A stretch of 64,000 nt of DNA from Microbotryomycetes sp. JL201 (lineage: Eukaryota; Basidiomycota; Microbotryomycetes). Location: the NCBI GenBank assembly GCA_033819885.1, contig JAQYUZ010000039.1, positions 1 to 64,000 on the forward strand. Reading direction: 5' to 3'. A program made the position numbers and the translations under genes. Position 1 is the first letter of the stretch, and each line of letters opens with the position of its first letter. Below the pieces are notes generated by a model that was not told the DNA's origin, did not search any database, and worked only from the letters and a program-made list of their open reading frames with translations. Positions 1 to 64,000 of the stretch are shown piece after piece.

Positions 1-36
1 TTTTTGTGGGTTGTGTTGGTAGGGTGTTTGGGGGTT

Positions 37-88
<52 letters not shown>

Positions 89-568
89 CGTTTGGTCGCG
101 ATGAGATGGCTTACGGAAAGTGTCTACTGTATTTGCATTTCGTCAACAGACGTTGAACCGTCAGACTCTGTCGCAAACTATTACGACCTCGTAGCCAACA
201 TCACGCACTCTTCAGCAGCAGGTACAGCTCGTGACGAAACTCAATGGAGAACACATCTACATCTCCGACCGAACCGATCGCCGGACGGTTCTTTGACAAA
301 CGAGCAAAAAACCGAAGACGAACAAGAGAAATGGTTTCAAGTTCAAGATTTGATTGTAGAAGAAATCAACAAGAGTCTGATTCCGTTGGGTGAAACTTAT
401 TTGCAGGCGAGTTTTGTTTTAAATTCGGCCTCGAACGGCTTGTCCTTTCCTGCCGTGCGCAACGTGGTACAAGCTGACCTGACCAACCTCCAGATCTGGG
501 AACGAAGATCGACAGCGACAAGTCCGCTCGTTGTAGAAACTCCAAAGCCGAAACCGAAGAAGCTCTAA
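1..568 (+). CDS. SAD1: Sad1/USP39-type tri-snRNP ubiquitin-hydrolase-like protein, 3' end only
   Basis: C-terminal part of the splicing factor Sad1 (USP39), a catalytically inactive ubiquitin-specific-protease fold that acts in U4/U6.U5 tri-snRNP assembly. The window opens inside an intron that holds a long poly-T run and ends at a CAG at 147-149. The next exon (150-406) encodes 'NYYDLVANITHSS' and 'KWFQVQDLIVEEI', which match the family pattern 'YDLIANIVHDG...KWYELQDLxVTEI'. A second intron (407-493) has a GC donor (GCGAGT) and joins 'LGETYLQ' to 'IWERR', the typical Sad1 ending. The CDS stops at 566-568 after a short basic tail. The protein continues upstream outside the window. It is convergent with the heparinase gene downstream. 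Identification comes from recalled family sequence, not a search. Confidence 0.8.
40..88. repeat. poly-T tract, 49 nt, inside a SAD1 intron
   Basis: An uninterrupted run of 49 T on the plus strand, preceded by a G/T-rich stretch (about 6-39). It lies upstream of the intron acceptor at 147-149, so it acts as an extreme polypyrimidine region or is an expanded or mis-assembled homopolymer. Confidence 0.9.
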
Positions 569-936
569 AGGCGAGAGCTTGTACGCGCAGACCACTCATA
601 CAGAGAGCCATTGATAGCCTAGAGACGAGTGTATCGAATCAGAAGCGTCATTGTTGAAATCGGGACGTCGTTGCACAATTGAATACGAAACAAATCAGAA
701 TACGTTAAAAACAGCCGTCGGAGCTAAAGAAAGAGAGAATGAAAATAAGAAAGAACGGAAAAGTATCGTCAAAGAGAAAACTTGCGGAAGCGAGAAGAGT
801 GTCCATGTCGTGCTCGTAAGGTTGTTTCTAATCGTGCGACCTCAAAGCCCAATCTTGGATCGGGACGAGCGGTGGCGTCAGGTAAGAGTTTTGAGAAACG
901 CCTTCATATTGAGGTCTGCAAAATCGAAAAAAATCG
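569..936. other. convergent intergenic region
   Basis: Lies between the SAD1 stop (plus) and the first heparinase stop (minus). Open frames here are short, basic and without recognisable similarity. I see only probable 3' UTRs. Confidence 0.5.
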
Positions 937-3900
937 TCAGCCCAGGAACGTGGATGTGAAACGAGACCAGAAGCAAAGGACTGACGTGAACAAGACTGCG
1001 ATCGTTGGTGCATCCGTCGTGATTGACAACAACGTGACACCGTCGTTCGGCTGGTCCACCTGGCCGCTTGGCAAAGCAGGATCACCCGCAATTCGAGTGG
1101 GGTTCTCTTGTGTCGTAAACGCAACTCCCGAAGCCGGTTCCAAAATTTCGACGACGAGTGATTTGCCGTTGAGCTCTAGCGTAGCCGTAGCGCCATTGTT
1201 GGACAATGAGACGGTCGCGTTCGTGTGCATGCGCCTGCCCGGACAGACCGTTCAGCAAAGACTAGATCCGAGGAGCACCATCGACACAAGCAGACTGACC
1301 ATTGAGCTTGAGCGGACGCGTCAATCTCGTCCTGCAGCAGCACTTGACGACGACCATTGATCAATCGGATTGCGCGACGAACCGATCTGTGCATCTCGAT
1401 CAGTCAGCTGCTTCAGCTCAGCAAAACTATGGACGTACGTCGCATCATAGAACGAAGTCAAGTCGGTAGTCAGATACGCTGTCGAAGTGTTCTGGGGCGT
1501 GTAGACGAGGTCGGCTTGTTTGTCCATCGTCGACTGATACTTGTGGGTCGGAACACCTGCGACGAGCTGATTGGCCCCGTCGAGCAGAATTGTGTTTTGT
1601 CCTTCGGTGCGCTTGCGGTAGTACAGCCATCGGTCCGAATCCTGGGATTCAGACGAGAACTGGGCGAGCACATTGGCGTCAGCTTTGAGCTCGTGACATG
1701 ATCACCTCGGAGGCAAAGCACTCACGTAACCTTCTGAAAGGTAATCGCCGTTGCCGAGCTCGCCGGCCCACCTCTCTCCCATTGCGTCGAGCACAAACGT
1801 TCCAGCATCCAAATCGCCATGCGTCTCGTGACCCGTCAGTGTGCTTGCCTTCATAGCAACGTACAGACCGTTGTTGTCGGTCCACGACGACCTCATCGAG
1901 ACCCATGACGTTGTCGCGTTGTCAAAGAACTGGTCGAGCTCGAGTCCCGAGAAGAACGAACCAGACACTTGCGGGTCATAGTACATCATTGACATGGGTT
2001 CTGGGGCGTCACCGCGGTCACGCTGGAACAATGTGTACTCTGGAACGTTGAAAATTGATCCGTAAAACATCAAGCCGTTGGCAGTCGCGATAAACTTGTT
2101 TGGTCCGGCGTCGCCATACGAAAACAAGCCCTGTTTGCCAACAGTCGCCATATGGAACAGTCCAGAGTCGCGCATCGCAGGCCAATCGAGCAGACCACGG
2201 TCATTGCCGGTCGCCGACAGGAGAGCGGCAGCGGCAGAGACATGCGCAGTCGTACCAAAGTACCAGTAGTTGGGTGTTTCAGGCCACGAGCCGTCGGACG
2301 ACGGTGCGCGCGAGCACTGAGCAGCCATGTTGGGCACGACCTCGTCCAAGATGCGTTGCGACGCATCAGTTGGATCGTCACCCGAGATGGCGAGCGCGCC
2401 GAGGATCAAACCGTTATTGCAAACCTGTCAAATCGAAGACTCAGATCATTGCCGAAACTTTGTGTCACGGCTACTTACGCAATTCCAGTTGCCATACACC
2501 TTGTTCCACCACGCCGAGCCGTCCGAGTAGGCCGTCAGGCCCTTGTCCAATCCGAGCGTGATGATTGACCACATGATGGCCGTGCGCTGCTCTTGCGTCC
2601 ACACGTCGTACAGCCAGTCGTATGCGACGGCAAATGCCGCCGTAAACTCGCCAACGTCCAAAAAGTGCGTCGTGTACCAGTTGTCGCCTGCCTCGCCAAA
2701 CGGTTCGGTGCCGTTGCCGGCTGCGTGTTCAAGTTCGCGCCACATACGGTCGGCCCACTTTGTGTCGTTTGTCATTTTGTAGGCGTAGCCCCAGTGATGA
2801 ATCTTGCTCTGAACCTGGCGCGCCACGTCGAGCACGCCGGATGAGCCGTCAATGATGTACGGTTGCAACTCTTCGTCGTACATGCGCGAGGCATTGGCCA
2901 TGATTGTATCGTTCCAATAAGCCATGTACGAGTCTGCTTGAACGAGTTTGGGCAGGCATTGCCACCTGTCCTGTCGGGCAAACAGACGGGGGTGCTCGTT
3001 GCGCACGACCAAGTCGCCTGCACCGGTGTTGCCGGCGTCTGGCTGGAGCGAGTTGGGGCATTCAAGTGCGGCGTTGGCGACAAAGGTGGGAGCGCTGACG
3101 CGAGCAGAACCTGTTGACGAGGGGTACATTGGGTTGCCGCACTGGTCCGTGGCCTGAGAATGGGCGAAACGGGGCGGGAATGAGCGCAGAGAAAGCGGTA
3201 AAAAAAAAACAGCAAGGGCGGGACCAAAACTTACTGTCGGCTTGACTGCATACTGGCCGCTGCCGCTCGTCGCCGATGCGCCATTGTTGACTGTGCGAGT
3301 GGCAGAGTTCTTTCCGCCACTGGACTTGCTGTTGCCCGACGCACCGCCTGCTCCGTTTGCGTCTTCTTGAGACTGGGACGAATTGGTGTCATTGTTGTTG
3401 TCGTTGGCTGCCCTGCTGCCGAATACGCCGCCGAGGACGGCGCCGAGGATGACAATCAATGCGATGGCGACGCCGAGTGCGATCCAGAGCGGCCGTCGCG
3501 ACTTGCGTTTCTGTGCGAGTGAGGGACGAGGTATGAGCGGATGTCCGAGCGTAGAGTACGCGTGAATGTTGGTGAGCATTCGCGGACGCGCGCGCGCACG
3601 CAAAGTTGGCGGCGCGACGACGGTGCCGACAACAAGCGAGAGACTCACAGGCAGGCCTTGCCTGGTGTAACCCGACCCGTAGGTCTCTTTCGGTGCGTCG
3701 TAGCCATAGTCTTGAGCGTGGTTGGGGTTGTTTTGGTGGTACGGGGACGAGCTGCCGTTCAGCGGTAACCGGTCAGTCGACATGTCAACGCGTGCGACGG
3801 ATCGGTCGAAACGAGAGCGAGCTGATTCGATCCGATCCGAGCCGGGGTGTGGGTGATGAGCGCCGGGAACGAGACGCGCAAGACGAGCGAGCGAGCGGAC

Positions 3901-4036
3901 GAGCACCGCCTGCGCGCGCGCCCCAATCGCATACACGCGCATCGCATCAAGCCAGTCCGCTCACTCACTAGTCGACATCTGCCAAAGGGTTGGGGGCACT
4001 GTCCTGAGACTGCCGATACGAGTTGCTGCCGTACAT
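937..4036 (-). CDS. heparinase II/III-like membrane-anchored protein, copy 1
   Basis: Protein of about 800 aa. It has a short cytosolic N-terminus (start 'MYGSNSYRQ', ATG at 4036), one membrane span ('LWIALGVAIALIVILGAVL'), a Ser/Asn/Gly-rich stalk, an alpha-helical lyase-like domain ('LDVGEFTAAFAVAYDWLYD') and a C-terminal beta domain. The beta domain holds 'HETHGDLDAGTFVLDAMGER' and 'YYRKRTEGQNTILLDG', motifs of the heparinase II/III family of polysaccharide lyases. A type II anchor would place the lyase in the lumen or outside the cell; its substrate cannot be told. I traced six introns, including 2425-2478 (after 'GNWNC'), 1235-1299 and one between the 'Y' of 'LSEGY' and 'FSSES'. Tandem with a close paralogue downstream. 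The start was chosen because an intron at about 3755-3970 joins that exon to 'YSSPYHQNN' in frame; ATG at 3783 is the alternative. Confidence 0.75.
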
Positions 4037-4595
4037 GGCCTCGCTGGAGAATATGCGCGCGCGTGCACGGACGACGAGACGGACAAGGCCCGTGCACGAG
4101 TTCAGGAGGTTAAATCACGTCAGTCAACGGTGCTGTATTCGATAATGTATCGCTGACAACTCACCTAGTTCAAGAGCGCGCAACGAGAGGCAAGAGTCGA
4201 ATCTGGAACAATAAAACGCGCGTCGCGTCTCGTCTCGTCCCGTCGCACCCCGCGCCACACTGCGGCCGAGCCAGCGGAACCGGCCTCTTCTTACTCACAC
4301 GCTCCCGTCAATGGCAAACTCGCGGCTGAGCATTGCATCGTGATCAAGAAAACATGGAAGGAAAGGAATAAAGTGTCTGCGTGTGCGATTCTAAACGAAA
4401 ATCAAAACTGGGCGCGCTCGTCAGCTTTCACAGAGAGAGCGACTCGTTGCCGGAGCTAGTTGCTCACCTCTGCCAAGTCCCTCACTCGTGAGACGTCAAG
4501 GACCAGTCGGCAATAGACACATCTGGCGGATCAACGAAAGAGTTGCTGCTGAAACCTGGCCATTGTGGGCTGCAATACCATAACCGGACGAGCAC
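4037..4595. other. spacer between the heparinase paralogues
   Basis: Holds the promoter and 5' UTR of copy 1 and the 3' UTR of copy 2 (both minus strand). It is rich in CG and GA words. I see no further gene. Confidence 0.5.
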
Positions 4596-7505
4596 TCAGC
4601 TTTCAACAACTCTCATTCGGCTGATAAAAGCATCAGGCAAAACTGACTTGAACAAGACTTCAATCACATTCGTGCCAGCCTCGACTTGAACGACCAACAC
4701 AGTCACGCCAGGGTTCGGTTGGTCCACTTGACCGCTCGGCAAAGCAGGGTCCGTCGACAATCTCACTGGCTCGGCCGTCGAAAATTGTCCATTCGAAGGC
4801 TGGCGCAATGACGCAACGAGCTTTTGACCGCCCAATTCAAGAGTGGCAACTTGATTGTTGGACGACAGCGTGACAGTCGCGTTCGTATGCATGCGCCACG
4901 CTGCAGATGCCGTCGTGCTGAGCTCGTCGCGAATCAACACTTGGCGACGGCCGTTCAACAAGCGGATAGCGCGCTTGGCCGAGCTGTCATCCCGTCGAAA
5001 GAACGAGCATTACCATCAACGCTTCGGTTTTGCGCCTGTCGGAGCCCAAAACTTACCTCGTCTCGTTCAGCTGCTTGGCAAAGTCCATCGAAAAGTAAGC
5101 CGTAGACGAGTTTGCAGGCTTGTACACGAGCGCATCCTGCTGCTCTCCCGTCGTATCGAACGACGTCGTCGGCAAGCCATCCACGAGCTGATTGTCATCG
5201 TCGACGAGGATCGTATTTTGTCCTTCGGTACGCTTGCGGTAATACAGCCATCGCTGTGAATCTTGCGTTTCTGAAGAAAACTGCGGCCCAGCAAAAGGAT
5301 CAGTTGACAGTAGCAAGAGACCGCCAAAGCAAAACAAAAAACTCACGTATCCTTCTGACAGATAGTCGCCACTGCCCAACTCGCCCGCCCACCTCTGACC
5401 CAGCGCGTCCATGACAAAGTCACCGCTGTCCAAATCACCGTGCGTCTGGTGGTCCGTCAAGTTGCCCGCCTTGATTGCGACATACACACCATCGTTGTCA
5501 GTCCAAGACGACCTCATCGACGCCCACGCATCATTCGAGTTGTCAAAGTAGTGATCCAGAGGCAAACCATCCCAAAAGTTGCCACTCGTCTCGGGATTGT
5601 ACCACACCATCGACAAGGGCTCGGGAGCGTCTCCTCTGTCGCGTTGGAACAAGGCGTACGTCGGGATCGAAAATTGGTCGGCGTAAAACATTAAACCGTT
5701 GGCGGTCGCCGTGTACTTGTTCGGTCCGCAGTCGCCGTAATTAAACAATCCTTGTTGACCGGTGACGTACATATGGTACAACGACGACAAGTTCTGTGCC
5801 GGGTTGGACGACAAGAGCTCCTGAGTGCTACCCGTCGCGCTCAACAAAGCGCTCGCCATCTCGGCGTGACCGGTCGTGCCAAAGTACCACTGCGCGCGCA
5901 CACATACGCGACGAATGCGAGACGTCCGCTTAGGTTTATGTCCTTGAACAGCTGTCATGATTTTGGACTTACATAATTTGCCGTCTCTGTCCAAGTGCCG
6001 TCAGGCTGCACGGCCATTGCGCAATTCGCCTGAGCGTTCGGCACCGTCTTTGCCAACAAACTCTGCGCCGAACCTGTCGGATCATCGTTCGCGATGGCTA
6101 GAGCGCCCAACGTCAAGCCGGCATTGCACACGCAGTTCCAATTGCCGTTGACGGCCGTCCACCATTGGTTCTCTGAATACGCGGCTAACCCTTTTTCGAG
6201 ACCGAGTGTGATGATGGACCACATGATGGCTGTGCGTTGATCGGGCGTCCAAGCGTCGTACATCCAATCGTAAGCGAGCGCAAAAGCCGAAGTAAATTCG
6301 CCAACATCGAGAAAGTGTTGACTGTAGTGATCAGAAAAAGTCAGAATCGCGACGTAGAACAAAGCGACGCTGGCCGAGACTTGCGTGTTCCAATTGTCGC
6401 CAGCAACACCAAAGTATTGCGACGTATTTCCAGCAGCAACCTGTAATTCTCTCCAAGTTCGGTCGACCCATTTCGTGTCGTTCGAGACTTTCCAAGCGTA
6501 GGCCCAATGGCGAACCTTTAGCTTGACTTGTCTCGCAACGTCCAACACACCCGAGCAGCTCAAACATCCGTCGATAGAGTAGTTTGTAGGTGACATGTCG
6601 TAAAACTTTGTAGCATTTTGGAAGATTGTGTCGTTCCAGTACGAGAGGTAATAGTCTTGAGGGATCTGCGATTGTAGGCACTGCCACTTGTACGAAGGCG
6701 CAAACAGTAAAGGATGCTCGTTACGGACGGTCAACGAAGCTGGATTCGAGAACGAGTATGGATCGGACTGGCAAGACAAGGCAGAGTTGGACAATGTCGT
6801 CGGTTTAGAGATGGTGGCCGAACCGGTCGAAGACGGATACATTGGGTTGCCAAAATTATCCGTCGCCTTTGTCCAGAGAAAATCAGCCTTCAGACACCGT
6901 CGAGATACTCGGCAGGATCAAGCTCACCGTAGGCACCAGCAAGTTTTCCTGGACGGCAGCGCTACTGGCCGCCTTTGATCCACCACTTTTTGATTTGCCG
7001 GATCCATTGCCGTTGCCTGCGGATGCGTCTTGACTCTTGTTGCTGTCATTGTTATGAGCAGCTCTGCTACCCAAAACGCCACCCAACACGGCTCCAACGA
7101 TGACGCAAACAAGTACGACAAGTCCGATGATCCACCAAATCAATTTTCTCGATTTCTTTCAAAGACAAAGAAAGATTTCTCGTTCAGCATTTCTGCGTCA
7201 TCTCTCTTGCACATGTCGGCGGCGATATGACGCGCATACCTTTGGTCGTTGGTATTGTTTCTCGTGCTGGTGATGATCGCCCCAGCCTGCGCCTTGGTAA
7301 GGGTCATCAGGCACGCCCTGGTACTGCACTCCACTTGAAACACAAACAGAGCGGAATCAATAAAGAGTCAGCGAACGCGTCTGACAAGGGAGAAAGCGCG
7401 TCGCTGTTTCGCAACTCGTTTGCGCTGCGCACTCGAGGAGACCCTTTTCCCCGACACTCGTGCCGAAGAGACTTACTTGGAGTAACCGCCACCGTTCCTC
7501 TGCAT
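4596..7505 (-). CDS. heparinase II/III-like membrane-anchored protein, copy 2
   Basis: Paralogue of the neighbouring gene with the same order: a short Gln/Gly/His-rich cytosolic tail (start 'MQRNGGGYS' at 7505), a single span ('IWWIIGLVVLVCVIVGAVLG'), a Ser/Gly stalk, a helical domain ('NEHPLLFAPSYKWQCLQSQI') and a C-terminal domain with 'HQTHGDLDSGDFVMDALGQR' and 'YYRKRTEGQNTILVDD'. It ends 'ISRMRVVES'. Where copy 1 has an intron after 'GNWNC', this copy reads straight through ('NWNCVCNAGLTLGALA'). It instead has introns after 'GDNWNTQ' (about 6320-6390) and after 'TETANY' (about 5890-5970) that copy 1 lacks. Role inferred as for copy 1: a lumenal or cell-surface polysaccharide lyase-like enzyme of unknown substrate. 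The first exon is short, so the start is less certain than the body. Confidence 0.75.
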
Positions 7506-7778
7506 CTTGCCTCGAGAAACGAAGGCTCGTCGTCGGGTGTCTTGTTGGCAAGAAAGGACAAACTCGCGCTTGCGTCTGTGTCTGTGCTGTGCAAGCTCGA
7601 CCAACTTAGTAACGCACGCCAGGCTTTAATTAGAAACATGGTTCATTCTACGCGTTGCAAAAGGAAAACAATCATAAACATCTACAGAGCTACTGACACG
7701 CGCAATCGTACTAGTAGTGTGGACATAAAATAGTCATGCTGTCGGTATAAATGGTAAATCCGGATCCCTGCCATTCTA

Positions 7779-10692
7779 CTACAAAAACGCCTCAATCGCC
7801 TCGGTATACCTGTGCGGCAAGTGACACGACAACATTGTCTGGCTGAACTGAATCTGTCTAAAAACGACATCCGGCCTGCCGACGACCTTGAACAGTCGCG
7901 GTCGAGAGTTGACGGGCACGGAAGTGGAATAGTCATCGTCCCAGGGCAGTTTAACGTCTCCAGGCTGAGTGAGCCACAAAATGTCACCTGGTGGAAACAA
8001 GTCTGCGTAACCTTGATTGGCCTCGAGCGTAGACCGTAGAGACGTGAACTGCGAGATTTCGTAATTCGAGCATCAGCGTCCGTGCTCAGGTAGCTTGGCC
8101 ACCCGTGACTGACCCAAATCTCGGCTTCACGCTTGCGAACAGGATCACTGTCCAATGACCCTCTTTTGTACGCAATGATCCTCGAAAGAATGTTTTCTGT
8201 GGCCGCATCAGGATTCGTATTGGCGTAGCACAACCACGATGCCGCCGAACGAATGTCGCGCATGTGCCCGAGCGAAAACCGAGAGACGACGTCTCCAGAA
8301 TACACGAAACTGTGAATCAGCTTTTTGCTACAAGTTACAGAATATGCGTTAGTACACGCAAACGATTGTCAAGGAGCAGGTAAAACTCGCCATCGCATTG
8401 AAAGGTCGGGCGAGGTGACGCATCTGATGTGTATCCTCCCAAGTCAGTCACATTGTCGAGCAACGTGGAACAGCGTGCTTCACTCACGGCGTGGCAAAAC
8501 CAAATACTCTGACATGGCGTCCGGCAGGTAACCCAGACCGCTCGGTCGTCAGACACGACTCTGGGTCGGCCCACATGAGCGCAAGTAGAGAGCCCACGCC
8601 CGCTCCGAGACTGTGACCAGCCAGGAACAGATCTAATCAACTCGTAGAGTAAGTTGTTGGCCTTACACTGGTTCAAGGGGACAACCTACCGAAAGTCGGG
8701 TTCTTCTTGAGTGCCCTCGAAACTGCTCGTGTCAGTGGGCCGTCTCGCCCTCCGATCGCCAATGCCATCTCAAACATGCCGCCATGAACGGCGTAGCCTT
8801 CATGTGCTAGCGAAGGTTGCGCTGTATCGCTTGAGTAGGTCGTTCGAGTCGTGTCTCGTCGGACGGAGGAAGGATCCCAGTACAAAGTCTCGTCAAACGG
8901 CGCAGGCTCGCAAGCCAAATCGGTGGCAACATCGTCGACACTGAGCGTGCCTCGCAGAATAATATTGACAGATTGGTTCGGGTAATCGGTCTGAGTGCTT
9001 CGGGTCAGCCTTGGTGTCCACTCGGTTCTCGACCGGCGCAAAACTCACCACGACAAAAAACCTCGGCGGTCTTCGACCTCTCATCTCTTTCCGCAGTCGG
9101 GCCTCCTTCGCCAATTGCCTCTGTCGCTTGCGGGCCAAATGGTCTTCGCTCGCATAGTCGTCGTCGTCCTCCTCTTCGTCTGTTGACTCGTCTTGCTCGC
9201 GGCTCAGAGTGGTACCGTGCATATCAACTTCGCCGAGCGTCCGAAATACCTTTGCATCACTGCATAGAATGTCAACCTGACTTGGCCATGTCTCTCAATA
9301 TTTCAAGCCGACTGACTGGGAACCGGTAAGCAATTGCCACCATGTTGGTTTCTGTTTTGACCTGTCTGTCAACCCGAGCTCGTGCGCCAGATCATTCGTC
9401 GTCGTTGTCTCGCCACTATCGGACACGGCGTCCTCGAAGTATTCTTTCTGCAGGTCGCCAAGCCTATCCTCGACGATCGAGGTCTGGTCGAGCACTGATT
9501 GGGCAGATGCGACCGACCCACTAGCATCGATGAACGCGTGGCTTGGAATGCGTGAAATGTCTGCCGATGTCAAGGGAGTGCCATATTCAGATTCTGACAG
9601 AGTGGATTCCATGTTCAAGTCGGGCAACTTGACACCTGTGGTAGCCGAATCAGCGGAGCGGACAAAAACCGGTAGCAGGATCTGGCACGCACCAAAAAAA
9701 AGTACACCCATACCGCCGTACGAGCCAAGACACATTTTTGAGAAGCGTCTCAGCTGAGCTCTCAGTCGCTCGTCCGGTAACATGCTGCGCGTGCGAGCCG
9801 CAAAGCTTCCTTCCGACTCTGACTCGGTCTCGTTCGTTTGGGCCTCGATTATTTCCTCGCCTGTCGCCAGCAGTTCCTCATCGGTAACTTCCCAAACCAT
9901 GGCACTCTCACGATGCTGGTCAGGTAGACCTCTGCCCCACGTTGCCAAGTCGAGTTCTTCGAGTTCGGGCCCGAGGCGCGAGCCGTCGTATTCTCGAGTG
10001 ACTGTCTGTAGCGCTGCCCATGTCGCTGCCGCTTTGCCAACCTGTACAATGTTCCACCTTGATAGTCCGCCTTCATTGTATGGATCAGTCGGCAACGAAG
10101 TAGTCCATTCTTTCTGAACAAGTTTGAGGAAAGCCTCGAGAGTTCTCACGGCCTCGTCGTTGCCATAGACTTCTTCGAGCCAGGCGACGGACGATTGCAC
10201 GCCTTTGAATACAAAGTTGGTGATGCCGCTGCTGAGGTTGATGCCAAACAGGGCGAGTTGCTCCGCTCCGTCGACGGGCCAGCTCATGGCTTTGGCGATT
10301 GGGGTCTGGCCAAGTCGCCTGTCGTCTCCTCTGACGGCGACCGTGTCGGCTGACGTAGGAGGTTGTCCGACGACTGTGTCGACGACAGTTCCGACGCCTT
10401 TGACGACGGCTCGCGCGACTGCGAACCCGAACGAAGTGCTCGTGCGCGCCACATCAAAGCCAAAGTTCGTACAGCGCTTGGCGGCGACAAGCGACAATCT
10501 CGACGTCGTCAAGGCCTTTGTCGTGTGAGGGACGGCCCAGATGGGCAGCGGTGGCGGTTGCAGTGCTGCAAGAAACGACGGCGTTGCGACGACAACTTCG
10601 TGTGCTTGATCACCTGTAGCGCCGGGCAGTCCATGGCGCTGTGCAGAGTCCGTTGTACCATTCTGTACAACGACAGAATGCCTGTCGTCCAT
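7779..10692 (-). CDS. class 3 lipase, diacylglycerol-lipase type
   Basis: Large lipase of roughly 900 aa. A first exon of about 455 codons (start ATG at 10692) carries the non-catalytic N-terminal half, with a weak hydrophobic stretch ('MGVLFFGACQILLPVFV') and polar linkers. An acidic then basic linker follows ('DESTDEEEDDDDYASEDH'). The catalytic part has 'NIILRGTLSVDDVATDL' and the nucleophile elbow 'DLFLAGHSLGAGVGSLLAL' (GHSLG serine). The conserved late block is 'YSGDVVSRFSLGHMRDIRSA', and the end is 'LPHRYTEAIEAFL'. This matches fungal sn-1 diacylglycerol or triacylglycerol lipases of the Lipase_3 family (alpha/beta hydrolase). Several short introns separate the exons, one with donor GTGAGT after 'RFFVV'. 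Probably associated with membrane lipid turnover; exact substrate unknown. Confidence 0.8.
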
Positions 10693-11110
10693 GTTCAGAA
10701 GTGTGCGAAAGGCAGAGAAGGGCTGCGCGTTTCTGCGTCGAGTTTCACATGTCTGCTCTGCTCGATGTGATGCTCCATCCGTTTCGTTGCTTTCAACACG
10801 ACAGAATTGGCGCTCGGGACAGGCGCGCCGCTGCGCTCGCGCGTTCTCGCACTTTTGCCGTCGCCGCTCGCCGCTCTTTCACGTGAAACAATGTGTTTTC
10901 TGAACTTTTCGGCCCCCAACAACGCAAGCGGTTGGGGACAGACTCGCTCCGCGCGCTCATCGCAATGCGTGGACTTGGGGGTTGTCGCAGGTGGGCATGT
11001 CAAGAGTTACAGACGCGCGCCGCCGTGGACTGTCACGTGCGCGCACAGCTGTCGATGATTCGATATTTCGCCGTGTGCTGCTATTCAGCACTGCGAATAC
11101 AGTCAAATTG
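10693..11110. other. promoter region of the lipase gene
   Basis: Upstream of the lipase start and downstream of the broken family copy A. Contains GC-rich CG-repeat words near 10820-10870. No gene seen. Confidence 0.4.
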
Positions 11111-12770
11111 TTACCTGAATCCCATTTTAACCTTGACCATCTCGTGCTGCTTCCTGGCTCTTGGATTGTACTTTGCCAAGCTGTGAGCGCTGTGATGGTG
11201 ATGCAAGCTCGCCCTGAAAACCAAGTGCTTCTCAAAGCTGTCGAACCAGCTGTAGGTCCTTCCAGTTGCATTTAAAGTGCCATAACCGCGAGTTGACGGG
11301 ACTTTCATGGCCACTGACGACGATATAGCCTTGCAGCAGCTTCAGAACCCAAAGCTTGCGAAGTGCGCCGGTGTTGGCAAAGGCGTTGACTTCGAGGAAG
11401 AAGGATGAGGAGCAAATGTCGTAAAGTTGAGGCGGCAATTCCAATCCAAGGTCTGCGTCTGCACTTCGTTTCTCGTGTAGGATGCGCGAAGCCACAGACA
11501 CGAAGGTGCCGCAAAGGGCCACTTTCATGCGAGCACAGTCAGAAAGGCCCATCATGAGGGCGTCTCTACTTACGTGGAGATTGCAGAAAATTCCCTGGAG
11601 CTTGCGCCCGAATCCAAAACTGGCGGACGCCATCTATGAGCGCGTGCCTTCACGTTGACACTTTCGCAGGCTTCCTTACCGAACCTAGGGGATCGTGCTG
11701 ATCAATGTCGTTGATTGATCCACTCGGGGCCACGAATGATTCGAGAACGGATCGCAAGGCGATATTATGCCTCGCTGCGTGTGACAAGGCGTCGCCAAAC
11801 CTGACGGGATCTTGCGCTGTCAAACTATTGTGCAGTTGGTAGTATGCATCGTAATCTGACCATGCAGTAAAGCATTTCCAGGGCATGACGCGCAAGGCAA
11901 AAACGGCTCGACTCCTTCCATCGCGCCGCAGAGGATGAACCCTTCGTGCACCAGCCACAAGGCGTCGAGCAGATTGACGTTGCCAGGCATTGTCATGTGC
12001 GATCGTGCGCTCTGCCATACGCATGATCTACTTGGGAGCTATGAGGTACCACTTGCCTCTCACATAGCTGACAGAGGAGCTCATACGATGCGTGACGCAC
12101 CTGCTGAATACCGTCTGTCGGAGCCCGAGTCGGTGCCGCCAGAGCTGGGGTGCTGACGAGGCTGCTCGGCTTCGGTTGCCCTCCAAGAAAATGGTACAAG
12201 AAGAACCGATATGCAGCCAGTACAGCTAGTGGCCGGTATTCACAATCTGCGGCTTTTCGTAGAAGTCGGACGGTGGCAGTGGCATTCAAATTGGGTAGCT
12301 TGTGCTCTGCCAGGGACACGATGCATCCAGTCCCTTGTTCGTACATGCTGACCTGGTTGCGTCTGTAGTGTGATGGATCAGCAGCAAGAAGTCAGTTTCC
12401 AGGACCTCGTTGCTTCATTGGGGAGCCCTCACTGACTCGACCACCCAAGTCAACTCTCTGTGAATCACCTTCCTCTTGCACTCGAAAGATTCCAAGAATT
12501 TGTGCAAGCCGTCGCCGAGCAATCTCTGCCAGACAGATCGAGCTTGGCTCTGATCGTTGAACTTGGCTTGATGCAAGACTGAGCCGAGCAGCTGCTCAGC
12601 GTCCGAAGGCGAGAGGTCCGGATATACTGCACCGTCTGGGAGGGTTGGATTGTTTGGCGGCGCGCCTGGCATTCGCAGTAAAGTGTCTGTGGCGACGAGA
12701 ATGCCCTCCTCAGTGGCGACTTGTGAGTGAGGCAGCTCAAAGGCTACACCGCCGGCGTTTCCAGATGGCA
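11111..12770 (-). pseudogene. broken copy (A) of the unknown ILH/LY multigene family
   Basis: Closest to the next gene upstream (copy B). Homologous blocks run in order: 'EGILVATDTLLRMPGAPPNN', 'LAAYRFFLYHFLGG', 'VNLLDALWLVHEGFILCGAM', 'VASRILHEKRSADA' with 'LPPQLYDICS', and 'YSWFDSFEKHL'. The blocks are not in one frame. Compared base by base with B, there is a net +2 between 'GVEPF' and 'VMPW' (about 11890-11905) and a net +1 just before 'YSWFDSF' (about 11256). I also find no ATG on the minus strand between copy B's stop region and 'MPSGN' at 12770, so the start of copy B's first exon has no counterpart. Either a recent pseudogene or, less likely, sequencing errors. Confidence 0.65.
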
Positions 12771-13025
12771 TCGCGACGTGTTCGGTAATCTCGAAAAAGA
12801 AGCTCAGGTGGGCTGACCTCGGACGCCCCTCGGTCGAGCACGTCGTAAACTCCTGAAAGAAAATGGCGAGCTTGGTCGTCTGTGCGGTTTTGCAGGACCA
12901 ATCTTGGCCCTCGCCTGTTATAACCGGTCGACTTTGCCAAATAATTCTTGCTTGTCTTTTGCGACACAATGGGCAATCTTCTCTTGTAAGCTAACAGATC
13001 AAATGCAAGTGCAACAAACTGACTT

Positions 13026-14834
13026 CTACTTCCAGGGAACAAAGACTTTCACCCGTGATTTTCTCGTTTGTGGTGTATGTCGTGCTAGACTGAAAGCATG
13101 ATAATCCTCATGGGCGAGGTGCTCCTTGAACGAGTCGAACCAGTTGTAATGCTCCCATTGGCAAATGAAGCTGTCCTGTCCATCTGCAAATTTGTGCTTT
13201 ACGGCTTGGTCAACGAGGCTTTGATGGCCTGCAACTGTGATGTAGCCTTGCAGCAGCAGCAAGATGAGCAGCTTTTGTAGCGCACCGCTGTTTGCGAAAG
13301 CTGTATTGTCTTCAGACTCGTACAACGTGCGCGGACAGAGACCATACAAAGCGGCAGGCAAGCCCGCGTCCGCCTCTTTCCGTTTGTTTGCGTGCAAGAT
13401 GCGCGCTGCGATCGCAGCAAAGTGACCACACTCTGTTACTATAAGCGCTCATCTTGTCAGCCCCACGAGTCTTTCAATTTCATTGTACTCACGAGGCGAC
13501 TGCAAGCCATCGCCGGGACGCTTGGCCTTTGCCCAGAGCTAACAAGGACGCAAATGAGTAATCTCCCGTATGAAGCCCTCCTCTTCAGAGATCACTGACC
13601 GATCCCAATGGATTTCGTTGGCCAGTGACACTGAATTGCGCGCTCGGCGCAGAAAACGATGCCAGGACGCCCTTGACAAAAGCTCTGTGAGCTGCAGCGA
13701 GCAGCTTGGCATCGCCAGACGTGCTTGCTTCCTGCGTCGTCAAACTCTGATGCAGCTGCTGATATGCATCATAGCCGTCCCACGACCGCAAATGTGCCCA
13801 AGGCATGACACAACGCAAGAAAGGCTCTACTCCTTTCATAGCCCCGCAAAACACGAGCCCCTCGTGCACGAGCCACAATGCATCGACGAGATTGACACTG
13901 TCAGGAATTCTGATGGTGGTATCGGGTATAGAGTTAGGTCCAAGCGGCGGACTGTCGACGCCACGAAAATGGATTTTTATCTTGCAGAGTTGATGCAGCA
14001 GGTTGAGCTGAGCTTCAGAAAGCTTTCTGGTGACCATAGACGAAACAACGGGGTGCATTGCCCTGCGGGACTGTCTCCGTGCTGATACTATCGGTTTTGA
14101 GGGTCCTCCGCAGAAGTGGTAGAGCAAGAAACGATACGCCGCGAGAGCAGCCAGAGTCAAGTTAGCTCCCTGACTCGCCTCACGGATCAAATTTACCGCC
14201 CCGATGGCCTGCTGAGCAGCAAGCAGTTTCTCGGCGCAGTTTATGAGATCACGGAGGCCCTCATAGTAGTCTCGCTCAAGGCCACGCTTTGGTCTGTGTT
14301 GACGAAGCCGTGTAGGACCGTCAGCGAGATTCACACGTTCAATCAAAGTCAAACTTACATGACAGTCCACTGGCCTCGACGTTCCTCACATTCGAAGGAA
14401 GCCAGAAATGGTGTTATGTGCCATCCGAGCGCTGTCCGCAACACTTGACGAGGTCTACTGCTTTCAATCGCTTTGGCTTCTTGCAGCACCACTGCCAAGG
14501 GTCCTTCCACATCTCTGAGTGAGATTTCCGGGAACGATTCTCCGGTGGAATGGGGCGCTGCAGGGGCCAACAGCGTGTTCATGGCGACTATGATGCCTTT
14601 TTCTGTAGTTGACGCGGGTTCCAGCTGTGACATGTCGTTGAGTTGGGACACCGGTGCACCAAAGGGACGTATCACGAAAGAGGTGGCGCATCGCCACTGC
14701 GCCACAGGCTGCTCGCCGCGGCCAAATGTCCGAAACTCCTGTCCTGATTGTCTAGGAGTCTTCAAAATCGCATTCACATGTTCGGAAGCCGAGCAGAGCG
14801 AGGTTGACCACGACAAAGTAATGCGTTGATTCAT
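13026..14834 (-). CDS. ILH/LY-family protein B (function unknown)
   Basis: I do not recognise a known domain. The CDS starts at ATG 14834 ('MNQRITLSW'). A first intron ends in CAG before 'EFRTFGRGEQ'. A second has donor GTAAGT at about 14357 and joins 'RRGQWTVI' to 'PKRGLERDYYEGL'. Later blocks are 'LAAYRFLLYHFCGG', 'VNLVDALWLVHEGLVFCGAM', 'IAARILHANKRKEADAGLP' with 'LYGLCP', and 'YNWFDSFKEHL'; the stop is at 13026. The predicted protein is helical and soluble, with no signal peptide or membrane span. It is the best-preserved sister of broken copy A. Its tail ('TRKSRVKVFVPWK') differs from the 'YG...ARQFA' tails of other members, so A and B form a subgroup. Confidence 0.6.
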
Positions 14835-14866
14835 AAAAGATTAGTCTTCCTATGTTGCTGTGGTGA

Positions 14867-16498
14867 CTACAGCCATTTTGCCCGGTGAAACTTTCCTTGT
14901 GAGAAGCCATAGATGCTGGCCTTTCGCGCAGACAGCTCGGGCAAGCTCTCGGCATGATGAGCATGAGCCCATGGCTGACTAGATCGGTGTAAGCTCGTCA
15001 GACCGCGTAGAGCATGCAGATCAGGTTTGGATGCCTGAAAATCAATAATCTTGTTGAATTTGTTCAAACAACTTTCGACCTTGTTGGTGTGATTGCACTG
15101 CATTCAACTCTAGTCATTGATCAGGTCATGTATAAAAGGGGAGGACTGACCAGCTCAATGTACATACGGAGGGCTACGAGTGTTGAGCATTTTGCTCCTG
15201 CTCCTAGACTGGCAAAAGCCCCAAACGGGTACCTTTCCGCCTGGAGTCTCAAGTGCAGGATGCCATCAATCACGTCTGTGCCCACTTTGTCTTGACACAA
15301 CCGGATTGGAGCAATCGACTCGTACAACTGCGCAGGCAAAAAGTCGCTTTCGGCTCGCTTGTTGCTTGGATCGTGCAGAATGGCCGTTGCAATGCGGACA
15401 AAAAGACCGGCGATGAGGGCTGTATCGAGACGATTTGAGGAAGCTGGAAGCAACCATGACTTCATGAACATTTCAACTCTCACCTGGGGTGGGAGGTCGA
15501 TCTGTCAATGCGGTGCACCACAGCTGGAAACTCAGCTGTCAGTCTGCTCAGCCTTCGAACGCACGACGCAATACAGCTCACAGCGCTCAAAGGCTTGGCG
15601 TGCGATGCAAATCGACTGAGACTTTCCAAGCTTTGATTTTGAAACGGCTCCATCAGGATCCGCAGCTGCTTTGCCCTTCTCTCCGCTCGATCGTAGCAGT
15701 CGAAGAAATGTTGACGAGCACCTTGGTCGAGCTGTTGTGCCGGCGAATACCCAGCCCAAGTCCTGATCGTGTGCCACACAGGCTCAGCCAACAGAAGCGG
15801 GGTTTCTCTTGATGAACCGAGACCAAAGAGCGACAACGTATGGTCAAAGAGCCAAAATAGGTCGTTTAGTGTGGCGGAAGAAGGTTTGAAAATGAAAGGC
15901 GTGCTCCAAGCTTCTCGAGACGTTCGGACAGTGTTGACCTCGAGTGCTTCACTGTCCACATGCATGTCGCACACGATGGCCAAATCGGAGAATGCAAGGT
16001 ATGGTTGTAAGGCGGCCGGAACCTGTGGTGATCCTGCTGCAACAAGCACCTCCATCATGTGATATTCGGTTGAGATCACTCGTGAGAGATCAGTGGCCTG
16101 TCTGTCTAGTAGGTCGACAAACCCAATGTAATGACCGAATTGACGTTTGACCGTACTGTGGAATACCAGCAAAGCCTGGTCAAAGACGTGCTTGTCTCTG
16201 TGATGAGTTGATGAGAAATTGAATCAGACACAACCCGCCGTACACAAGAGCTGAGGACCTGCAAAACCTGGAGCTCTGTAAGGGAACTCTGACCAATCCG
16301 CACAATTTCGTAAGAGCTGAGGAACTCCAAAGGGGACTCCAAGATGATATGAAAGACGTGATATGCTCTGGTTGTATGTTTTTGAGCCATGAGCAGTACA
16401 AGTCGCAATTCTTCGTCGCGATCCTTGTTCGAGCCGCTAGACAAAACACGGAAGCCCCGTTCAAGAGCAACCCGATCAATTTCAGGCGAGGTTTGCAT
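14867..16498 (-). CDS. ILH/LY-family protein C (function unknown)
   Basis: Starts at ATG 16498 ('MQTSPEIDRVALERG'). An intron ends in CACAG near 16190, before 'DKHVFDQALLVFHSTVKRQF'. Then come 'TLNDLFWLFDHTLSLFGL', the hallmark 'IATAILHDPSNKRAESDFLP' with 'AQLYESIAP', an intron after 'LRMYIEL', 'LNKFNKIIDFQASKPDLH' and the C-terminal tail 'LSARKASIYGFSQGKFHR'. The stop is at 14867, only 32 nt from the start codon of gene B. 'LHDPSN' followed by 'ES' is shared almost exactly with gene G at 60 kb. No known domain; predicted intracellular helical protein. Confidence 0.55.
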
Positions 16499-16634
16499 GG
16501 AGAGTGAGCTGGGAAGAAAGACAGTTCACTGGCTGTCATCTCGGCAAGGATAGACTTATCCGCGGATCGGAATGTCGAGTCCAGGAGTCTAACTTGCACA
16601 GCTCAAGCTCTTCCGATCGAACAGCATGCGTGAT

Positions 16635-16668
16635 GAAAATATATCATTAATGGTAATATTTAAAATCT
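16635..16668 (-). promoter_or_regulatory. AT-rich upstream patch of gene C
   Basis: A strongly A/T-rich stretch (ATATATC, TTAATGG, AATATTTAAAAT) in otherwise GC-balanced DNA, about 140-170 nt upstream of gene C's start codon. It could serve as a TATA-like core promoter or nucleosome-free site; this is position-based inference. Confidence 0.25.
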
Positions 16669-16764
16669 GAAGTCACTGGTCTTGGAACTCTGCTTGAACA
16701 AGGAGGCTCTTCCGTTATCCCGATTCCACTTATTTGTCACCGCATCTCTCTATGTTTATGTGGA

Positions 16765-18505
16765 TCAGCTTCTTGGCAAATTTGCTCCAAACCAATCCGC
16801 TCTCAGCTGCCTTGCAGTTTTGCGGTACCTGCGAGACTGGCCAATAGACATGTTGATCAAACTTTGCGACCGAAATGGTGGTCGAGTTTCTTGCAAATGT
16901 CTTTCGACGCTGCTCAGCAGATCGTAATTGAAATTGCAAACGAATGACTTTAAGCGTTCGCTGAGCTCGCTCATGTGGCCGAACTTGAACCAAGTCAGCT
17001 GGGAGAGCATAGAAGTGGACAGCCAGGGCGCGCTCACTCCGCGAATGTATAGGGCCATCATGACGAGCAACAAGGATTTCTCTGCCGAAGATCGGTCTTC
17101 AAACTTGCGCATTTCACTTCCTGACGATGAAACAGCACATTGACCTTGAAAGGTAAAATTTTCGGGGCAAAAGTAACTGTAGAGAAGGATGGGAATGCCA
17201 GTGGCAGATTCCTGGTGCCGATGCTCGTGCAGTATTCGAATCGCCTCAAAAACGAAGCGGCCTGCGAGGTTAACAGGAATGGCATCTTTCGCACGTGATC
17301 TCAGTCGAGCAGCCCAGATCTGAATCAAAGTCAGCAAACGATCGTGTCAGAATTGATCAGCAAAGTACTGACGGCATAGAGCGGGTGCGTCGAGCTGACT
17401 GGCTCGGTGTTCTTTTTCAACGCTTTATCCCACACAGAAGGCTGGGCAAAACCGCCAATGACTCGGTTGGCCAGCTTGAAGTCCACCTTGTGCTGCGAAT
17501 GAAGATCAGACGGCATAGAAAAAGAGTTGAATAATGCTTGACGGTCTGCTGCATTCACTTGCTGGTCTAGTGCGTACTCCCGCCATTTCAGACGATCAGC
17601 CGCCTTCCAAGGCCATTCGCAGCGCAACAGTGCAGTGCTAGAGTCCTCGTCAAGGAGCTGAATGGTCACGTCCAGTAGCCAGAGTGCGTCTTTGAGAGTG
17701 AGCTGTTTGGGCTCGACAAGGATGCTCGAGCTAGCCGTCTTGTCGCTTGGCGTAGACCATTCCACTTTAATGTCAAAGTTGTGGGCATTGACATTGAAGT
17801 TGCACAATATCTCAAGTGCACGCGTAGTCCGATCCTTGCTGTACACGTCCGGAATTGGAACAGAAGTTGTCGAAAGGTTGTCCCGAGCATCAAATGAGGA
17901 CGCTGTGACAGCAGCGCGGCCCAGACTGCGTCGCGTATCGTCTCGTCTTTCCAATTGCGAGGTCTGTTTTCGGATCCCAGCATTTGAAGTCAAGGGTGAA
18001 AGGCCACGCCTTCTGCGAGCTGTGCTGCTCGTCGGCACTGAAAGTGCATCGGGTCGATCAAGCGCAAATTGTGCAAGACGAAAAATCGCCAAGCGCACTC
18101 TGGGTCCCGTGGGGTTTTCCGCCTTCTTTTGATCAAAGAGGTTGATGAATACTTGCTCGTGACGGATTCTATGCAGTATCGCTGATTCCATTCGGTCCAG
18201 GCAGGACTCGAATTCGTCATTGTCGCTTTGAAAGCAAAGGTCAGCTCGAGCACAATTTTGCAACAGCCGGCAGTCCCTCCTTACGTAACTTGAATCTTGT
18301 AACCTGGGCCGCTGACGAAGCTCGCACCGTACAAGGCGAAAAAGTCTGTCGCTCTTCCGAGTACTGAAACGAACACTTCGCGCTCTGGCGAGTTGGGTGC
18401 CTGGGAATTGTACAGGATTTTGAACCATTCTCGGCGACGTTCGTTTTCTCCCTTCATGTTGATGATGAGCGTGGCAGTGAAGATTGCGCGAGCTTGTTGC
18501 GGCAT
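16765..18505 (-). CDS. ILH/LY-family protein D (function unknown)
   Basis: Start ATG 18505 ('MPQQARAIFTATLIINMKGE'). Blocks in order: 'REWFKILYNSQAPNSPEREV', 'IRHEQVFINLFDQKKAENP', 'PRVRLAIFRLAQFALDRP', 'LTLKDALWLLDVTIQLLDED', 'EAIRILHEHRHQESATGIP' with 'ILLYSYFCPE', an intron, 'FGHMSELSERLKSFVCNFNY' and the tail 'SIGQSRRYRKTARQLRADWF'. The stop is at 16765. The first three blocks align well with gene E, so D and E form a second subgroup. No signal peptide, no membrane span, no domain I can name. Introns are short, with GTCAGT- or GTGAG-type donors. Confidence 0.55.
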
Positions 18506-18895
18506 GTTTGCGGCAATCGAGGGCCAAAGACATGCTAGTGATGTCGTGTCAACGAATTCACACCCGCGGCGGGGGATCGGAACTCCTCAGTGGCGCACGG
18601 CGAATCGAGCGCACTCAAATGGGCTAGCTCTCGCAAACTCGCATCAGCCGAGAAGATACCAGCGAATATTGCTGGGGTAACTGATGATGAACGTGATCGA
18701 GCCAAGGTCGTCTGGCCAGGGTCTATGCTTCAGGGTGGCTGCACCGCTTCAATTGCTGGCAGTCTCAACGCTCACGAATGACCAATTGGCCGAGTAGACG
18801 GCAAATTTCCGTCATTGACAGAACAAGACTTTTTCAATGTGTTTTCTTTGAAATTCCGCATAAACAAACATAAGGCTACTCTTTCTCCCAGGAAC
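18506..18895. other. spacer between family genes D and E
   Basis: Promoter region of D and 3' region of E, same strand. No further coding signal seen. Confidence 0.4.
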
Positions 18896-21032
18896 CTATG
18901 ACCAACGTGCTGCAAATTGTCGAGCAACTCGAGGACCGTAAATTCGCCCTTGACGCTTACTCATTGACGTTGCCGGAGCAGCGCCTAGGTCTGTCAAGAA
19001 ATGACTATCAAAAGAAATTTTGATCTTGTGCAGGCTGAAATTAAAATTGACAGTTGCTCCAAGGCTCTGCTTCAATTCCGCAACGTGACCGAACTGATAA
19101 TTGGACACAGCACAGCAAGCCACGTCAGCGGGATTGCCTATCCTTGGAATTCACTAGACTGACTCCAATAGCGTACAAGTACGCGAGCAAGATGAGCTTA
19201 ACTTTGGCGTCTGCAGAAGTCAGCGCGAAAGCATTGCTGTGGCTTTGCCTGGTCGAACTATGGCTCAGGGTTCGTGTGCCCGTCGGAATAAGATTCTTGT
19301 GCATTGTATGATCGTAGAGACTTTCTTTGAGCTGTTCGCGCCCCCTTGTGTCATGCAACACCTTGGTTGCTGCGGCCACGAGCCTCCAAGCCACCCGTTC
19401 TTCAATCTGCGTCAGTTAGCCACATCACGGAGAAAGCGCATGCAGCGACACTCACCTGGTCGTTGCTCATAGAACGGATCTCCTGATTTTCCGAGTCCAA
19501 ACAACTGCAATACACTTTTTTAATCGGGTCTTTTACGACGAGTGGATGCAGCTGACCTGTTTGAGTCCAGTCCGACTTCCAGGATGATCGTTGCCAGAGT
19601 CGGTTTGGAGTCGCGAGACGCCTTCGCGAACGTCGCTCATCTTGCAGCTTTGCATGTTTTTACACAAACGGACCAGACAATCAAATATCTCCCTTTCCTT
19701 GTGGGCGTCATCCCGGATCTTGCCCGTCTCTCTTTGAACTTCGTCGTCAAGGATGAGCAATTTCCACTTGCCAAAGATGTTGTAGGCGACGAGTCCGAGC
19801 CACAGCGAGCCCCGTAGACTCTCGAAAAATTCGCGAGATTCATCCTTGAGTATGTCCTTTACGGTGTGACAAGTGTTCGGAAGTGCCACAGACTGGAGAA
19901 TCGGCAGTGTCCTGATTTGTTCGAAAAGCGAGCGAGCGAGGGCGACTCGAGCCAGCTTTTTTGTCGTGTACGTCATCCGAATATAATCAAAGAGGATCAA
20001 TATGGCTTTGTCGTTGACGTCTGCTTGCACCGCATCCAAAATGTACCGAGATAGCGATTTATGCTGGCCGGGCTCTGCTTGGCGCGGCCATCCAAGGCGT
20101 TCAAACAGGACGACCGAGGCAACTTGAATGAATTCCCGCATGCAAGCATCGTAAAGCTCTTGACTGCCGGTCACATGAACCTTCAATCAGCGTGATATAT
20201 CGCGCGAAAGGGACTTTAGACGCACTCGAGTATCGTGACCGTGCACAGGCTCGGGTCCTCTGCCACAATTGGAAACACAAAGCTCTTAAGGAACGCTTGC
20301 CACTTTTCTGGCGGAATTGCGGTTTTAAGAATACGACATGCGTCTGAATCTTCTTGTTGTACCGCTTTGAGCACGAGCACCAGACGAGCTCTCAACGCAT
20401 TCGGGTGCGATTTCAAAGAATTGACGATAAACTGGCAAGCCCTGTGCTCTCGCATCTTGATACCCGTTCCTGCCTCGTGTGTTGGATCCGAATTGCAGTC
20501 TGCTTCTTCGGCAGAGCTCTTGACCGCTTCGGAATCACTCGCGACGTCAGCGTCTCGCTTCAGAAACGGTTTTCGAAGGTTGTGCAAGGCCAAGCGAAAA
20601 ATTGCAAGTCGAAGTCGTGGACTGTGCGGGTCTTCGGCCCGTTTATTCCTGAACGCCTCGAGAAAGGCTTGTTCATGCTGGATACCGTCAAGCACGAATT
20701 GTGTAAGCCGGTCGAGTGCCACTCTGAAATCCGGCTCGTCGCTGCGATCATCTCACGGTCAACGCATGTTTGTACGCTACGGGCGCCGCAAAGACTTACA
20801 GCATCTCGAGTACATATCCTCGGACAGAAAAGTCTACTTTGAAAGTACTGAAAAACCCGACAGCCCCTTGTTTGAAGAATGTTGTAAACACACGTCTTTC
20901 TTCAGTGCCGGCCTCTTGCGCACGAAACAAGACTTTTCGCCACTCGAGAGCGCGGTCCTTGTCACTCTGTTTTTGGAGGATCGTGATGGCCGTGTTGGCA
21001 AATCGACGAGTTCTCGTCTCGCTGCCGACCAT
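18896..21032 (-). CDS. ILH/LY-family protein E (function unknown)
   Basis: Start ATG 21032 ('MVGSETRTRRFANTAITILQ'); an upstream GTG at 21065 is not a credible eukaryotic start. Blocks: 'EWRKVLFRAQEAGTEERRV', 'LDRLTQFVLDGIQHEQAFLE', 'FRNKRAEDPHSPRLRLAIFR', a long helical middle with 'LARVALARSLFEQIRTLPIL', 'AATKVLHDTRGREQLKESLY', an intron (GTCAGT...CTGAC...TTATCAG) between 'YAIG' and 'FGHVAELKQSLG', and the tail 'SMSKRQGRIYGPRVARQFAA'. The stop is at 18896. It is the clearest example of the family tail motif. Divergent from the sirtuin gene, with a shared 410-bp upstream region. Confidence 0.6.
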
Positions 21033-21442
21033 GCCGAGAGTCTGAATGCAGGCTGAATCCGTCACTGTTGCCCCGCTGTCCCGCTGCCCGTTGTAGGCCT
21101 TTGTCCGGGGTGCAAGGACTGCAAGCTCCTGAGGGGCGTATGGCGAGTTACCTGTCCTTCCATGCTGCTCGGCATCGGCTCGAAATGTTAAGTCTGCTTG
21201 TGTTTTCCATGCAATTCCAAAGACAAGTCAGCACGATCGCTGATCGCCCAAGAACAAAGGCCGTGACACTGCTTTGATGAAGGCCGGACAAATAGCTGTA
21301 GATAACGCTCAATCTATATGTCAGCCGTACTTACCTGATTTAGTGTGGATTGATAGAGGTATTGAGCAAATTGATCACGCGCCGCGACGCGCCTGACCTT
21401 TTGGGCTGGTTTGCCCCTTTACCAGTGCTTCGTGAGCCGGTC
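21033..21442. promoter_or_regulatory. divergent promoter region, gene E / sirtuin
   Basis: 410 bp between oppositely oriented start codons, so it must hold both promoters. I see no convincing TATA box or other named element. Confidence 0.4.
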
Positions 21443-23125
21443 ATGCCCGGCGTCACGATCCATCTCGAGCGTTTGCTTGAGAACGACGTCAGAAGCCATC
21501 AAGACGCGCTGTACGTCGACCAATGCCTGACTGCGGTGACGACGAGCTTGTGCAAAGCCTCGCGCGCGATCGTCATGCTCGGCGCCGGCGTATCGACAGC
21601 AGCTGGCGTTCCAGACTTTCGTTCGTCGTCTGGCAAGGGTCTGTACAACGGTGCCCAGCTCGTAGCGGACGAGGACGGTCGACATCCAAAGGCGACGACA
21701 AAGATTGGACCGAGCACGTTCAGCGGGACAATGTACAATTCACATCAAGATAGGACAACGCATTGGAAGCTAGTGAGCGACATGCACCGGACTGTCAACG
21801 GTATCAAAGGCAGTCACGAGGGCAGAGGCGCTGTCACACGACTGCACGGCCTCTTGGGCACGATGAAGCGCAAGGGCAAACTCGCACGTTGCTACACACA
21901 AAACGTTGACGGCTTTGAGCTGGTGAATACTGGACTTGGAGAGGTCACCTTGCCAGGACTGGCACTGGACGCGCCACAATCGAGCAAGCACGTCAAGGGT
22001 AAAAGCAAATGGCAAGGCGACGTCGTACAGCTGCATGGAAGTCTCAACAGAGTGAGATGTACGATGTGCTCGTGGACAGGTGAATGGGATATCGAGATGA
22101 ATGCGCTTTTTGCGGCCGGCAAGACGATCGACTGCCCAGAATGCGCCAGAAGAGGTCTGCCATGTCTTTTGTATGATCCTCGTGTTGCTCGCTGACCTGA
22201 CCGGGAATCTGCAGTCGAAAAGCGAGTGCGACAATCGAAACGCGTCACGCCACCGCGTTCGTTCGTGCGACCAGCGATCGTACTCTACAACGAGACAAAT
22301 CCTGCCGCTACCACGATTGGCGAGATAGCATACATTGACACAAATGCCAAGCCCGACTTTTTGCTTGTTTCTGGGACGACGCTCAAGATTCCTGGTTTCA
22401 AACAGCTCGTCAAACAGTTTGCGAGCGCCGTCAAAGCCAAAGGTGGACTGGCTGTTTTTGTCAACAAGGAAGAGATGCCGCAGGCAGAGTGGACGCGTGT
22501 GTTTGATTATCAAAGTGCGTGCGAGTGGCTGATATTGTAAATGCCGGGCTGACGCTGCTTTCTGGTATAGTTATTGGAGACGCTGAAGTCTTTGCCGAAC
22601 GCATCGTTCACAAGTGGAAGCGGGTGAAACCAAAAGAGTGGCTGACGCAGCCGACGTTGCAACAAACTCTAAATTCGCAAGTCCTCAAGACGGCTGTGCA
22701 TGTTGTTGACAAGCCTGTCGCCGAGACATGCAAGTCCACAATATTTTGTCTCTGTGGCAAGTCAGTTGCTCACTTGTCCTTTCGCAGCGTCGAGTCCGAT
22801 CCGACCACCTTTTCGCGAATTGCAATCATCGTCGATGGTACTCTCGGTCGACAGATTGCCTCCACTTCCGCCACTGGCCCCTGTGCTAGGCACGTTCCCT
22901 CTCTCACGAGCCAGTCACTCTTTTTCTGTCGTCGTTTCAAAGTCGGACTCGTATTCTTGTCCGTCCCGAGTCGAGGTGTTGCCTTTGACTACAGTCGCCG
23001 ACGAGACGGGATCAGGTTTGGTCGACGTCAGCCATGGGGGCAGTCCTAGACGAGAACGAGGATTTCAGATCGTCTTGCCGCTGCCTTCACCGAGCAAGAG
23101 GCCGAGGCGGATTTGTTCTGTCTGA
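21443..23125 (+). CDS. Hst3/Hst4-type NAD-dependent protein deacetylase (sirtuin)
   Basis: Sirtuin motifs in order: 'GAGVSTAAGVPDFRS' (NAD pocket), 'TQNVDGFE', 'QLHGSL' (catalytic His), two zinc-binding pairs ('CTMC' and 'CPEC'), 'RPAIVLYNE', and 'SGTTLKIPGFKQLV'. 'LYNE' and 'LKIPG' are typical of the Hst3/Hst4 branch, which deacetylates histone H3 K56 in fungi. The start ATG at 21443 gives 'MPGVTIHLE'; an earlier in-frame TTG at 21350 is not a likely start. Introns: about 22156-22214 just after the second zinc pair, about 22516-22571 with TATAG acceptor, and a GC-AG intron at 22730-22787. That last junction joins 'KPVAET' to 'SSSPIRPPFRELQ', a low-complexity, poorly conserved tail ending at 23125. 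Nuclear chromatin role inferred from family. Confidence 0.82.
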
Positions 23126-23272
23126 ATGCGCTTTCTGAAGTGCTTGCTTCGATTTCTTGCTAGAGTTTTGCACAAATTGTTGTCATGATTTGAACGTGCT
23201 TGTGAGAGTGAGTATGCTCAAGTGGGCGAGTGTCACGTGTTTCGGTTGTCGTTTGACGACGTTGATCGAGCG

Positions 23273-24608
23273 ATGGTGCGAAGTACAATCATTGCGCGCA
23301 CGACAGATGGTGCGTCTTGAACATGGTCCAAACGTGCTATGCTCGAGCTTGTGCTCGAATGAACCTTCTTTGCTGTTACAAGCGAGGATGATCCGAGTTG
23401 TACGCTGACGCCGAGTCCGTGCTACGTCGTATAGGTCTACCTCTAGCTGCTTCGAATGATGATGATGAACAGGTGAGTACGCTGTTGCTTGTCGACAGTG
23501 TGGACGAGTCGAGTGGATGTTCGGGACGAGGGCTACTCGTCGAGCTTGTGTCAAGAGACGGCAGGACGCAAGAGCAGGACTCGCATCGACAAGTTTCGGG
23601 TCAAGTGCGATGCGTCTGGCAAGCATGGCGATATGTGCGCCTGGACGAGCGTCCGAGACATGAAACGGCAGAGGCCTCTCGCATGAGCCTCACCGTACAA
23701 ACAACCACGGGATGGAGTACGAGCCGTTCGATCGTGACAAAGAAGACATGTGATATGGTACCGGATTGCTGACACCGTGTCTCGTCGTCCGATCTGGGTC
23801 GTTCTCTCGCTCGCTCGCCACTCGTCATGCACTGTCGCTGCATAGGATCAAGTCAAGTTGCCCGAGTACAAACAGCAAGCCAAGTTGATCTTTCGAAGAG
23901 TGACACCGCAGTCAGAACCTCGGTGTTCGATCGAGTCGGGCGCTTGCACGCTCCAGTCAGTGCTCGTGACCGGTCACGAGTCTTAGGTGTCAAAGCAGTG
24001 CTGACGAGGTTCATGCGCCGCCCATACCAGCTACCTGATTCAAGATTCAATCATTTACCTGACTATTGCCGACAAATCTTACCCTCGCAAGCTCGCGTTT
24101 GCCTACCTGAGCGAGCTTGCGACAGAGTTTGCACGGTCTTACCCACCTTCGACCTCGTTGAAACCTGGTCTGCGGCCTTACGCTTTTGTCAAGTTTGATA
24201 CATTCATTCAACGTACGAAACGATTGTACCTGGATCCTCGTGGCGCCGAAGCGTTGGCCAACAAGTCTGGCGGATTGAGCGGTCTGGAGCAGCTGAACGA
24301 AGACTTGAAGGACGTGACTCAGATCATGACCAAGAACATGGAAGACTTGTTGTGGCGAGGAGACAGTCTTGACCGTATGAGCACGATGAGTTCAAGTTTG
24401 AGGGACGAGAGTTTGCGGTACCGGAAAGCGGCGAGGCAGATCAACTTGGATGCTTTGTACCGCAAGTGGGCGCCCATTGGCGTGTTTGCGCTGTTCATTA
24501 TGGTCGTTGTGTACTGGAAGTTTTGTGAGTTTCTGTCGACGTGCTTGGCCGGTCCTTGGTCTGATCGGCTGTGACTGACAATGTGGGGGCTGGCTGTTGG
24601 CAGGGTGA
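23273..24608 (+). CDS. SEC22: ER-Golgi SNARE Sec22
   Basis: Longin-domain R-SNARE for ER-Golgi vesicle fusion. Exon 1 encodes 'MVRSTIIARTTDG' (ATG 23273), exon 2 'LPLAASNDDDEQ', exon 3 'LPEYKQQAKLIFRRVTPQ' and 'EPRCSIESGACTLQ'. The next exon gives 'YLIQDSIIYLTIADKSYPRK' and 'LAFAYLSELATEFARSYPPS', then 'PYAFVKFDTFIQRTKRLYLD', the SNARE helix ('LNEDLKDVTQIMTKNMEDLL' with central arginine in 'LLWRGDSLD') and the C-terminal anchor 'WAPIGVFALFIMVVVYWKF'. A last intron, from GTGAGT after 'KF' to CAG at 24603, leaves one Trp and the stop at 24606-24608. The intron between exons 2 and 3 (about 23473-23846) is unusually long for this window. Length and order match Sec22 closely. Confidence 0.9.
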
Positions 24609-24945
24609 AGATGGAAGATGAAAAACTGCCGTGAGGGGTCTCGTGCGTGTGTGTTTGTGCAATATGATACCCAAATTTCCGATAATGAGGACGATCGACT
24701 TGGCGCCGCGTGACTTTGCATCGCAACTCGTCCCTCGCTCGGCTCGGCTTGGCCTCGGCGACTCCCAGGCGAGCGCAAACGACACGCGCGGCGACAACAC
24801 GGCTATTGAAACGCTGTCCACGACGAAACTAGGCCTGGAATACGCTTGTACGAAACCTTGAGCGACGGTGCTCGGCGTTGTCAGTCGCATCGCTCTTGCA
24901 ACGGCCACGCGAGCTCGGGACAGCTCGGACACGCGCTCGGCAATC

Positions 24946-27740
24946 ATGAGACGGCCTCAAAAGCCACTCACTGTCGTGCTGCTGGCCATCGCTGCTTGTA
25001 TAGCCCTCGTCGCCGACGTTGCGCACGGGGCGCCGATCCCGACCGCCGGGCCGAGCCTGACGCTCGACACGTGGAACAGGGTACAGAAAGGAACTTGGTC
25101 AGTCTCATCTCCCGCTTGCCGGCTTGCTCTTGCGCGCACAAGCTCGGTCACGGCGTAAACGGCAGTGATTCCGTTTTTAGCCACCTCGGGGGGGGCGATG
25201 CTGCATGTAACAGAGTCGAATCGAGCAGCGACTGACTCATGATCTTGTTGTATTTCTTTGAACAGGCTCGTGGAGCACTATTCGTATGCATAGCGCACCA
25301 GGAAGCACTATTGCGAGCGACTGACTGTCTCGCGCAGGCCTTACTGCATTCACTGCAAAAACTTTGCACCGAAATGGAAAGAGCGCAAGTCGGGATCGTA
25401 CTGTTGAAAAGTGTTTAGTTGGCTCCGTGTCTGACCTGGTTCCCACGTACAGTCGTCGACAAGCGAGAGTCGGACGCAGCTCGCGAAGACTTTCACTTTG
25501 CCCAAGTCGACTGCGCCGCCAACGGAGATTTGTGCAAACAAAACGAAGTCAAGTATTATCCGTCCCTGTTCTTGTACGTTCAAGGTAACAGGGTGGAAGA
25601 GTACACTGGCAAGAGGACGCCAGACGACTTGTCAATCTACGTCGACGACAACATGCCGAGCAAGGTCGTATGGATCAAAGATACCGATGGCAAATACCAA
25701 AAGAAACAAAGAGAAGGTGCCCTCTTGGATGACAAGGCACAACATGAAAACGAGCGCGAGGATGAAACCAAGGCCGAGCCGACGAAACAAGACGACCAGG
25801 ATGATGATTACGAGGATACCTTGAACGCTCACGAGAACAAACAAGAGGGTGAACCAGACACAAAACAGGAGCACAAGCTGGCAAACGTGATTGACGAACC
25901 AGACACTGATGAAGATCTCGAAGAGCTCGTACTTGACGCACCCAAAGCCGATCTCTCAAAGCCAAACAATCTCGAAACTGAACCCGAAAAAGCTAAACAA
26001 CCAGCTGCACCTGGATTTGTGCAACAAGCTCGCAACACTGAAGCGAAAAAGTCAGATTTGCCAATGCCAGACGGACAAGTGCACGTCTTGAAGCCGCACG
26101 AGGTGGCCACGTTCAAGGACGAAGAGGGAAAGCCTGCTTTCGTCAAATACTATGCCCCTTGGTGAGCTCTGTCCTGCTACAGAGCAGTAACCCCGTGCTG
26201 ATTCTCGAATGCGCAGGTGCGGACATTGCAAGGCGCTGGCTCCGAGTGAGTCTCAATCTTTGACGAGACGTAAGCAAATCTAACTCACCGGATTGTCAAC
26301 AGAATGGGCAGACATGGCGACATCTCTCGCTGGCAGCGTTCATGTCTACGAAATGGACTGCGACGCGCCGGAAAATAAGCGAACCTGCCGGGATGAGGGT
26401 GTCAAAGCTTACCCGAAACTGATCTTGTGAGCAGATGTGCCCCCTTTTTTCATAGATACATATGCTGACGGTACCCATAGCTACAACAAGGGTGCGTCTG
26501 TCGAGTATAACGGCAAGCGAGACGTTGCCACGATGAAGGCTTTTGCGCTCAAAGCCATTTCTGCGTAAGCGTGCGCGCTCGCTCTATCCATTATCTCGCA
26601 GAAGTTGACCTGTCTGATTGCGCAGCACGGCCATCAAACCCCTGGCCAACGAGTACGAACTCAAGCGAGCTGCCGCAGAAGAACCCGTCATCATTCTCTT
26701 CCTGCATTCGTCTGAAACGAGCAAGGAAGATCAAAACCTGGCCACGTCTGCTGCCAAGACTTTGATCGGCGGTGCACCGTTCTACACTTCAACTTCACTG
26801 GATCTGTATCATTTGTTCAACTTGACTCCGTCCAAACCTTACTTGCTCTCGTTCAAGGATGGGTCTCTTGTCCCGGCAAACATGTTTTCGCTTGATGCAC
26901 AAGATATGCAGTCGGCGCTTGCTCTGCCGTCGTCTACCGATGCCGCTGTCAACGCCATCAGTCGCAAGAATCCGGTCCAAGCTAAATTTGACTTGGTCAA
27001 GCAATGGTTGCGTAGCGCTAAATTGCCCACGTTGACGGAACTATCAGGTGCAACATTCAACGATTTGATGCCAAAGGAAGGTGATCCGCCGCTCGTCGGC
27101 TTGGCCGTCCTCAGTCGCAAAGGCTTGCCTGATCAGCAATTTGAACAAGCCAAGTCCAAAATGACAAGACTGGCAAAAGAGTGGCAGTCAAGGAGAACGG
27201 TCAAGACGAGGGAAAAGGATTCTATCGAAAACGTTGGAAGGGACGTTGTTTGGAGTTGGGTTGACGGTGACAAGTGGGCGGGTTGGGTACGAAAGATGTA
27301 TGGCGTCAAAATGGGAGGCTTGAACGGCCCGGAACTCGTCATTGTTGATCCCAAGGTGCGTCAGTTTCCTCGCCATATATCCGGATCACCCGAGTGACAT
27401 CGCCCTGTGGAACCAGAATCTGAACTATTGGAAATCGACGTCGACGGGCCAGTCGCTGTCCTTTGAACCTGAGCAAGTCTTTGAACTTGTCGAACAAGGC
27501 ATCTACACCCATTCGGTCAAACCTCAATCCTCATTGTCAAAGATTGACAAGCTCAGCGCGACCGTTGCAAACTTGCCCAAATCTGGTTTAACAAAGGCAA
27601 ACCAACATCCGATCATGACGGGTGTCGTCATTGTCACAAGTTGGGTTTTGTTATTCTTGGTCGTTAAAAAGTGTTGTGGTGGATCGGGATCGGCGGAGGA
27701 AGGGTATGCCAGGGTCAATGGCAACTCGAAGAAGGATTGA
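24946..27740 (+). CDS. ER protein disulfide isomerase, multi-thioredoxin, C-terminally anchored
   Basis: Signal peptide ('KPLTVVLLAIAACIALVADV') from ATG 24946. A first thioredoxin-like domain has active site 'YCIHCKNF' (CIHC) and 'QVDCAANGDLCKQNEVKYYP'. A long acidic/lysine-rich linker (about 25690-26020) follows. The second thioredoxin domain has the classical 'APWCGHCKALAP' and 'MDCDAPENKRTCRDEGVKAY'. A redox-inactive third region follows ('PVIILFLHSSETSKEDQNL'). Near the C-terminus is one membrane span ('IMTGVVIVTSWVLLFLVV') and a short cytosolic tail with 'KKCCGG'. At least six introns; 25385-25452 has a GC donor (GCAAGT) and joins 'KWKE' to 'LVDKRESD'. Likely oxidises or isomerises disulfides of secretory cargo in the ER, like TMX/Eps1-type PDIs. 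The exact orthologue is unclear. Confidence 0.8.
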
Positions 27741-28457
27741 AGAACAAGATTCGCATAGAAAGCTCTGTTGCTGTGAATACCTCTCTTTTTTTTTTGGACA
27801 TTGCATTACTACCGAGTCGCACTTCGATGACCTGTCGCTATCCGTTATCCGTATTCGTTGTGGTCGGTTTAGGATGACCGGCGACGTTGACGATGTCTTT
27901 TCAGATCAATATTGGAGTACTCATCGGGCGCCAAGTGACGGCCGAGAGGAGCGAGAGCAAGCGGTGAAGCATCAGCTACCATGCAAAATAATAAATGCAA
28001 GCGACCTCTCGCAATGAGAAGATTCCGTCGCATCTCGTCCAGTTAACCAACCCGATCTGCCTCGACACATGCGGGTCCAAGTTTGTGAGTTTGACCAGTC
28101 ATGGTATTCTTCCACGAGCCATGGTCGACAGGTGTGTTGAGTAAGGTTGTATTGGCGCAACGCAGTTTCGAGCTGGTGGCGCATAATTCGAGAAGAGGAC
28201 GTGTCTGAATCACCCTGATGCTGATCCAAGTCCCCAAGCTAGGCTAGTGAAAACACGAGTGAGACTTTGAAAGGAATTCCGGTGGTAAAAGAATAGAATT
28301 CATTTTGCGGGCAGAGGGAATTCGCAGTGCGTGGATCTGTCCAGGAGAATATCGGAACGAAGGGTATTCGAGACAAAGCGCAAGCAAAGTGAAAAAGATA
28401 CTCGATGACAAAGCATAATATACAAGGTGTATCACAAATTTTGTGCATGCGATGATC
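27741..28457. other. convergent intergenic region with a weak small ORF
   Basis: 717 bp between the PDI stop (plus) and the RAT1 stop (minus), longer than needed for two 3' UTRs. On the minus strand an ATG at 28184 opens a 70-codon frame to 27972 (begins 'MRHQLETALRQYN'; contains 'RPWLVEEYHDWSNSQT'). I do not recognise it and would not call it a gene. No spliceosomal RNA, RNase P or SRP signature was recognised. Confidence 0.3.
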
Positions 28458-31400
28458 TCAATACCTGCGTCCGGCTTGACCGTATCCGCCATACCCGCCG
28501 CCACCACCCTGATACCCTCCGTAACCGGCACCAGATCCTCCAGATCCACCGTATCCACCGTACCCACCTCCTGGTTGCTGTTGTGGGGCAGGTGGTCGGT
28601 AGCCACCGCCGTAGCCTGGAGGGGGAGCTGGCGCTCCCGACTGATGCGGTTGCGGCGGCCTATATGCCCCTCCCATTGTCATTCCCGGCGGCAATGAACG
28701 GTATGACGAGGCGGGTTGTGGCGGAGGAGGGGGTGGCATGTATCCGCCGTAACCACCGTACGCTGACGCCGTTGGTGGACGACGCTGATCATAGCCCGAA
28801 TAAGGATCATTCGCCGGTGCCGGCGGAGCGTTGTGTCCTCCTCCGTAGCCCCCGTATCCTCCCCCGCCTTGATTGCCACCATATCCACCATATCCTCCGT
28901 AGCCAGACTGCTGTTGAGGCGGACCGTTGCGGTAATCTTGACCGCTACCGCCACCGTTTCTAGGTCCTCGATCAAGTTTGGCGAACCCAGGCCCTCGCAT
29001 CTGGTCTCGCATCTGATGATGAAACCCATTTCCACCAGATCTGCGTTCTTCTCCACCGCCTCGTCTGACCATCTCTCGATCGTGCGAGCTCAATTGACTC
29101 CGAGGCGGTTTGACACCTGGCAAGAGGACGGATCGGTGAGGCACTCTTTGCGGCGGAAAGAAAAATTGCGCCGAGATGGAGCGATCACCGAAAATATCGG
29201 GGTATGCAGGAAGAGGAGACTCGAATGTCGAGTTTGGAATGCAGCTCGGGTCGGGCAGAACCGAAGCCGTAATGCCTTTACTACGCTTCGTGTCGAGTTC
29301 GACAGGCTGCAGAGCTGTCGTCAACGAACGGCTCGAATGAGGTGAACCGTGATATTTCTACTGACCTCCTTGACCTTTTTCTTCGTGTACAAGCCCTCCA
29401 GGTAGTCATACAAAGGATGTTCTTGTGAAACATACAACACGTCATTTCCTCTCGAGTTCCTCGAAACTTCAAATTCTGTAAGTTCAGGATATTTCGTCGC
29501 CATGGCGTCGAGTAATCGTTTCTGGTCGATGAACGGTAACAGCGCAACGCCTTGCCAGACCATCTTCTTGCCATTCATGTCGATTTCAAAGTCTTCAGGG
29601 TAGAAATCAATAATAGGCGAATCCTCCTTGATCATGAGCTGTTGGAACGGCTCGGGCAAGTGCACGCGACTAGGACGAGCAGAGTCAGAAGCTGCTTCGT
29701 TCGATCAGTATCTTGACAACTAACCTGGCAGCCGGAAAGACACCCATCAACTGCTCGTACGGCTTTGAAGGCGCGCCGAGCGTAAACTCAATAGAGAGCG
29801 AGGCCAAGTCCTTAAAGTCGCTTGCGAAGGGTGAAAAGTGGTACGGATAATACCAATGCCACGACGGTGTTCCTTGGTAATAGTACTCGAGCACCCAGCA
29901 TAAACCTTCGACATACGATTTGACGATGCTGCGGACGAGATCAGGCGATCAGCAGCTGCTAACAGGAAGCAGTTTCGCGGCCCGTACCTCCGTCTAAACT
30001 CTTCGTCAGACAATTCGACGCCAAATTTTTGTCGGTAGTACCTCTCCTTATAGCCCGGTTCCCACAGCTTGACAGTGTCCTCTTGTTCTACCATGTTGTT
30101 GCCGAGCTGCTTCAAGGGAGGTAGTTTCGCCTCTGAGCCAGGCGCTTTTGTGTCGTCGTCCTCATCCTCATCATCCTGGCCAGCTTCCTGACCGTTGTCC
30201 TTGTCAACTTCTGCTTCATCTGCCTTGCGCTTGACGCCGCGCGGTGAAGACGACGCCGGCGCCTCATCCATCGCAGCCTCGACCACTTCCTCGACTTTTT
30301 CCTCGACATCCTTCGTATCATCTTCGACCGCAGCCTCGATAACGTCTTCCACTTTGATTTGGTCCCCTTTCTCCTGCTCCTTCTTGAGCTCCTGCTTCAA
30401 CATTTCCGCCGCAGACAGGTTTTTTTCTTTTGCCAAATCGACGCCCGTTTCAGCCGGATCCGCCGTTTTACCAGCGCTCAATTCTGCCTTTATCATTTCG
30501 GCAGCGTTCAGATTGGCCATTCTGATGGCCCTCCTGTTTGCGACGATGGACGAGTTACTGCCAACGAGACCAGCGACGTCTTGGACTCGAGATTTGCTGT
30601 CTGCTGCGACGACGGGAGGCGCGGCTGACGATCCAGGTTTGCTGGGCAAGCCTTCAGGCCTTTGCGGAACAGATGGTCGGACAGGAACGTAGTCGTGACC
30701 ATTCTGTAGGTGCATGCCGCCTCGTTGCGCCTGAGCGTCTTTGCGAGCGTCAGCTTCAATCTTGCGTCGCTTTTCGTTGCGATCCTGTCTTTCCTCGGCT
30801 ATGGAACTCATTGTCAAAAAAGGTTCAAACGTACTTTCGCCATCTGAACTCACCCTCTCGCCTCTTTCTGAAAATGTCGTCCTCTCTCTCGGCAAGCTGG
30901 TCGAGAATGATCTGCGCCCTGTCCAGGTTGACTTTGCCGTGCTCGGCAAGATACCCTCCCATTTGCTCCAACGAATTTTTCCAGATTCCAATCAACACGT
31001 CAATCGCGCCCTCACGGATCTCCAGACTGGGCAAGTGAGGCAGAAAATCGTTGCCGACGAAAAAGATGAGAAACACCCAATCGTCGATAGCCCGTTCGAG
31101 GTCGAAAGGGAACGAGTGCACGGGCGCCGATAGTTCGACAGCGAGATATTCTCGCAGAACGGACACGTCGAGAAAAATAAATGGTTTCAATGCTGAGGCC
31201 TTTGCAGCAGCGTCATCGTCTTTCTCTTTGGGTGGCGCTGTGCAATTGCTCGAATGGTGACCTGGTTGACCACACCGATGGCAACCTCGACCCTTCTTGT
31301 CCTGGGCAAATACATCTTCACGCAAGACCTTGAAGTAGGGCTCGTGCGTCGCGAGCGAGAGCATGATGAGATCTGCATCGAGACCGTAGATGACATGTTT

Positions 31401-32638
31401 CGTGTTGGGATCATGCGCCGGATGAGACCTTTGCCTTCGGATGAAGTCCATGATTTTGTGCTCTCCTTCTCCAGGCACAGAGGCGTCAGAAATGACAACC
31501 TCGAGCTGCAAAAGAAACCCGAATGAGTGTGCCGTAGGGATTCCCCGTCGCATCAAGGCTTACCCCTGCCCATCCTGGGTCTTCGTTCAGCTTCTTGGCG
31601 ACCCAGTACCTCAAACTCTGAGCGAGCAGATCCATGAAAGGAGTGCCAGGCGTGATGGCGTTCGAATCCCAGCCTTTGGCGTTGCGAAATTCGTCCGAGA
31701 CTTCCTTGCCCATGGCTATCGTTGCAATTAAGAATTAGTGGGTCAAGAATATGAGCAAGGTAGAAACGGTTCGACTTGCCTTCCCATTCCGCAATCGCTT
31801 GCTGCCGCTCTTCCTCCTTGAGTTTGGCTTCTTGAGCACTTCTGAATCGACGGCTGCGCTGTTGGTTCATTTTGGCACGCGGTGCGACTCCGTCGATCGC
31901 CATCATCAAGAGCTTGCGAGGTCGGACCATGGCGATGACGCGCTCGGTATAGAGAAAGACTTCGTGCATCATGTCGGCCTCTGTTTTTGGAGCGGGCTGC
32001 GAAGTCACGTTCCTTAGCATCCAATGACACGACATGTAGGCAAATGCCGCTCACTTTTCCTTCGGGATGGGTACAAGGATGGACGATACCGTTCATGTCC
32101 AGGTACAAACAGTCGAACTCTTCACCGTTGGGGTTGGGCTGAGACGTATCCACAGGCTGAATTGCGGCAGAAGAATTGAACGCGTGTCAGCATGTCATGC
32201 TCGCGGTCTTGTTGTCATAGCATGTGCAGTGGCGGCGGGCGCGGGCGCGAGGCAAGATCGCGGTTCCAATGCCCAATCCCAAGTCAAGGCCGTCGCCAAG
32301 TCCTTCAAGGATCAACTGATCCTGAACGACCTTGCGCTGGAGCTGTGACCAACCGTGGGGCATGCCCGGACCGCATACATTCTGCGTTGCGTCGCCAAAA
32401 ACCGTCCGCCGCCGTCCCTTCGCGCAAAGCGTAACGCTTACAAGTTCTTGCATTCCTCCATCTGGACCTGGCACTGTGACAGGATGGTCCTCTGCGACCT
32501 GTCGTGGCGCGTTCGAGCCAAGTCAGCAAACTGGCCCGACTCGATCGCGGCGTGCGTACCGAGCACGCAGCAGCTTACCGACTCTACAATCTTGGGATAC
32601 TTTTTAGACAGCCATCTGAACAGCGCGGGCACTCCCAT
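28458..32638 (-). CDS. RAT1: nuclear 5'-3' exoribonuclease Rat1/Xrn2
   Basis: Starts '[20 protein letters not shown]' (ATG 32638), the invariant Xrn N-terminus. Catalytic motifs follow: '[18 protein letters not shown]', '[20 protein letters not shown]', '[20 protein letters not shown]', '[19 protein letters not shown]' and '[20 protein letters not shown]', so the metal-binding Asp/Glu set looks complete. A CCHC zinc knuckle ('[14 protein letters not shown]') is inserted in the catalytic region, as in Rat1 rather than cytosolic Xrn1. A charged linker is followed by '[20 protein letters not shown]'. The C-terminus is a long Gly/Tyr/Pro-rich tail ending 'GQAGRRY'. Around seven short introns. The enzyme degrades nuclear RNA 5'-3', trims 5.8S/25S rRNA ends and drives torpedo termination. 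Head to head with ESF2, also a ribosome-biogenesis gene. Confidence 0.92.
28461..28960 (-). repeat. Gly/Tyr/Pro-rich low-complexity coding repeat (RAT1 tail)
   Basis: Imperfect tandem 'GGYGGYGG' units, proline clusters and RG dipeptides in the last 160 or so codons of RAT1. Such tails bind RNA weakly or self-associate. The repeat is encoded by degenerate GGN/TAC codons, so it is selected at protein level and not a DNA satellite. Confidence 0.7.
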
Positions 32639-32721
32639 GACGGACAGGGGAGGCGGCCTGCGGTTGTGGCTTGAGCGACAGCTTGAAGCGACGGAGGTTT
32701 GACCTTTCGCTCGACGACGGC
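32639..32721. promoter_or_regulatory. 83-bp bidirectional interval between RAT1 and ESF2 start codons
   Basis: Only 83 bp separate the divergent ATG codons at 32638 (minus) and 32722 (plus). Both 5' UTRs and core promoters must fit here, or the transcription starts must overlap the neighbouring gene. No TATA box is apparent. The ESF2 frame stays open to 32671 without another ATG. Confidence 0.55.
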
Positions 32722-33895
32722 ATGGCACCGCCTCGGCAGCACGCAGACAATGCGTCCAAAAAGAGGAAACGAGCCGTTGACAAGGACGACAGCGACGTCA
32801 GCGCTCGGATGCCGCAAGTCGGCGACGACGAAAGGTTCAAGTTCTTGGCCGAAGACTTGCAGGACAGCGACGAACGCGGCAGCAGCGATGACGGACAAGA
32901 ATCAGGCTCATCAGCGGCCGACAAAGCCGTGCCTGGCTCGAAAGGAGGGCCGAGCGAGTTCAAGACGACGTTGCCGGCCCATCTGCTGCCTGCCAGTTCA
33001 AACAAGCAAAAGACGACGCCCGGACTGGTATACCTGTCACGTATCCCGCCAGGTATGGGCCCGCCAAAAGTCAAACACTTGTTGAGCGCGTACGGCGACG
33101 TCGGCAGGATCTACCTCGCGAGAGCAGGTCCGTTCACGCTGCCAGAATAGCTCAAGCACGGCGCACGTGCTGACCTCGACACTACCCACCGCAGACAAAG
33201 ATTCTGCGGCAACCGTCAACCCGAAAGGCAAGAAGAGACAGCGCGAAAAGCACCAGGAGCACAGGTTCTCAGAGGGCTGGGTCGAGTTTTTAGACAAAAG
33301 AGTGGCCAGAAGCGTTGCAGAGATGTTGAACGCAAACACAATTGGTGCGATCCAGCGCAGAGAAGGCTTGTTGGTAGGCAGCTCATCAGTCTCTTTGCGC
33401 ACAGGTGGGAAAAAGGGCACGCGGTGGCGAGATGACGTATGGACGATGAAGTATCTGCCACGCTTCAGATGGGACATGCTGTCGGAGCAAGTCGGTGAGC
33501 TCGTCTACCTCGTACTTCTGTCTGCGTGGCACTTCGAGAGCTGATGACCAACAAAACCGGGTGCGTCAGCCCTCGAGCGAGCCACGCAAGACTCTGTCAT
33601 GCGATTCCACCTGCAGCAATCCAAGAAGGAGCAAGAGTCGTACTTGTCCGCCGTTGAACAAGCTCGTGTGGCACGCAAGATTGAAGAAAAACGAGCGACG
33701 CAGAAAAAGGCAAAAGGGCAGACGACGGACGGCGAGGAGGCCAGAGTCGTCAAAAAACCCAAGAATGAGAATGACGCGCAATCCAAAACAAGAACGTATA
33801 GGCAGCGCGAGGTCGTCAAGACATCGTCTGAAGGCCCGGCTCGCACCGGTGGCACAAAGAAGGATCTGGACGACGTGCTCGGCAAACTGTTCTGA
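32722..33895 (+). CDS. ESF2: pre-rRNA-processing RRM protein Esf2/ABT1
   Basis: Nucleolar RNA-binding cofactor of 18S rRNA maturation (Dbp8 partner in yeast). A charged N-terminus ('MAPPRQHADNASKKRKRAV', ATG 32722) leads to the RRM start 'GLVYLSRIPPGMGPPKVKHL' and 'LSAYGDVGRIYLARA'. Then come 'FSEGWVEFLDKRVARSVAEM', 'LNANTIG' and the characteristic 'TRWRDDVWTMKYLPRFRWDM'. The C-terminal helix is 'HLQQSKKEQESYLSAVEQAR', and the end is 'DDVLGKLF'. Two introns: one with donor GTCCGT after 'LARA' and acceptor CGCAG at about 33193, and one from GTGAGC at about 33495 to CAG at about 33569, joining 'SEQV' to 'ALERATQDSV'. The start ATG is the first in frame; the frame extends upstream only through a non-ATG codon. 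Confidence 0.88.
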
Positions 33896-34344
33896 GCTGG
33901 GTTAGCTGAGACTCAGTTCAGGGCTGTCTGACAGTGATGGCTCGTCGCATGTGATCCGTCATTGTCCATTCGGCTGCAGAAAGAGCAATTCCGGCGATCG
34001 AGGCTTTGGAGGTTGTAGCATTTTACCATGACTTTGAGCTTTATCTCGATTGTGCAAGACATTGGGCTTGCTCTCCATGTGTAGATAGCCCCCCACATTT
34101 CTTTGCAAGCCGCGCGCGTGTGGGGACGCGCATCTTTACCGTTCGCCTGCCTCGTCGCGGCCATCGACACTCGTTTGCGTACATTCGTTTCCCCTTCCGA
34201 TTGCACGACCCCGTGCTACCATGTAAGAGCTCCTGCGTCGTCTGATCGCGCACTTCCGAGTCCCGGACTGACGAGCGGCTGCGCGCCCGTGTCTGTATCA
34301 CGTTACGTTGTCCCAGGGCCAGTCCCTTACAGAACCAGTCGACC
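33896..34344. other. intergenic, promoter of the RRM-like gene
   Basis: 449 bp between the ESF2 stop and the next start codon, same strand. Pyrimidine- and C-rich towards the start. No other feature seen. Confidence 0.45.
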
Positions 34345-35334
34345 ATGCCACAACCAGGCTCGAGCGTTCTGCCCGACACGGTCGTCTCACAGCTCAACAA
34401 GTACGCGCAGCACCAATCACCGCCGCCTGCTGCAGCCATGGCATCATCGTCGTCACCCGGCACAGACAGGCATTACCATCACAACCGTACAGGCTCCTTT
34501 GGCCACCACAGAGGTCACTCTCATTCATCGTCATTCTCGTCCTCAATGCCGTTCATCCCGCCCTCGTCCTCGAACCAATCTCTGTCTGCGATCGCGTCAG
34601 GACAATCAAACACGTCAAACTCGAACGCAACCAGAATTCTTCAATTGCAAAACTTTTCACCCGACCTCAAGACAAAGGATATTCAAACGATCTTTGGCGA
34701 GTGGGAAGACGACAAAGGAGGATTCAAAATCAAGTGGAACGATGATTCAAGCTGTTGGATTGTCTTTAACGACCCCAGTACTGCCAAGCGAGCTTATTTG
34801 ACCATTTTGACGAACCCGCCGACGGCACTCGAGCCTACTGACGAGTTTACGCCAAAGTTGACGGCGTACGCTGGACCAGAAACGCAAGCAATCCTACAAG
34901 CAGTGTCGACAAGAACGAGGTCGAGGAGCATGGGAGGTGGTCACTCGAGGAAAGGAAGCGCATTGGGGAGCGGAGGTGGCGCATTGGCTGGTGTCAACTT
35001 TGGCCAGCAGCAGCAGCAGCAGCAGCAAGGAGGTGGACCTGCACCAGGAGAGAGGTTCGGGCACGGGCGCAACCAGTCTTTCGGACGGGAACGAAGGACG
35101 GGCGGCACGGGCGGCAGCTTTGGTCAGAAGCAGTGGCACGATTTGATGGACAATCAGAGCAACAGCGGACCCGAGGACGGGTCGCAACGCAATGGCAACA
35201 GGAGCCGGCCATCAAGTCCAGAACAAGGTCGACGGTCGCCCGAGCTTACACGTGGCTCCTGGAGAGCTGCAGAAAATAGGTCCGGCAGCGACAGCGTCGC
35301 GACGGCCGTCGAGGGCTTGACGATTCACGAGTAG
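34345..35334 (+). CDS. RRM-like RNA-binding protein (R3HCC1-like type)
   Basis: Single-exon 329-aa protein, ATG 34345. A low-complexity N-terminus (His/Ser/Pro-rich, residues 1-90) precedes one folded segment at about residues 93-150: 'RILQLQNFSPDLKTKDIQTI', 'FGEWEDDKGGFKIKWNDDSS', 'CWIVFNDPSTAKRAYLTIL'. This resembles the divergent RRM of R3HCC1/R3HCC1L-type proteins (alternating 'ILxLxNFxPxLKTxDI' and 'WVxFxDPxTAKRAY'). The remainder is disordered, rich in Gly/Ser/Arg, with eight consecutive Gln from a CAG run and several 'SRPSSP'-like sites, and ends 'GLTIHE'. Likely a cytoplasmic or nuclear RNA-binding protein; role unknown. Confidence 0.55.
   Translation: MPQPGSSVLPDTVVSQLNKYAQHQSPPPAAAMASSSSPGTDRHYHHNRTGSFGHHRGHSHSSSFSSSMPFIPPSSSNQSLSAIASGQSNTSNSNATRILQLQNFSPDLKTKDIQTIFGEWEDDKGGFKIKWNDDSSCWIVFNDPSTAKRAYLTILTNPPTALEPTDEFTPKLTAYAGPETQAILQAVSTRTRSRSMGGGHSRKGSALGSGGGALAGVNFGQQQQQQQQGGGPAPGERFGHGRNQSFGRERRTGGTGGSFGQKQWHDLMDNQSNSGPEDGSQRNGNRSRPSSPEQGRRSPELTRGSWRAAENRSGSDSVATAVEGLTIHE
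35005..35028 (+). repeat. CAG trinucleotide run (poly-Gln)
   Basis: Seven perfect CAG codons and one CAA encode eight Gln inside the disordered part of the RRM-like protein. Likely length-polymorphic. Confidence 0.85.
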
Positions 35335-35596
35335 ACGTTTGTGCCGCGGCTCACGAGAATATTATCCCAACATTGCTTGTATCGATTTTTGAGGTTTGTA
35401 CCAGAAGGCTTGTCATGTCATGTAACGCTTGCATTTCGCCGCTCAAACGGCAAGACTCCTCGCGGCGAGGCAGTGCAAGCTGTTTGCGCCACGTCATTGT
35501 CACCCAAGCTTGGTTACCGCCCATCTTCTCACTTTTTCGCATCGTTGTCGCTCACTTCGCATCACACACGCACGAAAGCATTCCGCATTTGCCAGC

Positions 35597-36578
35597 ATGA
35601 TCTCATTGCTGCTCATTGTCTGCTTGTCAGGAGTCCTCGCTCAGCGCATCGATTCGCCCCCGTCCATCGTCGCATGTTTGCCTACTCGTCTCACTTTCGG
35701 TGGCGGAGTCCCGCCTTACTACATTTCCGGTGAGTTGGATATCCATCGGCACTAGGTGCGAGTCAAATGTTGACTCGGTTGTCATTCTCACAAAGTCGTG
35801 CCCGCTGGTCAACCTGCTGCCGAACCCATCGCCGTGCTTCCTCCACAGACGGGAACGAGTTACAGTTGGCCGGCTGATGTTGCTCCTGGTTCCGACGTGA
35901 CGTTCGTCATAAGGGTAAGCCCGCTTGAGCACAGGTGAACGACCGCGGGCTGACGAAAGCGCCTGTAGGACAGTGAAGGTGTCATCAACTACTCGTCACC
36001 GATACCAGTGCAAGATGGTCCCGTAGAAGCTTGGTGAGTCATTGTGATATCTATCCGTATCTGGGCACTGACTGGCATTGAGCAGCGAGTCGATGTCTTT
36101 GTCGACTTACAGCTCTTTGTCGACTTCATCGACGTCCACTTCCTCGTCATACGCTTTGTCCACTCTTTCGTCCATGTCGACCATCTCAAGTCCTCCGTCG
36201 ATCGCTTCAAGCATGTCCCAGAGCCGCTCACCGTCCCAGTCTTCATCCGGTTCAAGCGCCTCTAGTTCCACGTCTGCATCCAACTCGTCATCCACGCGCA
36301 CTCCCACTTCCATGTCGAGCACATGGCAGGTCTGAAAGGTTCAACTTTGGTGAGCCCAGCTGACGTCGCGTCCCAGTTCTCGCTCCTCAATCCCAGCCGC
36401 TTCGGCTCAAGTCACCGGAGGCAATACTGAGAGCGGTGCTCACGTTACCGTTCCCAGTCTCATGTGAGTCCTTTAGAGTTGCGCGGCCACCGTTAAGTCT
36501 TGGGGTAGAGTCTCGTTGACGGCTGTTGATTGCAGCATTGTGATTGTGGCAGTGGTCGGCGCTTTTGCCTTTGTCTAG
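35597..36578 (+). CDS. small secreted, Ser/Thr-rich GPI-type surface protein
   Basis: ATG 35597 opens a signal peptide ('MISLLLIVCLSGVLAQ'), then 'RIDSPPSIVACLPTRLTFGG'. Spliced exons give 'VVPAGQPAAEPIAVLPPQ', 'SYSWPADVAPGSDVTFVIR' and 'DSEGVINYSSPIPVQ'. This is a compact beta-sandwich-like domain with the look of Kre9/Knh-type or Ser-Thr-rich GPI proteins of basidiomycetes. A Ser/Thr tract of about 80 residues follows (36080-36330) and a hydrophobic C-terminus ('IVIVAVVGAFAFV', stop 36576-36578) suitable for a GPI signal. Introns at about 35730, 35914, 36033 and 36470 have GTGAGT- or GTAAGC-type donors. The join between the Ser-rich exon and the exon holding 'SAQVTGGNTESGAHVTVPS' near 36335-36390 is unresolved. 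Probably a cell-wall protein. Confidence 0.6.
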
Positions 36579-37301
36579 GCAACTGAAAAGCAAAGAAGGG
36601 AGAAGGTAGCAGACACTCATCGTTGTTTGTGTGTACAGCATTTCTTGCTTGTTCTCTGCATTCTCAAGTCGTCTCTCTGGAATCGGTCAGCAGTCTGGGA
36701 CAGCATTCCTACTCCACGGACCCGCATAACCCGCATCAGTATTTGATGGCGCCTCTTTCTTTCATCGGCATCACTCGGCGAATAGTGCAATGAAGAGCGC
36801 GCCGCTCTACCACCAGCTTGACAGATCGTTTGAGTTCATCCCCAGCTGACATGAACATCACTGTCACAGACAGCTCAACAAGAGGCAATTAACAGATGCC
36901 TAAGAGAGAGAAAGAATTCCATGCCAAGACAAAGTGGATAATGGATACAAGTGCCATTTACAGCGTCCTTTTAATTTTCGTGGAAAGGTTGAGCTCAGGA
37001 AACCCGCCAGAGCAGATGCTTCTCTGTCTGCAAGACAGCTCAAGATGTTTCATCCTGCTGTTCAAGAACGTATGACTTGAGCGATCAAGAGTTGGACAGA
37101 TATCAAAATGCATCATCAACCACAAATAAAAGTGATTTGCATCGAAGCGGAGTGAGGCTCTTTATTCTGAAACCCCATCAGAATAGGTGCTTGGCACGGC
37201 CGTACGCACATCTGGCTCAGGAGCCTTGCACGGCATCGTTCCGTTCCGCGGATGTGATGCCAGGTTGAAAACTTTCGTCTTTGCTGCTTTGGCCTCGAGC
37301 C
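36579..37301. other. intergenic, promoter of family gene F1
   Basis: 723 bp without a credible gene: short interrupted frames on both strands and a few A-rich patches near 36890-36960. I looked for remnants of the flanking multigene family and saw none. Confidence 0.45.
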
Positions 37302-38899
37302 ATGAACGCTGCCGCGACTCAACTCTATGCAGAGCTCGAATTCGTTGCGGGCCAAAGTACCCGTCCAGATTGGTGCGCAAAGGCGTATCAAGATCTCATG
37401 TCTGTTGCAGCGGCAAAGGTGGACAGTCCCCAGTTCCAGATCTTGGCTGCACCATGGCTCAACCTGAAAGACAAGCTTCATTTCCATACGAGAATTTTCC
37501 AGGTTGTTTTCCCCGGACAAAGCTTCCTCCACCAGAATACGTAAGGGAATTTGGATCTGTGACAGCTCTGAGAGATTTCAGTGGGCTGACTGTCAGACGT
37601 CAACAGAGACTCTGACGGATTGACGCTCCCTCAATATCTTCATTTGTTTTGTAAACGTGGTCGAGGGGTGCTGAGCCGTTTTCAGCGCACTCATGGCGAC
37701 AATGTATCGCTGCCTGTCCTGTTCTGCTCGCAAGCCTGCAAGTTACCGGCTGGACCTGGCCAGTTGGTCCTGCTATGGCACTTTATCTATCGCACTGGCA
37801 AGCAGAGCGAGCTGGAATCACTGGTTTTTAGCGAAATACTGCGGGAGAACCTGGCCGAGATGCCATTGGCCGACGTGCCAACGGATGCAAGCCACTGGGA
37901 TGCTATCGCAAGCACAGCAGCGCCAGGGTTCGCAATGTCTGATCTTCTCGGTAGACTCGCCTTTGAATGGGTCCTACACCGCTTCCAGGCTCGTCGAATG
38001 TTCAATCTCAGCCTTGATAAGCTTCACGAATTTCGAAATAGGGATCTGGCCGGATCGTACGTCAAGCATGCTAGTCAGCCCATAAGTCTGGCCCTTCAAA
38101 CTCCAGCATTATGGTCCAAGAGTGGGGCGCATGCGATGATGGAAGCATTTGGGCCACCCATGATCCGATGCAAGGACAACCGATGGGCGCTCAGGTTGGT
38201 ACGCATAGAAATGCAGATACATAGGCTTGGATACTTACCTTGTTCCTGCAGCTTCTGTATCCGCGCAGGAATGATACAATTCACGAACCAGGTGTGGCTC
38301 GCAGTCCTGGCTGACCACGCCAAGTCTTGGTGCCTGACCCAGTCTTGTGTGGAATGTCGTGCAGGCTCATTGATCCGCCACTTTGTGGAGATGGGAGCTC
38401 AGTTGATGATGAATGAATACGCAAAGCATGATCATTTTTACGAACGCGTCCTCGCACGACTGGTACCTCCCATGCTTGTATCACAATACCAACACGAAAG
38501 CTCCGAGGAGACCGTATTTTTGGGCATCAATTCGGACAAGCAGATCCGTATGGCGCTTGCAGTGTTTTTGTGGGCAAGAGATGTGAGTTGTTCCGACAGA
38601 TCGAGACTTTTTTTTTAACATATTCTTTTTTGACCAATTGTTGGTAATAGCATGGCCGCACTGAAGCAATTGACAAGCGATTGCGTGTGATATACCCCAA
38701 CGAAAATATCATCAATTGGAACCTCGACACAAGTGAAATTGAAGAGGTTCTTCTTGCCCGTGCCATCGTTCCAGCAGTGCCGTCCCTTGCTCAACAGCAA
38801 CCGACTCACAGTTTGAACGGTCGGTCATTGTCGGCCAGACAGCGCAACATCTATGGTCTTGAGAAGGGAAGACAGATGCACATGAGGTGGTATTTATAG
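37302..38899 (+). CDS. ILH/LY-family protein F1 (function unknown)
   Basis: ATG 37302 ('MNAAATQLYAELEFVAGQST'). The first intron probably begins GTAAGG at about 37541; its acceptor is unclear. A large exon follows with 'LVLLWHFIYRTGKQSELESL', 'DLLGRLAFEWVLHRFQARRM' and 'FYERVLARLVPPMLVSQYQ' (a weak counterpart of the ILH/LY block). An intron from GTGAGT at about 38583 to TAG at about 38650 comes immediately before 'HGRTEAIDKRL'. The C-terminal tail is 'SLSARQRNIYGLEKGRQMHM', and the stop is at 38897-38899. The tail and the late intron tie it to the family; the middle is very diverged. No signal peptide or membrane span. Confidence 0.5.
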
Positions 38900-39016
38900 A
38901 CTACAATAACTTGGAATGAAACAATGGCAAGAAATAGGAGCTTTCCCGGCGCAAGTCCGCGGCTTGAATCCTGCGGAACCGTCAAATTCGGTGGTGCTTT
39001 GCATCCGGCAGCCAGC

Positions 39017-40633
39017 ATGAGCAACGTGTTGCACGTCAAGCTGACCAGCCTGCTCACCAAAGCATCAAACAGCCAAATCCAAGACGCCTGGAAGATGATG
39101 TTGCATCTTGCCAAGAAGCCGTCTTCGAAAGCCCATAGAATATTCAGAGCCACGTTCTCTGAGCGAGAAGAACAGCTCTTCGATTCATCGTACACGGTAG
39201 AGCTCGAGGGCGACGAAAAGCACCTGATCATCCTGTTTGTCGTACCGTATCTCACGCAATAGGGATTCGACCTGCTAAAACTTTTCTTTTCGCCTTGACA
39301 AGGAACATCGAACACCACCAGCGCTTGGTCCGACTGTTTTTCCTAGCGGGAAGAGCACTTGCGCTCGAACATCGCCACACCTTTGCAGAGGGACCAGTGC
39401 CAAACGAGCTGCAAGGTGAGGAGGGTCACTTGGTGCCAACCGAGCTCTACGTCGCACTTGAGCAAGGTCCGACCGTCAGAAATTGCGTTCTCGTTCTGAC
39501 CTACGTTAGCCTCATGTCCGAACATCGGCTGGACCTGCTGGAAGAGCTTAGGCGTGTGGCTCTTGCCCGCAAACTGTTTGGGCTCTTCAGCAGCATGCAC
39601 ATGCTTCAGTCTGCTGTAGTGCCAGAGGACCGCAATAACGTCGTCTGGCTCATGGGACTGGCAAATTCATGTTGGCTCGGTGAAACAGCATTTCATATCC
39701 TGTTGGAAACCCACGAGTCAAAATCGATGTTATTTCTGGACGGCACGATCAAGGACGAGCTGCAAATTGCTGGGCTTCAGAATTTGCACAGACAAAGGGT
39801 TTCATTGCAAATCGAGAGATTTTGTCGTAACTCGGAGCACGAAAGACAAAAATTCGGGGCAGAGACGCTTGTAGTCATGCTCAAGAGTCTCAAACGCGAC
39901 TGTAGCACTAGATTGGGCTCTTCGCCCCCACCTCTGGCAAACGTGAGACGGACAGGCAAACGTACCCGGTGCCGTTCTCTCCGATTGACAATTTCCACGC
40001 AGCTGTTCCGGCTTCCGACGGAACCGGAAAAAGAACGATTCAAATCCAAGCCAGGTAAGTTGGCTCAATGGCCCAACCCAACGAAAGGTAAATTTGACCG
40101 ACTCCAGTCTCTCGTTCTACAGTGCTTGAGGTGCAACCATTCATAACAAGCGCCGCGAGGCACATGCATAGGCACCAAGCTACAGAAGAAGTTGGCAAAG
40201 CGTGCGGGTCAATCGACAAGGGTGCCTACGACAAGTTCCGTTTCACAGCTACGGTTTCCGAGGAGCCGCGAACCACAGGTATGACTATCGTTCATTGCCA
40301 TGCCTTTGAAATGATTGGAGCAGACGAAAAGGTCCGCTCCTTATTGTCTCTTTTCTGCTGGTCTATCGGTGTAAGTCGGACTTTTCTACGCCGTTGACCT
40401 TGGCTGACTCAGCGCTCGTTTCTCGACGTTAGTTCGGGCATCGCAGGGAGCTCCAAGCTACGCTCGCTCACCTAGGACATGGGAACCTCGTCAACTGGCA
40501 TTTTGATCTCGAAAAGTTGCAGAATTCGTACGAGAACCGCACAAGGCCTAATTTTGAGCATTCTCTCAGCCCGAGGCAGCGTGCGGTGTATGGCGGTCTG
40601 ACAGCTCGACAGTTTGCTAGTAGATGGCAGTGA
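39017..40633 (+). CDS. ILH/LY-family protein F2 (function unknown)
   Basis: I place the start at ATG 39017 ('MSNVLHVKLTSLLTKASN') because two other copies also begin 'MS' followed by a similar helix; an in-frame ATG at 38924 would add 31 residues and lie 24 nt after the F1 stop. Blocks: 'RLFFLAGRALALEHRHTFAE', 'HLVPTELYVALEQG', 'VVWLMGLANSCWLGETAFHI', an intron near 40053-40120, then 'SLLSLFCWSIG'. Another intron (about 40370-40435) is followed by 'FGHRRELQATLAHLGHGNLV' and the tail 'SLSPRQRAVYGGLTARQFAS'. The stop is at 40631-40633. It ends 135 nt upstream of the ATG7 start. Confidence 0.55.
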
Positions 40634-40768
40634 TTTCTGTGGCTGCGGTTTCTTAGTTTGCTGTCATACAAGATGGTGATCGTGCTGCGTGCCGCTCAGG
40701 CCTCTCTGTCGTTGGCGACTTTCTCTCTCTCGATCGCGCCCTTGCGATCGTCGCCGCGGCTTCGGTTG

Positions 40769-43360
40769 ATGCCACAGCCGCTACAGTTTTTGCCATGGCA
40801 ATCGAGCCTGAGTCCCAGTTTCTGGGCCGAGCTGACGCAGTTCAAGCTGTTTGTGTCAAAGCTGGACGACAAACCAGCTCCGATCACTGCTACATACACC
40901 CTCGGAAAGACATATATTGACAAAGAGACAGGAGAGGCTATCGGCAGAGGTGGTGCGCTTGAGCTTGACGAGCAGCAGGGCGCGTTCGCGCCAGACGACG
41001 CAAGAGCCTCCGAACAGTGAGTCTTTCGAGCAGCAGGGAATCGGATCATTGCCAAAAGGGTTGTCGAAAACCGATCGACCCGTGTCAGACTCTTTCAAGC
41101 CGGCTCGATGGCTACGGGGTCATGTGGGGGTTGAATCAGCGCGGAAGCCGGCGGCAAGCAATGCAGAGCTGAAAGTGCTAACTGTACAGGAGTGAAAATG
41201 ACTATACAAGTCTACGGACGAGACTCCGGGGCACTCTGCGCAACTACAACACTGTGGAAGAGTTTCGTAACAGCGACAAGAACGCTCTCTTGTCCGCGGA
41301 AGCGGATAGAGTGCGTAAAGTGCTATTTCCCTTGACTTTGCATTGACATGTGATTTCTTGGCCAGCTCTGGGACCGAATACATGACCCCTCGGCATCGCT
41401 CGAATCGCTCAACCCGTTCCTGCTGGTCACGTTTGCCGATTTGAAAAAGTACAGATACTACTACTGGTTCGCGGCCCCTGCACTTGTACAAAAGCCGGGG
41501 TGGCAGGTCCTCGACGAGTGGCAGGACTGGTCAGGTCCTGAGGTACGTGCTCGAAGCAAGAAAGAATCGCTTGCTGACAAACCATGAAATCAGCTTGACT
41601 GTCGAGAGTCGGTCGCGATCGCAACAAAGAGCGCCGGTGGTGTATATGACTATGCTCAGGTGTCGCTGGCGCGGTCCTATTTTGCCAACATCGACGCAGA
41701 GGACCGCTTGTTGATCGTGCGCGACCCATCAGCTCATCCGATGGCACCAGGCTGGAACGTTCGGAATCTGCTCACGCATCTTTGCGCTTATAATGGAATC
41801 ACGTCGCTTCGTCTCGTGCTTGTTCGCGACAAAGCGATTCGGACAGTGCTCATCGGCATTGACGAGGCGGCGGCGAACCCGGCGGCTGAGAGACCAGGTG
41901 TGGTCGGCTGGGAGAAGAACGAGAAGGGCAAGCTTGGTCCGCGCATGGCAGATCTTGCTCCGCTCATGGACCCGACAAGGTTCGTGAGGGTTCCTGCAAC
42001 CTCCTTCAGGTCCCTGATTTGAGGGTCCGCACAGGCTCGCCGACCAGGCTGTCGGCTTGAACTTGCAGCTCATGCGCTGGCGTATCATGCCCTCGCTTGA
42101 TCTTGAGAAAGTGAAACAGACTCGAGCGTTGTTGCTGGGAGCTGGTACGCTGGGATGCTACGTAGCGAGAACTCTCATGGTTCGTTCGGCCGCAAAGAAA
42201 CACTCTGAAATCCGCTGATCTCGTGCGATTGCAGGCCTGGGGAGTTCGAAAGATCACGTTTGTCGATTCCGCTACCGTGTCTTTCTCAAATCCTGTGCGA
42301 CAACCTCTTTTCGAATTTGAAGACTCGATGAACGGTGGCAAGCCAAAGGCTGAAACGGCTGCTGCAGCACTCAGAAAAATTTATCCCGGAGTGGTGAGCG
42401 CTCATCCCTTGCAGGTAGTATGATTTTATTTGAAGCCCGATGTTCTATAGGATGCGCATGGCATATCAATGTCGATTCCCATGCCCGGCCATCCAGTCTC
42501 GCCGAATCAAATTGAAGCCACAAAGCTTGCTGTCGAACAATTGGAGCGCTTGTTTGACGAACATGACGTTGTATACCTCTTGATGGACTCTCGAGAAAGC
42601 CGGTGGTTGCCGACAGTTATTGGCGCTTCGAAGCGAAAGGCGAGTCTCCAAACCCACCTCCGCGTCCGTGACTGACATTCGTGCACAGCTTGTGATGAAT
42701 GTCGCACTTGGATTCGACACATATCTCGTCATGCGCCATGGCGTGCGAAACGGTACATCAAGCCCGCAAGCGACAGAGTCTGGCGCATCCAATGGCCGGT
42801 TAGGTTGTTATTTCTGCAACGACATCGTCGCACCCATGGATTCCCTCAGTGACAGGACGCTCGATCAGATGTGCACCGTCACACGGCCTGGCATCGCTTC
42901 GATCGCAAGTTCGACGGCAGTCGAGCTCATGGTATCCATCCTACAACATCCTCATGGACCTGCAGCTGCGTCTGAAACCAGTGTGATGACAGAGGCACAG
43001 TCGAGGACGTCAGATCAGGTCGGCTCGTCGCCGGGATCGCCGTTAGGTCTTGTTCCGCATCAAATCCGAGGCTTCTTGGCCCAGTTCAACAATCTGAGAA
43101 TTACAGGTCAAGCCTACGATCGTTGTACAGGATGCAGTGAACAGGTGCGACTCAAGTGTACCGTCATCTGCATGATTCTGATATTCGGAAAACAGATAAT
43201 TTCAGCGTACGAGGAACAAGGCATGGAGATGCTGCTGAAAGCATTCGACGACGCAACCCATCTTGAGCGTATAACCGGGTTGGATAAGCTCAGTCAAGAG
43301 ACGGACGGTTTGATGGAAAGCTTGGATTGGAGTGACGACGACGAGGGCAGTGCATCGTGA
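40769..43360 (+). CDS. ATG7: E1-like autophagy activating enzyme Atg7
   Basis: Activates Atg8 and Atg12 for conjugation in autophagy. ATG 40769 gives '[20 protein letters not shown]', the standard Atg7 beginning; earlier in-frame codons read as 5' UTR. N-terminal domain: '[16 protein letters not shown]', '[19 protein letters not shown]', '[20 protein letters not shown]'. Adenylation domain: '[18 protein letters not shown]', '[20 protein letters not shown]', '[10 protein letters not shown]', '[17 protein letters not shown]'. The catalytic cysteine is in '[16 protein letters not shown]' (codon 42872-42874), followed by '[11 protein letters not shown]' and '[20 protein letters not shown]'. The acidic tail ends '[14 protein letters not shown]'. 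About seven introns; the first (about 41018-41191) is long and ends after a CTAAC branch site. It is flanked on both sides by unrelated family genes on the same strand. Confidence 0.92.
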
Positions 43361-43445
43361 TTGTTGCAATCAGGAGCTGTCCGTCGACTCCGCGGACAGA
43401 GCAGCTTGCCGCCCATGAATTTTCCAGTCCCTCAGTCTGGGCCAC

Positions 43446-44806
43446 ATGTCAGATACAGCAAAAGTCTTTGCGAATATGGCTGGGGTGCTTGAAGGGAAAA
43501 GCCTCTGCGAATACAACGCGGTGTTGCAGTCGATCGAGCAAGCGGGCACGAGCGGCTATCACGCTTTCATGTACGTATTTGGCTCAGATACTATGCCAAG
43601 GATCCAAAATCTGGTGAAGCAAGCTTATCTTCAGCAAATGTACGTTAGATGCTTCAATTGAGCTCACCGGCACTCATCTTTTCGTTTCAACAGTTCAGAA
43701 TCAGAGAAGCATGAGCTGTGGACTGTGTTTGGCCAATTCACCGAATATACCATGCACATCCTGCTGCGGTACGCAAGAGGTACTCACGCTCTTACTCCAC
43801 CGGCAATCCTCGTGCATCAACTGCAATCCTTGTCGGCCGAAAATCCATTCAAGGTAGTGGCTTTGACAGTGTACCTTGCGCATCATTTGCATTCGTCGAA
43901 TAATTATGATAGCAGCCAAGATATTGTGCACCAAGTGCTTTGGCGCATGTTGGCTTTCAAACCCCTAAGAGCCGCCGATTTGGGGTCGACGGCATCCGAC
44001 AGGAAAACACATCTCATGACCTGGCCTCATCGAAAAAAGATTATGCAATCCCTTTGGTTGCTCGACGAAGCATACAATAGTTTATTCGGGCGGCTGCCGA
44101 TGTTCTGCGCTCAAAATGCGACCGCGTACTGGAAAGAGCGGCTCGACTGGAACAATACCTTTACCAGAACAATCGAAGTTCAGGTTAGACGCTACTATTT
44201 CCTTCTCGACCAGAATCAACAGATTGCTGCGGCCTGCAGCGTGGCAGATGCCGGCAAGAGTCGTCAGCCACCACTCGCGCCACGCTCAGTATATCAACGA
44301 TGGACACAATTTATGGGTTCTTCACGACGGACATCACCAGATCGTCAAAGCCCGTTCGTCGCTGTGATTGCTTTAGCGCTTTAACTCTCGCTTCAAATCA
44401 CTGAATCGATTGACGTTGCAGCTGTTTGATTGGCCAGGTGATCAATCTGAAACAAGTCGAGTACCGGGTAAGTGGTGCTGCTTCAGGTCGAAAGGAGCCA
44501 CTCGGACTCATCAACATCCACAGCTCTCGTTCTGTGCAACTTTGTTTGGGCCGTTTGTCAAGTTGCGAAGCACAGAGAACTCGAGACCGATATCCAAAAA
44601 GCGTTTCACGACAAGATATCTTCCGCTGTTTACCCAATGCATCTTTCCACCATCTATGGCGAGCCAGCCCACGAGTATGAGCTGCCTCACGGTATGTTCC
44701 TGCCCAACATCTCGGTCGCAGAGAAGTCCTGGTGTTTTTTGCTCTGCGAGCTTTATATGATCGCGGTCAGTCGCATCGTTACTTGATTCCGCGAACCCAA
44801 AAGAAG

Positions 44807-44869
<63 letters not shown>

Positions 44870-45154
44870 AAAAAGCAAAAATCGACTGATATACATTTAC
44901 TTCAGTTCAAGCTTGAGCATGAGGTGCTTCAAGCGATGGATCATCGGCTCAGACAATACGTCAATTTCTCAACGCGCCGCAATTACCTTGTTCTATCATT
45001 CTTGACTCAATTTGGACGCGTGCAACTCGACGATGGTGTGAGCTCAGCACCGCTTTCCCTTAGTAAACGCCAGCAGCATCACTATGGACCAGAAGTGGCG
45101 GCTAGCTTTGTCAGGCGGGCGCAGACAGGCAATCTTGCCACAAACCGGACATAA
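43446..45154 (+). CDS. ILH/LY-family protein F3 (function unknown)
   Basis: ATG 43446 ('MSDTAKVFANMAGVLEGKSL'), 85 nt after the ATG7 stop. Blocks: 'SEKHELWTVFGQFTEYTMHI', 'IMQSLWLLDEAYNSLFGRLP', 'ELETDIQKAFHDKISSAVY' with 'LSTIYGEP' (counterpart of the ILH/LY block). An intron of about 140 nt (GTCAGT at about 44766 to CAG near 44906) contains a 61-nt poly-A run. Then come 'FKLEHEVLQAMDHRLRQYVN' and the tail 'SLSKRQQHHYGPEVAASFVR'. The stop is at 45152-45154. Splicing between 44190 and 44480 is uncertain. Soluble helical protein of unknown role. Confidence 0.5.
44807..44867. repeat. poly-A tract, 61 nt, inside an F3 intron
   Basis: Pure A run on the plus strand, flanked by A-rich sequence. 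It lies wholly inside an intron. No target-site duplication or coding insert accompanies it. Confidence 0.9.
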
Positions 45155-45485
45155 GTAGTATGCCTGGAGCAGCGTAATGAAGTATATCTGGCATCATCCT
45201 TCTGCTTTACAGATGCCCAAGCGATCAGACGGAGGGAATAGCCATAGACATGAAGCAAGCTCCCTGCCCCCTTCGTGCTGGAAACGAACAGGCGATCAAA
45301 TGCAATGGAAAGTTTTCAAATGACAAACTTTTCGAAAAGGATTGTACCGGCGGCGCGACTTTGGCGCCGAGAAGTCGAGGCGAGTTGTGTCTGACAGGAA
45401 CGTGTACCTTTTCTCCTGCCTACAAGAGAAAAAAACTACACCTCTGGTAGATGGAGACGGAAGCCCCGCGCCACAAAAACAAGGC
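45155..45485. other. intergenic between F3 and the tRNA
   Basis: Short frames only. No protein or RNA gene recognised before the tRNA terminator. Confidence 0.4.
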
Positions 45486-45490
45486 AAAAA
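45486..45490 (-). terminator. Pol III T-run terminator of tRNA-Asp
   Basis: Five A on the plus strand (T5 on the transcribed strand) six bases past the mature tRNA 3' end, the usual RNA polymerase III stop. Confidence 0.6.
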
Positions 45491-45496
45491 GAAGTG

Positions 45497-45578
45497 CTTC
45501 CCGTCCGGGAGTCGAACCCGGCTCTCACGCGCCCCGATTAATGACAGGCGTGTATACTAACCGATATACTAACGAGAA
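45497..45578 (-). tRNA. tRNA-Asp (GTC) with a 10-nt intron
   Basis: Read on the minus strand the molecule folds as follows. Acceptor arm TTCTCGT pairs with ACGGGAA, with discriminator G. The D arm is GTAT/GTAT with GGTTA. The anticodon stem is CACGC/GCGTG and holds CTGTCA, giving anticodon GTC (Asp). The T arm is CCGGG/CCCGG around TTCGACT, which forms the B box. The anticodon loop is 17 nt instead of 7, implying a 10-nt intron directly after position 37, the normal place for nuclear tRNA introns. Total 82 nt. Confidence 0.88.
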
Positions 45579-45944
45579 GTGATAATGGCCAGCGTCTTGG
45601 CTTCCCATATAGCCTGAAGTAGATCCTAAGTGCGATCTGTGCACCTTGGTTTTTCATGTTTTCTATGCAAGCCCTTGACGGGTCTTGGAGCATTCTAAGC
45701 GCTTTGGGCGCGCGCCAGACAAAGTTTTCCGGTTTTTCGATCCTCCAGCTTGTGTAAGACAACCAATCAGCTCGTGAGCACCCAAAACAGTCGGTAGACG
45801 CTGATTTGACATGTATTTGGCGGGAATGTGTCGGATACGGTTTTGCAGGCGCGGAAACCGGCGGTCAAATTTCGAATGCGTGATCGTATAAGAGAGCACC
45901 TCTTTTCGTTCTGCGAATGATCCGAGATTTCTGCACTTGCTCCA
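45579..45944. other. intergenic, tRNA upstream side and ABC promoter
   Basis: 366 bp of divergent upstream region between the tRNA (minus) and the ABC transporter (plus). No further gene seen. Confidence 0.4.
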
Positions 45945-48900
45945 ATGCGGCTAGCCGAGAGTCAAGAGCGTGCACCGCCCGCGTATCCGCGCGCCTGCTG
46001 CGTCGACGTCAAACTGACTCGCTTGTCCAGCTTGTCTCCGTCCGCCAACGTCCTTGTTGCCTTTGCGATGCCGCTCGTCGTCTTGTTGCTGTCTAGAGAC
46101 AGCACTCACGTCGATCCGACATCCATTGTGCCCAGCTGCCTGCTGTTCGGCGTCACCGTCCTCGGCGCAGCTTACTTGGTCGCGACTAAATCGCCGAATG
46201 CCCAGCCGATCGCTCTACCGACATCGTCCGACGACCCTTTGTTGCCTTCAAAGCGTGAAGATACCGTCGAGATTGACGAGCAGAGCGGCATCGAGCCGTT
46301 TCAACGCCGGCTGCGCGCGCAGAAACTGTCGCTGCTCGCTATCGTTCTGCTCCTCGAGGCGCTCAGCTTGTTCAGCATTGGATGGAACGGCATCAGACAT
46401 GCCAAGTGGGAATTGACGCTCGAGGCGGGCCTGTCTGCCGTGCAGTGGGTGAGTGCGCGGCCGAACGTGACGTCGGCAGCCTCGCGCACGGCCGCACGCG
46501 AGAGCGTACACTGCAAGCTTCGTTAAGGACAGCTTGCTTGGATCGACGCACATTCGTGGCTGGCCTTGCCGCGCCGGTCGCCTTACAAAATATATCCGCC
46601 TTGTGCCACCGTTTACACCAGCAGAAGCTCTTGCATTTCATTGCGCCCATACACCGTAGCTAACATAGATCTTTCGCTCTGACAGGCAATAATAGCCTCA
46701 TTGGTCGCGCTCTCAGTTCGTCTAGGCAGCTCACAGGCTGATGTCGACCGCCATTGGGCTTACACGGTCACGTTGACGATAATCACATTGTGAGCCCACA
46801 CTTGTTCCATCTGTCTCAGTGCCTGACAAGCCAAACCACGCTAGCTCCATTGTCGCAATGACCTTCTTCCGTATGATCTTGCCGACGAGCGCCTCGATTG
46901 CGCCTCCGGAAGACGAGCCGTCTTTCGTACGGCATCTCTCCTTCGCTCTCACGTCCGTGTCTGCAATCCTCGAGCTGGTCACATTCCTGCTCGCTGGCAC
47001 GATGAAACGATGTGCGCCCCACGTCACGACTGCCACAGCATCCCGACACGACTACTCTAATGCGACAAACGAAGTATCGCACGAGCCAGAGAAGCTGCCA
47101 GTGACGACGTACACGTCCTGCTCTCCTCTGTCATTCCTCCTCTTTTCCTGGCTCGACTCGGTCTTGCAGATCGGCGCCAAACTTGAAAGTCTTTCGCAGG
47201 AAGACTTGCCAATACTAGGTGCAAATGACCGAGCTCCAACCGTCTTTGCTAAAATTGCAACCACGACCGAAGATGGATGTCCGAAATTCATGAATGGCCT
47301 CCTCTGGCGTGTGCTCAAAGTCAATAAGCGCCTGTTCGTCGTGCAAGCTCTGCTTGCCGGCACGGATGCTTTCTTGTAGTACGTAGTTTCGCGTTTTGAC
47401 CCATCCTTGAGGTCGACTGATGTATTGCCGCAGCTATCTCCCGGCCTTTTTTCTTCAACAGCTTGTCGGATTTCTCGAAGTCCCCAAGAGCGAAGGAGAC
47501 GCTAAGCAGCCTGCCGCCTGGGGCTATGTCTTCTGCCTCGGGTTATTGATATCATATCTACTTGAGGCACTCGTTGGCAACATGTTGTGGTTTGGTAAGC
47601 GGACCAGGTTATTTTGACCGAGCTTTGCCACCGCTGACGCGCTCGACCAGTCTCCAACTCGATGCTCTCTACGCGCATCCGGGTACAACTCAACACGCTC
47701 ATCTTTGACAAGACTCTTCGAGTAAGCCAAACCTTTGCAAATTGACTAAGCTGCCGCTGAGACAGCTGGCTGCAGCGCAAAGATGTTGTGGGCATTTCTG
47801 GTGGAGCGGACGCGTCGGCGGACGACGAGAACGAGTCGAACGAGGAGGATTCGGAAGGCGGATCAACAAAGAACAATTTCGGAAACAAGAGTCAAGTTCT
47901 CAACCTGTTCACAATCGATGTAGATCGGTGAGAATCGCTTCGCATTTCTATCGCTCCCGTCGTTGACCCATTGGGTGTCATCCAATTCAATAGGGTTGCC
48001 GACTTTGCTATTTGGTGCTTCTCAATCATCGACACGCCTCTCGAAATCTTTATTGGCACCTGTCAGCCTTGTCTTGGGCGCTCTCACATTATATGCCTGA
48101 CCAGCTCGATTGCAGTCTTTTTGTGGAAATTGCTCGGCCAAGCTGCCTTCTGGGGCATTTTGGTCGCAGTCGTCTTCTTGCCGATCAACCACTTTACCTC
48201 GAAGGCTTTCGCGGACGTGCAAGACAAGCTTATGAGCGCTCGCGATCGTCGCGTCTCGCTGATGAACGAAGTCTTGGCATCGATCCGCTTCATCAAGTTC
48301 ATGGCTTTCGAAACTCCTTTTGAAAAGCGGATCATGGAGTCTCGCAAAACTGAGCTCGCTCACTTGCGTCGCAACTTTTTGCTCGAGGTTGCGTTCAACG
48401 CAATTTGGTCCGTGTCTCCGATTCTCTGTGTGCTCGTCAGCTTCTACGTTTACGCCGCGGTCATGAAGCAAGAGTTGACGCCGTCCGTGGCCTTTGCGTC
48501 GTTGGCGGTGTGGAATGAGCTGAGGTTTGCACTCAATGTACGCCCAGAGAGGCTTGGGCAAGATCAACCACTGACATGAACGTCAATTGAAGGTCATTCC
48601 CGAGATTCTGGTCGACGCTATTCAGTGCGTCACAAGTCTCCGTCGCATCGACTTGTACCTGCGCACACCTGAAGTGTCCATGTCGCCTGGCGCCCAAAAT
48701 TTGACCAATATTGAGCCGCTTCCCATCAACGACCGCATCGCATTCGATTCTGCGACCGTCACCTGGCCTCGCAAAGCGGAAGACGGCGAAGATGGTGCCA
48801 ACGCTGAATCTGGCACCTCGACACCGGCCCCTCGCGGGTTTGAGCTGCAAGACATTGATGCCAACTTTCCGGTCGGCGAAATGTCACTCATTTGTGGCAG

Positions 48901-51900
48901 TCTTGGTGCGGGAAAGACGCTCATGCTTTTGGCCCTGCTTGGCGAGGCGGACGTGCTTGCCGGCCAAGTGGTCTGCCCACGCTCACAGCCGGACGCGATT
49001 GCGCTGCCCAACATCGATTGGGAATCGTATCTGACGGCAGACAACTGGATCAAGCCAGGCCTGGCAGCCTTTGTGCCGCAAAGCGCATGGTTACAAAACG
49101 CATCCGTTCGCGCCAACATTTGCTTTGGTCTACCATTCCGCCAAGAGCGCTATCAAGCTGTCTTGCAGGCGTGTAGTCTCGTGTCTGACTTAGCCATCTT
49201 GGAAGACGGAGACCAGACAGAGATTGGCGAAAAGGGAATCAATCTGAGTGGCGGTCAAAAAGCTCGTGTCTCGCTTGCACGCGCCGTCTACTCGCGCGCT
49301 TCGGTATTGCTTCTAGACGACATCTTGGCGGCAGTTGATGCACATACGGCGTCCGTCATCTACAATCAGTGTTTGAAGGGCCCGCTGCTTAAGGGTCGCA
49401 CCATCATTCTTGTCTCGCATCAAGTTCAGATGTGTGCACCTGGCTCAAAGTACGTCGTCAACCTTGAAAACGGCCGAGTTAAATACGCAGGCGGCTCTCA
49501 AGAATTTCTGGAATCGGGAGGCTTCCGCAATGCCGAAGACGACGAAGAACCGATTGAGAACAACGTCAAGGCTGCGAATGTCAAGGCTGCGAACGTCAAG
49601 GCTGCGCCGGTCAAGCCTCGGAATAAGCAATTGGCCAATTTGGTCGCCGAGAGCGCTGCGGCTTCTGAAACGAGCTCGGCAAGCGAGACAGAGTCAGACT
49701 CGGAAGCTGAGGAAGATCCCGACATCAACAAGAACGAGAAAGAGCGTAAAAATCCGCGCAAGCTCATCGACGACGAGCAAAAGGCTGTCGGCGCCGTCAA
49801 ATGGGACGTCTGGCGTCTGTACCTCGGACTGTCCGGCGGCGTCTTGTTTTGGATCGTCTTTGTCTTTTCGTTCGGGGGCTCAAAACTGTCTGAAGTCGCC
49901 GAAACGTTCTGGCTCAGTATATGGGCCGCTTCGTATGACACGAATCGGGGCAAAGCGTCTCACGACGTCACTTATTACTTGGAAGTTTATGCTCTTGTGT
50001 CTCTCCTCGCTGTCGTCATCGGTACACTTCAGTACTATGTCCTGTACATGGGCTCACTGCGCGCCAGCGACAGACTGTACAGGCGCATTTTGCATGCAAT
50101 CTTGCGAGCGCCTCTGCGCTTTTTCGACACGCAAGCTCTCGGACGTCTGCTCAACCGGTTCAGTAAAGATTTCGAGAATGTAGATGCAGCGTGAGTGACA
50201 CCGGACATGATTATGAGCGGCGGCTATGCTCACGGATCTTGTTCAACAGCCTCCCAGACCACCTCGGGCGAACTCTTATCTGTGGGCTTGGTGTCCTCAC
50301 GACGCTCGGTGTCGTCGTCAGCGTTGCACCGTTCTTCTTGATTGGCTTCGCTGTCATTCTGGTCGTCTACCTCAGGTATGCTCGGCTTTTTGCCAAGACG
50401 GCTCGCGAGTTGCGACGACTAGACTCGGTGTCTAAATCACCCCTCTATTCCATCTGTGAGCACCTCGCGTGGCGTTCTGGTGATTGCTCCTGACGCGCAT
50501 GCTGTCAGACGGAGAAGCGATCGCTGGTGTGGCAGTCATTCGAGCCTTTGGCGCGAGCAAAAAGTTCATGACGCTCATGCTCGAGCGTTGCTCGACGAAT
50601 GTGACGTTTTATTGGTGTACGTCCAAAGCTTGGTTCCTGTTTGAAGCTTGCCTGACCTGCTCTGTACAGACTTGTGGAGCGTCAACAGGTGGCTCAGTCT
50701 TCGCTTTGCCTTGCTGAGCGCTACAGTCGTCGCGCTGACCGGGTATGGCGTTCAGAATTGCGATCATCTGGCACTCTTTGATATCTCTCTCTCCCCTTCA
50801 GATACGTTCTGATTGCTGCCGGAGACCGCATCGACGCTTCGCTCGCCGGCTTCGCTCTTACATTTGCTTTAAATATCTCAAACGACATGTTGTTCCTCGT
50901 CCGTCGCTACACTGCCCTCGAACTGGCCATGGTCGGCGTCGAACGCATCAAGGAATATTCAGAAGTATCGCAAGAAGCGCCCGAGATTGTTGAACCTCGT
51001 CCGCCGGCGCACTGGCCACACTCGGGCGAGATCCTCGTCGATCATCTAACGATCAGGTACGCGCCCGAGCTCCCCGACGTGCTGCACGACTTGTCGTTCA
51101 AGGTTGAGCCGGGACAAAAAGTTGGAATTGTCGGAGCCACGGGATGTGGCAAGTCGACGTTGGCGCTCTCTTTCTTCCGATTTGTCGAAGCGTGGTCGGG
51201 CAGAATCGTTGTCGATGGCATTGACGTGGCCAAAGTCGGATTGAAGGATTTGCGTAAGCGGCAACGCTCTACAAAACTGGCAGCATGCTGACAGATGGTG
51301 GGCAGGTTCAAATCTGACCATTATCCCTCAAGATCCGACAATCTTGTCCGGAACTTTGAGGACGACACTCGATATCTTCGACGAGTATGAGGATCACGAG
51401 ATTTTCGACGCCCTTCGTCGCGTCCACTTGATCCGACCGGACGAAAACCCGGACGAAGTCGAGGAGGGCGTGAACCGGTCGCCGTTCTTTAACTTGGAAG
51501 GAGAAGTGTCTGAAGGCGGAGCCAACTTTAGCCAAGGTCAACGACAGCTGTTGTGCATGGCTCGCGCACTACTCAAACGCAACAAGGTCATGTTGCTCGA
51601 TGAAGCGACGGCTTCAGTCGACTATAAAACGGACGAAATGATTTCAAATACGATCCGCGAAGAGTTCAAAGATTCTACGTTGCTCGTCATCGCTCACAGG
51701 TTGAGGTCGATTGTCGATTTTGACAAAGTCTTGTTATTGGACGCGGGCAAGATTATCGAATTTGACAGTCCGGCAAAGTTACTGGAAGACCCGGCGTCGC
51801 GATTTTATGCTCTGTGTCGTGCTACTGGCAAGAGCGAATTCAAGATTGTGAGAGCTACAAGCCGGCAGGTTGCTCGGATCCGTGACCTGACGTTCAAATC

Positions 51901-52078
51901 TTACTGCGATGCAGCTCAAAAAAATGGCCGAAGGCAAGAAAAAGGTTACGCACAAGCCTCGCAAAGTGCGTTATGCCTCACCTGATCCATTCGCCCGCTT
52001 GAGCTGACAGACAAGGTTTTTTTTTTACAGATTCGAAGGGCGAGCACAAAAGGTCCAAAGCCGGATGGCTCAAAATGA
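45945..52078 (+). CDS. ABCC-type (MRP/Ycf1-Ybt1-like) full ABC transporter
   Basis: Protein of roughly 1,600 aa, ATG 45945. The extra N-terminal membrane domain has several spans ('VLVAFAMPLVVLLLS', 'SLLAIVLLLEALSLFSIGW'). TMD1 contains 'VQLNTLIFDKTLRRKDVVG' and 'ARDRRVSLMNEVLASIRFIK'. NBD1 has Walker A 'GSLGAGKT', signature 'LSGGQKARVSLARAVYSRA' and Walker B 'SVLLLDDILAAVDAHTA', with Asp in place of the catalytic Glu as usual for ABCC NBD1. A linker with three 'NVKAA' repeats and acidic serines leads to TMD2 ('LDTRF'-like 'RFFDTQALGRLLNRFSKDFE'). NBD2 has 'GIVGATGCGKSTL', 'NFSQGQRQLLCMARALL' and 'VMLLDEATASVD'. About 15 introns. The end at 52078 assumes two last introns giving a basic tail ('MAEGKKKVTHKPRK'); reading through gives a stop at 51985. 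Likely a vacuolar or plasma-membrane exporter of conjugates; substrate unknown. Confidence 0.85.
49562..49606 (+). repeat. 3 x 15-bp tandem repeat encoding NVKAA
   Basis: Three near-identical 15-bp units (AAC/AAT-GTC-AAG-GCT-GCG), with a partial fourth, in the NBD1-TMD2 linker of the ABC transporter. In-frame length variation would be tolerated. Confidence 0.8.
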
Positions 52079-52245
52079 ACGACGGTAGATAGGCACTCTT
52101 TGTTTATCATCTTCCCTCGATGTTGTATTGAAACGAATGGTGACGGAAACGTCGGGAAATGTATCAACGGGTGTAGGATTACAAGCAGAGCGGACAGCAA
52201 GAGACGACGAGACGTATGAACGGCGAATGCGAGACGAGACTTGTT

Positions 52246-55079
52246 TCATGCTTGGTCGGGAATGGGTTCCGCAAGCTTTTCGATAGATTCTGCCGGTGAT
52301 GCTTGCTCGTCTGGAACGTCTAGTTCCATAGCCTCCTTTTTGCCGTCCATTCCGAGTGTTTCTGCTTGTGTGATTTCGTCTGCCTGTCCGTTTTCTATAG
52401 ACTCGGCTTTGACGTCTTCGCCCTCGACTGACTTGGCGTCTCCAATCGACGGCCGTGCATCTTCGACGCCCTCCATTGGGGTCAAAGCCTGATCCGACTC
52501 GGGGTCCAAACTTGGCGCAATGCCACCTTCTCGACGATGATGAATCCTCGAACTTCTCCTCTCACCCTTCCACTCTTCCTCACCGACAGAACCGTCTTCT
52601 GCGTAGCCAGTAGCGCCGCCAGATTCTGCATCTGCCAATCGACTCCGTCGACTTGTCCTGCCACTTGACGTAATCCAAGCGCCGTCGTCGAGTTGCAAGC
52701 CCGGGTACGTATAGTCGGGTTGTTTGACGTTGCGTTGTGGTCGTTGACCCCGTGCTGAAGCTGGGACAACAGCTGCCGGTCGACCGTACCGTGCACTAAC
52801 AGCGGCCCGTGATTGCTCACGAATCCGTTTTGCAGAACATTGTTCAAGACCCTAGAAGACAGGCTTGTCAGATGCATGTAGGTGCCGGAAACGATACGGA
52901 CTCGCCTTTTGAAACTCGAGCACGAGTGGCAACTCTTCCTCCAACCTTGCTCTCGTCTGCGCCTCTGGGCTCTGCTCTTCCCACAATTTTTGTCCCTTTG
53001 TCTTCTTGCCATGAGGAACCAAAGCTTGAGCGATCGTCACGTCCGGTCGACCGGTCGCAGGATTCAATTCGACTTCAACTTTGGGTGCTGTCGCTGGAGT
53101 CGACGCTTTCGATGACAAAGGCCCACTGTCGGTACCTGCTTGTGTCTTTTGTTTCTTTTTGGCCGGTTTACCTCCTTTGGATGAGCCGCTCGCCGCCGGT
53201 GGATTAAGGGGTGTGCCGTCCGGGTTGAACCCTGCGGCTTCTAACGCTTCTTCCTCTGCAATTTTGTACATTCTCGCTTCGATCAAGCTCCAGTCGGGTT
53301 TCGGAAGTGATTCCACGAAACGCATATATCCATCAACGTTGGTCGCTATGGTCGACCATTCAAATTCTTCCGCGTCCACGTCCCGAATATCTGCACTCGC
53401 GTACGGGTCCGAAGACGCGTACAGTCGCGGAGAGTCGTCAATCTTCCAGACCCAAGAATTCTTTACTTTGCCGAGACACTCGATCATGAGCTCGTTAGAA
53501 TCGCCGCGCTTCGAGACTCGTTGCTTGCCGCTGTCAGAGCGTGTCAGCAATGCAAGCTGAGCACGAAACGAAACGCGTACGACTCACAGGTCATAAGAAT
53601 CGTCAATAGCCTTGCGGACGTGCTTGACGTTGGCGAGCGTGAAATCAATCATTTGCCGAATCAAGTGGATCTACCCAATCCAACGAATCAGCGATCGAGG
53701 ACAGAGATACGTTGATTCTCGACTCACCTTGTCTTCCCACCTGAGCAACCAGAACTCTTGCTCTCGCTCGCTGCCCGACTTTACTCCCACCCGCTTCAGC
53801 AAGTTATGAGTCCACCTGAATCCTCCTCTTCCAAAGGTATATAGCCTCTTGTTTGTGAATCTGACCAACCAGCTGAACCAATCTCGTCTACCGTGAGATT
53901 GTTCGAATTCTGGCAGATATAAATGTTTTTCCAGACTTTTAATGATTTCGATCAATAGTTGAGACGAAGGCGGGATTCCGCCTTCTGCTGAGAGGTCCTC
54001 TTCTGTTAATTTGCCCCATGATAAGGTTGACCAGGTTGGTAGATTTTCGGCTGAAGGTTCAAGGATACCATCTCCGTCGTCAGCGCCAGGAGTACCAGGT
54101 CCAGCCGAGTCGTTTCCGTTGGCATGGGATGCGGCGGCGCCGGTAGCAGCATCGCTTGGCAGCGGAGGCAACCTCATTTCTTCATCGTTGTCGCCTGCGA
54201 TAGTCGGCGTATTAATCGTCGTCGTCAAGCCTGTCGCAAACACCTCATCGTCCTCGGCCAGTTGCCAGGGCATAATGTAGTGATTGTTGCTGCCTCGAGG
54301 AGGCGGTGGGGTTTTGATTAATCTGCTGCCTTCGGGTGGCGACGAGTTGACAAGCTCTTGCTCGAGCACGGACACGTCTGGCAGAGGTCCATCGAGAGTG
54401 CGCCATTCGGTGAATCGCGTCAGGTAACCGTACACGTACTGTGCACCAAAGAGCGAGGGAAGAGGAGAAAGAGACCCATGCGTCAGTACACAACCAACTG
54501 GCAGGCAGCGAGGTGTTTCGAAACAGGACAGTGACCTCCTTGGGAAGATTCGCCAAGCCACAGCCGATACCGTGTGCCTTTGACTGAAGCTCGAGGGGTT
54601 GCCTAAGCTTTACTTGATCGATTCCGAGCTCCTGCCGACCGCAGCTTCACCCGTCCGCGCAATGTTCATATGTGCGTCGGGTCGCGCTCAGTCGTGAAAG
54701 CACCTCGGAGCTTGGCGTGATGAGCTCGGTCGGATGACAGTGGGCCTAAATGAAGCACGATGATCTTCCGGGGCCTTGCTTAGAGCTCTAACCGGCTTGC
54801 AGTGTCGCACAAGGGCGACCGGTGGCACAAAAGTGCGCAGCGACGACCAAATTGACGAGCACACGCGGCAACCGACAAGAGAGGACTCACGGCTATCTCC
54901 CAGTTGGACAATGGGCCGTCTTGTGATGACAGGTCGAGCTTGTGGGCTGCAGAACGCAGCCCAGACGCGCGCGACTTTGCCGTGTCGACTGTCGACGGCG
55001 CGTCAACGAATCCTGGCTGCACCAGCCGGCTCAGCACAGCCGGCGGGTTCCAATTGACGTTGTGCGCTGCCGGCGGCAT
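52246..55079 (-). CDS. DDT-domain-type chromatin-remodelling factor (tentative)
   Basis: ATG 55079 ('MPPAAHNVNWNPPAVL') begins an exon ending 'LSNWEIA' at a GTGAGT donor. Spliced to 'YVYGYLTRFTEWRTLDGPLP' and 'DVSVLEQEL', it resembles a DDT domain (pattern 'W.fA.v..FL..F......lp.f....LE..L'). Downstream are 'SLEKHLYLPEFEQSHGRRDW', 'MIDFTLANVKHVRKAIDDSY' and 'LMIECLGKVKNSWVWKIDDS' with 'PRLYASSDPY', like the 'LGxDxxGxxYWxFxDSPRLY' block of DDT/WHIM proteins of CECR2 or ISWI-partner type. A GC-AG intron (52852-52905) leads to an acidic tail ending at 52246. A possible extra exon around 54545-54632 ('QVKLRQPLELQSK') keeps the frame and cannot be ruled out. ATG at 55181 is an alternative start. 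Confidence 0.5.
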
Positions 55080-55229
55080 GGCCTGCGCGTCTCGAAACGA
55101 GGACGATGCAGCGATTTTGAAACTGCGAGCGCCGAAAATCACCAAACAGGAGGTCGCGAGGCGAGGCGAGGTGCACAACATCAAGATGAAGTTATTCTGA
55201 TATGCAGCACATCAAACACTCTAGCAAAC

Positions 55230-56726
55230 TCATGCAGCTTGTACTCCGAATTTACTGGCCGCCACGTCAAACAGCTCGTCCTTTTCAGCCAGGTCGAGCA
55301 GGAACGGGTGCGCCGGATCCACCTCTTGCAGTTTGCTGTAGAACGCGCACAACTTTCCGTCAGCTGCCGCACATTTTTCCTACAAGCCCGTCATCACTTA
55401 CGCGTATGCCCGGTCTGCAGTCATCGGCTCCGTCGTGGCGTCGCGCGGCGGCACATAGTGTCGAGCGAGTGCAATAAAGTTGGCCAGGCTAGTCGAGTGA
55501 CCTTCATTCTGTGCGCACAACATATGAGCATGTATGCTGGATCGTGAGCCTTTCCGGAAACTCTTACCATCTCGAGTGCCTGCGCTGTTGCCGTAACAGC
55601 CTCGTCCCACCTGCCCAGAGCCGCTTCGGCAACGGTCAAGCCTGCCAATGTTCCCTCTTCCCTGCCTCCTTGCATCCCTCTCAACTCTTCGTACACATAA
55701 AACGCTTGCTCATACTTTGACTTTGGTCCAGTAGCGAGACCCGTTCGCGCCGACAATAGTTGCGACAAAAGCGAGTCTGACGTGAAGGCCGTCGTCGAAG
55801 GCGAGCTCAGCAGGGCTTGAGCACGAGGTGCCAGGCCGAGTGAGATGTACAGATGCGTTAGAACGCCCAGGCTGTTGGGACTGTTCGTTAGCTGGGAAAG
55901 TATGCCATGTCGGATGGATGCCACGGACCATTCTTGGTCCTGACCGAGCTCGACAGCTTCCCTCAAAATCTCTACGCCTTCCTCTCTTCTGTCTTCGCCT
56001 TCGAGCAAAAACACCGTCGCCACGACGCCCCTGACGAACCTGCCATCCGAACCTTCCTCAAGGCCATCCTCGCCTAGTTCTGCCAACAGCTCTTCCAAAT
56101 CTGCAACCGTCTGCTCCTTTGAAACGTTTGTTTCGTCCAGGTATTGTGCCAAGCAAGTGACGGCCCTGACGTTGTAGGACTGAGCGTCCAAGGTCGACAA
56201 AAGGGCCTGAGCTTGTTGAACGTTTGGAAGAGTCAAAGCGAGGTTGGCGCGGGCCGCATATAGTGTCAGGAGCGGCGATGGGTTTTCGAGTGCGCTGTAA
56301 GCCGACAGTGATGCCCTGTATGAGCCTGAGTGCGACCAAGCGAGTCAGAGTATCAGCGTCTCAATCGCGTGGCTCTTTGTGCAAACTTGGAGGCAGCGAG
56401 CGAGTAGGTCGTCGTGCCTGTTGCCCTGCATGGGACGCGATACACGCTACGCTGCTGCCGTGCAGCATCATGGCGCGTCCGAGGAGCAGGTCGTGTCCCG
56501 CCGCGTGCTTCACGACGCTCGAGGCTGCCTTGAGGTATGCAGAGCACAGCAATGCAGCCACATCATGTTTGAAGCCTCTTCTAGGCAGCCAGACGCGTGT
56601 TCGACTGCTCGCGGCCTGCTGACGGTCGTCCAACGTGTCGGCGCGCTGGCGCTGTGGTGCATGCCCGCACACTCTGCCTCACCCGTTTGGAACAAGTTGA
56701 CAATGTGATAGTCCGAGTCGTCCATG
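55230..56726 (-). CDS. SEC28: coatomer epsilon subunit (epsilon-COP)
   Basis: TPR-like COPI coat subunit that stabilises alpha-COP in Golgi-to-ER transport. ATG 56726 gives 'MDDSDYHIVNLFQT', followed after an intron by a helical repeat array: 'MTLPNVQQAQALLSTLDAQS', 'AVTCLAQYLDETNVSKEQTV', 'FVRGVVATVFLLEGEDRREE', 'LGVLTHLYISLGLAPRAQAL', 'SKYEQAFYVYEELRGMQGG', 'LAGLTVAEAALGRWDEAVTA' (classic epsilon-COP signature). Near the C-terminus are 'NEGHSTSLANFIALARHY' and 'KLQEVDPAHPFLLDLAEKDE', ending 'LFDVAASKFGVQAA' at 55230. Introns near 55530 and 55370 separate the last exons; one or two more lie near the start. Divergent from the Nudix gene. Confidence 0.85.
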
Positions 56727-57140
56727 TTGACCTTGTGCGGTCTTGCTAAACAGACAGGGGTGAGAGTCCAAGCTGCGGTGAGTTTCGGCATTCATCCACC
56801 CTGCTTCGTCTCTCTCTCTCACTGTACACTTCGGCCTCCGCACGTGCCAATCCTAAACCAGCCTACATCGCTGTGAGTGGATCCGCCCTGCGTGTCCGAC
56901 ATGCTATCTCTTTCTCGAAATCCCCGCACCTCTCAGTGCGAGACTGTCTTGACAAGAGCGCATCGACTTGCGCTGCCTCGTGCTCGCTCGCGAACCGACT
57001 CACTCAAGCCTGTGCTGCATCTCGCGCCAATTTGCGCCCGACATCGAGCAACATCTGTCCACGTGACCGGCGGTCCTCGGTGCCGAGCGCGTATCCGCGG
57101 CACACGACCTCGAGCTGACTGCATTCTTGCGTACCTACAG
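56727..57140. promoter_or_regulatory. divergent upstream region, epsilon-COP / Nudix gene, with a probable 5' exon
   Basis: 414 bp between start codons. A CTGAC branch motif followed by a CTACAG acceptor ends exactly at 57140, so a 5' exon (UTR or a few codons, possibly from ATG 56901) lies here. CTCTCTCTC pyrimidine tract at about 56810-56821. Confidence 0.45.
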
Positions 57141-58865
57141 ATGTCTGATATAGAGCGCTCACCATCACCCGAAAAGGTATCCTATTTTCCACCGCGCTCG
57201 ATGCCATTCCCAGCCGGCCACTATACGGCCTTGCCACTCGTCGAGGCATGCAACAATGTCAAATTGCCATCAGGACCATTCGAAGCGGGAGATTGCAAGT
57301 TGAGGCTACAGCGGCACCAGCACGAGCAGAAATGGAAGAGTAAAATGCAAGGAGGGAACAACAATGTCGCCACGTCATCGGCTCTCGACTCGAGCGCGCT
57401 TGCAGACGATGACTCTGACGACGAACACGCATCAGACGAAAGCTCGTTTGACGGCGAGTTTCTCTGTCCGTTCTTCCTCGACATGCCAAAGCATAGCGCG
57501 CACGAGAATCACTCAAAGTCGTCCAATCCACCCTCGCGACGGCCATCGTCTCATCGCACGTCTTTTTCTCGCATGACGCCAATGCCACAGTTGCGTTCCT
57601 CGTCGCCGACGTTCTCGTTTCCGGGTATGTACAGCCCGCCGGAGCCGTCAAAGCGCGCACAGCCAATCGGGTTCCTGCGGCCGAGCATCGTGCGAGCGCT
57701 GATCGCAGACAATAAAAAGATGGTTGCGATGGTGAGTTGGGCGAGGTGTTGCTCGAGTGCAAGAGAGTCATGCTGACACGCGACTATCAGAATTGTAAAC
57801 CTGTTTGGGACACATTGCCCTCGATCGAGTACCCACCGCCAGCTCGTAGGCCATCGTACTCGCAATCCCGTCCTCACTCGCGACGCAACTCGCTCTCTGC
57901 TACACCGCGCACCCAGCCAGGCACTCCGAGCGAGTCTGTCACAGGCGCGCCACTTTCGACCGAACCAAAGTCTTTGAGAGACGCCCTTGAAAAGCTCAAC
58001 GTGTCTGATATCGATGTTGAAAAGCAAGTTTATGCCGTGTCTTTCGCTGATTGGGTCAATGAAGAAGGTCAAGAATGCCGTCGCGAGCACATTGATCGCG
58101 TTGTAAGAGGCTGGAAGATGACGGGCGAGTTTGCAGAATTGTTGGACGGTGAGGCAGACTTGCGTTGTCCGCTCTACAATGCTGACTTACTCTCGACTGA
58201 CAGGCTGGCGAGACGAAGAGTATATGATTTACGGGCCTCGCCCAGAAACTGAAAACCCGTTGCCTGGTTCAAACGTCGCATTCACAATGGAGCGCAGTGC
58301 TTGCGCCTTGTTTGGTTTCGCCACATTTGGCGTTCACTTGACGGCATATATCCCCGCGACGGCCGACCAGTCCCTGCGTATTTGGGTTCCGAAGCGTTCT
58401 GCGACGAAACAGACATGGCCCGGATACCTGGACAACACGGTCGCAGGAGGTATCTCTGCGGGAGATACACCCTTTGACTCCATCATTCGCGAATGCGTCG
58501 AAGAAGCGTCTCTCGATCCACAATTCACTTCAAACCACGTCAGAAACGCTGGAGTTGTCGTATACAACTATCGCACAAAACAAGGATGGCTTCAACCTGA
58601 AGTCCAATACGTCTATGACCTCGAATTGCCTAAGGACAATTCAATCCAACCACGAACAAACGATTCTGAAGTAGAGTCGTTTGAATTATTGACGCTGGAA
58701 GATGTCGTAAGCAAGATGATGGAAGGCGAGTTTAAACCAAACTGTGCTCTTGTTCTGTGTGATTTTTTGATGAGGCATGGATATTTGACGCCGGAGAGTG
58801 ATGCGAGGTTCTTGGAAGTGGCGAGCGGGTGTAGAATTACGTTGACGTTGCCTGGACCGGCATGA
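57141..58865 (+). CDS. DUF4743/Nudix hydrolase (YJR142W/Tnr3-like) with N-terminal extension
   Basis: The C-terminal two-thirds match the DUF4743-Nudix family (thiamine-diphosphate-damage hydrolases such as yeast YJR142W; also the N-terminus of Tnr3-type thiamine pyrophosphokinases). DUF4743 runs from 'QPIGFLRPSIVRALIADNKK' through 'EKQVYAVSFADWVNEEGQEC' and 'FAELLDGWRDEEYMIYG'. Next comes 'RSACALFGFATFGVHLTAYI', then the Nudix box 'GGISAGDTPFDSIIRECVEE', with Asp at the first Glu position as I recall for this family. It continues 'VRNAGVVVYNYRTKQGWLQP', 'EVQYVYDLELP' and 'VLCDFLMRHGYLTPE'. The first 170 or so residues are a disordered Ser/Asp/Pro-rich extension beginning 'MSDIERSPSPEKVSYFPP' that I do not recognise. 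Introns at about 57733-57791 and 58149-58203. Confidence 0.75.
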
Positions 58866-59016
58866 CGTCTCCTGACCTGGAACAATGGAAAAATGATTAT
58901 TTTTCTTGCTCGGCAAAGTTTTTCAGGAGTCAGCATATCCGCGGCTTTCTTGCTTGCACCGGAGGGCAAAGCCTCGACTTTTGCTTTCATTACGTACGCG
59001 GTCCAACCCGTCTGTC

Positions 59017-60649
59017 ATGTCTTCCCAATCAACTCACAGCCGACCAAAAGCTTTATTGGCGAGGGAAGACGAGGTGCACGTCAGCCTGAGCGAGACGATC
59101 GAAGCCATCCTGCATGATCACAACAAGGCGACCGGTTTTGAAGACGATTTCGCAAAACTATTGCACGACCTTCAACGGTCCATGATACCTACGACACGTT
59201 TCGTGTTTTCGGAACTGCTTGGATTTCACACAACGAGCGAGCTCAGGTCGATTTATCAGGTAAAGACAACAGATGAGCCTCATCGTCTGTTTCAAGTAAG
59301 CGTGGGGTGAGCACGAGATTCATCCTTTCATATGTAGGCTCGCACTGACTTGTTTGCCAAGGCACGGTGACTCTGTCAATTTCCACGGCCATTTGACGGC
59401 TTTCGTACGAGCTTCAATACGAGTTTTGGGTTCATATTATCCGTCTTTGGAAGTTTTCTCAATGATTGAGGAAGAGATGAACAAACATGTTGCTGGAGCT
59501 TCAATAGGCCGACTCGTGTTGGCTTGTTACACGGCGATGGACATTCTTGGCTGGGTGAGCGCGCCTGACGTTGACGTGGCAAGCTCATAAGTGAGATACT
59601 GACAAGCGAGCCCCTTCCAGGAGAGCTGCGGCTTCAACTTTGACAGCATCGTGGTGACAGAAATTGCTCTACAATCTCTCATCCGAGTCTGCATGGTCAA
59701 AACCTCGCCAGACGTCTTGAAGCAACATGATAAAAAAGCTTTGCTCGAGAACGATTTGCTCGCGCGCGAAGTGTTTAAACTATTCTTTGACAAGCATGCA
59801 ATTCTGAAACCGCCTGGACAGGTTCTATCGGCGTTTGACAACGATCGAAGAGAAGCGATCGAACTGTACAAGACTCTTGTCAGCCAGCCGCTCCTCACAG
59901 GGTTGCAGTCTCATGCTGAGCACTTGGGACATCTGGTCGATGGTTTCGTGGCAAACTCTAGCATGCAGATCGCATTGTCGAGTCGTGCTCATGCCGCACT
60001 GCATCCTCTATCTAGCGCAAGTCGTGGCTCTGCCATAGACAACTGCAACAAATTGACACTTTCCGCGACAGCTGTGGTGCACCTACCATCAAGACACTCT
60101 CAACACGAGTACGTCCTGTTGAACTCCCAATTTGTCTTTGTTCTGACACTGAAGATTTAGCAAAACTCGCGCACGCCATCATATCCGCAACCAGCGAGAT
60201 CCTCCATGATCCCAGCAACCGCAACAAAGAGTCAGGTCATCTCCACCCCTGGGTGTACGCAAGTTTGTCAACTGCGACAACCTATGACGAACTGTGCCGG
60301 TGGACCGCTGCGCAAAAAGACAAGATTCTGATCCTCGCTTTGCTCTACGTTCGAACAGTGAGCTATTAACGAGTCCATACGGCGATTGCTGAGTGAAGAC
60401 GACCAGTTCAACCACATCAACGCGCTAAAAAGAAATGTCGGGTTGCCCGTATTCTGGGAGAGGAGAGCTCATGACGGCATCTCGTCCTTCAAAATTGCCA
60501 TGCTCGGGCTGATTGAGGATTTAAAGGATGGTTTCAAACGAATCGAGTTGAATGACCTAAACGCAGAGGGCGATACGGTGTTCGAGTTGGCTCAAAGGAA
60601 AGACTCGGTCACTGTTTGGCAGTCGGGTACGCACCGAAAGTGGCGTTAG
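59017..60649 (+). CDS. ILH/LY-family protein G (function unknown)
   Basis: ATG 59017 ('MSSQSTHSRPKALLAREDEV'). Blocks: 'VSLSETIEAILHDHNKATGF', 'LLHDLQRSMIPTTRFVFSEL', then after introns 'SVNFHGHLTAFVRASIRVLG', 'IGRLVLACYTAMDILGW', 'VTEIALQSLIRVCMVKTSPD' and 'LLAREVFKLFFDKHAILKPP'. The family hallmark is 'ISATSEILHDPSNRNKESGH' with 'LHPWVYASL' (near-identical to gene C). An intron from GTGAGC at about 60360 to CAG at about 60408 precedes 'FNHINALKRNVGLPVFW'. The tail is 'LAQRKDSVTVWQSGTHRKWR', and the stop is at 60647-60649. The splice leading into the hallmark exon (near 60050-60150) is uncertain. No signal peptide or membrane span. Confidence 0.55.
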
Positions 60650-60925
60650 AGCCACTGACGTGGTAAGCTCTCAATCGAAGGAGAGAAGGAGGAGCAGGAG
60701 GAGATGGCATTCCGTGATGGTGGCAAAATGGTCTGCGCTAGTGTGAGCTGGTTGATGAGCTTAAATAGAACGTACCTAGCGAGCAACATCAGGAAAGAGA
60801 AAACTTCCTGATTCATCAAGGTCTTCGCCGAAGCTTTGTCAGGAGACACGGAAGCAGTAAATGTGCTTCGCCCCGGGGCCGAATCGTGGAAATTTTCTTT
60901 CCTCTCCCTTGTTCATCTCAAAACC

Positions 60926-62382
60926 ATGTCACAGGACCCCGTTGTCGCAATGGCTCGCCATTACGTCCAGAAAGCAACGGACGCAGAAATCAACAATGCC
61001 CTCGATACAATCCTGCGAGGACCGCGCTCCCCAGTGTTCCGCTCTTCGTTCTTGACTCTTGATTGCCTCCTTCACGGAGGCAACGATATCATTAAGTTCC
61101 AGAGCACTTTTCACTGCGATTCGGCAGGCTGGAAACCGCTGTGAGCTGAGTATGAATGGCTCGCATACGCACTACAAGGACTCACGATCTTTCATAAGTG
61201 ACCAAGTCACATTCTACAACATGCTCCACCGCATGACGAGAAAAGGTCGGCGCATCATTGCCTTCAAAAATCCCATTGCCGCCGAAATTTTAAGTCAGTC
61301 TCTGGTCCATGACGATCTCGCGCCTCGCCGGGACTTTGTCGCTGTATATTATGCCTTGGAAGCAGCCGCTTGGCCAAAGTATTACGCCCTACTCGACCGA
61401 ATCTGCAAGGTCGATGTTGCAGATCTTGGTTCGATCGTTGACCAACACTCTGCAAGAACTCGTCTCAAGGAGTTGTTTGACGTGGACGCCATCTCAGCCT
61501 CGACTTTTCACATCTTGCTCACGCAACCAAGACTGCAGCCAAAGATCCAGCTCAAGCCCGAGCATGAATCAATCACATTCTCAGAATGGTACGAGTTTGC
61601 AGTCCACCAGCCTCTCATGTCGGCTGTAATCTACGAAAAGTTCCCTTTTGAAGTTGTGCCAGAGCTGCTCGGTGGGTTTTTGAGACCGTCGTACAGGGAT
61701 GAAAAACTGCTGGAGCACGGTGTTGGTGCTGGACACAAGCATCCACTGTCTTACGTGAGTGTCATCGCAGGCATCAGGATGAGCGAGTGCTGAACAAGCC
61801 TCTCAGATCTGGTGCGAGTCCACCAAGACGGAAGCATTCGGGAGCATTGGTGAGCAAATTTGGGGGTGAACTCCGTGCCGACGTCTGACGTGGTTCCTAG
61901 TCGAACGAGTTCGGGCGTACTTGGACTGTACAGCCGACATACTCGAGCAGAACGCTTCAAAAGAGCGGGACATTGTCCCAGCCTCACTTCACAGACTGCT
62001 TGACCGGGCATACCTGCGCGAAGGGCACACGTTCGAGTCTGCTTCGGGCGGACGGAAAAGCCAGATGCTGGCTGCCGCTGTGATATACAATCACTTTGTG
62101 AGCGCAACGTTATCAAAAAGAGCCATGGACTCATCACTCACGCGAGTACAGTGCAAGCACGAAGACGTGCTTCAAACATGCGTCACGCTGGGTTCCATCC
62201 TCTATCAAGATAGAACGGCATGGTCTGCTGCATTTCAACAGATGATCAAGGGGCTAGCGGCGTCTTTCGAGGGCAATGACAAGCTCCGCACTCACATCTC
62301 CCAGGCAAGGTCATTGCCCGCTTTGTCAAATCGCGAGAGTCCAATGTCTCGTCGCAAGAGGCGGCTGTACGGCTTTTCATAG
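60926..62382 (+). CDS. ILH/LY-family protein H (function unknown)
   Basis: ATG 60926 ('MSQDPVVAMARHYVQKATDA'), an N-terminal helix resembling F2 and F3. An intron (GTGAGC near 61141) leads to 'GSHTHYKDSRSFISDQVTFY', 'EILSQSLVHDDLAPRRDFVA', 'VYYALEAAAWPKYYALLDRI' and 'FSEWYEFAVHQPLMSAVIYE'. Two short introns near 61753-61806 and 61850-61900 precede 'RVRAYLDCTADILEQNASKE' with 'RDIVPASLHRLLDRA', the counterpart of the ILH/LY block. It ends 'ESPMSRRKRRLYGFS' at 62382, a shortened form of the family tail that stops right after YG. Convergent with the NudE gene. Confidence 0.55.
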
Positions 62383-62905
62383 CGACGCACTTGCTCAGAA
62401 AAATAGATGTTAATATGTCGCGCCAGTAATAAAAATCTCGGCCCGTCCGCTTGAGAGAAATCATAGCGTCACGCCATGGATGTTTCTGTCTCCTCGGTCC
62501 TTCAGGCTGCCTTTTTGTTGCCGCCACGACAGGTCCCCCATCAAATGTCCGTACCATGATAAAAGTTGGTTCTCATCCCGCCCAAGTCCAACGATTGACA
62601 GGGACCGACACAGGATGCCATCGTAGTCTTTGCTTCCGCCACGAAACTATGAGATCGAAAACCTTTGTGAATTCTCACCTGAAAGGCTCAGATCATCATG
62701 TAAAGCTCAGAGGACCAAGCGTGGAGCACTTGTTGTCGTATCAGCACGAATGCACCGAGCGCAAGCGGGCTCGCACCGTGATAGCCCATGCCGCTGGCTA
62801 GACGCAGGAACAAAAGTCTCGCGAACTGTGATTGTTGATGCCACGCAGTCGGGATGAGGGAAAGAATTCGTCTGAAATCACAACAACATTGTACGTCGAG
62901 CAAGC
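62383..62905. other. convergent intergenic region
   Basis: 523 bp between the stops of gene H (plus) and NudE (minus). Frames are short and overlap in several directions. No gene recognised. Confidence 0.4.
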
Positions 62906-64000
62906 CTACCGCCGAACGCTCTTGTTGAGGCCGCCAGCCGACACTCGTCTTGCACCTACATCCTCCGTCCTCGAGCTCGGGCGTCTGGTGGACGCATTCA
63001 GACTTGGTATTGAGCTCGGTACGGGTGGGACGGTGCCGGATGATACGCGGCGACTCCTCGTTGAAGTGGCGAGCGACATGGATGCGACACGCCTCGCAGC
63101 AGTCGATGAAGACAACGAACTGTTCCAAGCTGGGCGTTGTGACGTTGGCGTTTCAGATCTGTTTGGGAGCGAAGGTGTTTCGGGCCTTGACGTTCCACCA
63201 TTGGATGACAAGCGACTTGGCGGTCGAACGGGTATTGCCGTCCGACCGCCGATCGACATGCGCATAGCCGACCTCGAGGGCGGCCTCGTTGACGAGACCA
63301 CAACGTCCGACTCCCGATGTCCTGCTCGGCTGCCTGCTCTGCTAGGTGGTCTCTCTTGACCGGGACCGTTGCTCTTGCCAAGAGACGTATTACCGTATCG
63401 TCGAGCGGGCGTCGTACTTCTCGACAGCGAAGCGGCCCCTCCTGGACTCATGCTTGCCCTTGGAATGGCACTACCGGCCATGACCAAGTTTCGCCGAGAG
63501 TCGAGCCGCGATGTGAGCTGCTTGACGCGATCAGTCATCGATTTCATGTCTTTGATGACATTGTTCGTTCTGATCTCGCGAACCGCTCTCGGGGTGCTCG
63601 TCGACACGGCCAAATTATGCGTCTTGGTTGATCGTGCCAGCTGAACGTTGCCAATGACCGATGGCTGCAAGACTGGGACCGGGGGGACTGGACTACGATC
63701 ACGATGTGGAGGTGGAGACCGGCGTGAACTCGTAGGCGGAGGAGTGGGTGACTCGGGCTCTGCGGCCAATGTCTCGCTCGGCGCGGGTTTGCGATGCTCG
63801 CGCACGACAATCAACTCTTCTCGCAGATCTGTGCAAAAATGTGTTAGAACCCACTGAGACCTCGACTATAATCAGACTAGCCTCTCAACTCGTCCTTGAG
63901 CCTTTGGACTTCTTCTTCGAGCTCGGCTTTTGCTACGAGTTCTTCCTCGAGCAGCGCAATCCTTTCAATCGCGCGGCCATACCTCGACTCGAGGTCTTGC
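62906..64000 (-). CDS. NudE-type nuclear distribution protein, C-terminal part (runs off the window)
   Basis: At the window's right edge the minus strand encodes the end of a coiled coil: 'RYGRAIERIALLEEELVAKA' and 'ELEEEVQRLKDELRD'. This is the LIS1/dynein-binding helix of NudE/Ndel1 (family pattern 'LNQAIERNAFLESELDEKE...VQRLKDEARDLRQEL'). A GC-AG intron (63829-63881) joins it to 'LREELIVVREHRKPAPSETL'. The rest is a long basic, Ser/Pro/Arg-rich disordered tail ('PPSRAGSRAGHRESDVVV', 'ASMSLATSTRSRRVSSGTVP') ending 'GLNKSVRR' at 62906. It recruits LIS1 to dynein for nuclear positioning and spindle work. The N-terminal coiled coil lies beyond 64000. Confidence 0.82.

What the first reader, a model, noticed from the sequence alone, without database searches (positions are those of the whole stretch)
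11111..62382. Ten-copy family of unrecognised multi-exon genes interspersed with housekeeping genes
Seen: ten genes (A-E at 11.1-21.0 kb, F1-F3 at 37.3-45.2 kb, G-H at 59.0-62.4 kb) share a block of the form (A/R)x(I/V)LH(D/E)...E...(L/I)P..L(Y/H), e.g. 'RILHEHRHQES', 'AILHDPSNKRAES', 'EILHDPSNRNKES', 'ILEQNASKERDIVP'. Most also share 'L.DALWLLD'-like and C-terminal blocks. They have introns, no signal peptide, no membrane segment and no domain I know, and occupy about a quarter of the window. Inference: a lineage-restricted, fast-diverging cytosolic or nuclear family under repeated local duplication, the kind of pattern seen for recognition, incompatibility or host-interaction proteins. This is the best candidate here for an undescribed system.
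Basis: partly seen in the sequence, partly recalled or inferred. Interest (0 to 1): 0.85.

Follow-up and report, generated by a model that had tools for sequence, protein, structure and literature searches.

The report
Clustered orphan gene family in a fungus
A stretch of what looks like a fungal chromosome carries a cluster of old, related, multi-part genes that match no known protein family; most of them end in a similar short tail, so they look like a real but undescribed family whose job is unknown.

Summary
The family is real. Six of ten genes (A, B, C, D, E, F2) hit another family member in genome-wide single-protein searches. Left-out profiles recover B, C, D, E, F1 and F2. F3 and H rest mainly on a shared C-terminal tail; G on one motif and intron positions. 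The tail ([LM][ST]x[RG][QK]xxxY, usually YG, 12-31 residues before the stop) ends 7 of 10 genes and no stop-ended frame tested in 200 kb of other stretches. Five more copies, well or fairly supported, lie outside the window (four on the same contig); four places are candidates.

No family or fold matched (Pfam, PDB sequences, PDB folds, viral folds). A moderate-confidence C-terminal model is all-helical and ends in a helix pair.

These are old duplicates under purifying selection, without sign of positive selection. Gene A carries frame breaks. Restriction to a lineage could not be tested.

Function is inferred only: probably an intracellular helical adaptor with a variable body and a constant C-terminal docking tail. 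Interest moderate.

The parts
11232..12771 (-). Gene A: copy closest to B, interrupted by three frame changes relative to B that no intron explains
   Evidence: tblastn of B against the region gives blocks in frames -3, -2, -1, -2, -3; pieces 36-73% identical to B
13026..14633 (-). Gene B (exons 14633-14359, 14293-13600, 13538-13493, 13438-13026); ILH block, DALWLVHE block; lacks the tail motif
   Evidence: own gene model, splice sites listed; left-out profile 1.6e-8
14867..16498 (-). Gene C (exons 16498-16106 uncertain, 16055-15582, 15501-15151, 15097-14867); ends LSARKASIYGFSQGKFHRAKWL
   Evidence: left-out profile 8.2e-5 and 0.006; D hits it genome-wide at 1.4e-4
16765..18505 (-). Gene D (18505-18285, 18225-17373, 17319-17038, 16983-16765); ends MSIGQSRRYRKTARQLRADW...
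   Evidence: left-out profile 1.3e-7
18896..21032 (-). Gene E (21032-20800, 20741-20226, 20163-19557, 19504-19456 micro-exon, 19399-19155, 19093-18896); ends MSKRQGRIYGPRVARQFAARWS
   Evidence: open over 615 aa; left-out profile 6e-8 and 1.2e-6
37302..38899 (+). Gene F1 (37302-37540, 37607-38582, 38651-38899); ends LSARQRNIYGLEKGRQMHMRWYL
   Evidence: left-out profile 9.7e-6 for the tail exon, 14 for the rest
38924..40633 (+). Gene F2 (N-terminal exon(s) 38924-39262 and ~39310 uncertain; 39514-40054, 40123-40370, 40433-40633); ends LSPRQRAVYGGLTARQFASRWQ
   Evidence: left-out profile 2e-7 and 0.0048; E hits it genome-wide at 0.0023
43446..45154 (+). Gene F3 (43446-43639, 43694-44384, ~44487-44765, 44906-45154; the join across a poly-A run is uncertain); tail LSKRQQHHYGPEVAASFVRRAQ
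   Evidence: strict tail pattern and tail expression; left-out profile not significant, 1.1, with a faulty row
59017..60626 (+). Gene G (59017-59306, 59362-59554, 59621-60016, 60161-60357, 60407-60626...); EILHDPSN block; tail degenerate
   Evidence: shares ILHDPSN with C; left-out profile 0.72, not significant
61152..62382 (+). Gene H (61152-61754, 61807-61849 micro-exon, 61901-62382; N-terminal exons upstream uncertain); ends MSRRKRRLYGFS
   Evidence: widened tail expression; left-out profile 0.28, not significant alone

Best explanation
A tandemly and locally expanded family of probably intracellular, helical proteins. SHOWN or well supported: common descent of most copies; shared exon structure; a conserved C-terminal domain of about 150 residues (ILH block, then usually an intron, then an FGH..EL / NW block); a tail of 12-31 residues at the stop in 7 of 10; purifying selection in the pairs compared; one interrupted copy; most known copies on one contig. 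INFERRED: the proteins work as adaptors or scaffolds. In this reading the variable N-terminal and middle helical region (about 300-400 residues, with a DALWLLD helix) binds different partners, while the constant C-terminal helices and tail dock to one shared cellular partner. Duplication would then add new specificities to one machine.
For: Genome-wide hits and left-out profiles. Tail in 7 of 3,613 stop-ended frames of the window, all seven in family genes, against 0 of 11,304 elsewhere. Phase-0 intron before the FGH-like exon in C, D, E, F1, F2 and (inferred) G, and a phase-0 intron followed by a 43-49-nt micro-exon in B, E and H. pS far above pN in all nine pieces of four pairs. AlphaFold model of D's C-terminal piece all-helical, mean pLDDT 72.6, pTM 0.57, tail helices 159-165 and 169-180, block means 91 and 79. 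The C60 copy keeps an N-terminal-type block of about 66 residues joined almost directly to the tail, as if body and tail were separable modules.
Against: No direct evidence of binding, localisation or expression. B lacks the tail and G has only a degenerate one, so the tail is not essential to every copy. The middle region could not be modelled (pLDDT 48.5). The adaptor role is drawn from anatomy alone. E has a hydrophobic stretch (1.96) that could be a membrane helix. Family exons score near zero under the coding model learnt from other genes, which could mean low expression or relaxed codon choice.
Confidence: 0.35

Rival explanations
1. A nucleic-acid-binding family: the last ~20 residues form a helix-turn-helix (R-x-x-x-YG-[IV]-[ST]-T-x-Q-L-x-x-[KR]-W) that binds DNA or RNA.
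For: The tail is modelled as two helices separated by a short turn. Several copies read YGIST.QL or close to it, which resembles transposase and homeodomain-like HTH motifs (recalled, not tested by a profile comparison). Net charges of eight models are +2 to +16.
Against: No HTH family was reported for ten C-terminal segments against Pfam at E<=10 (the filters drop most weak hits); no PDB sequence or fold. In several copies the second helix lacks the pattern, and H stops right after YGFS.
Confidence: 0.2
2. A highly diverged branch of a known helical family (F-box adaptor, HEAT/ARM-like or similar) that these libraries cannot reach.
For: Helical models (the second of low confidence); only in-house profiles from about ten divergent rows were available. 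One exon of E hit F-box-like_2 at E=0.11, below its cutoff.
Against: Nothing above cutoff in Pfam for 10 ORFs, 3 whole models or 10 C-terminal segments; best PDB fold match E=3.7.
Confidence: 0.2
3. Self/non-self recognition, incompatibility or drive genes diversifying under conflict.
For: Local clusters, divergent copies, an interrupted copy, no family match.
Against: No sign of diversifying selection in nine pieces of four pairs, though saturation hides recent episodes at single sites. No known incompatibility, drive or NLR domain in the pieces scanned.
Confidence: 0.12
4. Host-interaction proteins (non-secreted or unconventionally exported).
For: Expanded family without known domains.
Against: No strong N-terminal hydrophobic signal in the models measured (several N-termini uncertain); nothing known of host or life stage; the duplicates compared are old and constrained.
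Confidence: 0.06
5. The shared blocks are chance.
For: F3, G and H do not reach significance with left-out profiles; the tail expression was widened after seeing copies C, D and H; genome-wide the strict tail pattern has 14 places against 10 for its reversed control.
Against: E-values down to 7.7e-10 (D/E) and 5.8e-14 (B/A) genome-wide, left-out profiles, strict tail pattern concentrated on C33, 7 of 14 hits on 1% of the genome, shared intron phases.
Confidence: 0.02

Closest known systems
Lineage-specific expanded orphan gene families of fungi (general pattern, recalled)
   Same: Clustered paralogues, no domain match, an interrupted copy
   Different: Here a shared C-terminal tail and exon structure; restriction to a lineage not tested
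wtf spore-killer family of fission yeast (recalled)
   Same: Multi-exon, clustered, with broken copies
   Different: wtf proteins have several membrane segments; here only one stretch, in E, exceeds the usual hydropathy line. No sequence relation was tested
Helix-turn-helix domains of transposases and homeodomain-like proteins (recalled motif)
   Same: YG[IV][ST]TxQL-like tail in some copies, two helices in the model
   Different: No profile or fold match; tail sits at the extreme C-terminus and is degenerate in several copies
F-box-like_2 (PF13013)
   Same: Sub-threshold hit in one exon of E, E=0.11
   Different: Below cutoff (13 against 21.6 bits), not reported for the other nine ORFs or for whole E

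Membership tests
Any Pfam-A family | Score above the curated cutoff | tested here: not met
   10 ORFs; 3 whole models; 10 C-terminal segments; the nearest is T5orf172 in one copy at E 0.0026, 18.7 bits against 20; others at E 0.03-0.24 are far below cutoff
Helix-turn-helix DNA-binding proteins | Match to an HTH profile or fold | tested here: not met
Helix-turn-helix DNA-binding proteins | Two helices joined by a short turn within a tri-helical core | tested here: inconclusive
   Helices 159-165 and 169-180 predicted in D; packing not readable
Recognition / incompatibility / drive genes | Diversifying selection or presence/absence polymorphism | tested here: inconclusive
   Purifying pattern in nine pieces of four pairs; no population data
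Secreted effectors | N-terminal signal peptide | tested here: inconclusive
   Crude hydropathy only: highest N-terminal 12-residue mean 1.86, in B; several N-termini are uncertain and no signal-peptide program was available
Lineage-restricted family | Absent from related genomes | not testable with these tools
   Only the window's own eukaryotic genome was searchable
One homologous family | Each member found by a profile made without it | tested here: inconclusive
   Met for B, C, D, E, F1 (tail exon only), F2; not for F3, G, H. A, never in the profile, is found at 6e-11, or 1e-7 with B left out

The most novel reading that the evidence does not exclude
An undescribed intracellular system in which a set of paralogous helical proteins with variable bodies all plug, through one constant C-terminal tail, into a single shared partner or nucleic-acid site, giving the cell a modular repertoire that grows by local duplication.
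Probability: 0.2. Interest if true: 0.7.

Novelty: new member of a known kind. Interest (0 to 1): 0.42.

Why it matters
If confirmed, a family model could tie together genes that automatic annotation may scatter as unrelated hypothetical proteins. My own simple gene finder, trained on the rest of the genome, missed all ten, though it also missed conserved neighbours such as the SIR2 and ATG7 genes. The shared tail gives a simple handle, by pull-down or tail deletion, for finding what these proteins do.

Tried and rejected
Alignment search of the own genome was not accepted, so a DNA pattern and single proteins were used. The middle-domain model was too poor to interpret. PDB and viral fold searches of the C-terminal model gave nothing at E<=0.001 (6 and 37 matches at E<=10); the pdb_via library was not available. 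A viral-contig scan with D's C-terminal piece matched 9 stretches by pattern, none a relative by tblastn; the genome-contig scan did not run, the alignment being too divergent. Attempts to name the species through papers gave nothing usable (listings only), so the organism is called fungus-like from gene content, intron size and genome size. Literature searches for such a family (only the listings seen, for the best 15 of 559, no paper opened) showed none by title or abstract start. That is weak evidence of absence, because the species is unknown and the family has no name. Self-comparison of the window's DNA showed no repeat joining the family genes. The left-out test for F3 used a wrong-frame piece as F3's row (one stop inside); F3's own frames were still searched, but the faulty row sat in the other profiles. 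In one search the listed 'best non-family' frame L033 3-254 is in fact an exon of copy X1; the next ones have E of 0.59 or worse.

Full report
What the window is. The window is bases 1-64000 of contig C33 (166,137 bases) of a 17.15-Mb, 92-contig assembly. Short introns (median 60-61 bases in my models) and neighbours with SIR2, thioredoxin, XRN_M, ATG7_N, ABC-transporter and NUDIX domains (6 of 10 ORFs scanned; the other four had no match at E<=1e-4) point to a fungus. The species was not identified. Some neighbouring models named in my scripts (for example 'lipase-like', 'MED') carry recalled labels without a Pfam match.

Gene models. I wrote a simple gene finder, trained on the window and 20 stretches of 10 kb from other contigs. 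Trained on the bulk of genes it found many neighbours but none of the ten claimed genes; it also missed the SIR2 and ATG7 genes. With a relaxed coding term and a model learnt from family pieces it recovered most of them, and I fixed several joins by hand from the shared blocks. Under the bulk model nine family models score -0.020 to +0.008 per base against 0.013 to 0.067 for nine neighbours. This is partly circular, since neighbours helped to train the model. All exon joins are predictions; C's N-terminus, F2's N-terminus, F3's centre, G's end and H's start are uncertain.

Is it one family? Protein D searched against the whole genome at E<=10 returned itself and only E (7.7e-10 and 0.0135), B (1.2e-4), C (1.4e-4) and A (0.0122). 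An exon of B returned itself and A (5.8e-14, 4.2e-11, 2.4e-8, E<=0.001). E returned D (7.7e-10 and 0.0098) and F2 (0.0023). F2 returned E (9.7e-4) and one doubtful place on C20 (0.096). C returned D (3.9e-5). F1 and H found only themselves. A profile of the C-terminal domain, rebuilt each time without the gene under test and run on 6,892 frames, recovered B (1.6e-8), D (1.3e-7), E (6e-8 and 1.2e-6), F2 (2e-7 and 0.0048), F1's tail exon (9.7e-6; its other exon 14) and C (8.2e-5 and 0.006). It did not recover F3 (1.1), G (0.72) or H (0.28) at a significant level.

The tail. The expression [LM][ST]x[RG][QK]xxxY within 45 residues of a stop occurs in 7 of 3,613 stop-ended frames of the window, all in C, D, E, F1, F2, F3 and H. 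It occurs in 0 of 11,304 such frames in the 20 other stretches. Frames under 15 residues were counted but not tested, and the expression was widened to take in C, D and H after seeing them. The strict DNA form (as in E, F1, F2, F3) has 14 places in the genome against 10 for the reversed control. So the total alone is not remarkable, but 7 of the 14 lie on C33, which is 1% of the genome.

Gene structure. A phase-0 intron follows a (H/N/K)PL(S/Y/G)-like end in B, C, D and H and the equivalent place in E. A 43-49-nt micro-exon then precedes the ILH exon in B, E and H. A phase-0 intron precedes the FGH-like exon in C, D, E, F1, F2 and G. G's intron there was placed with the family in mind, and its upstream one needs a GC donor.

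Copies beyond the window. X1 (C33 76.8-78.2 kb) and X3 (C33 123.4-124.95 kb) were fetched by the tail pattern. X1 is independently supported: its ILH exon, which holds no tail, scores 6.2e-6 against a profile that never saw it. X3's score (1.2e-5; 2.2e-4) is for the exon that holds the tail, so it is partly circular; its preceding exon scores 3. X3 also carries an LNTLWL stretch like the DALW block. C33 125.9-127.0 kb matches X3 (1.1e-8 and 0.011). C33 74.1-74.3 kb matches X1 (1.3e-4). C60 22.2-22.6 kb matches X1 at both ends (1.3e-5 and 0.0046; reverse 4.3e-6 and 0.0024); there an N-terminal-type block runs almost straight into the tail. Candidates by tail only: X2 (C33 78.6-80 kb; its other exons are not significant, and its protein found only itself), C8 284.86 kb, C31 135.3 kb and C43 65.2 kb. 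The other four pattern hits (C22, C34, C45, C67) do not look like family tails. Ten in the window plus five give 15, plus four candidates; the searches state that they give lower bounds, and not every member was used as a query. The best profile hit in the 20 other stretches had E 4.3.

Selection. Nine pieces from four paralogue pairs (A/B five pieces, D/E two, E/F2, X1/C60; 33 to 117 codons) give synonymous differences of 0.61-0.98 per site, eight of nine saturated, and nonsynonymous 0.12-0.46. Choosing the best local protein alignment lowers the second figure, but the contrast is large. These copies are old and constrained; a claim of rapid adaptive change is not supported, and recent single-site selection cannot be seen. 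Gene A shows the same constraint yet changes frame three times against B where there is no room for an intron. Either it was lost recently or these are assembly errors.

Structure and known families. No Pfam family passed its cutoff, no PDB sequence matched the profile, and no PDB or viral fold reached E 0.001 (best 3.7 and 1.9). D's C-terminal piece (one open frame that keeps a 54-base in-frame predicted intron) models as all-helical, pLDDT 72.6, pTM 0.57, with tail helices 159-165 and 169-180. B's middle region fails (48.5).

How it may work. Shown: homology of most copies, architecture, constraint in the pairs compared, local clustering. Inferred: intracellular location (crude hydropathy of eight models, where E's C-terminal stretch at 1.96 is above the usual membrane line and B's N-terminus is fairly hydrophobic) and an adaptor role with a constant docking tail. 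An HTH-like nucleic-acid-binding tail is the main rival; the motif resemblance is recalled and failed the profile tests available. Recognition or host-interaction roles remain possible but have no evidence of their own.

Verdict. The observation largely stands and is improved by the tail, the intron pattern and the copies outside the window; the inference about fast diversification does not. Lineage restriction is untested. Moderate interest.

Noticed in passing
window 1321-3783 and 4482-6842, minus strand: A tandem pair of long genes, about 71% identical at DNA level over a 589-column alignment and 82% over 116; their ORFs at 1705-2427 and 5056-6000 had no Pfam match at E<=1e-4.
   Followed up: partly
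window 44766-44905: A long A-rich run lies inside the predicted intron of F3; the assembly or the join may be unreliable there.
   Followed up: no
window 45496-45578: A tRNA-Asn gene on the minus strand lies just after F3.
   Followed up: no
L051 222-629 (C60 22.2-22.6 kb): A short copy in which an N-terminal-type block runs almost directly into the tail, without most of the C-terminal domain.
   Followed up: partly
L034 1297-1569: One outside copy has a sub-threshold match to T5orf172 (E 0.0026, 18.7 against 20 bits), not reported for the other nine segments; probably chance.
   Followed up: no
window 40673-43360: An ATG7-like gene (ATG7_N match at 41588-42019; model) sits between F2 and F3, so the cluster is broken by a conserved autophagy gene.
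   Followed up: no
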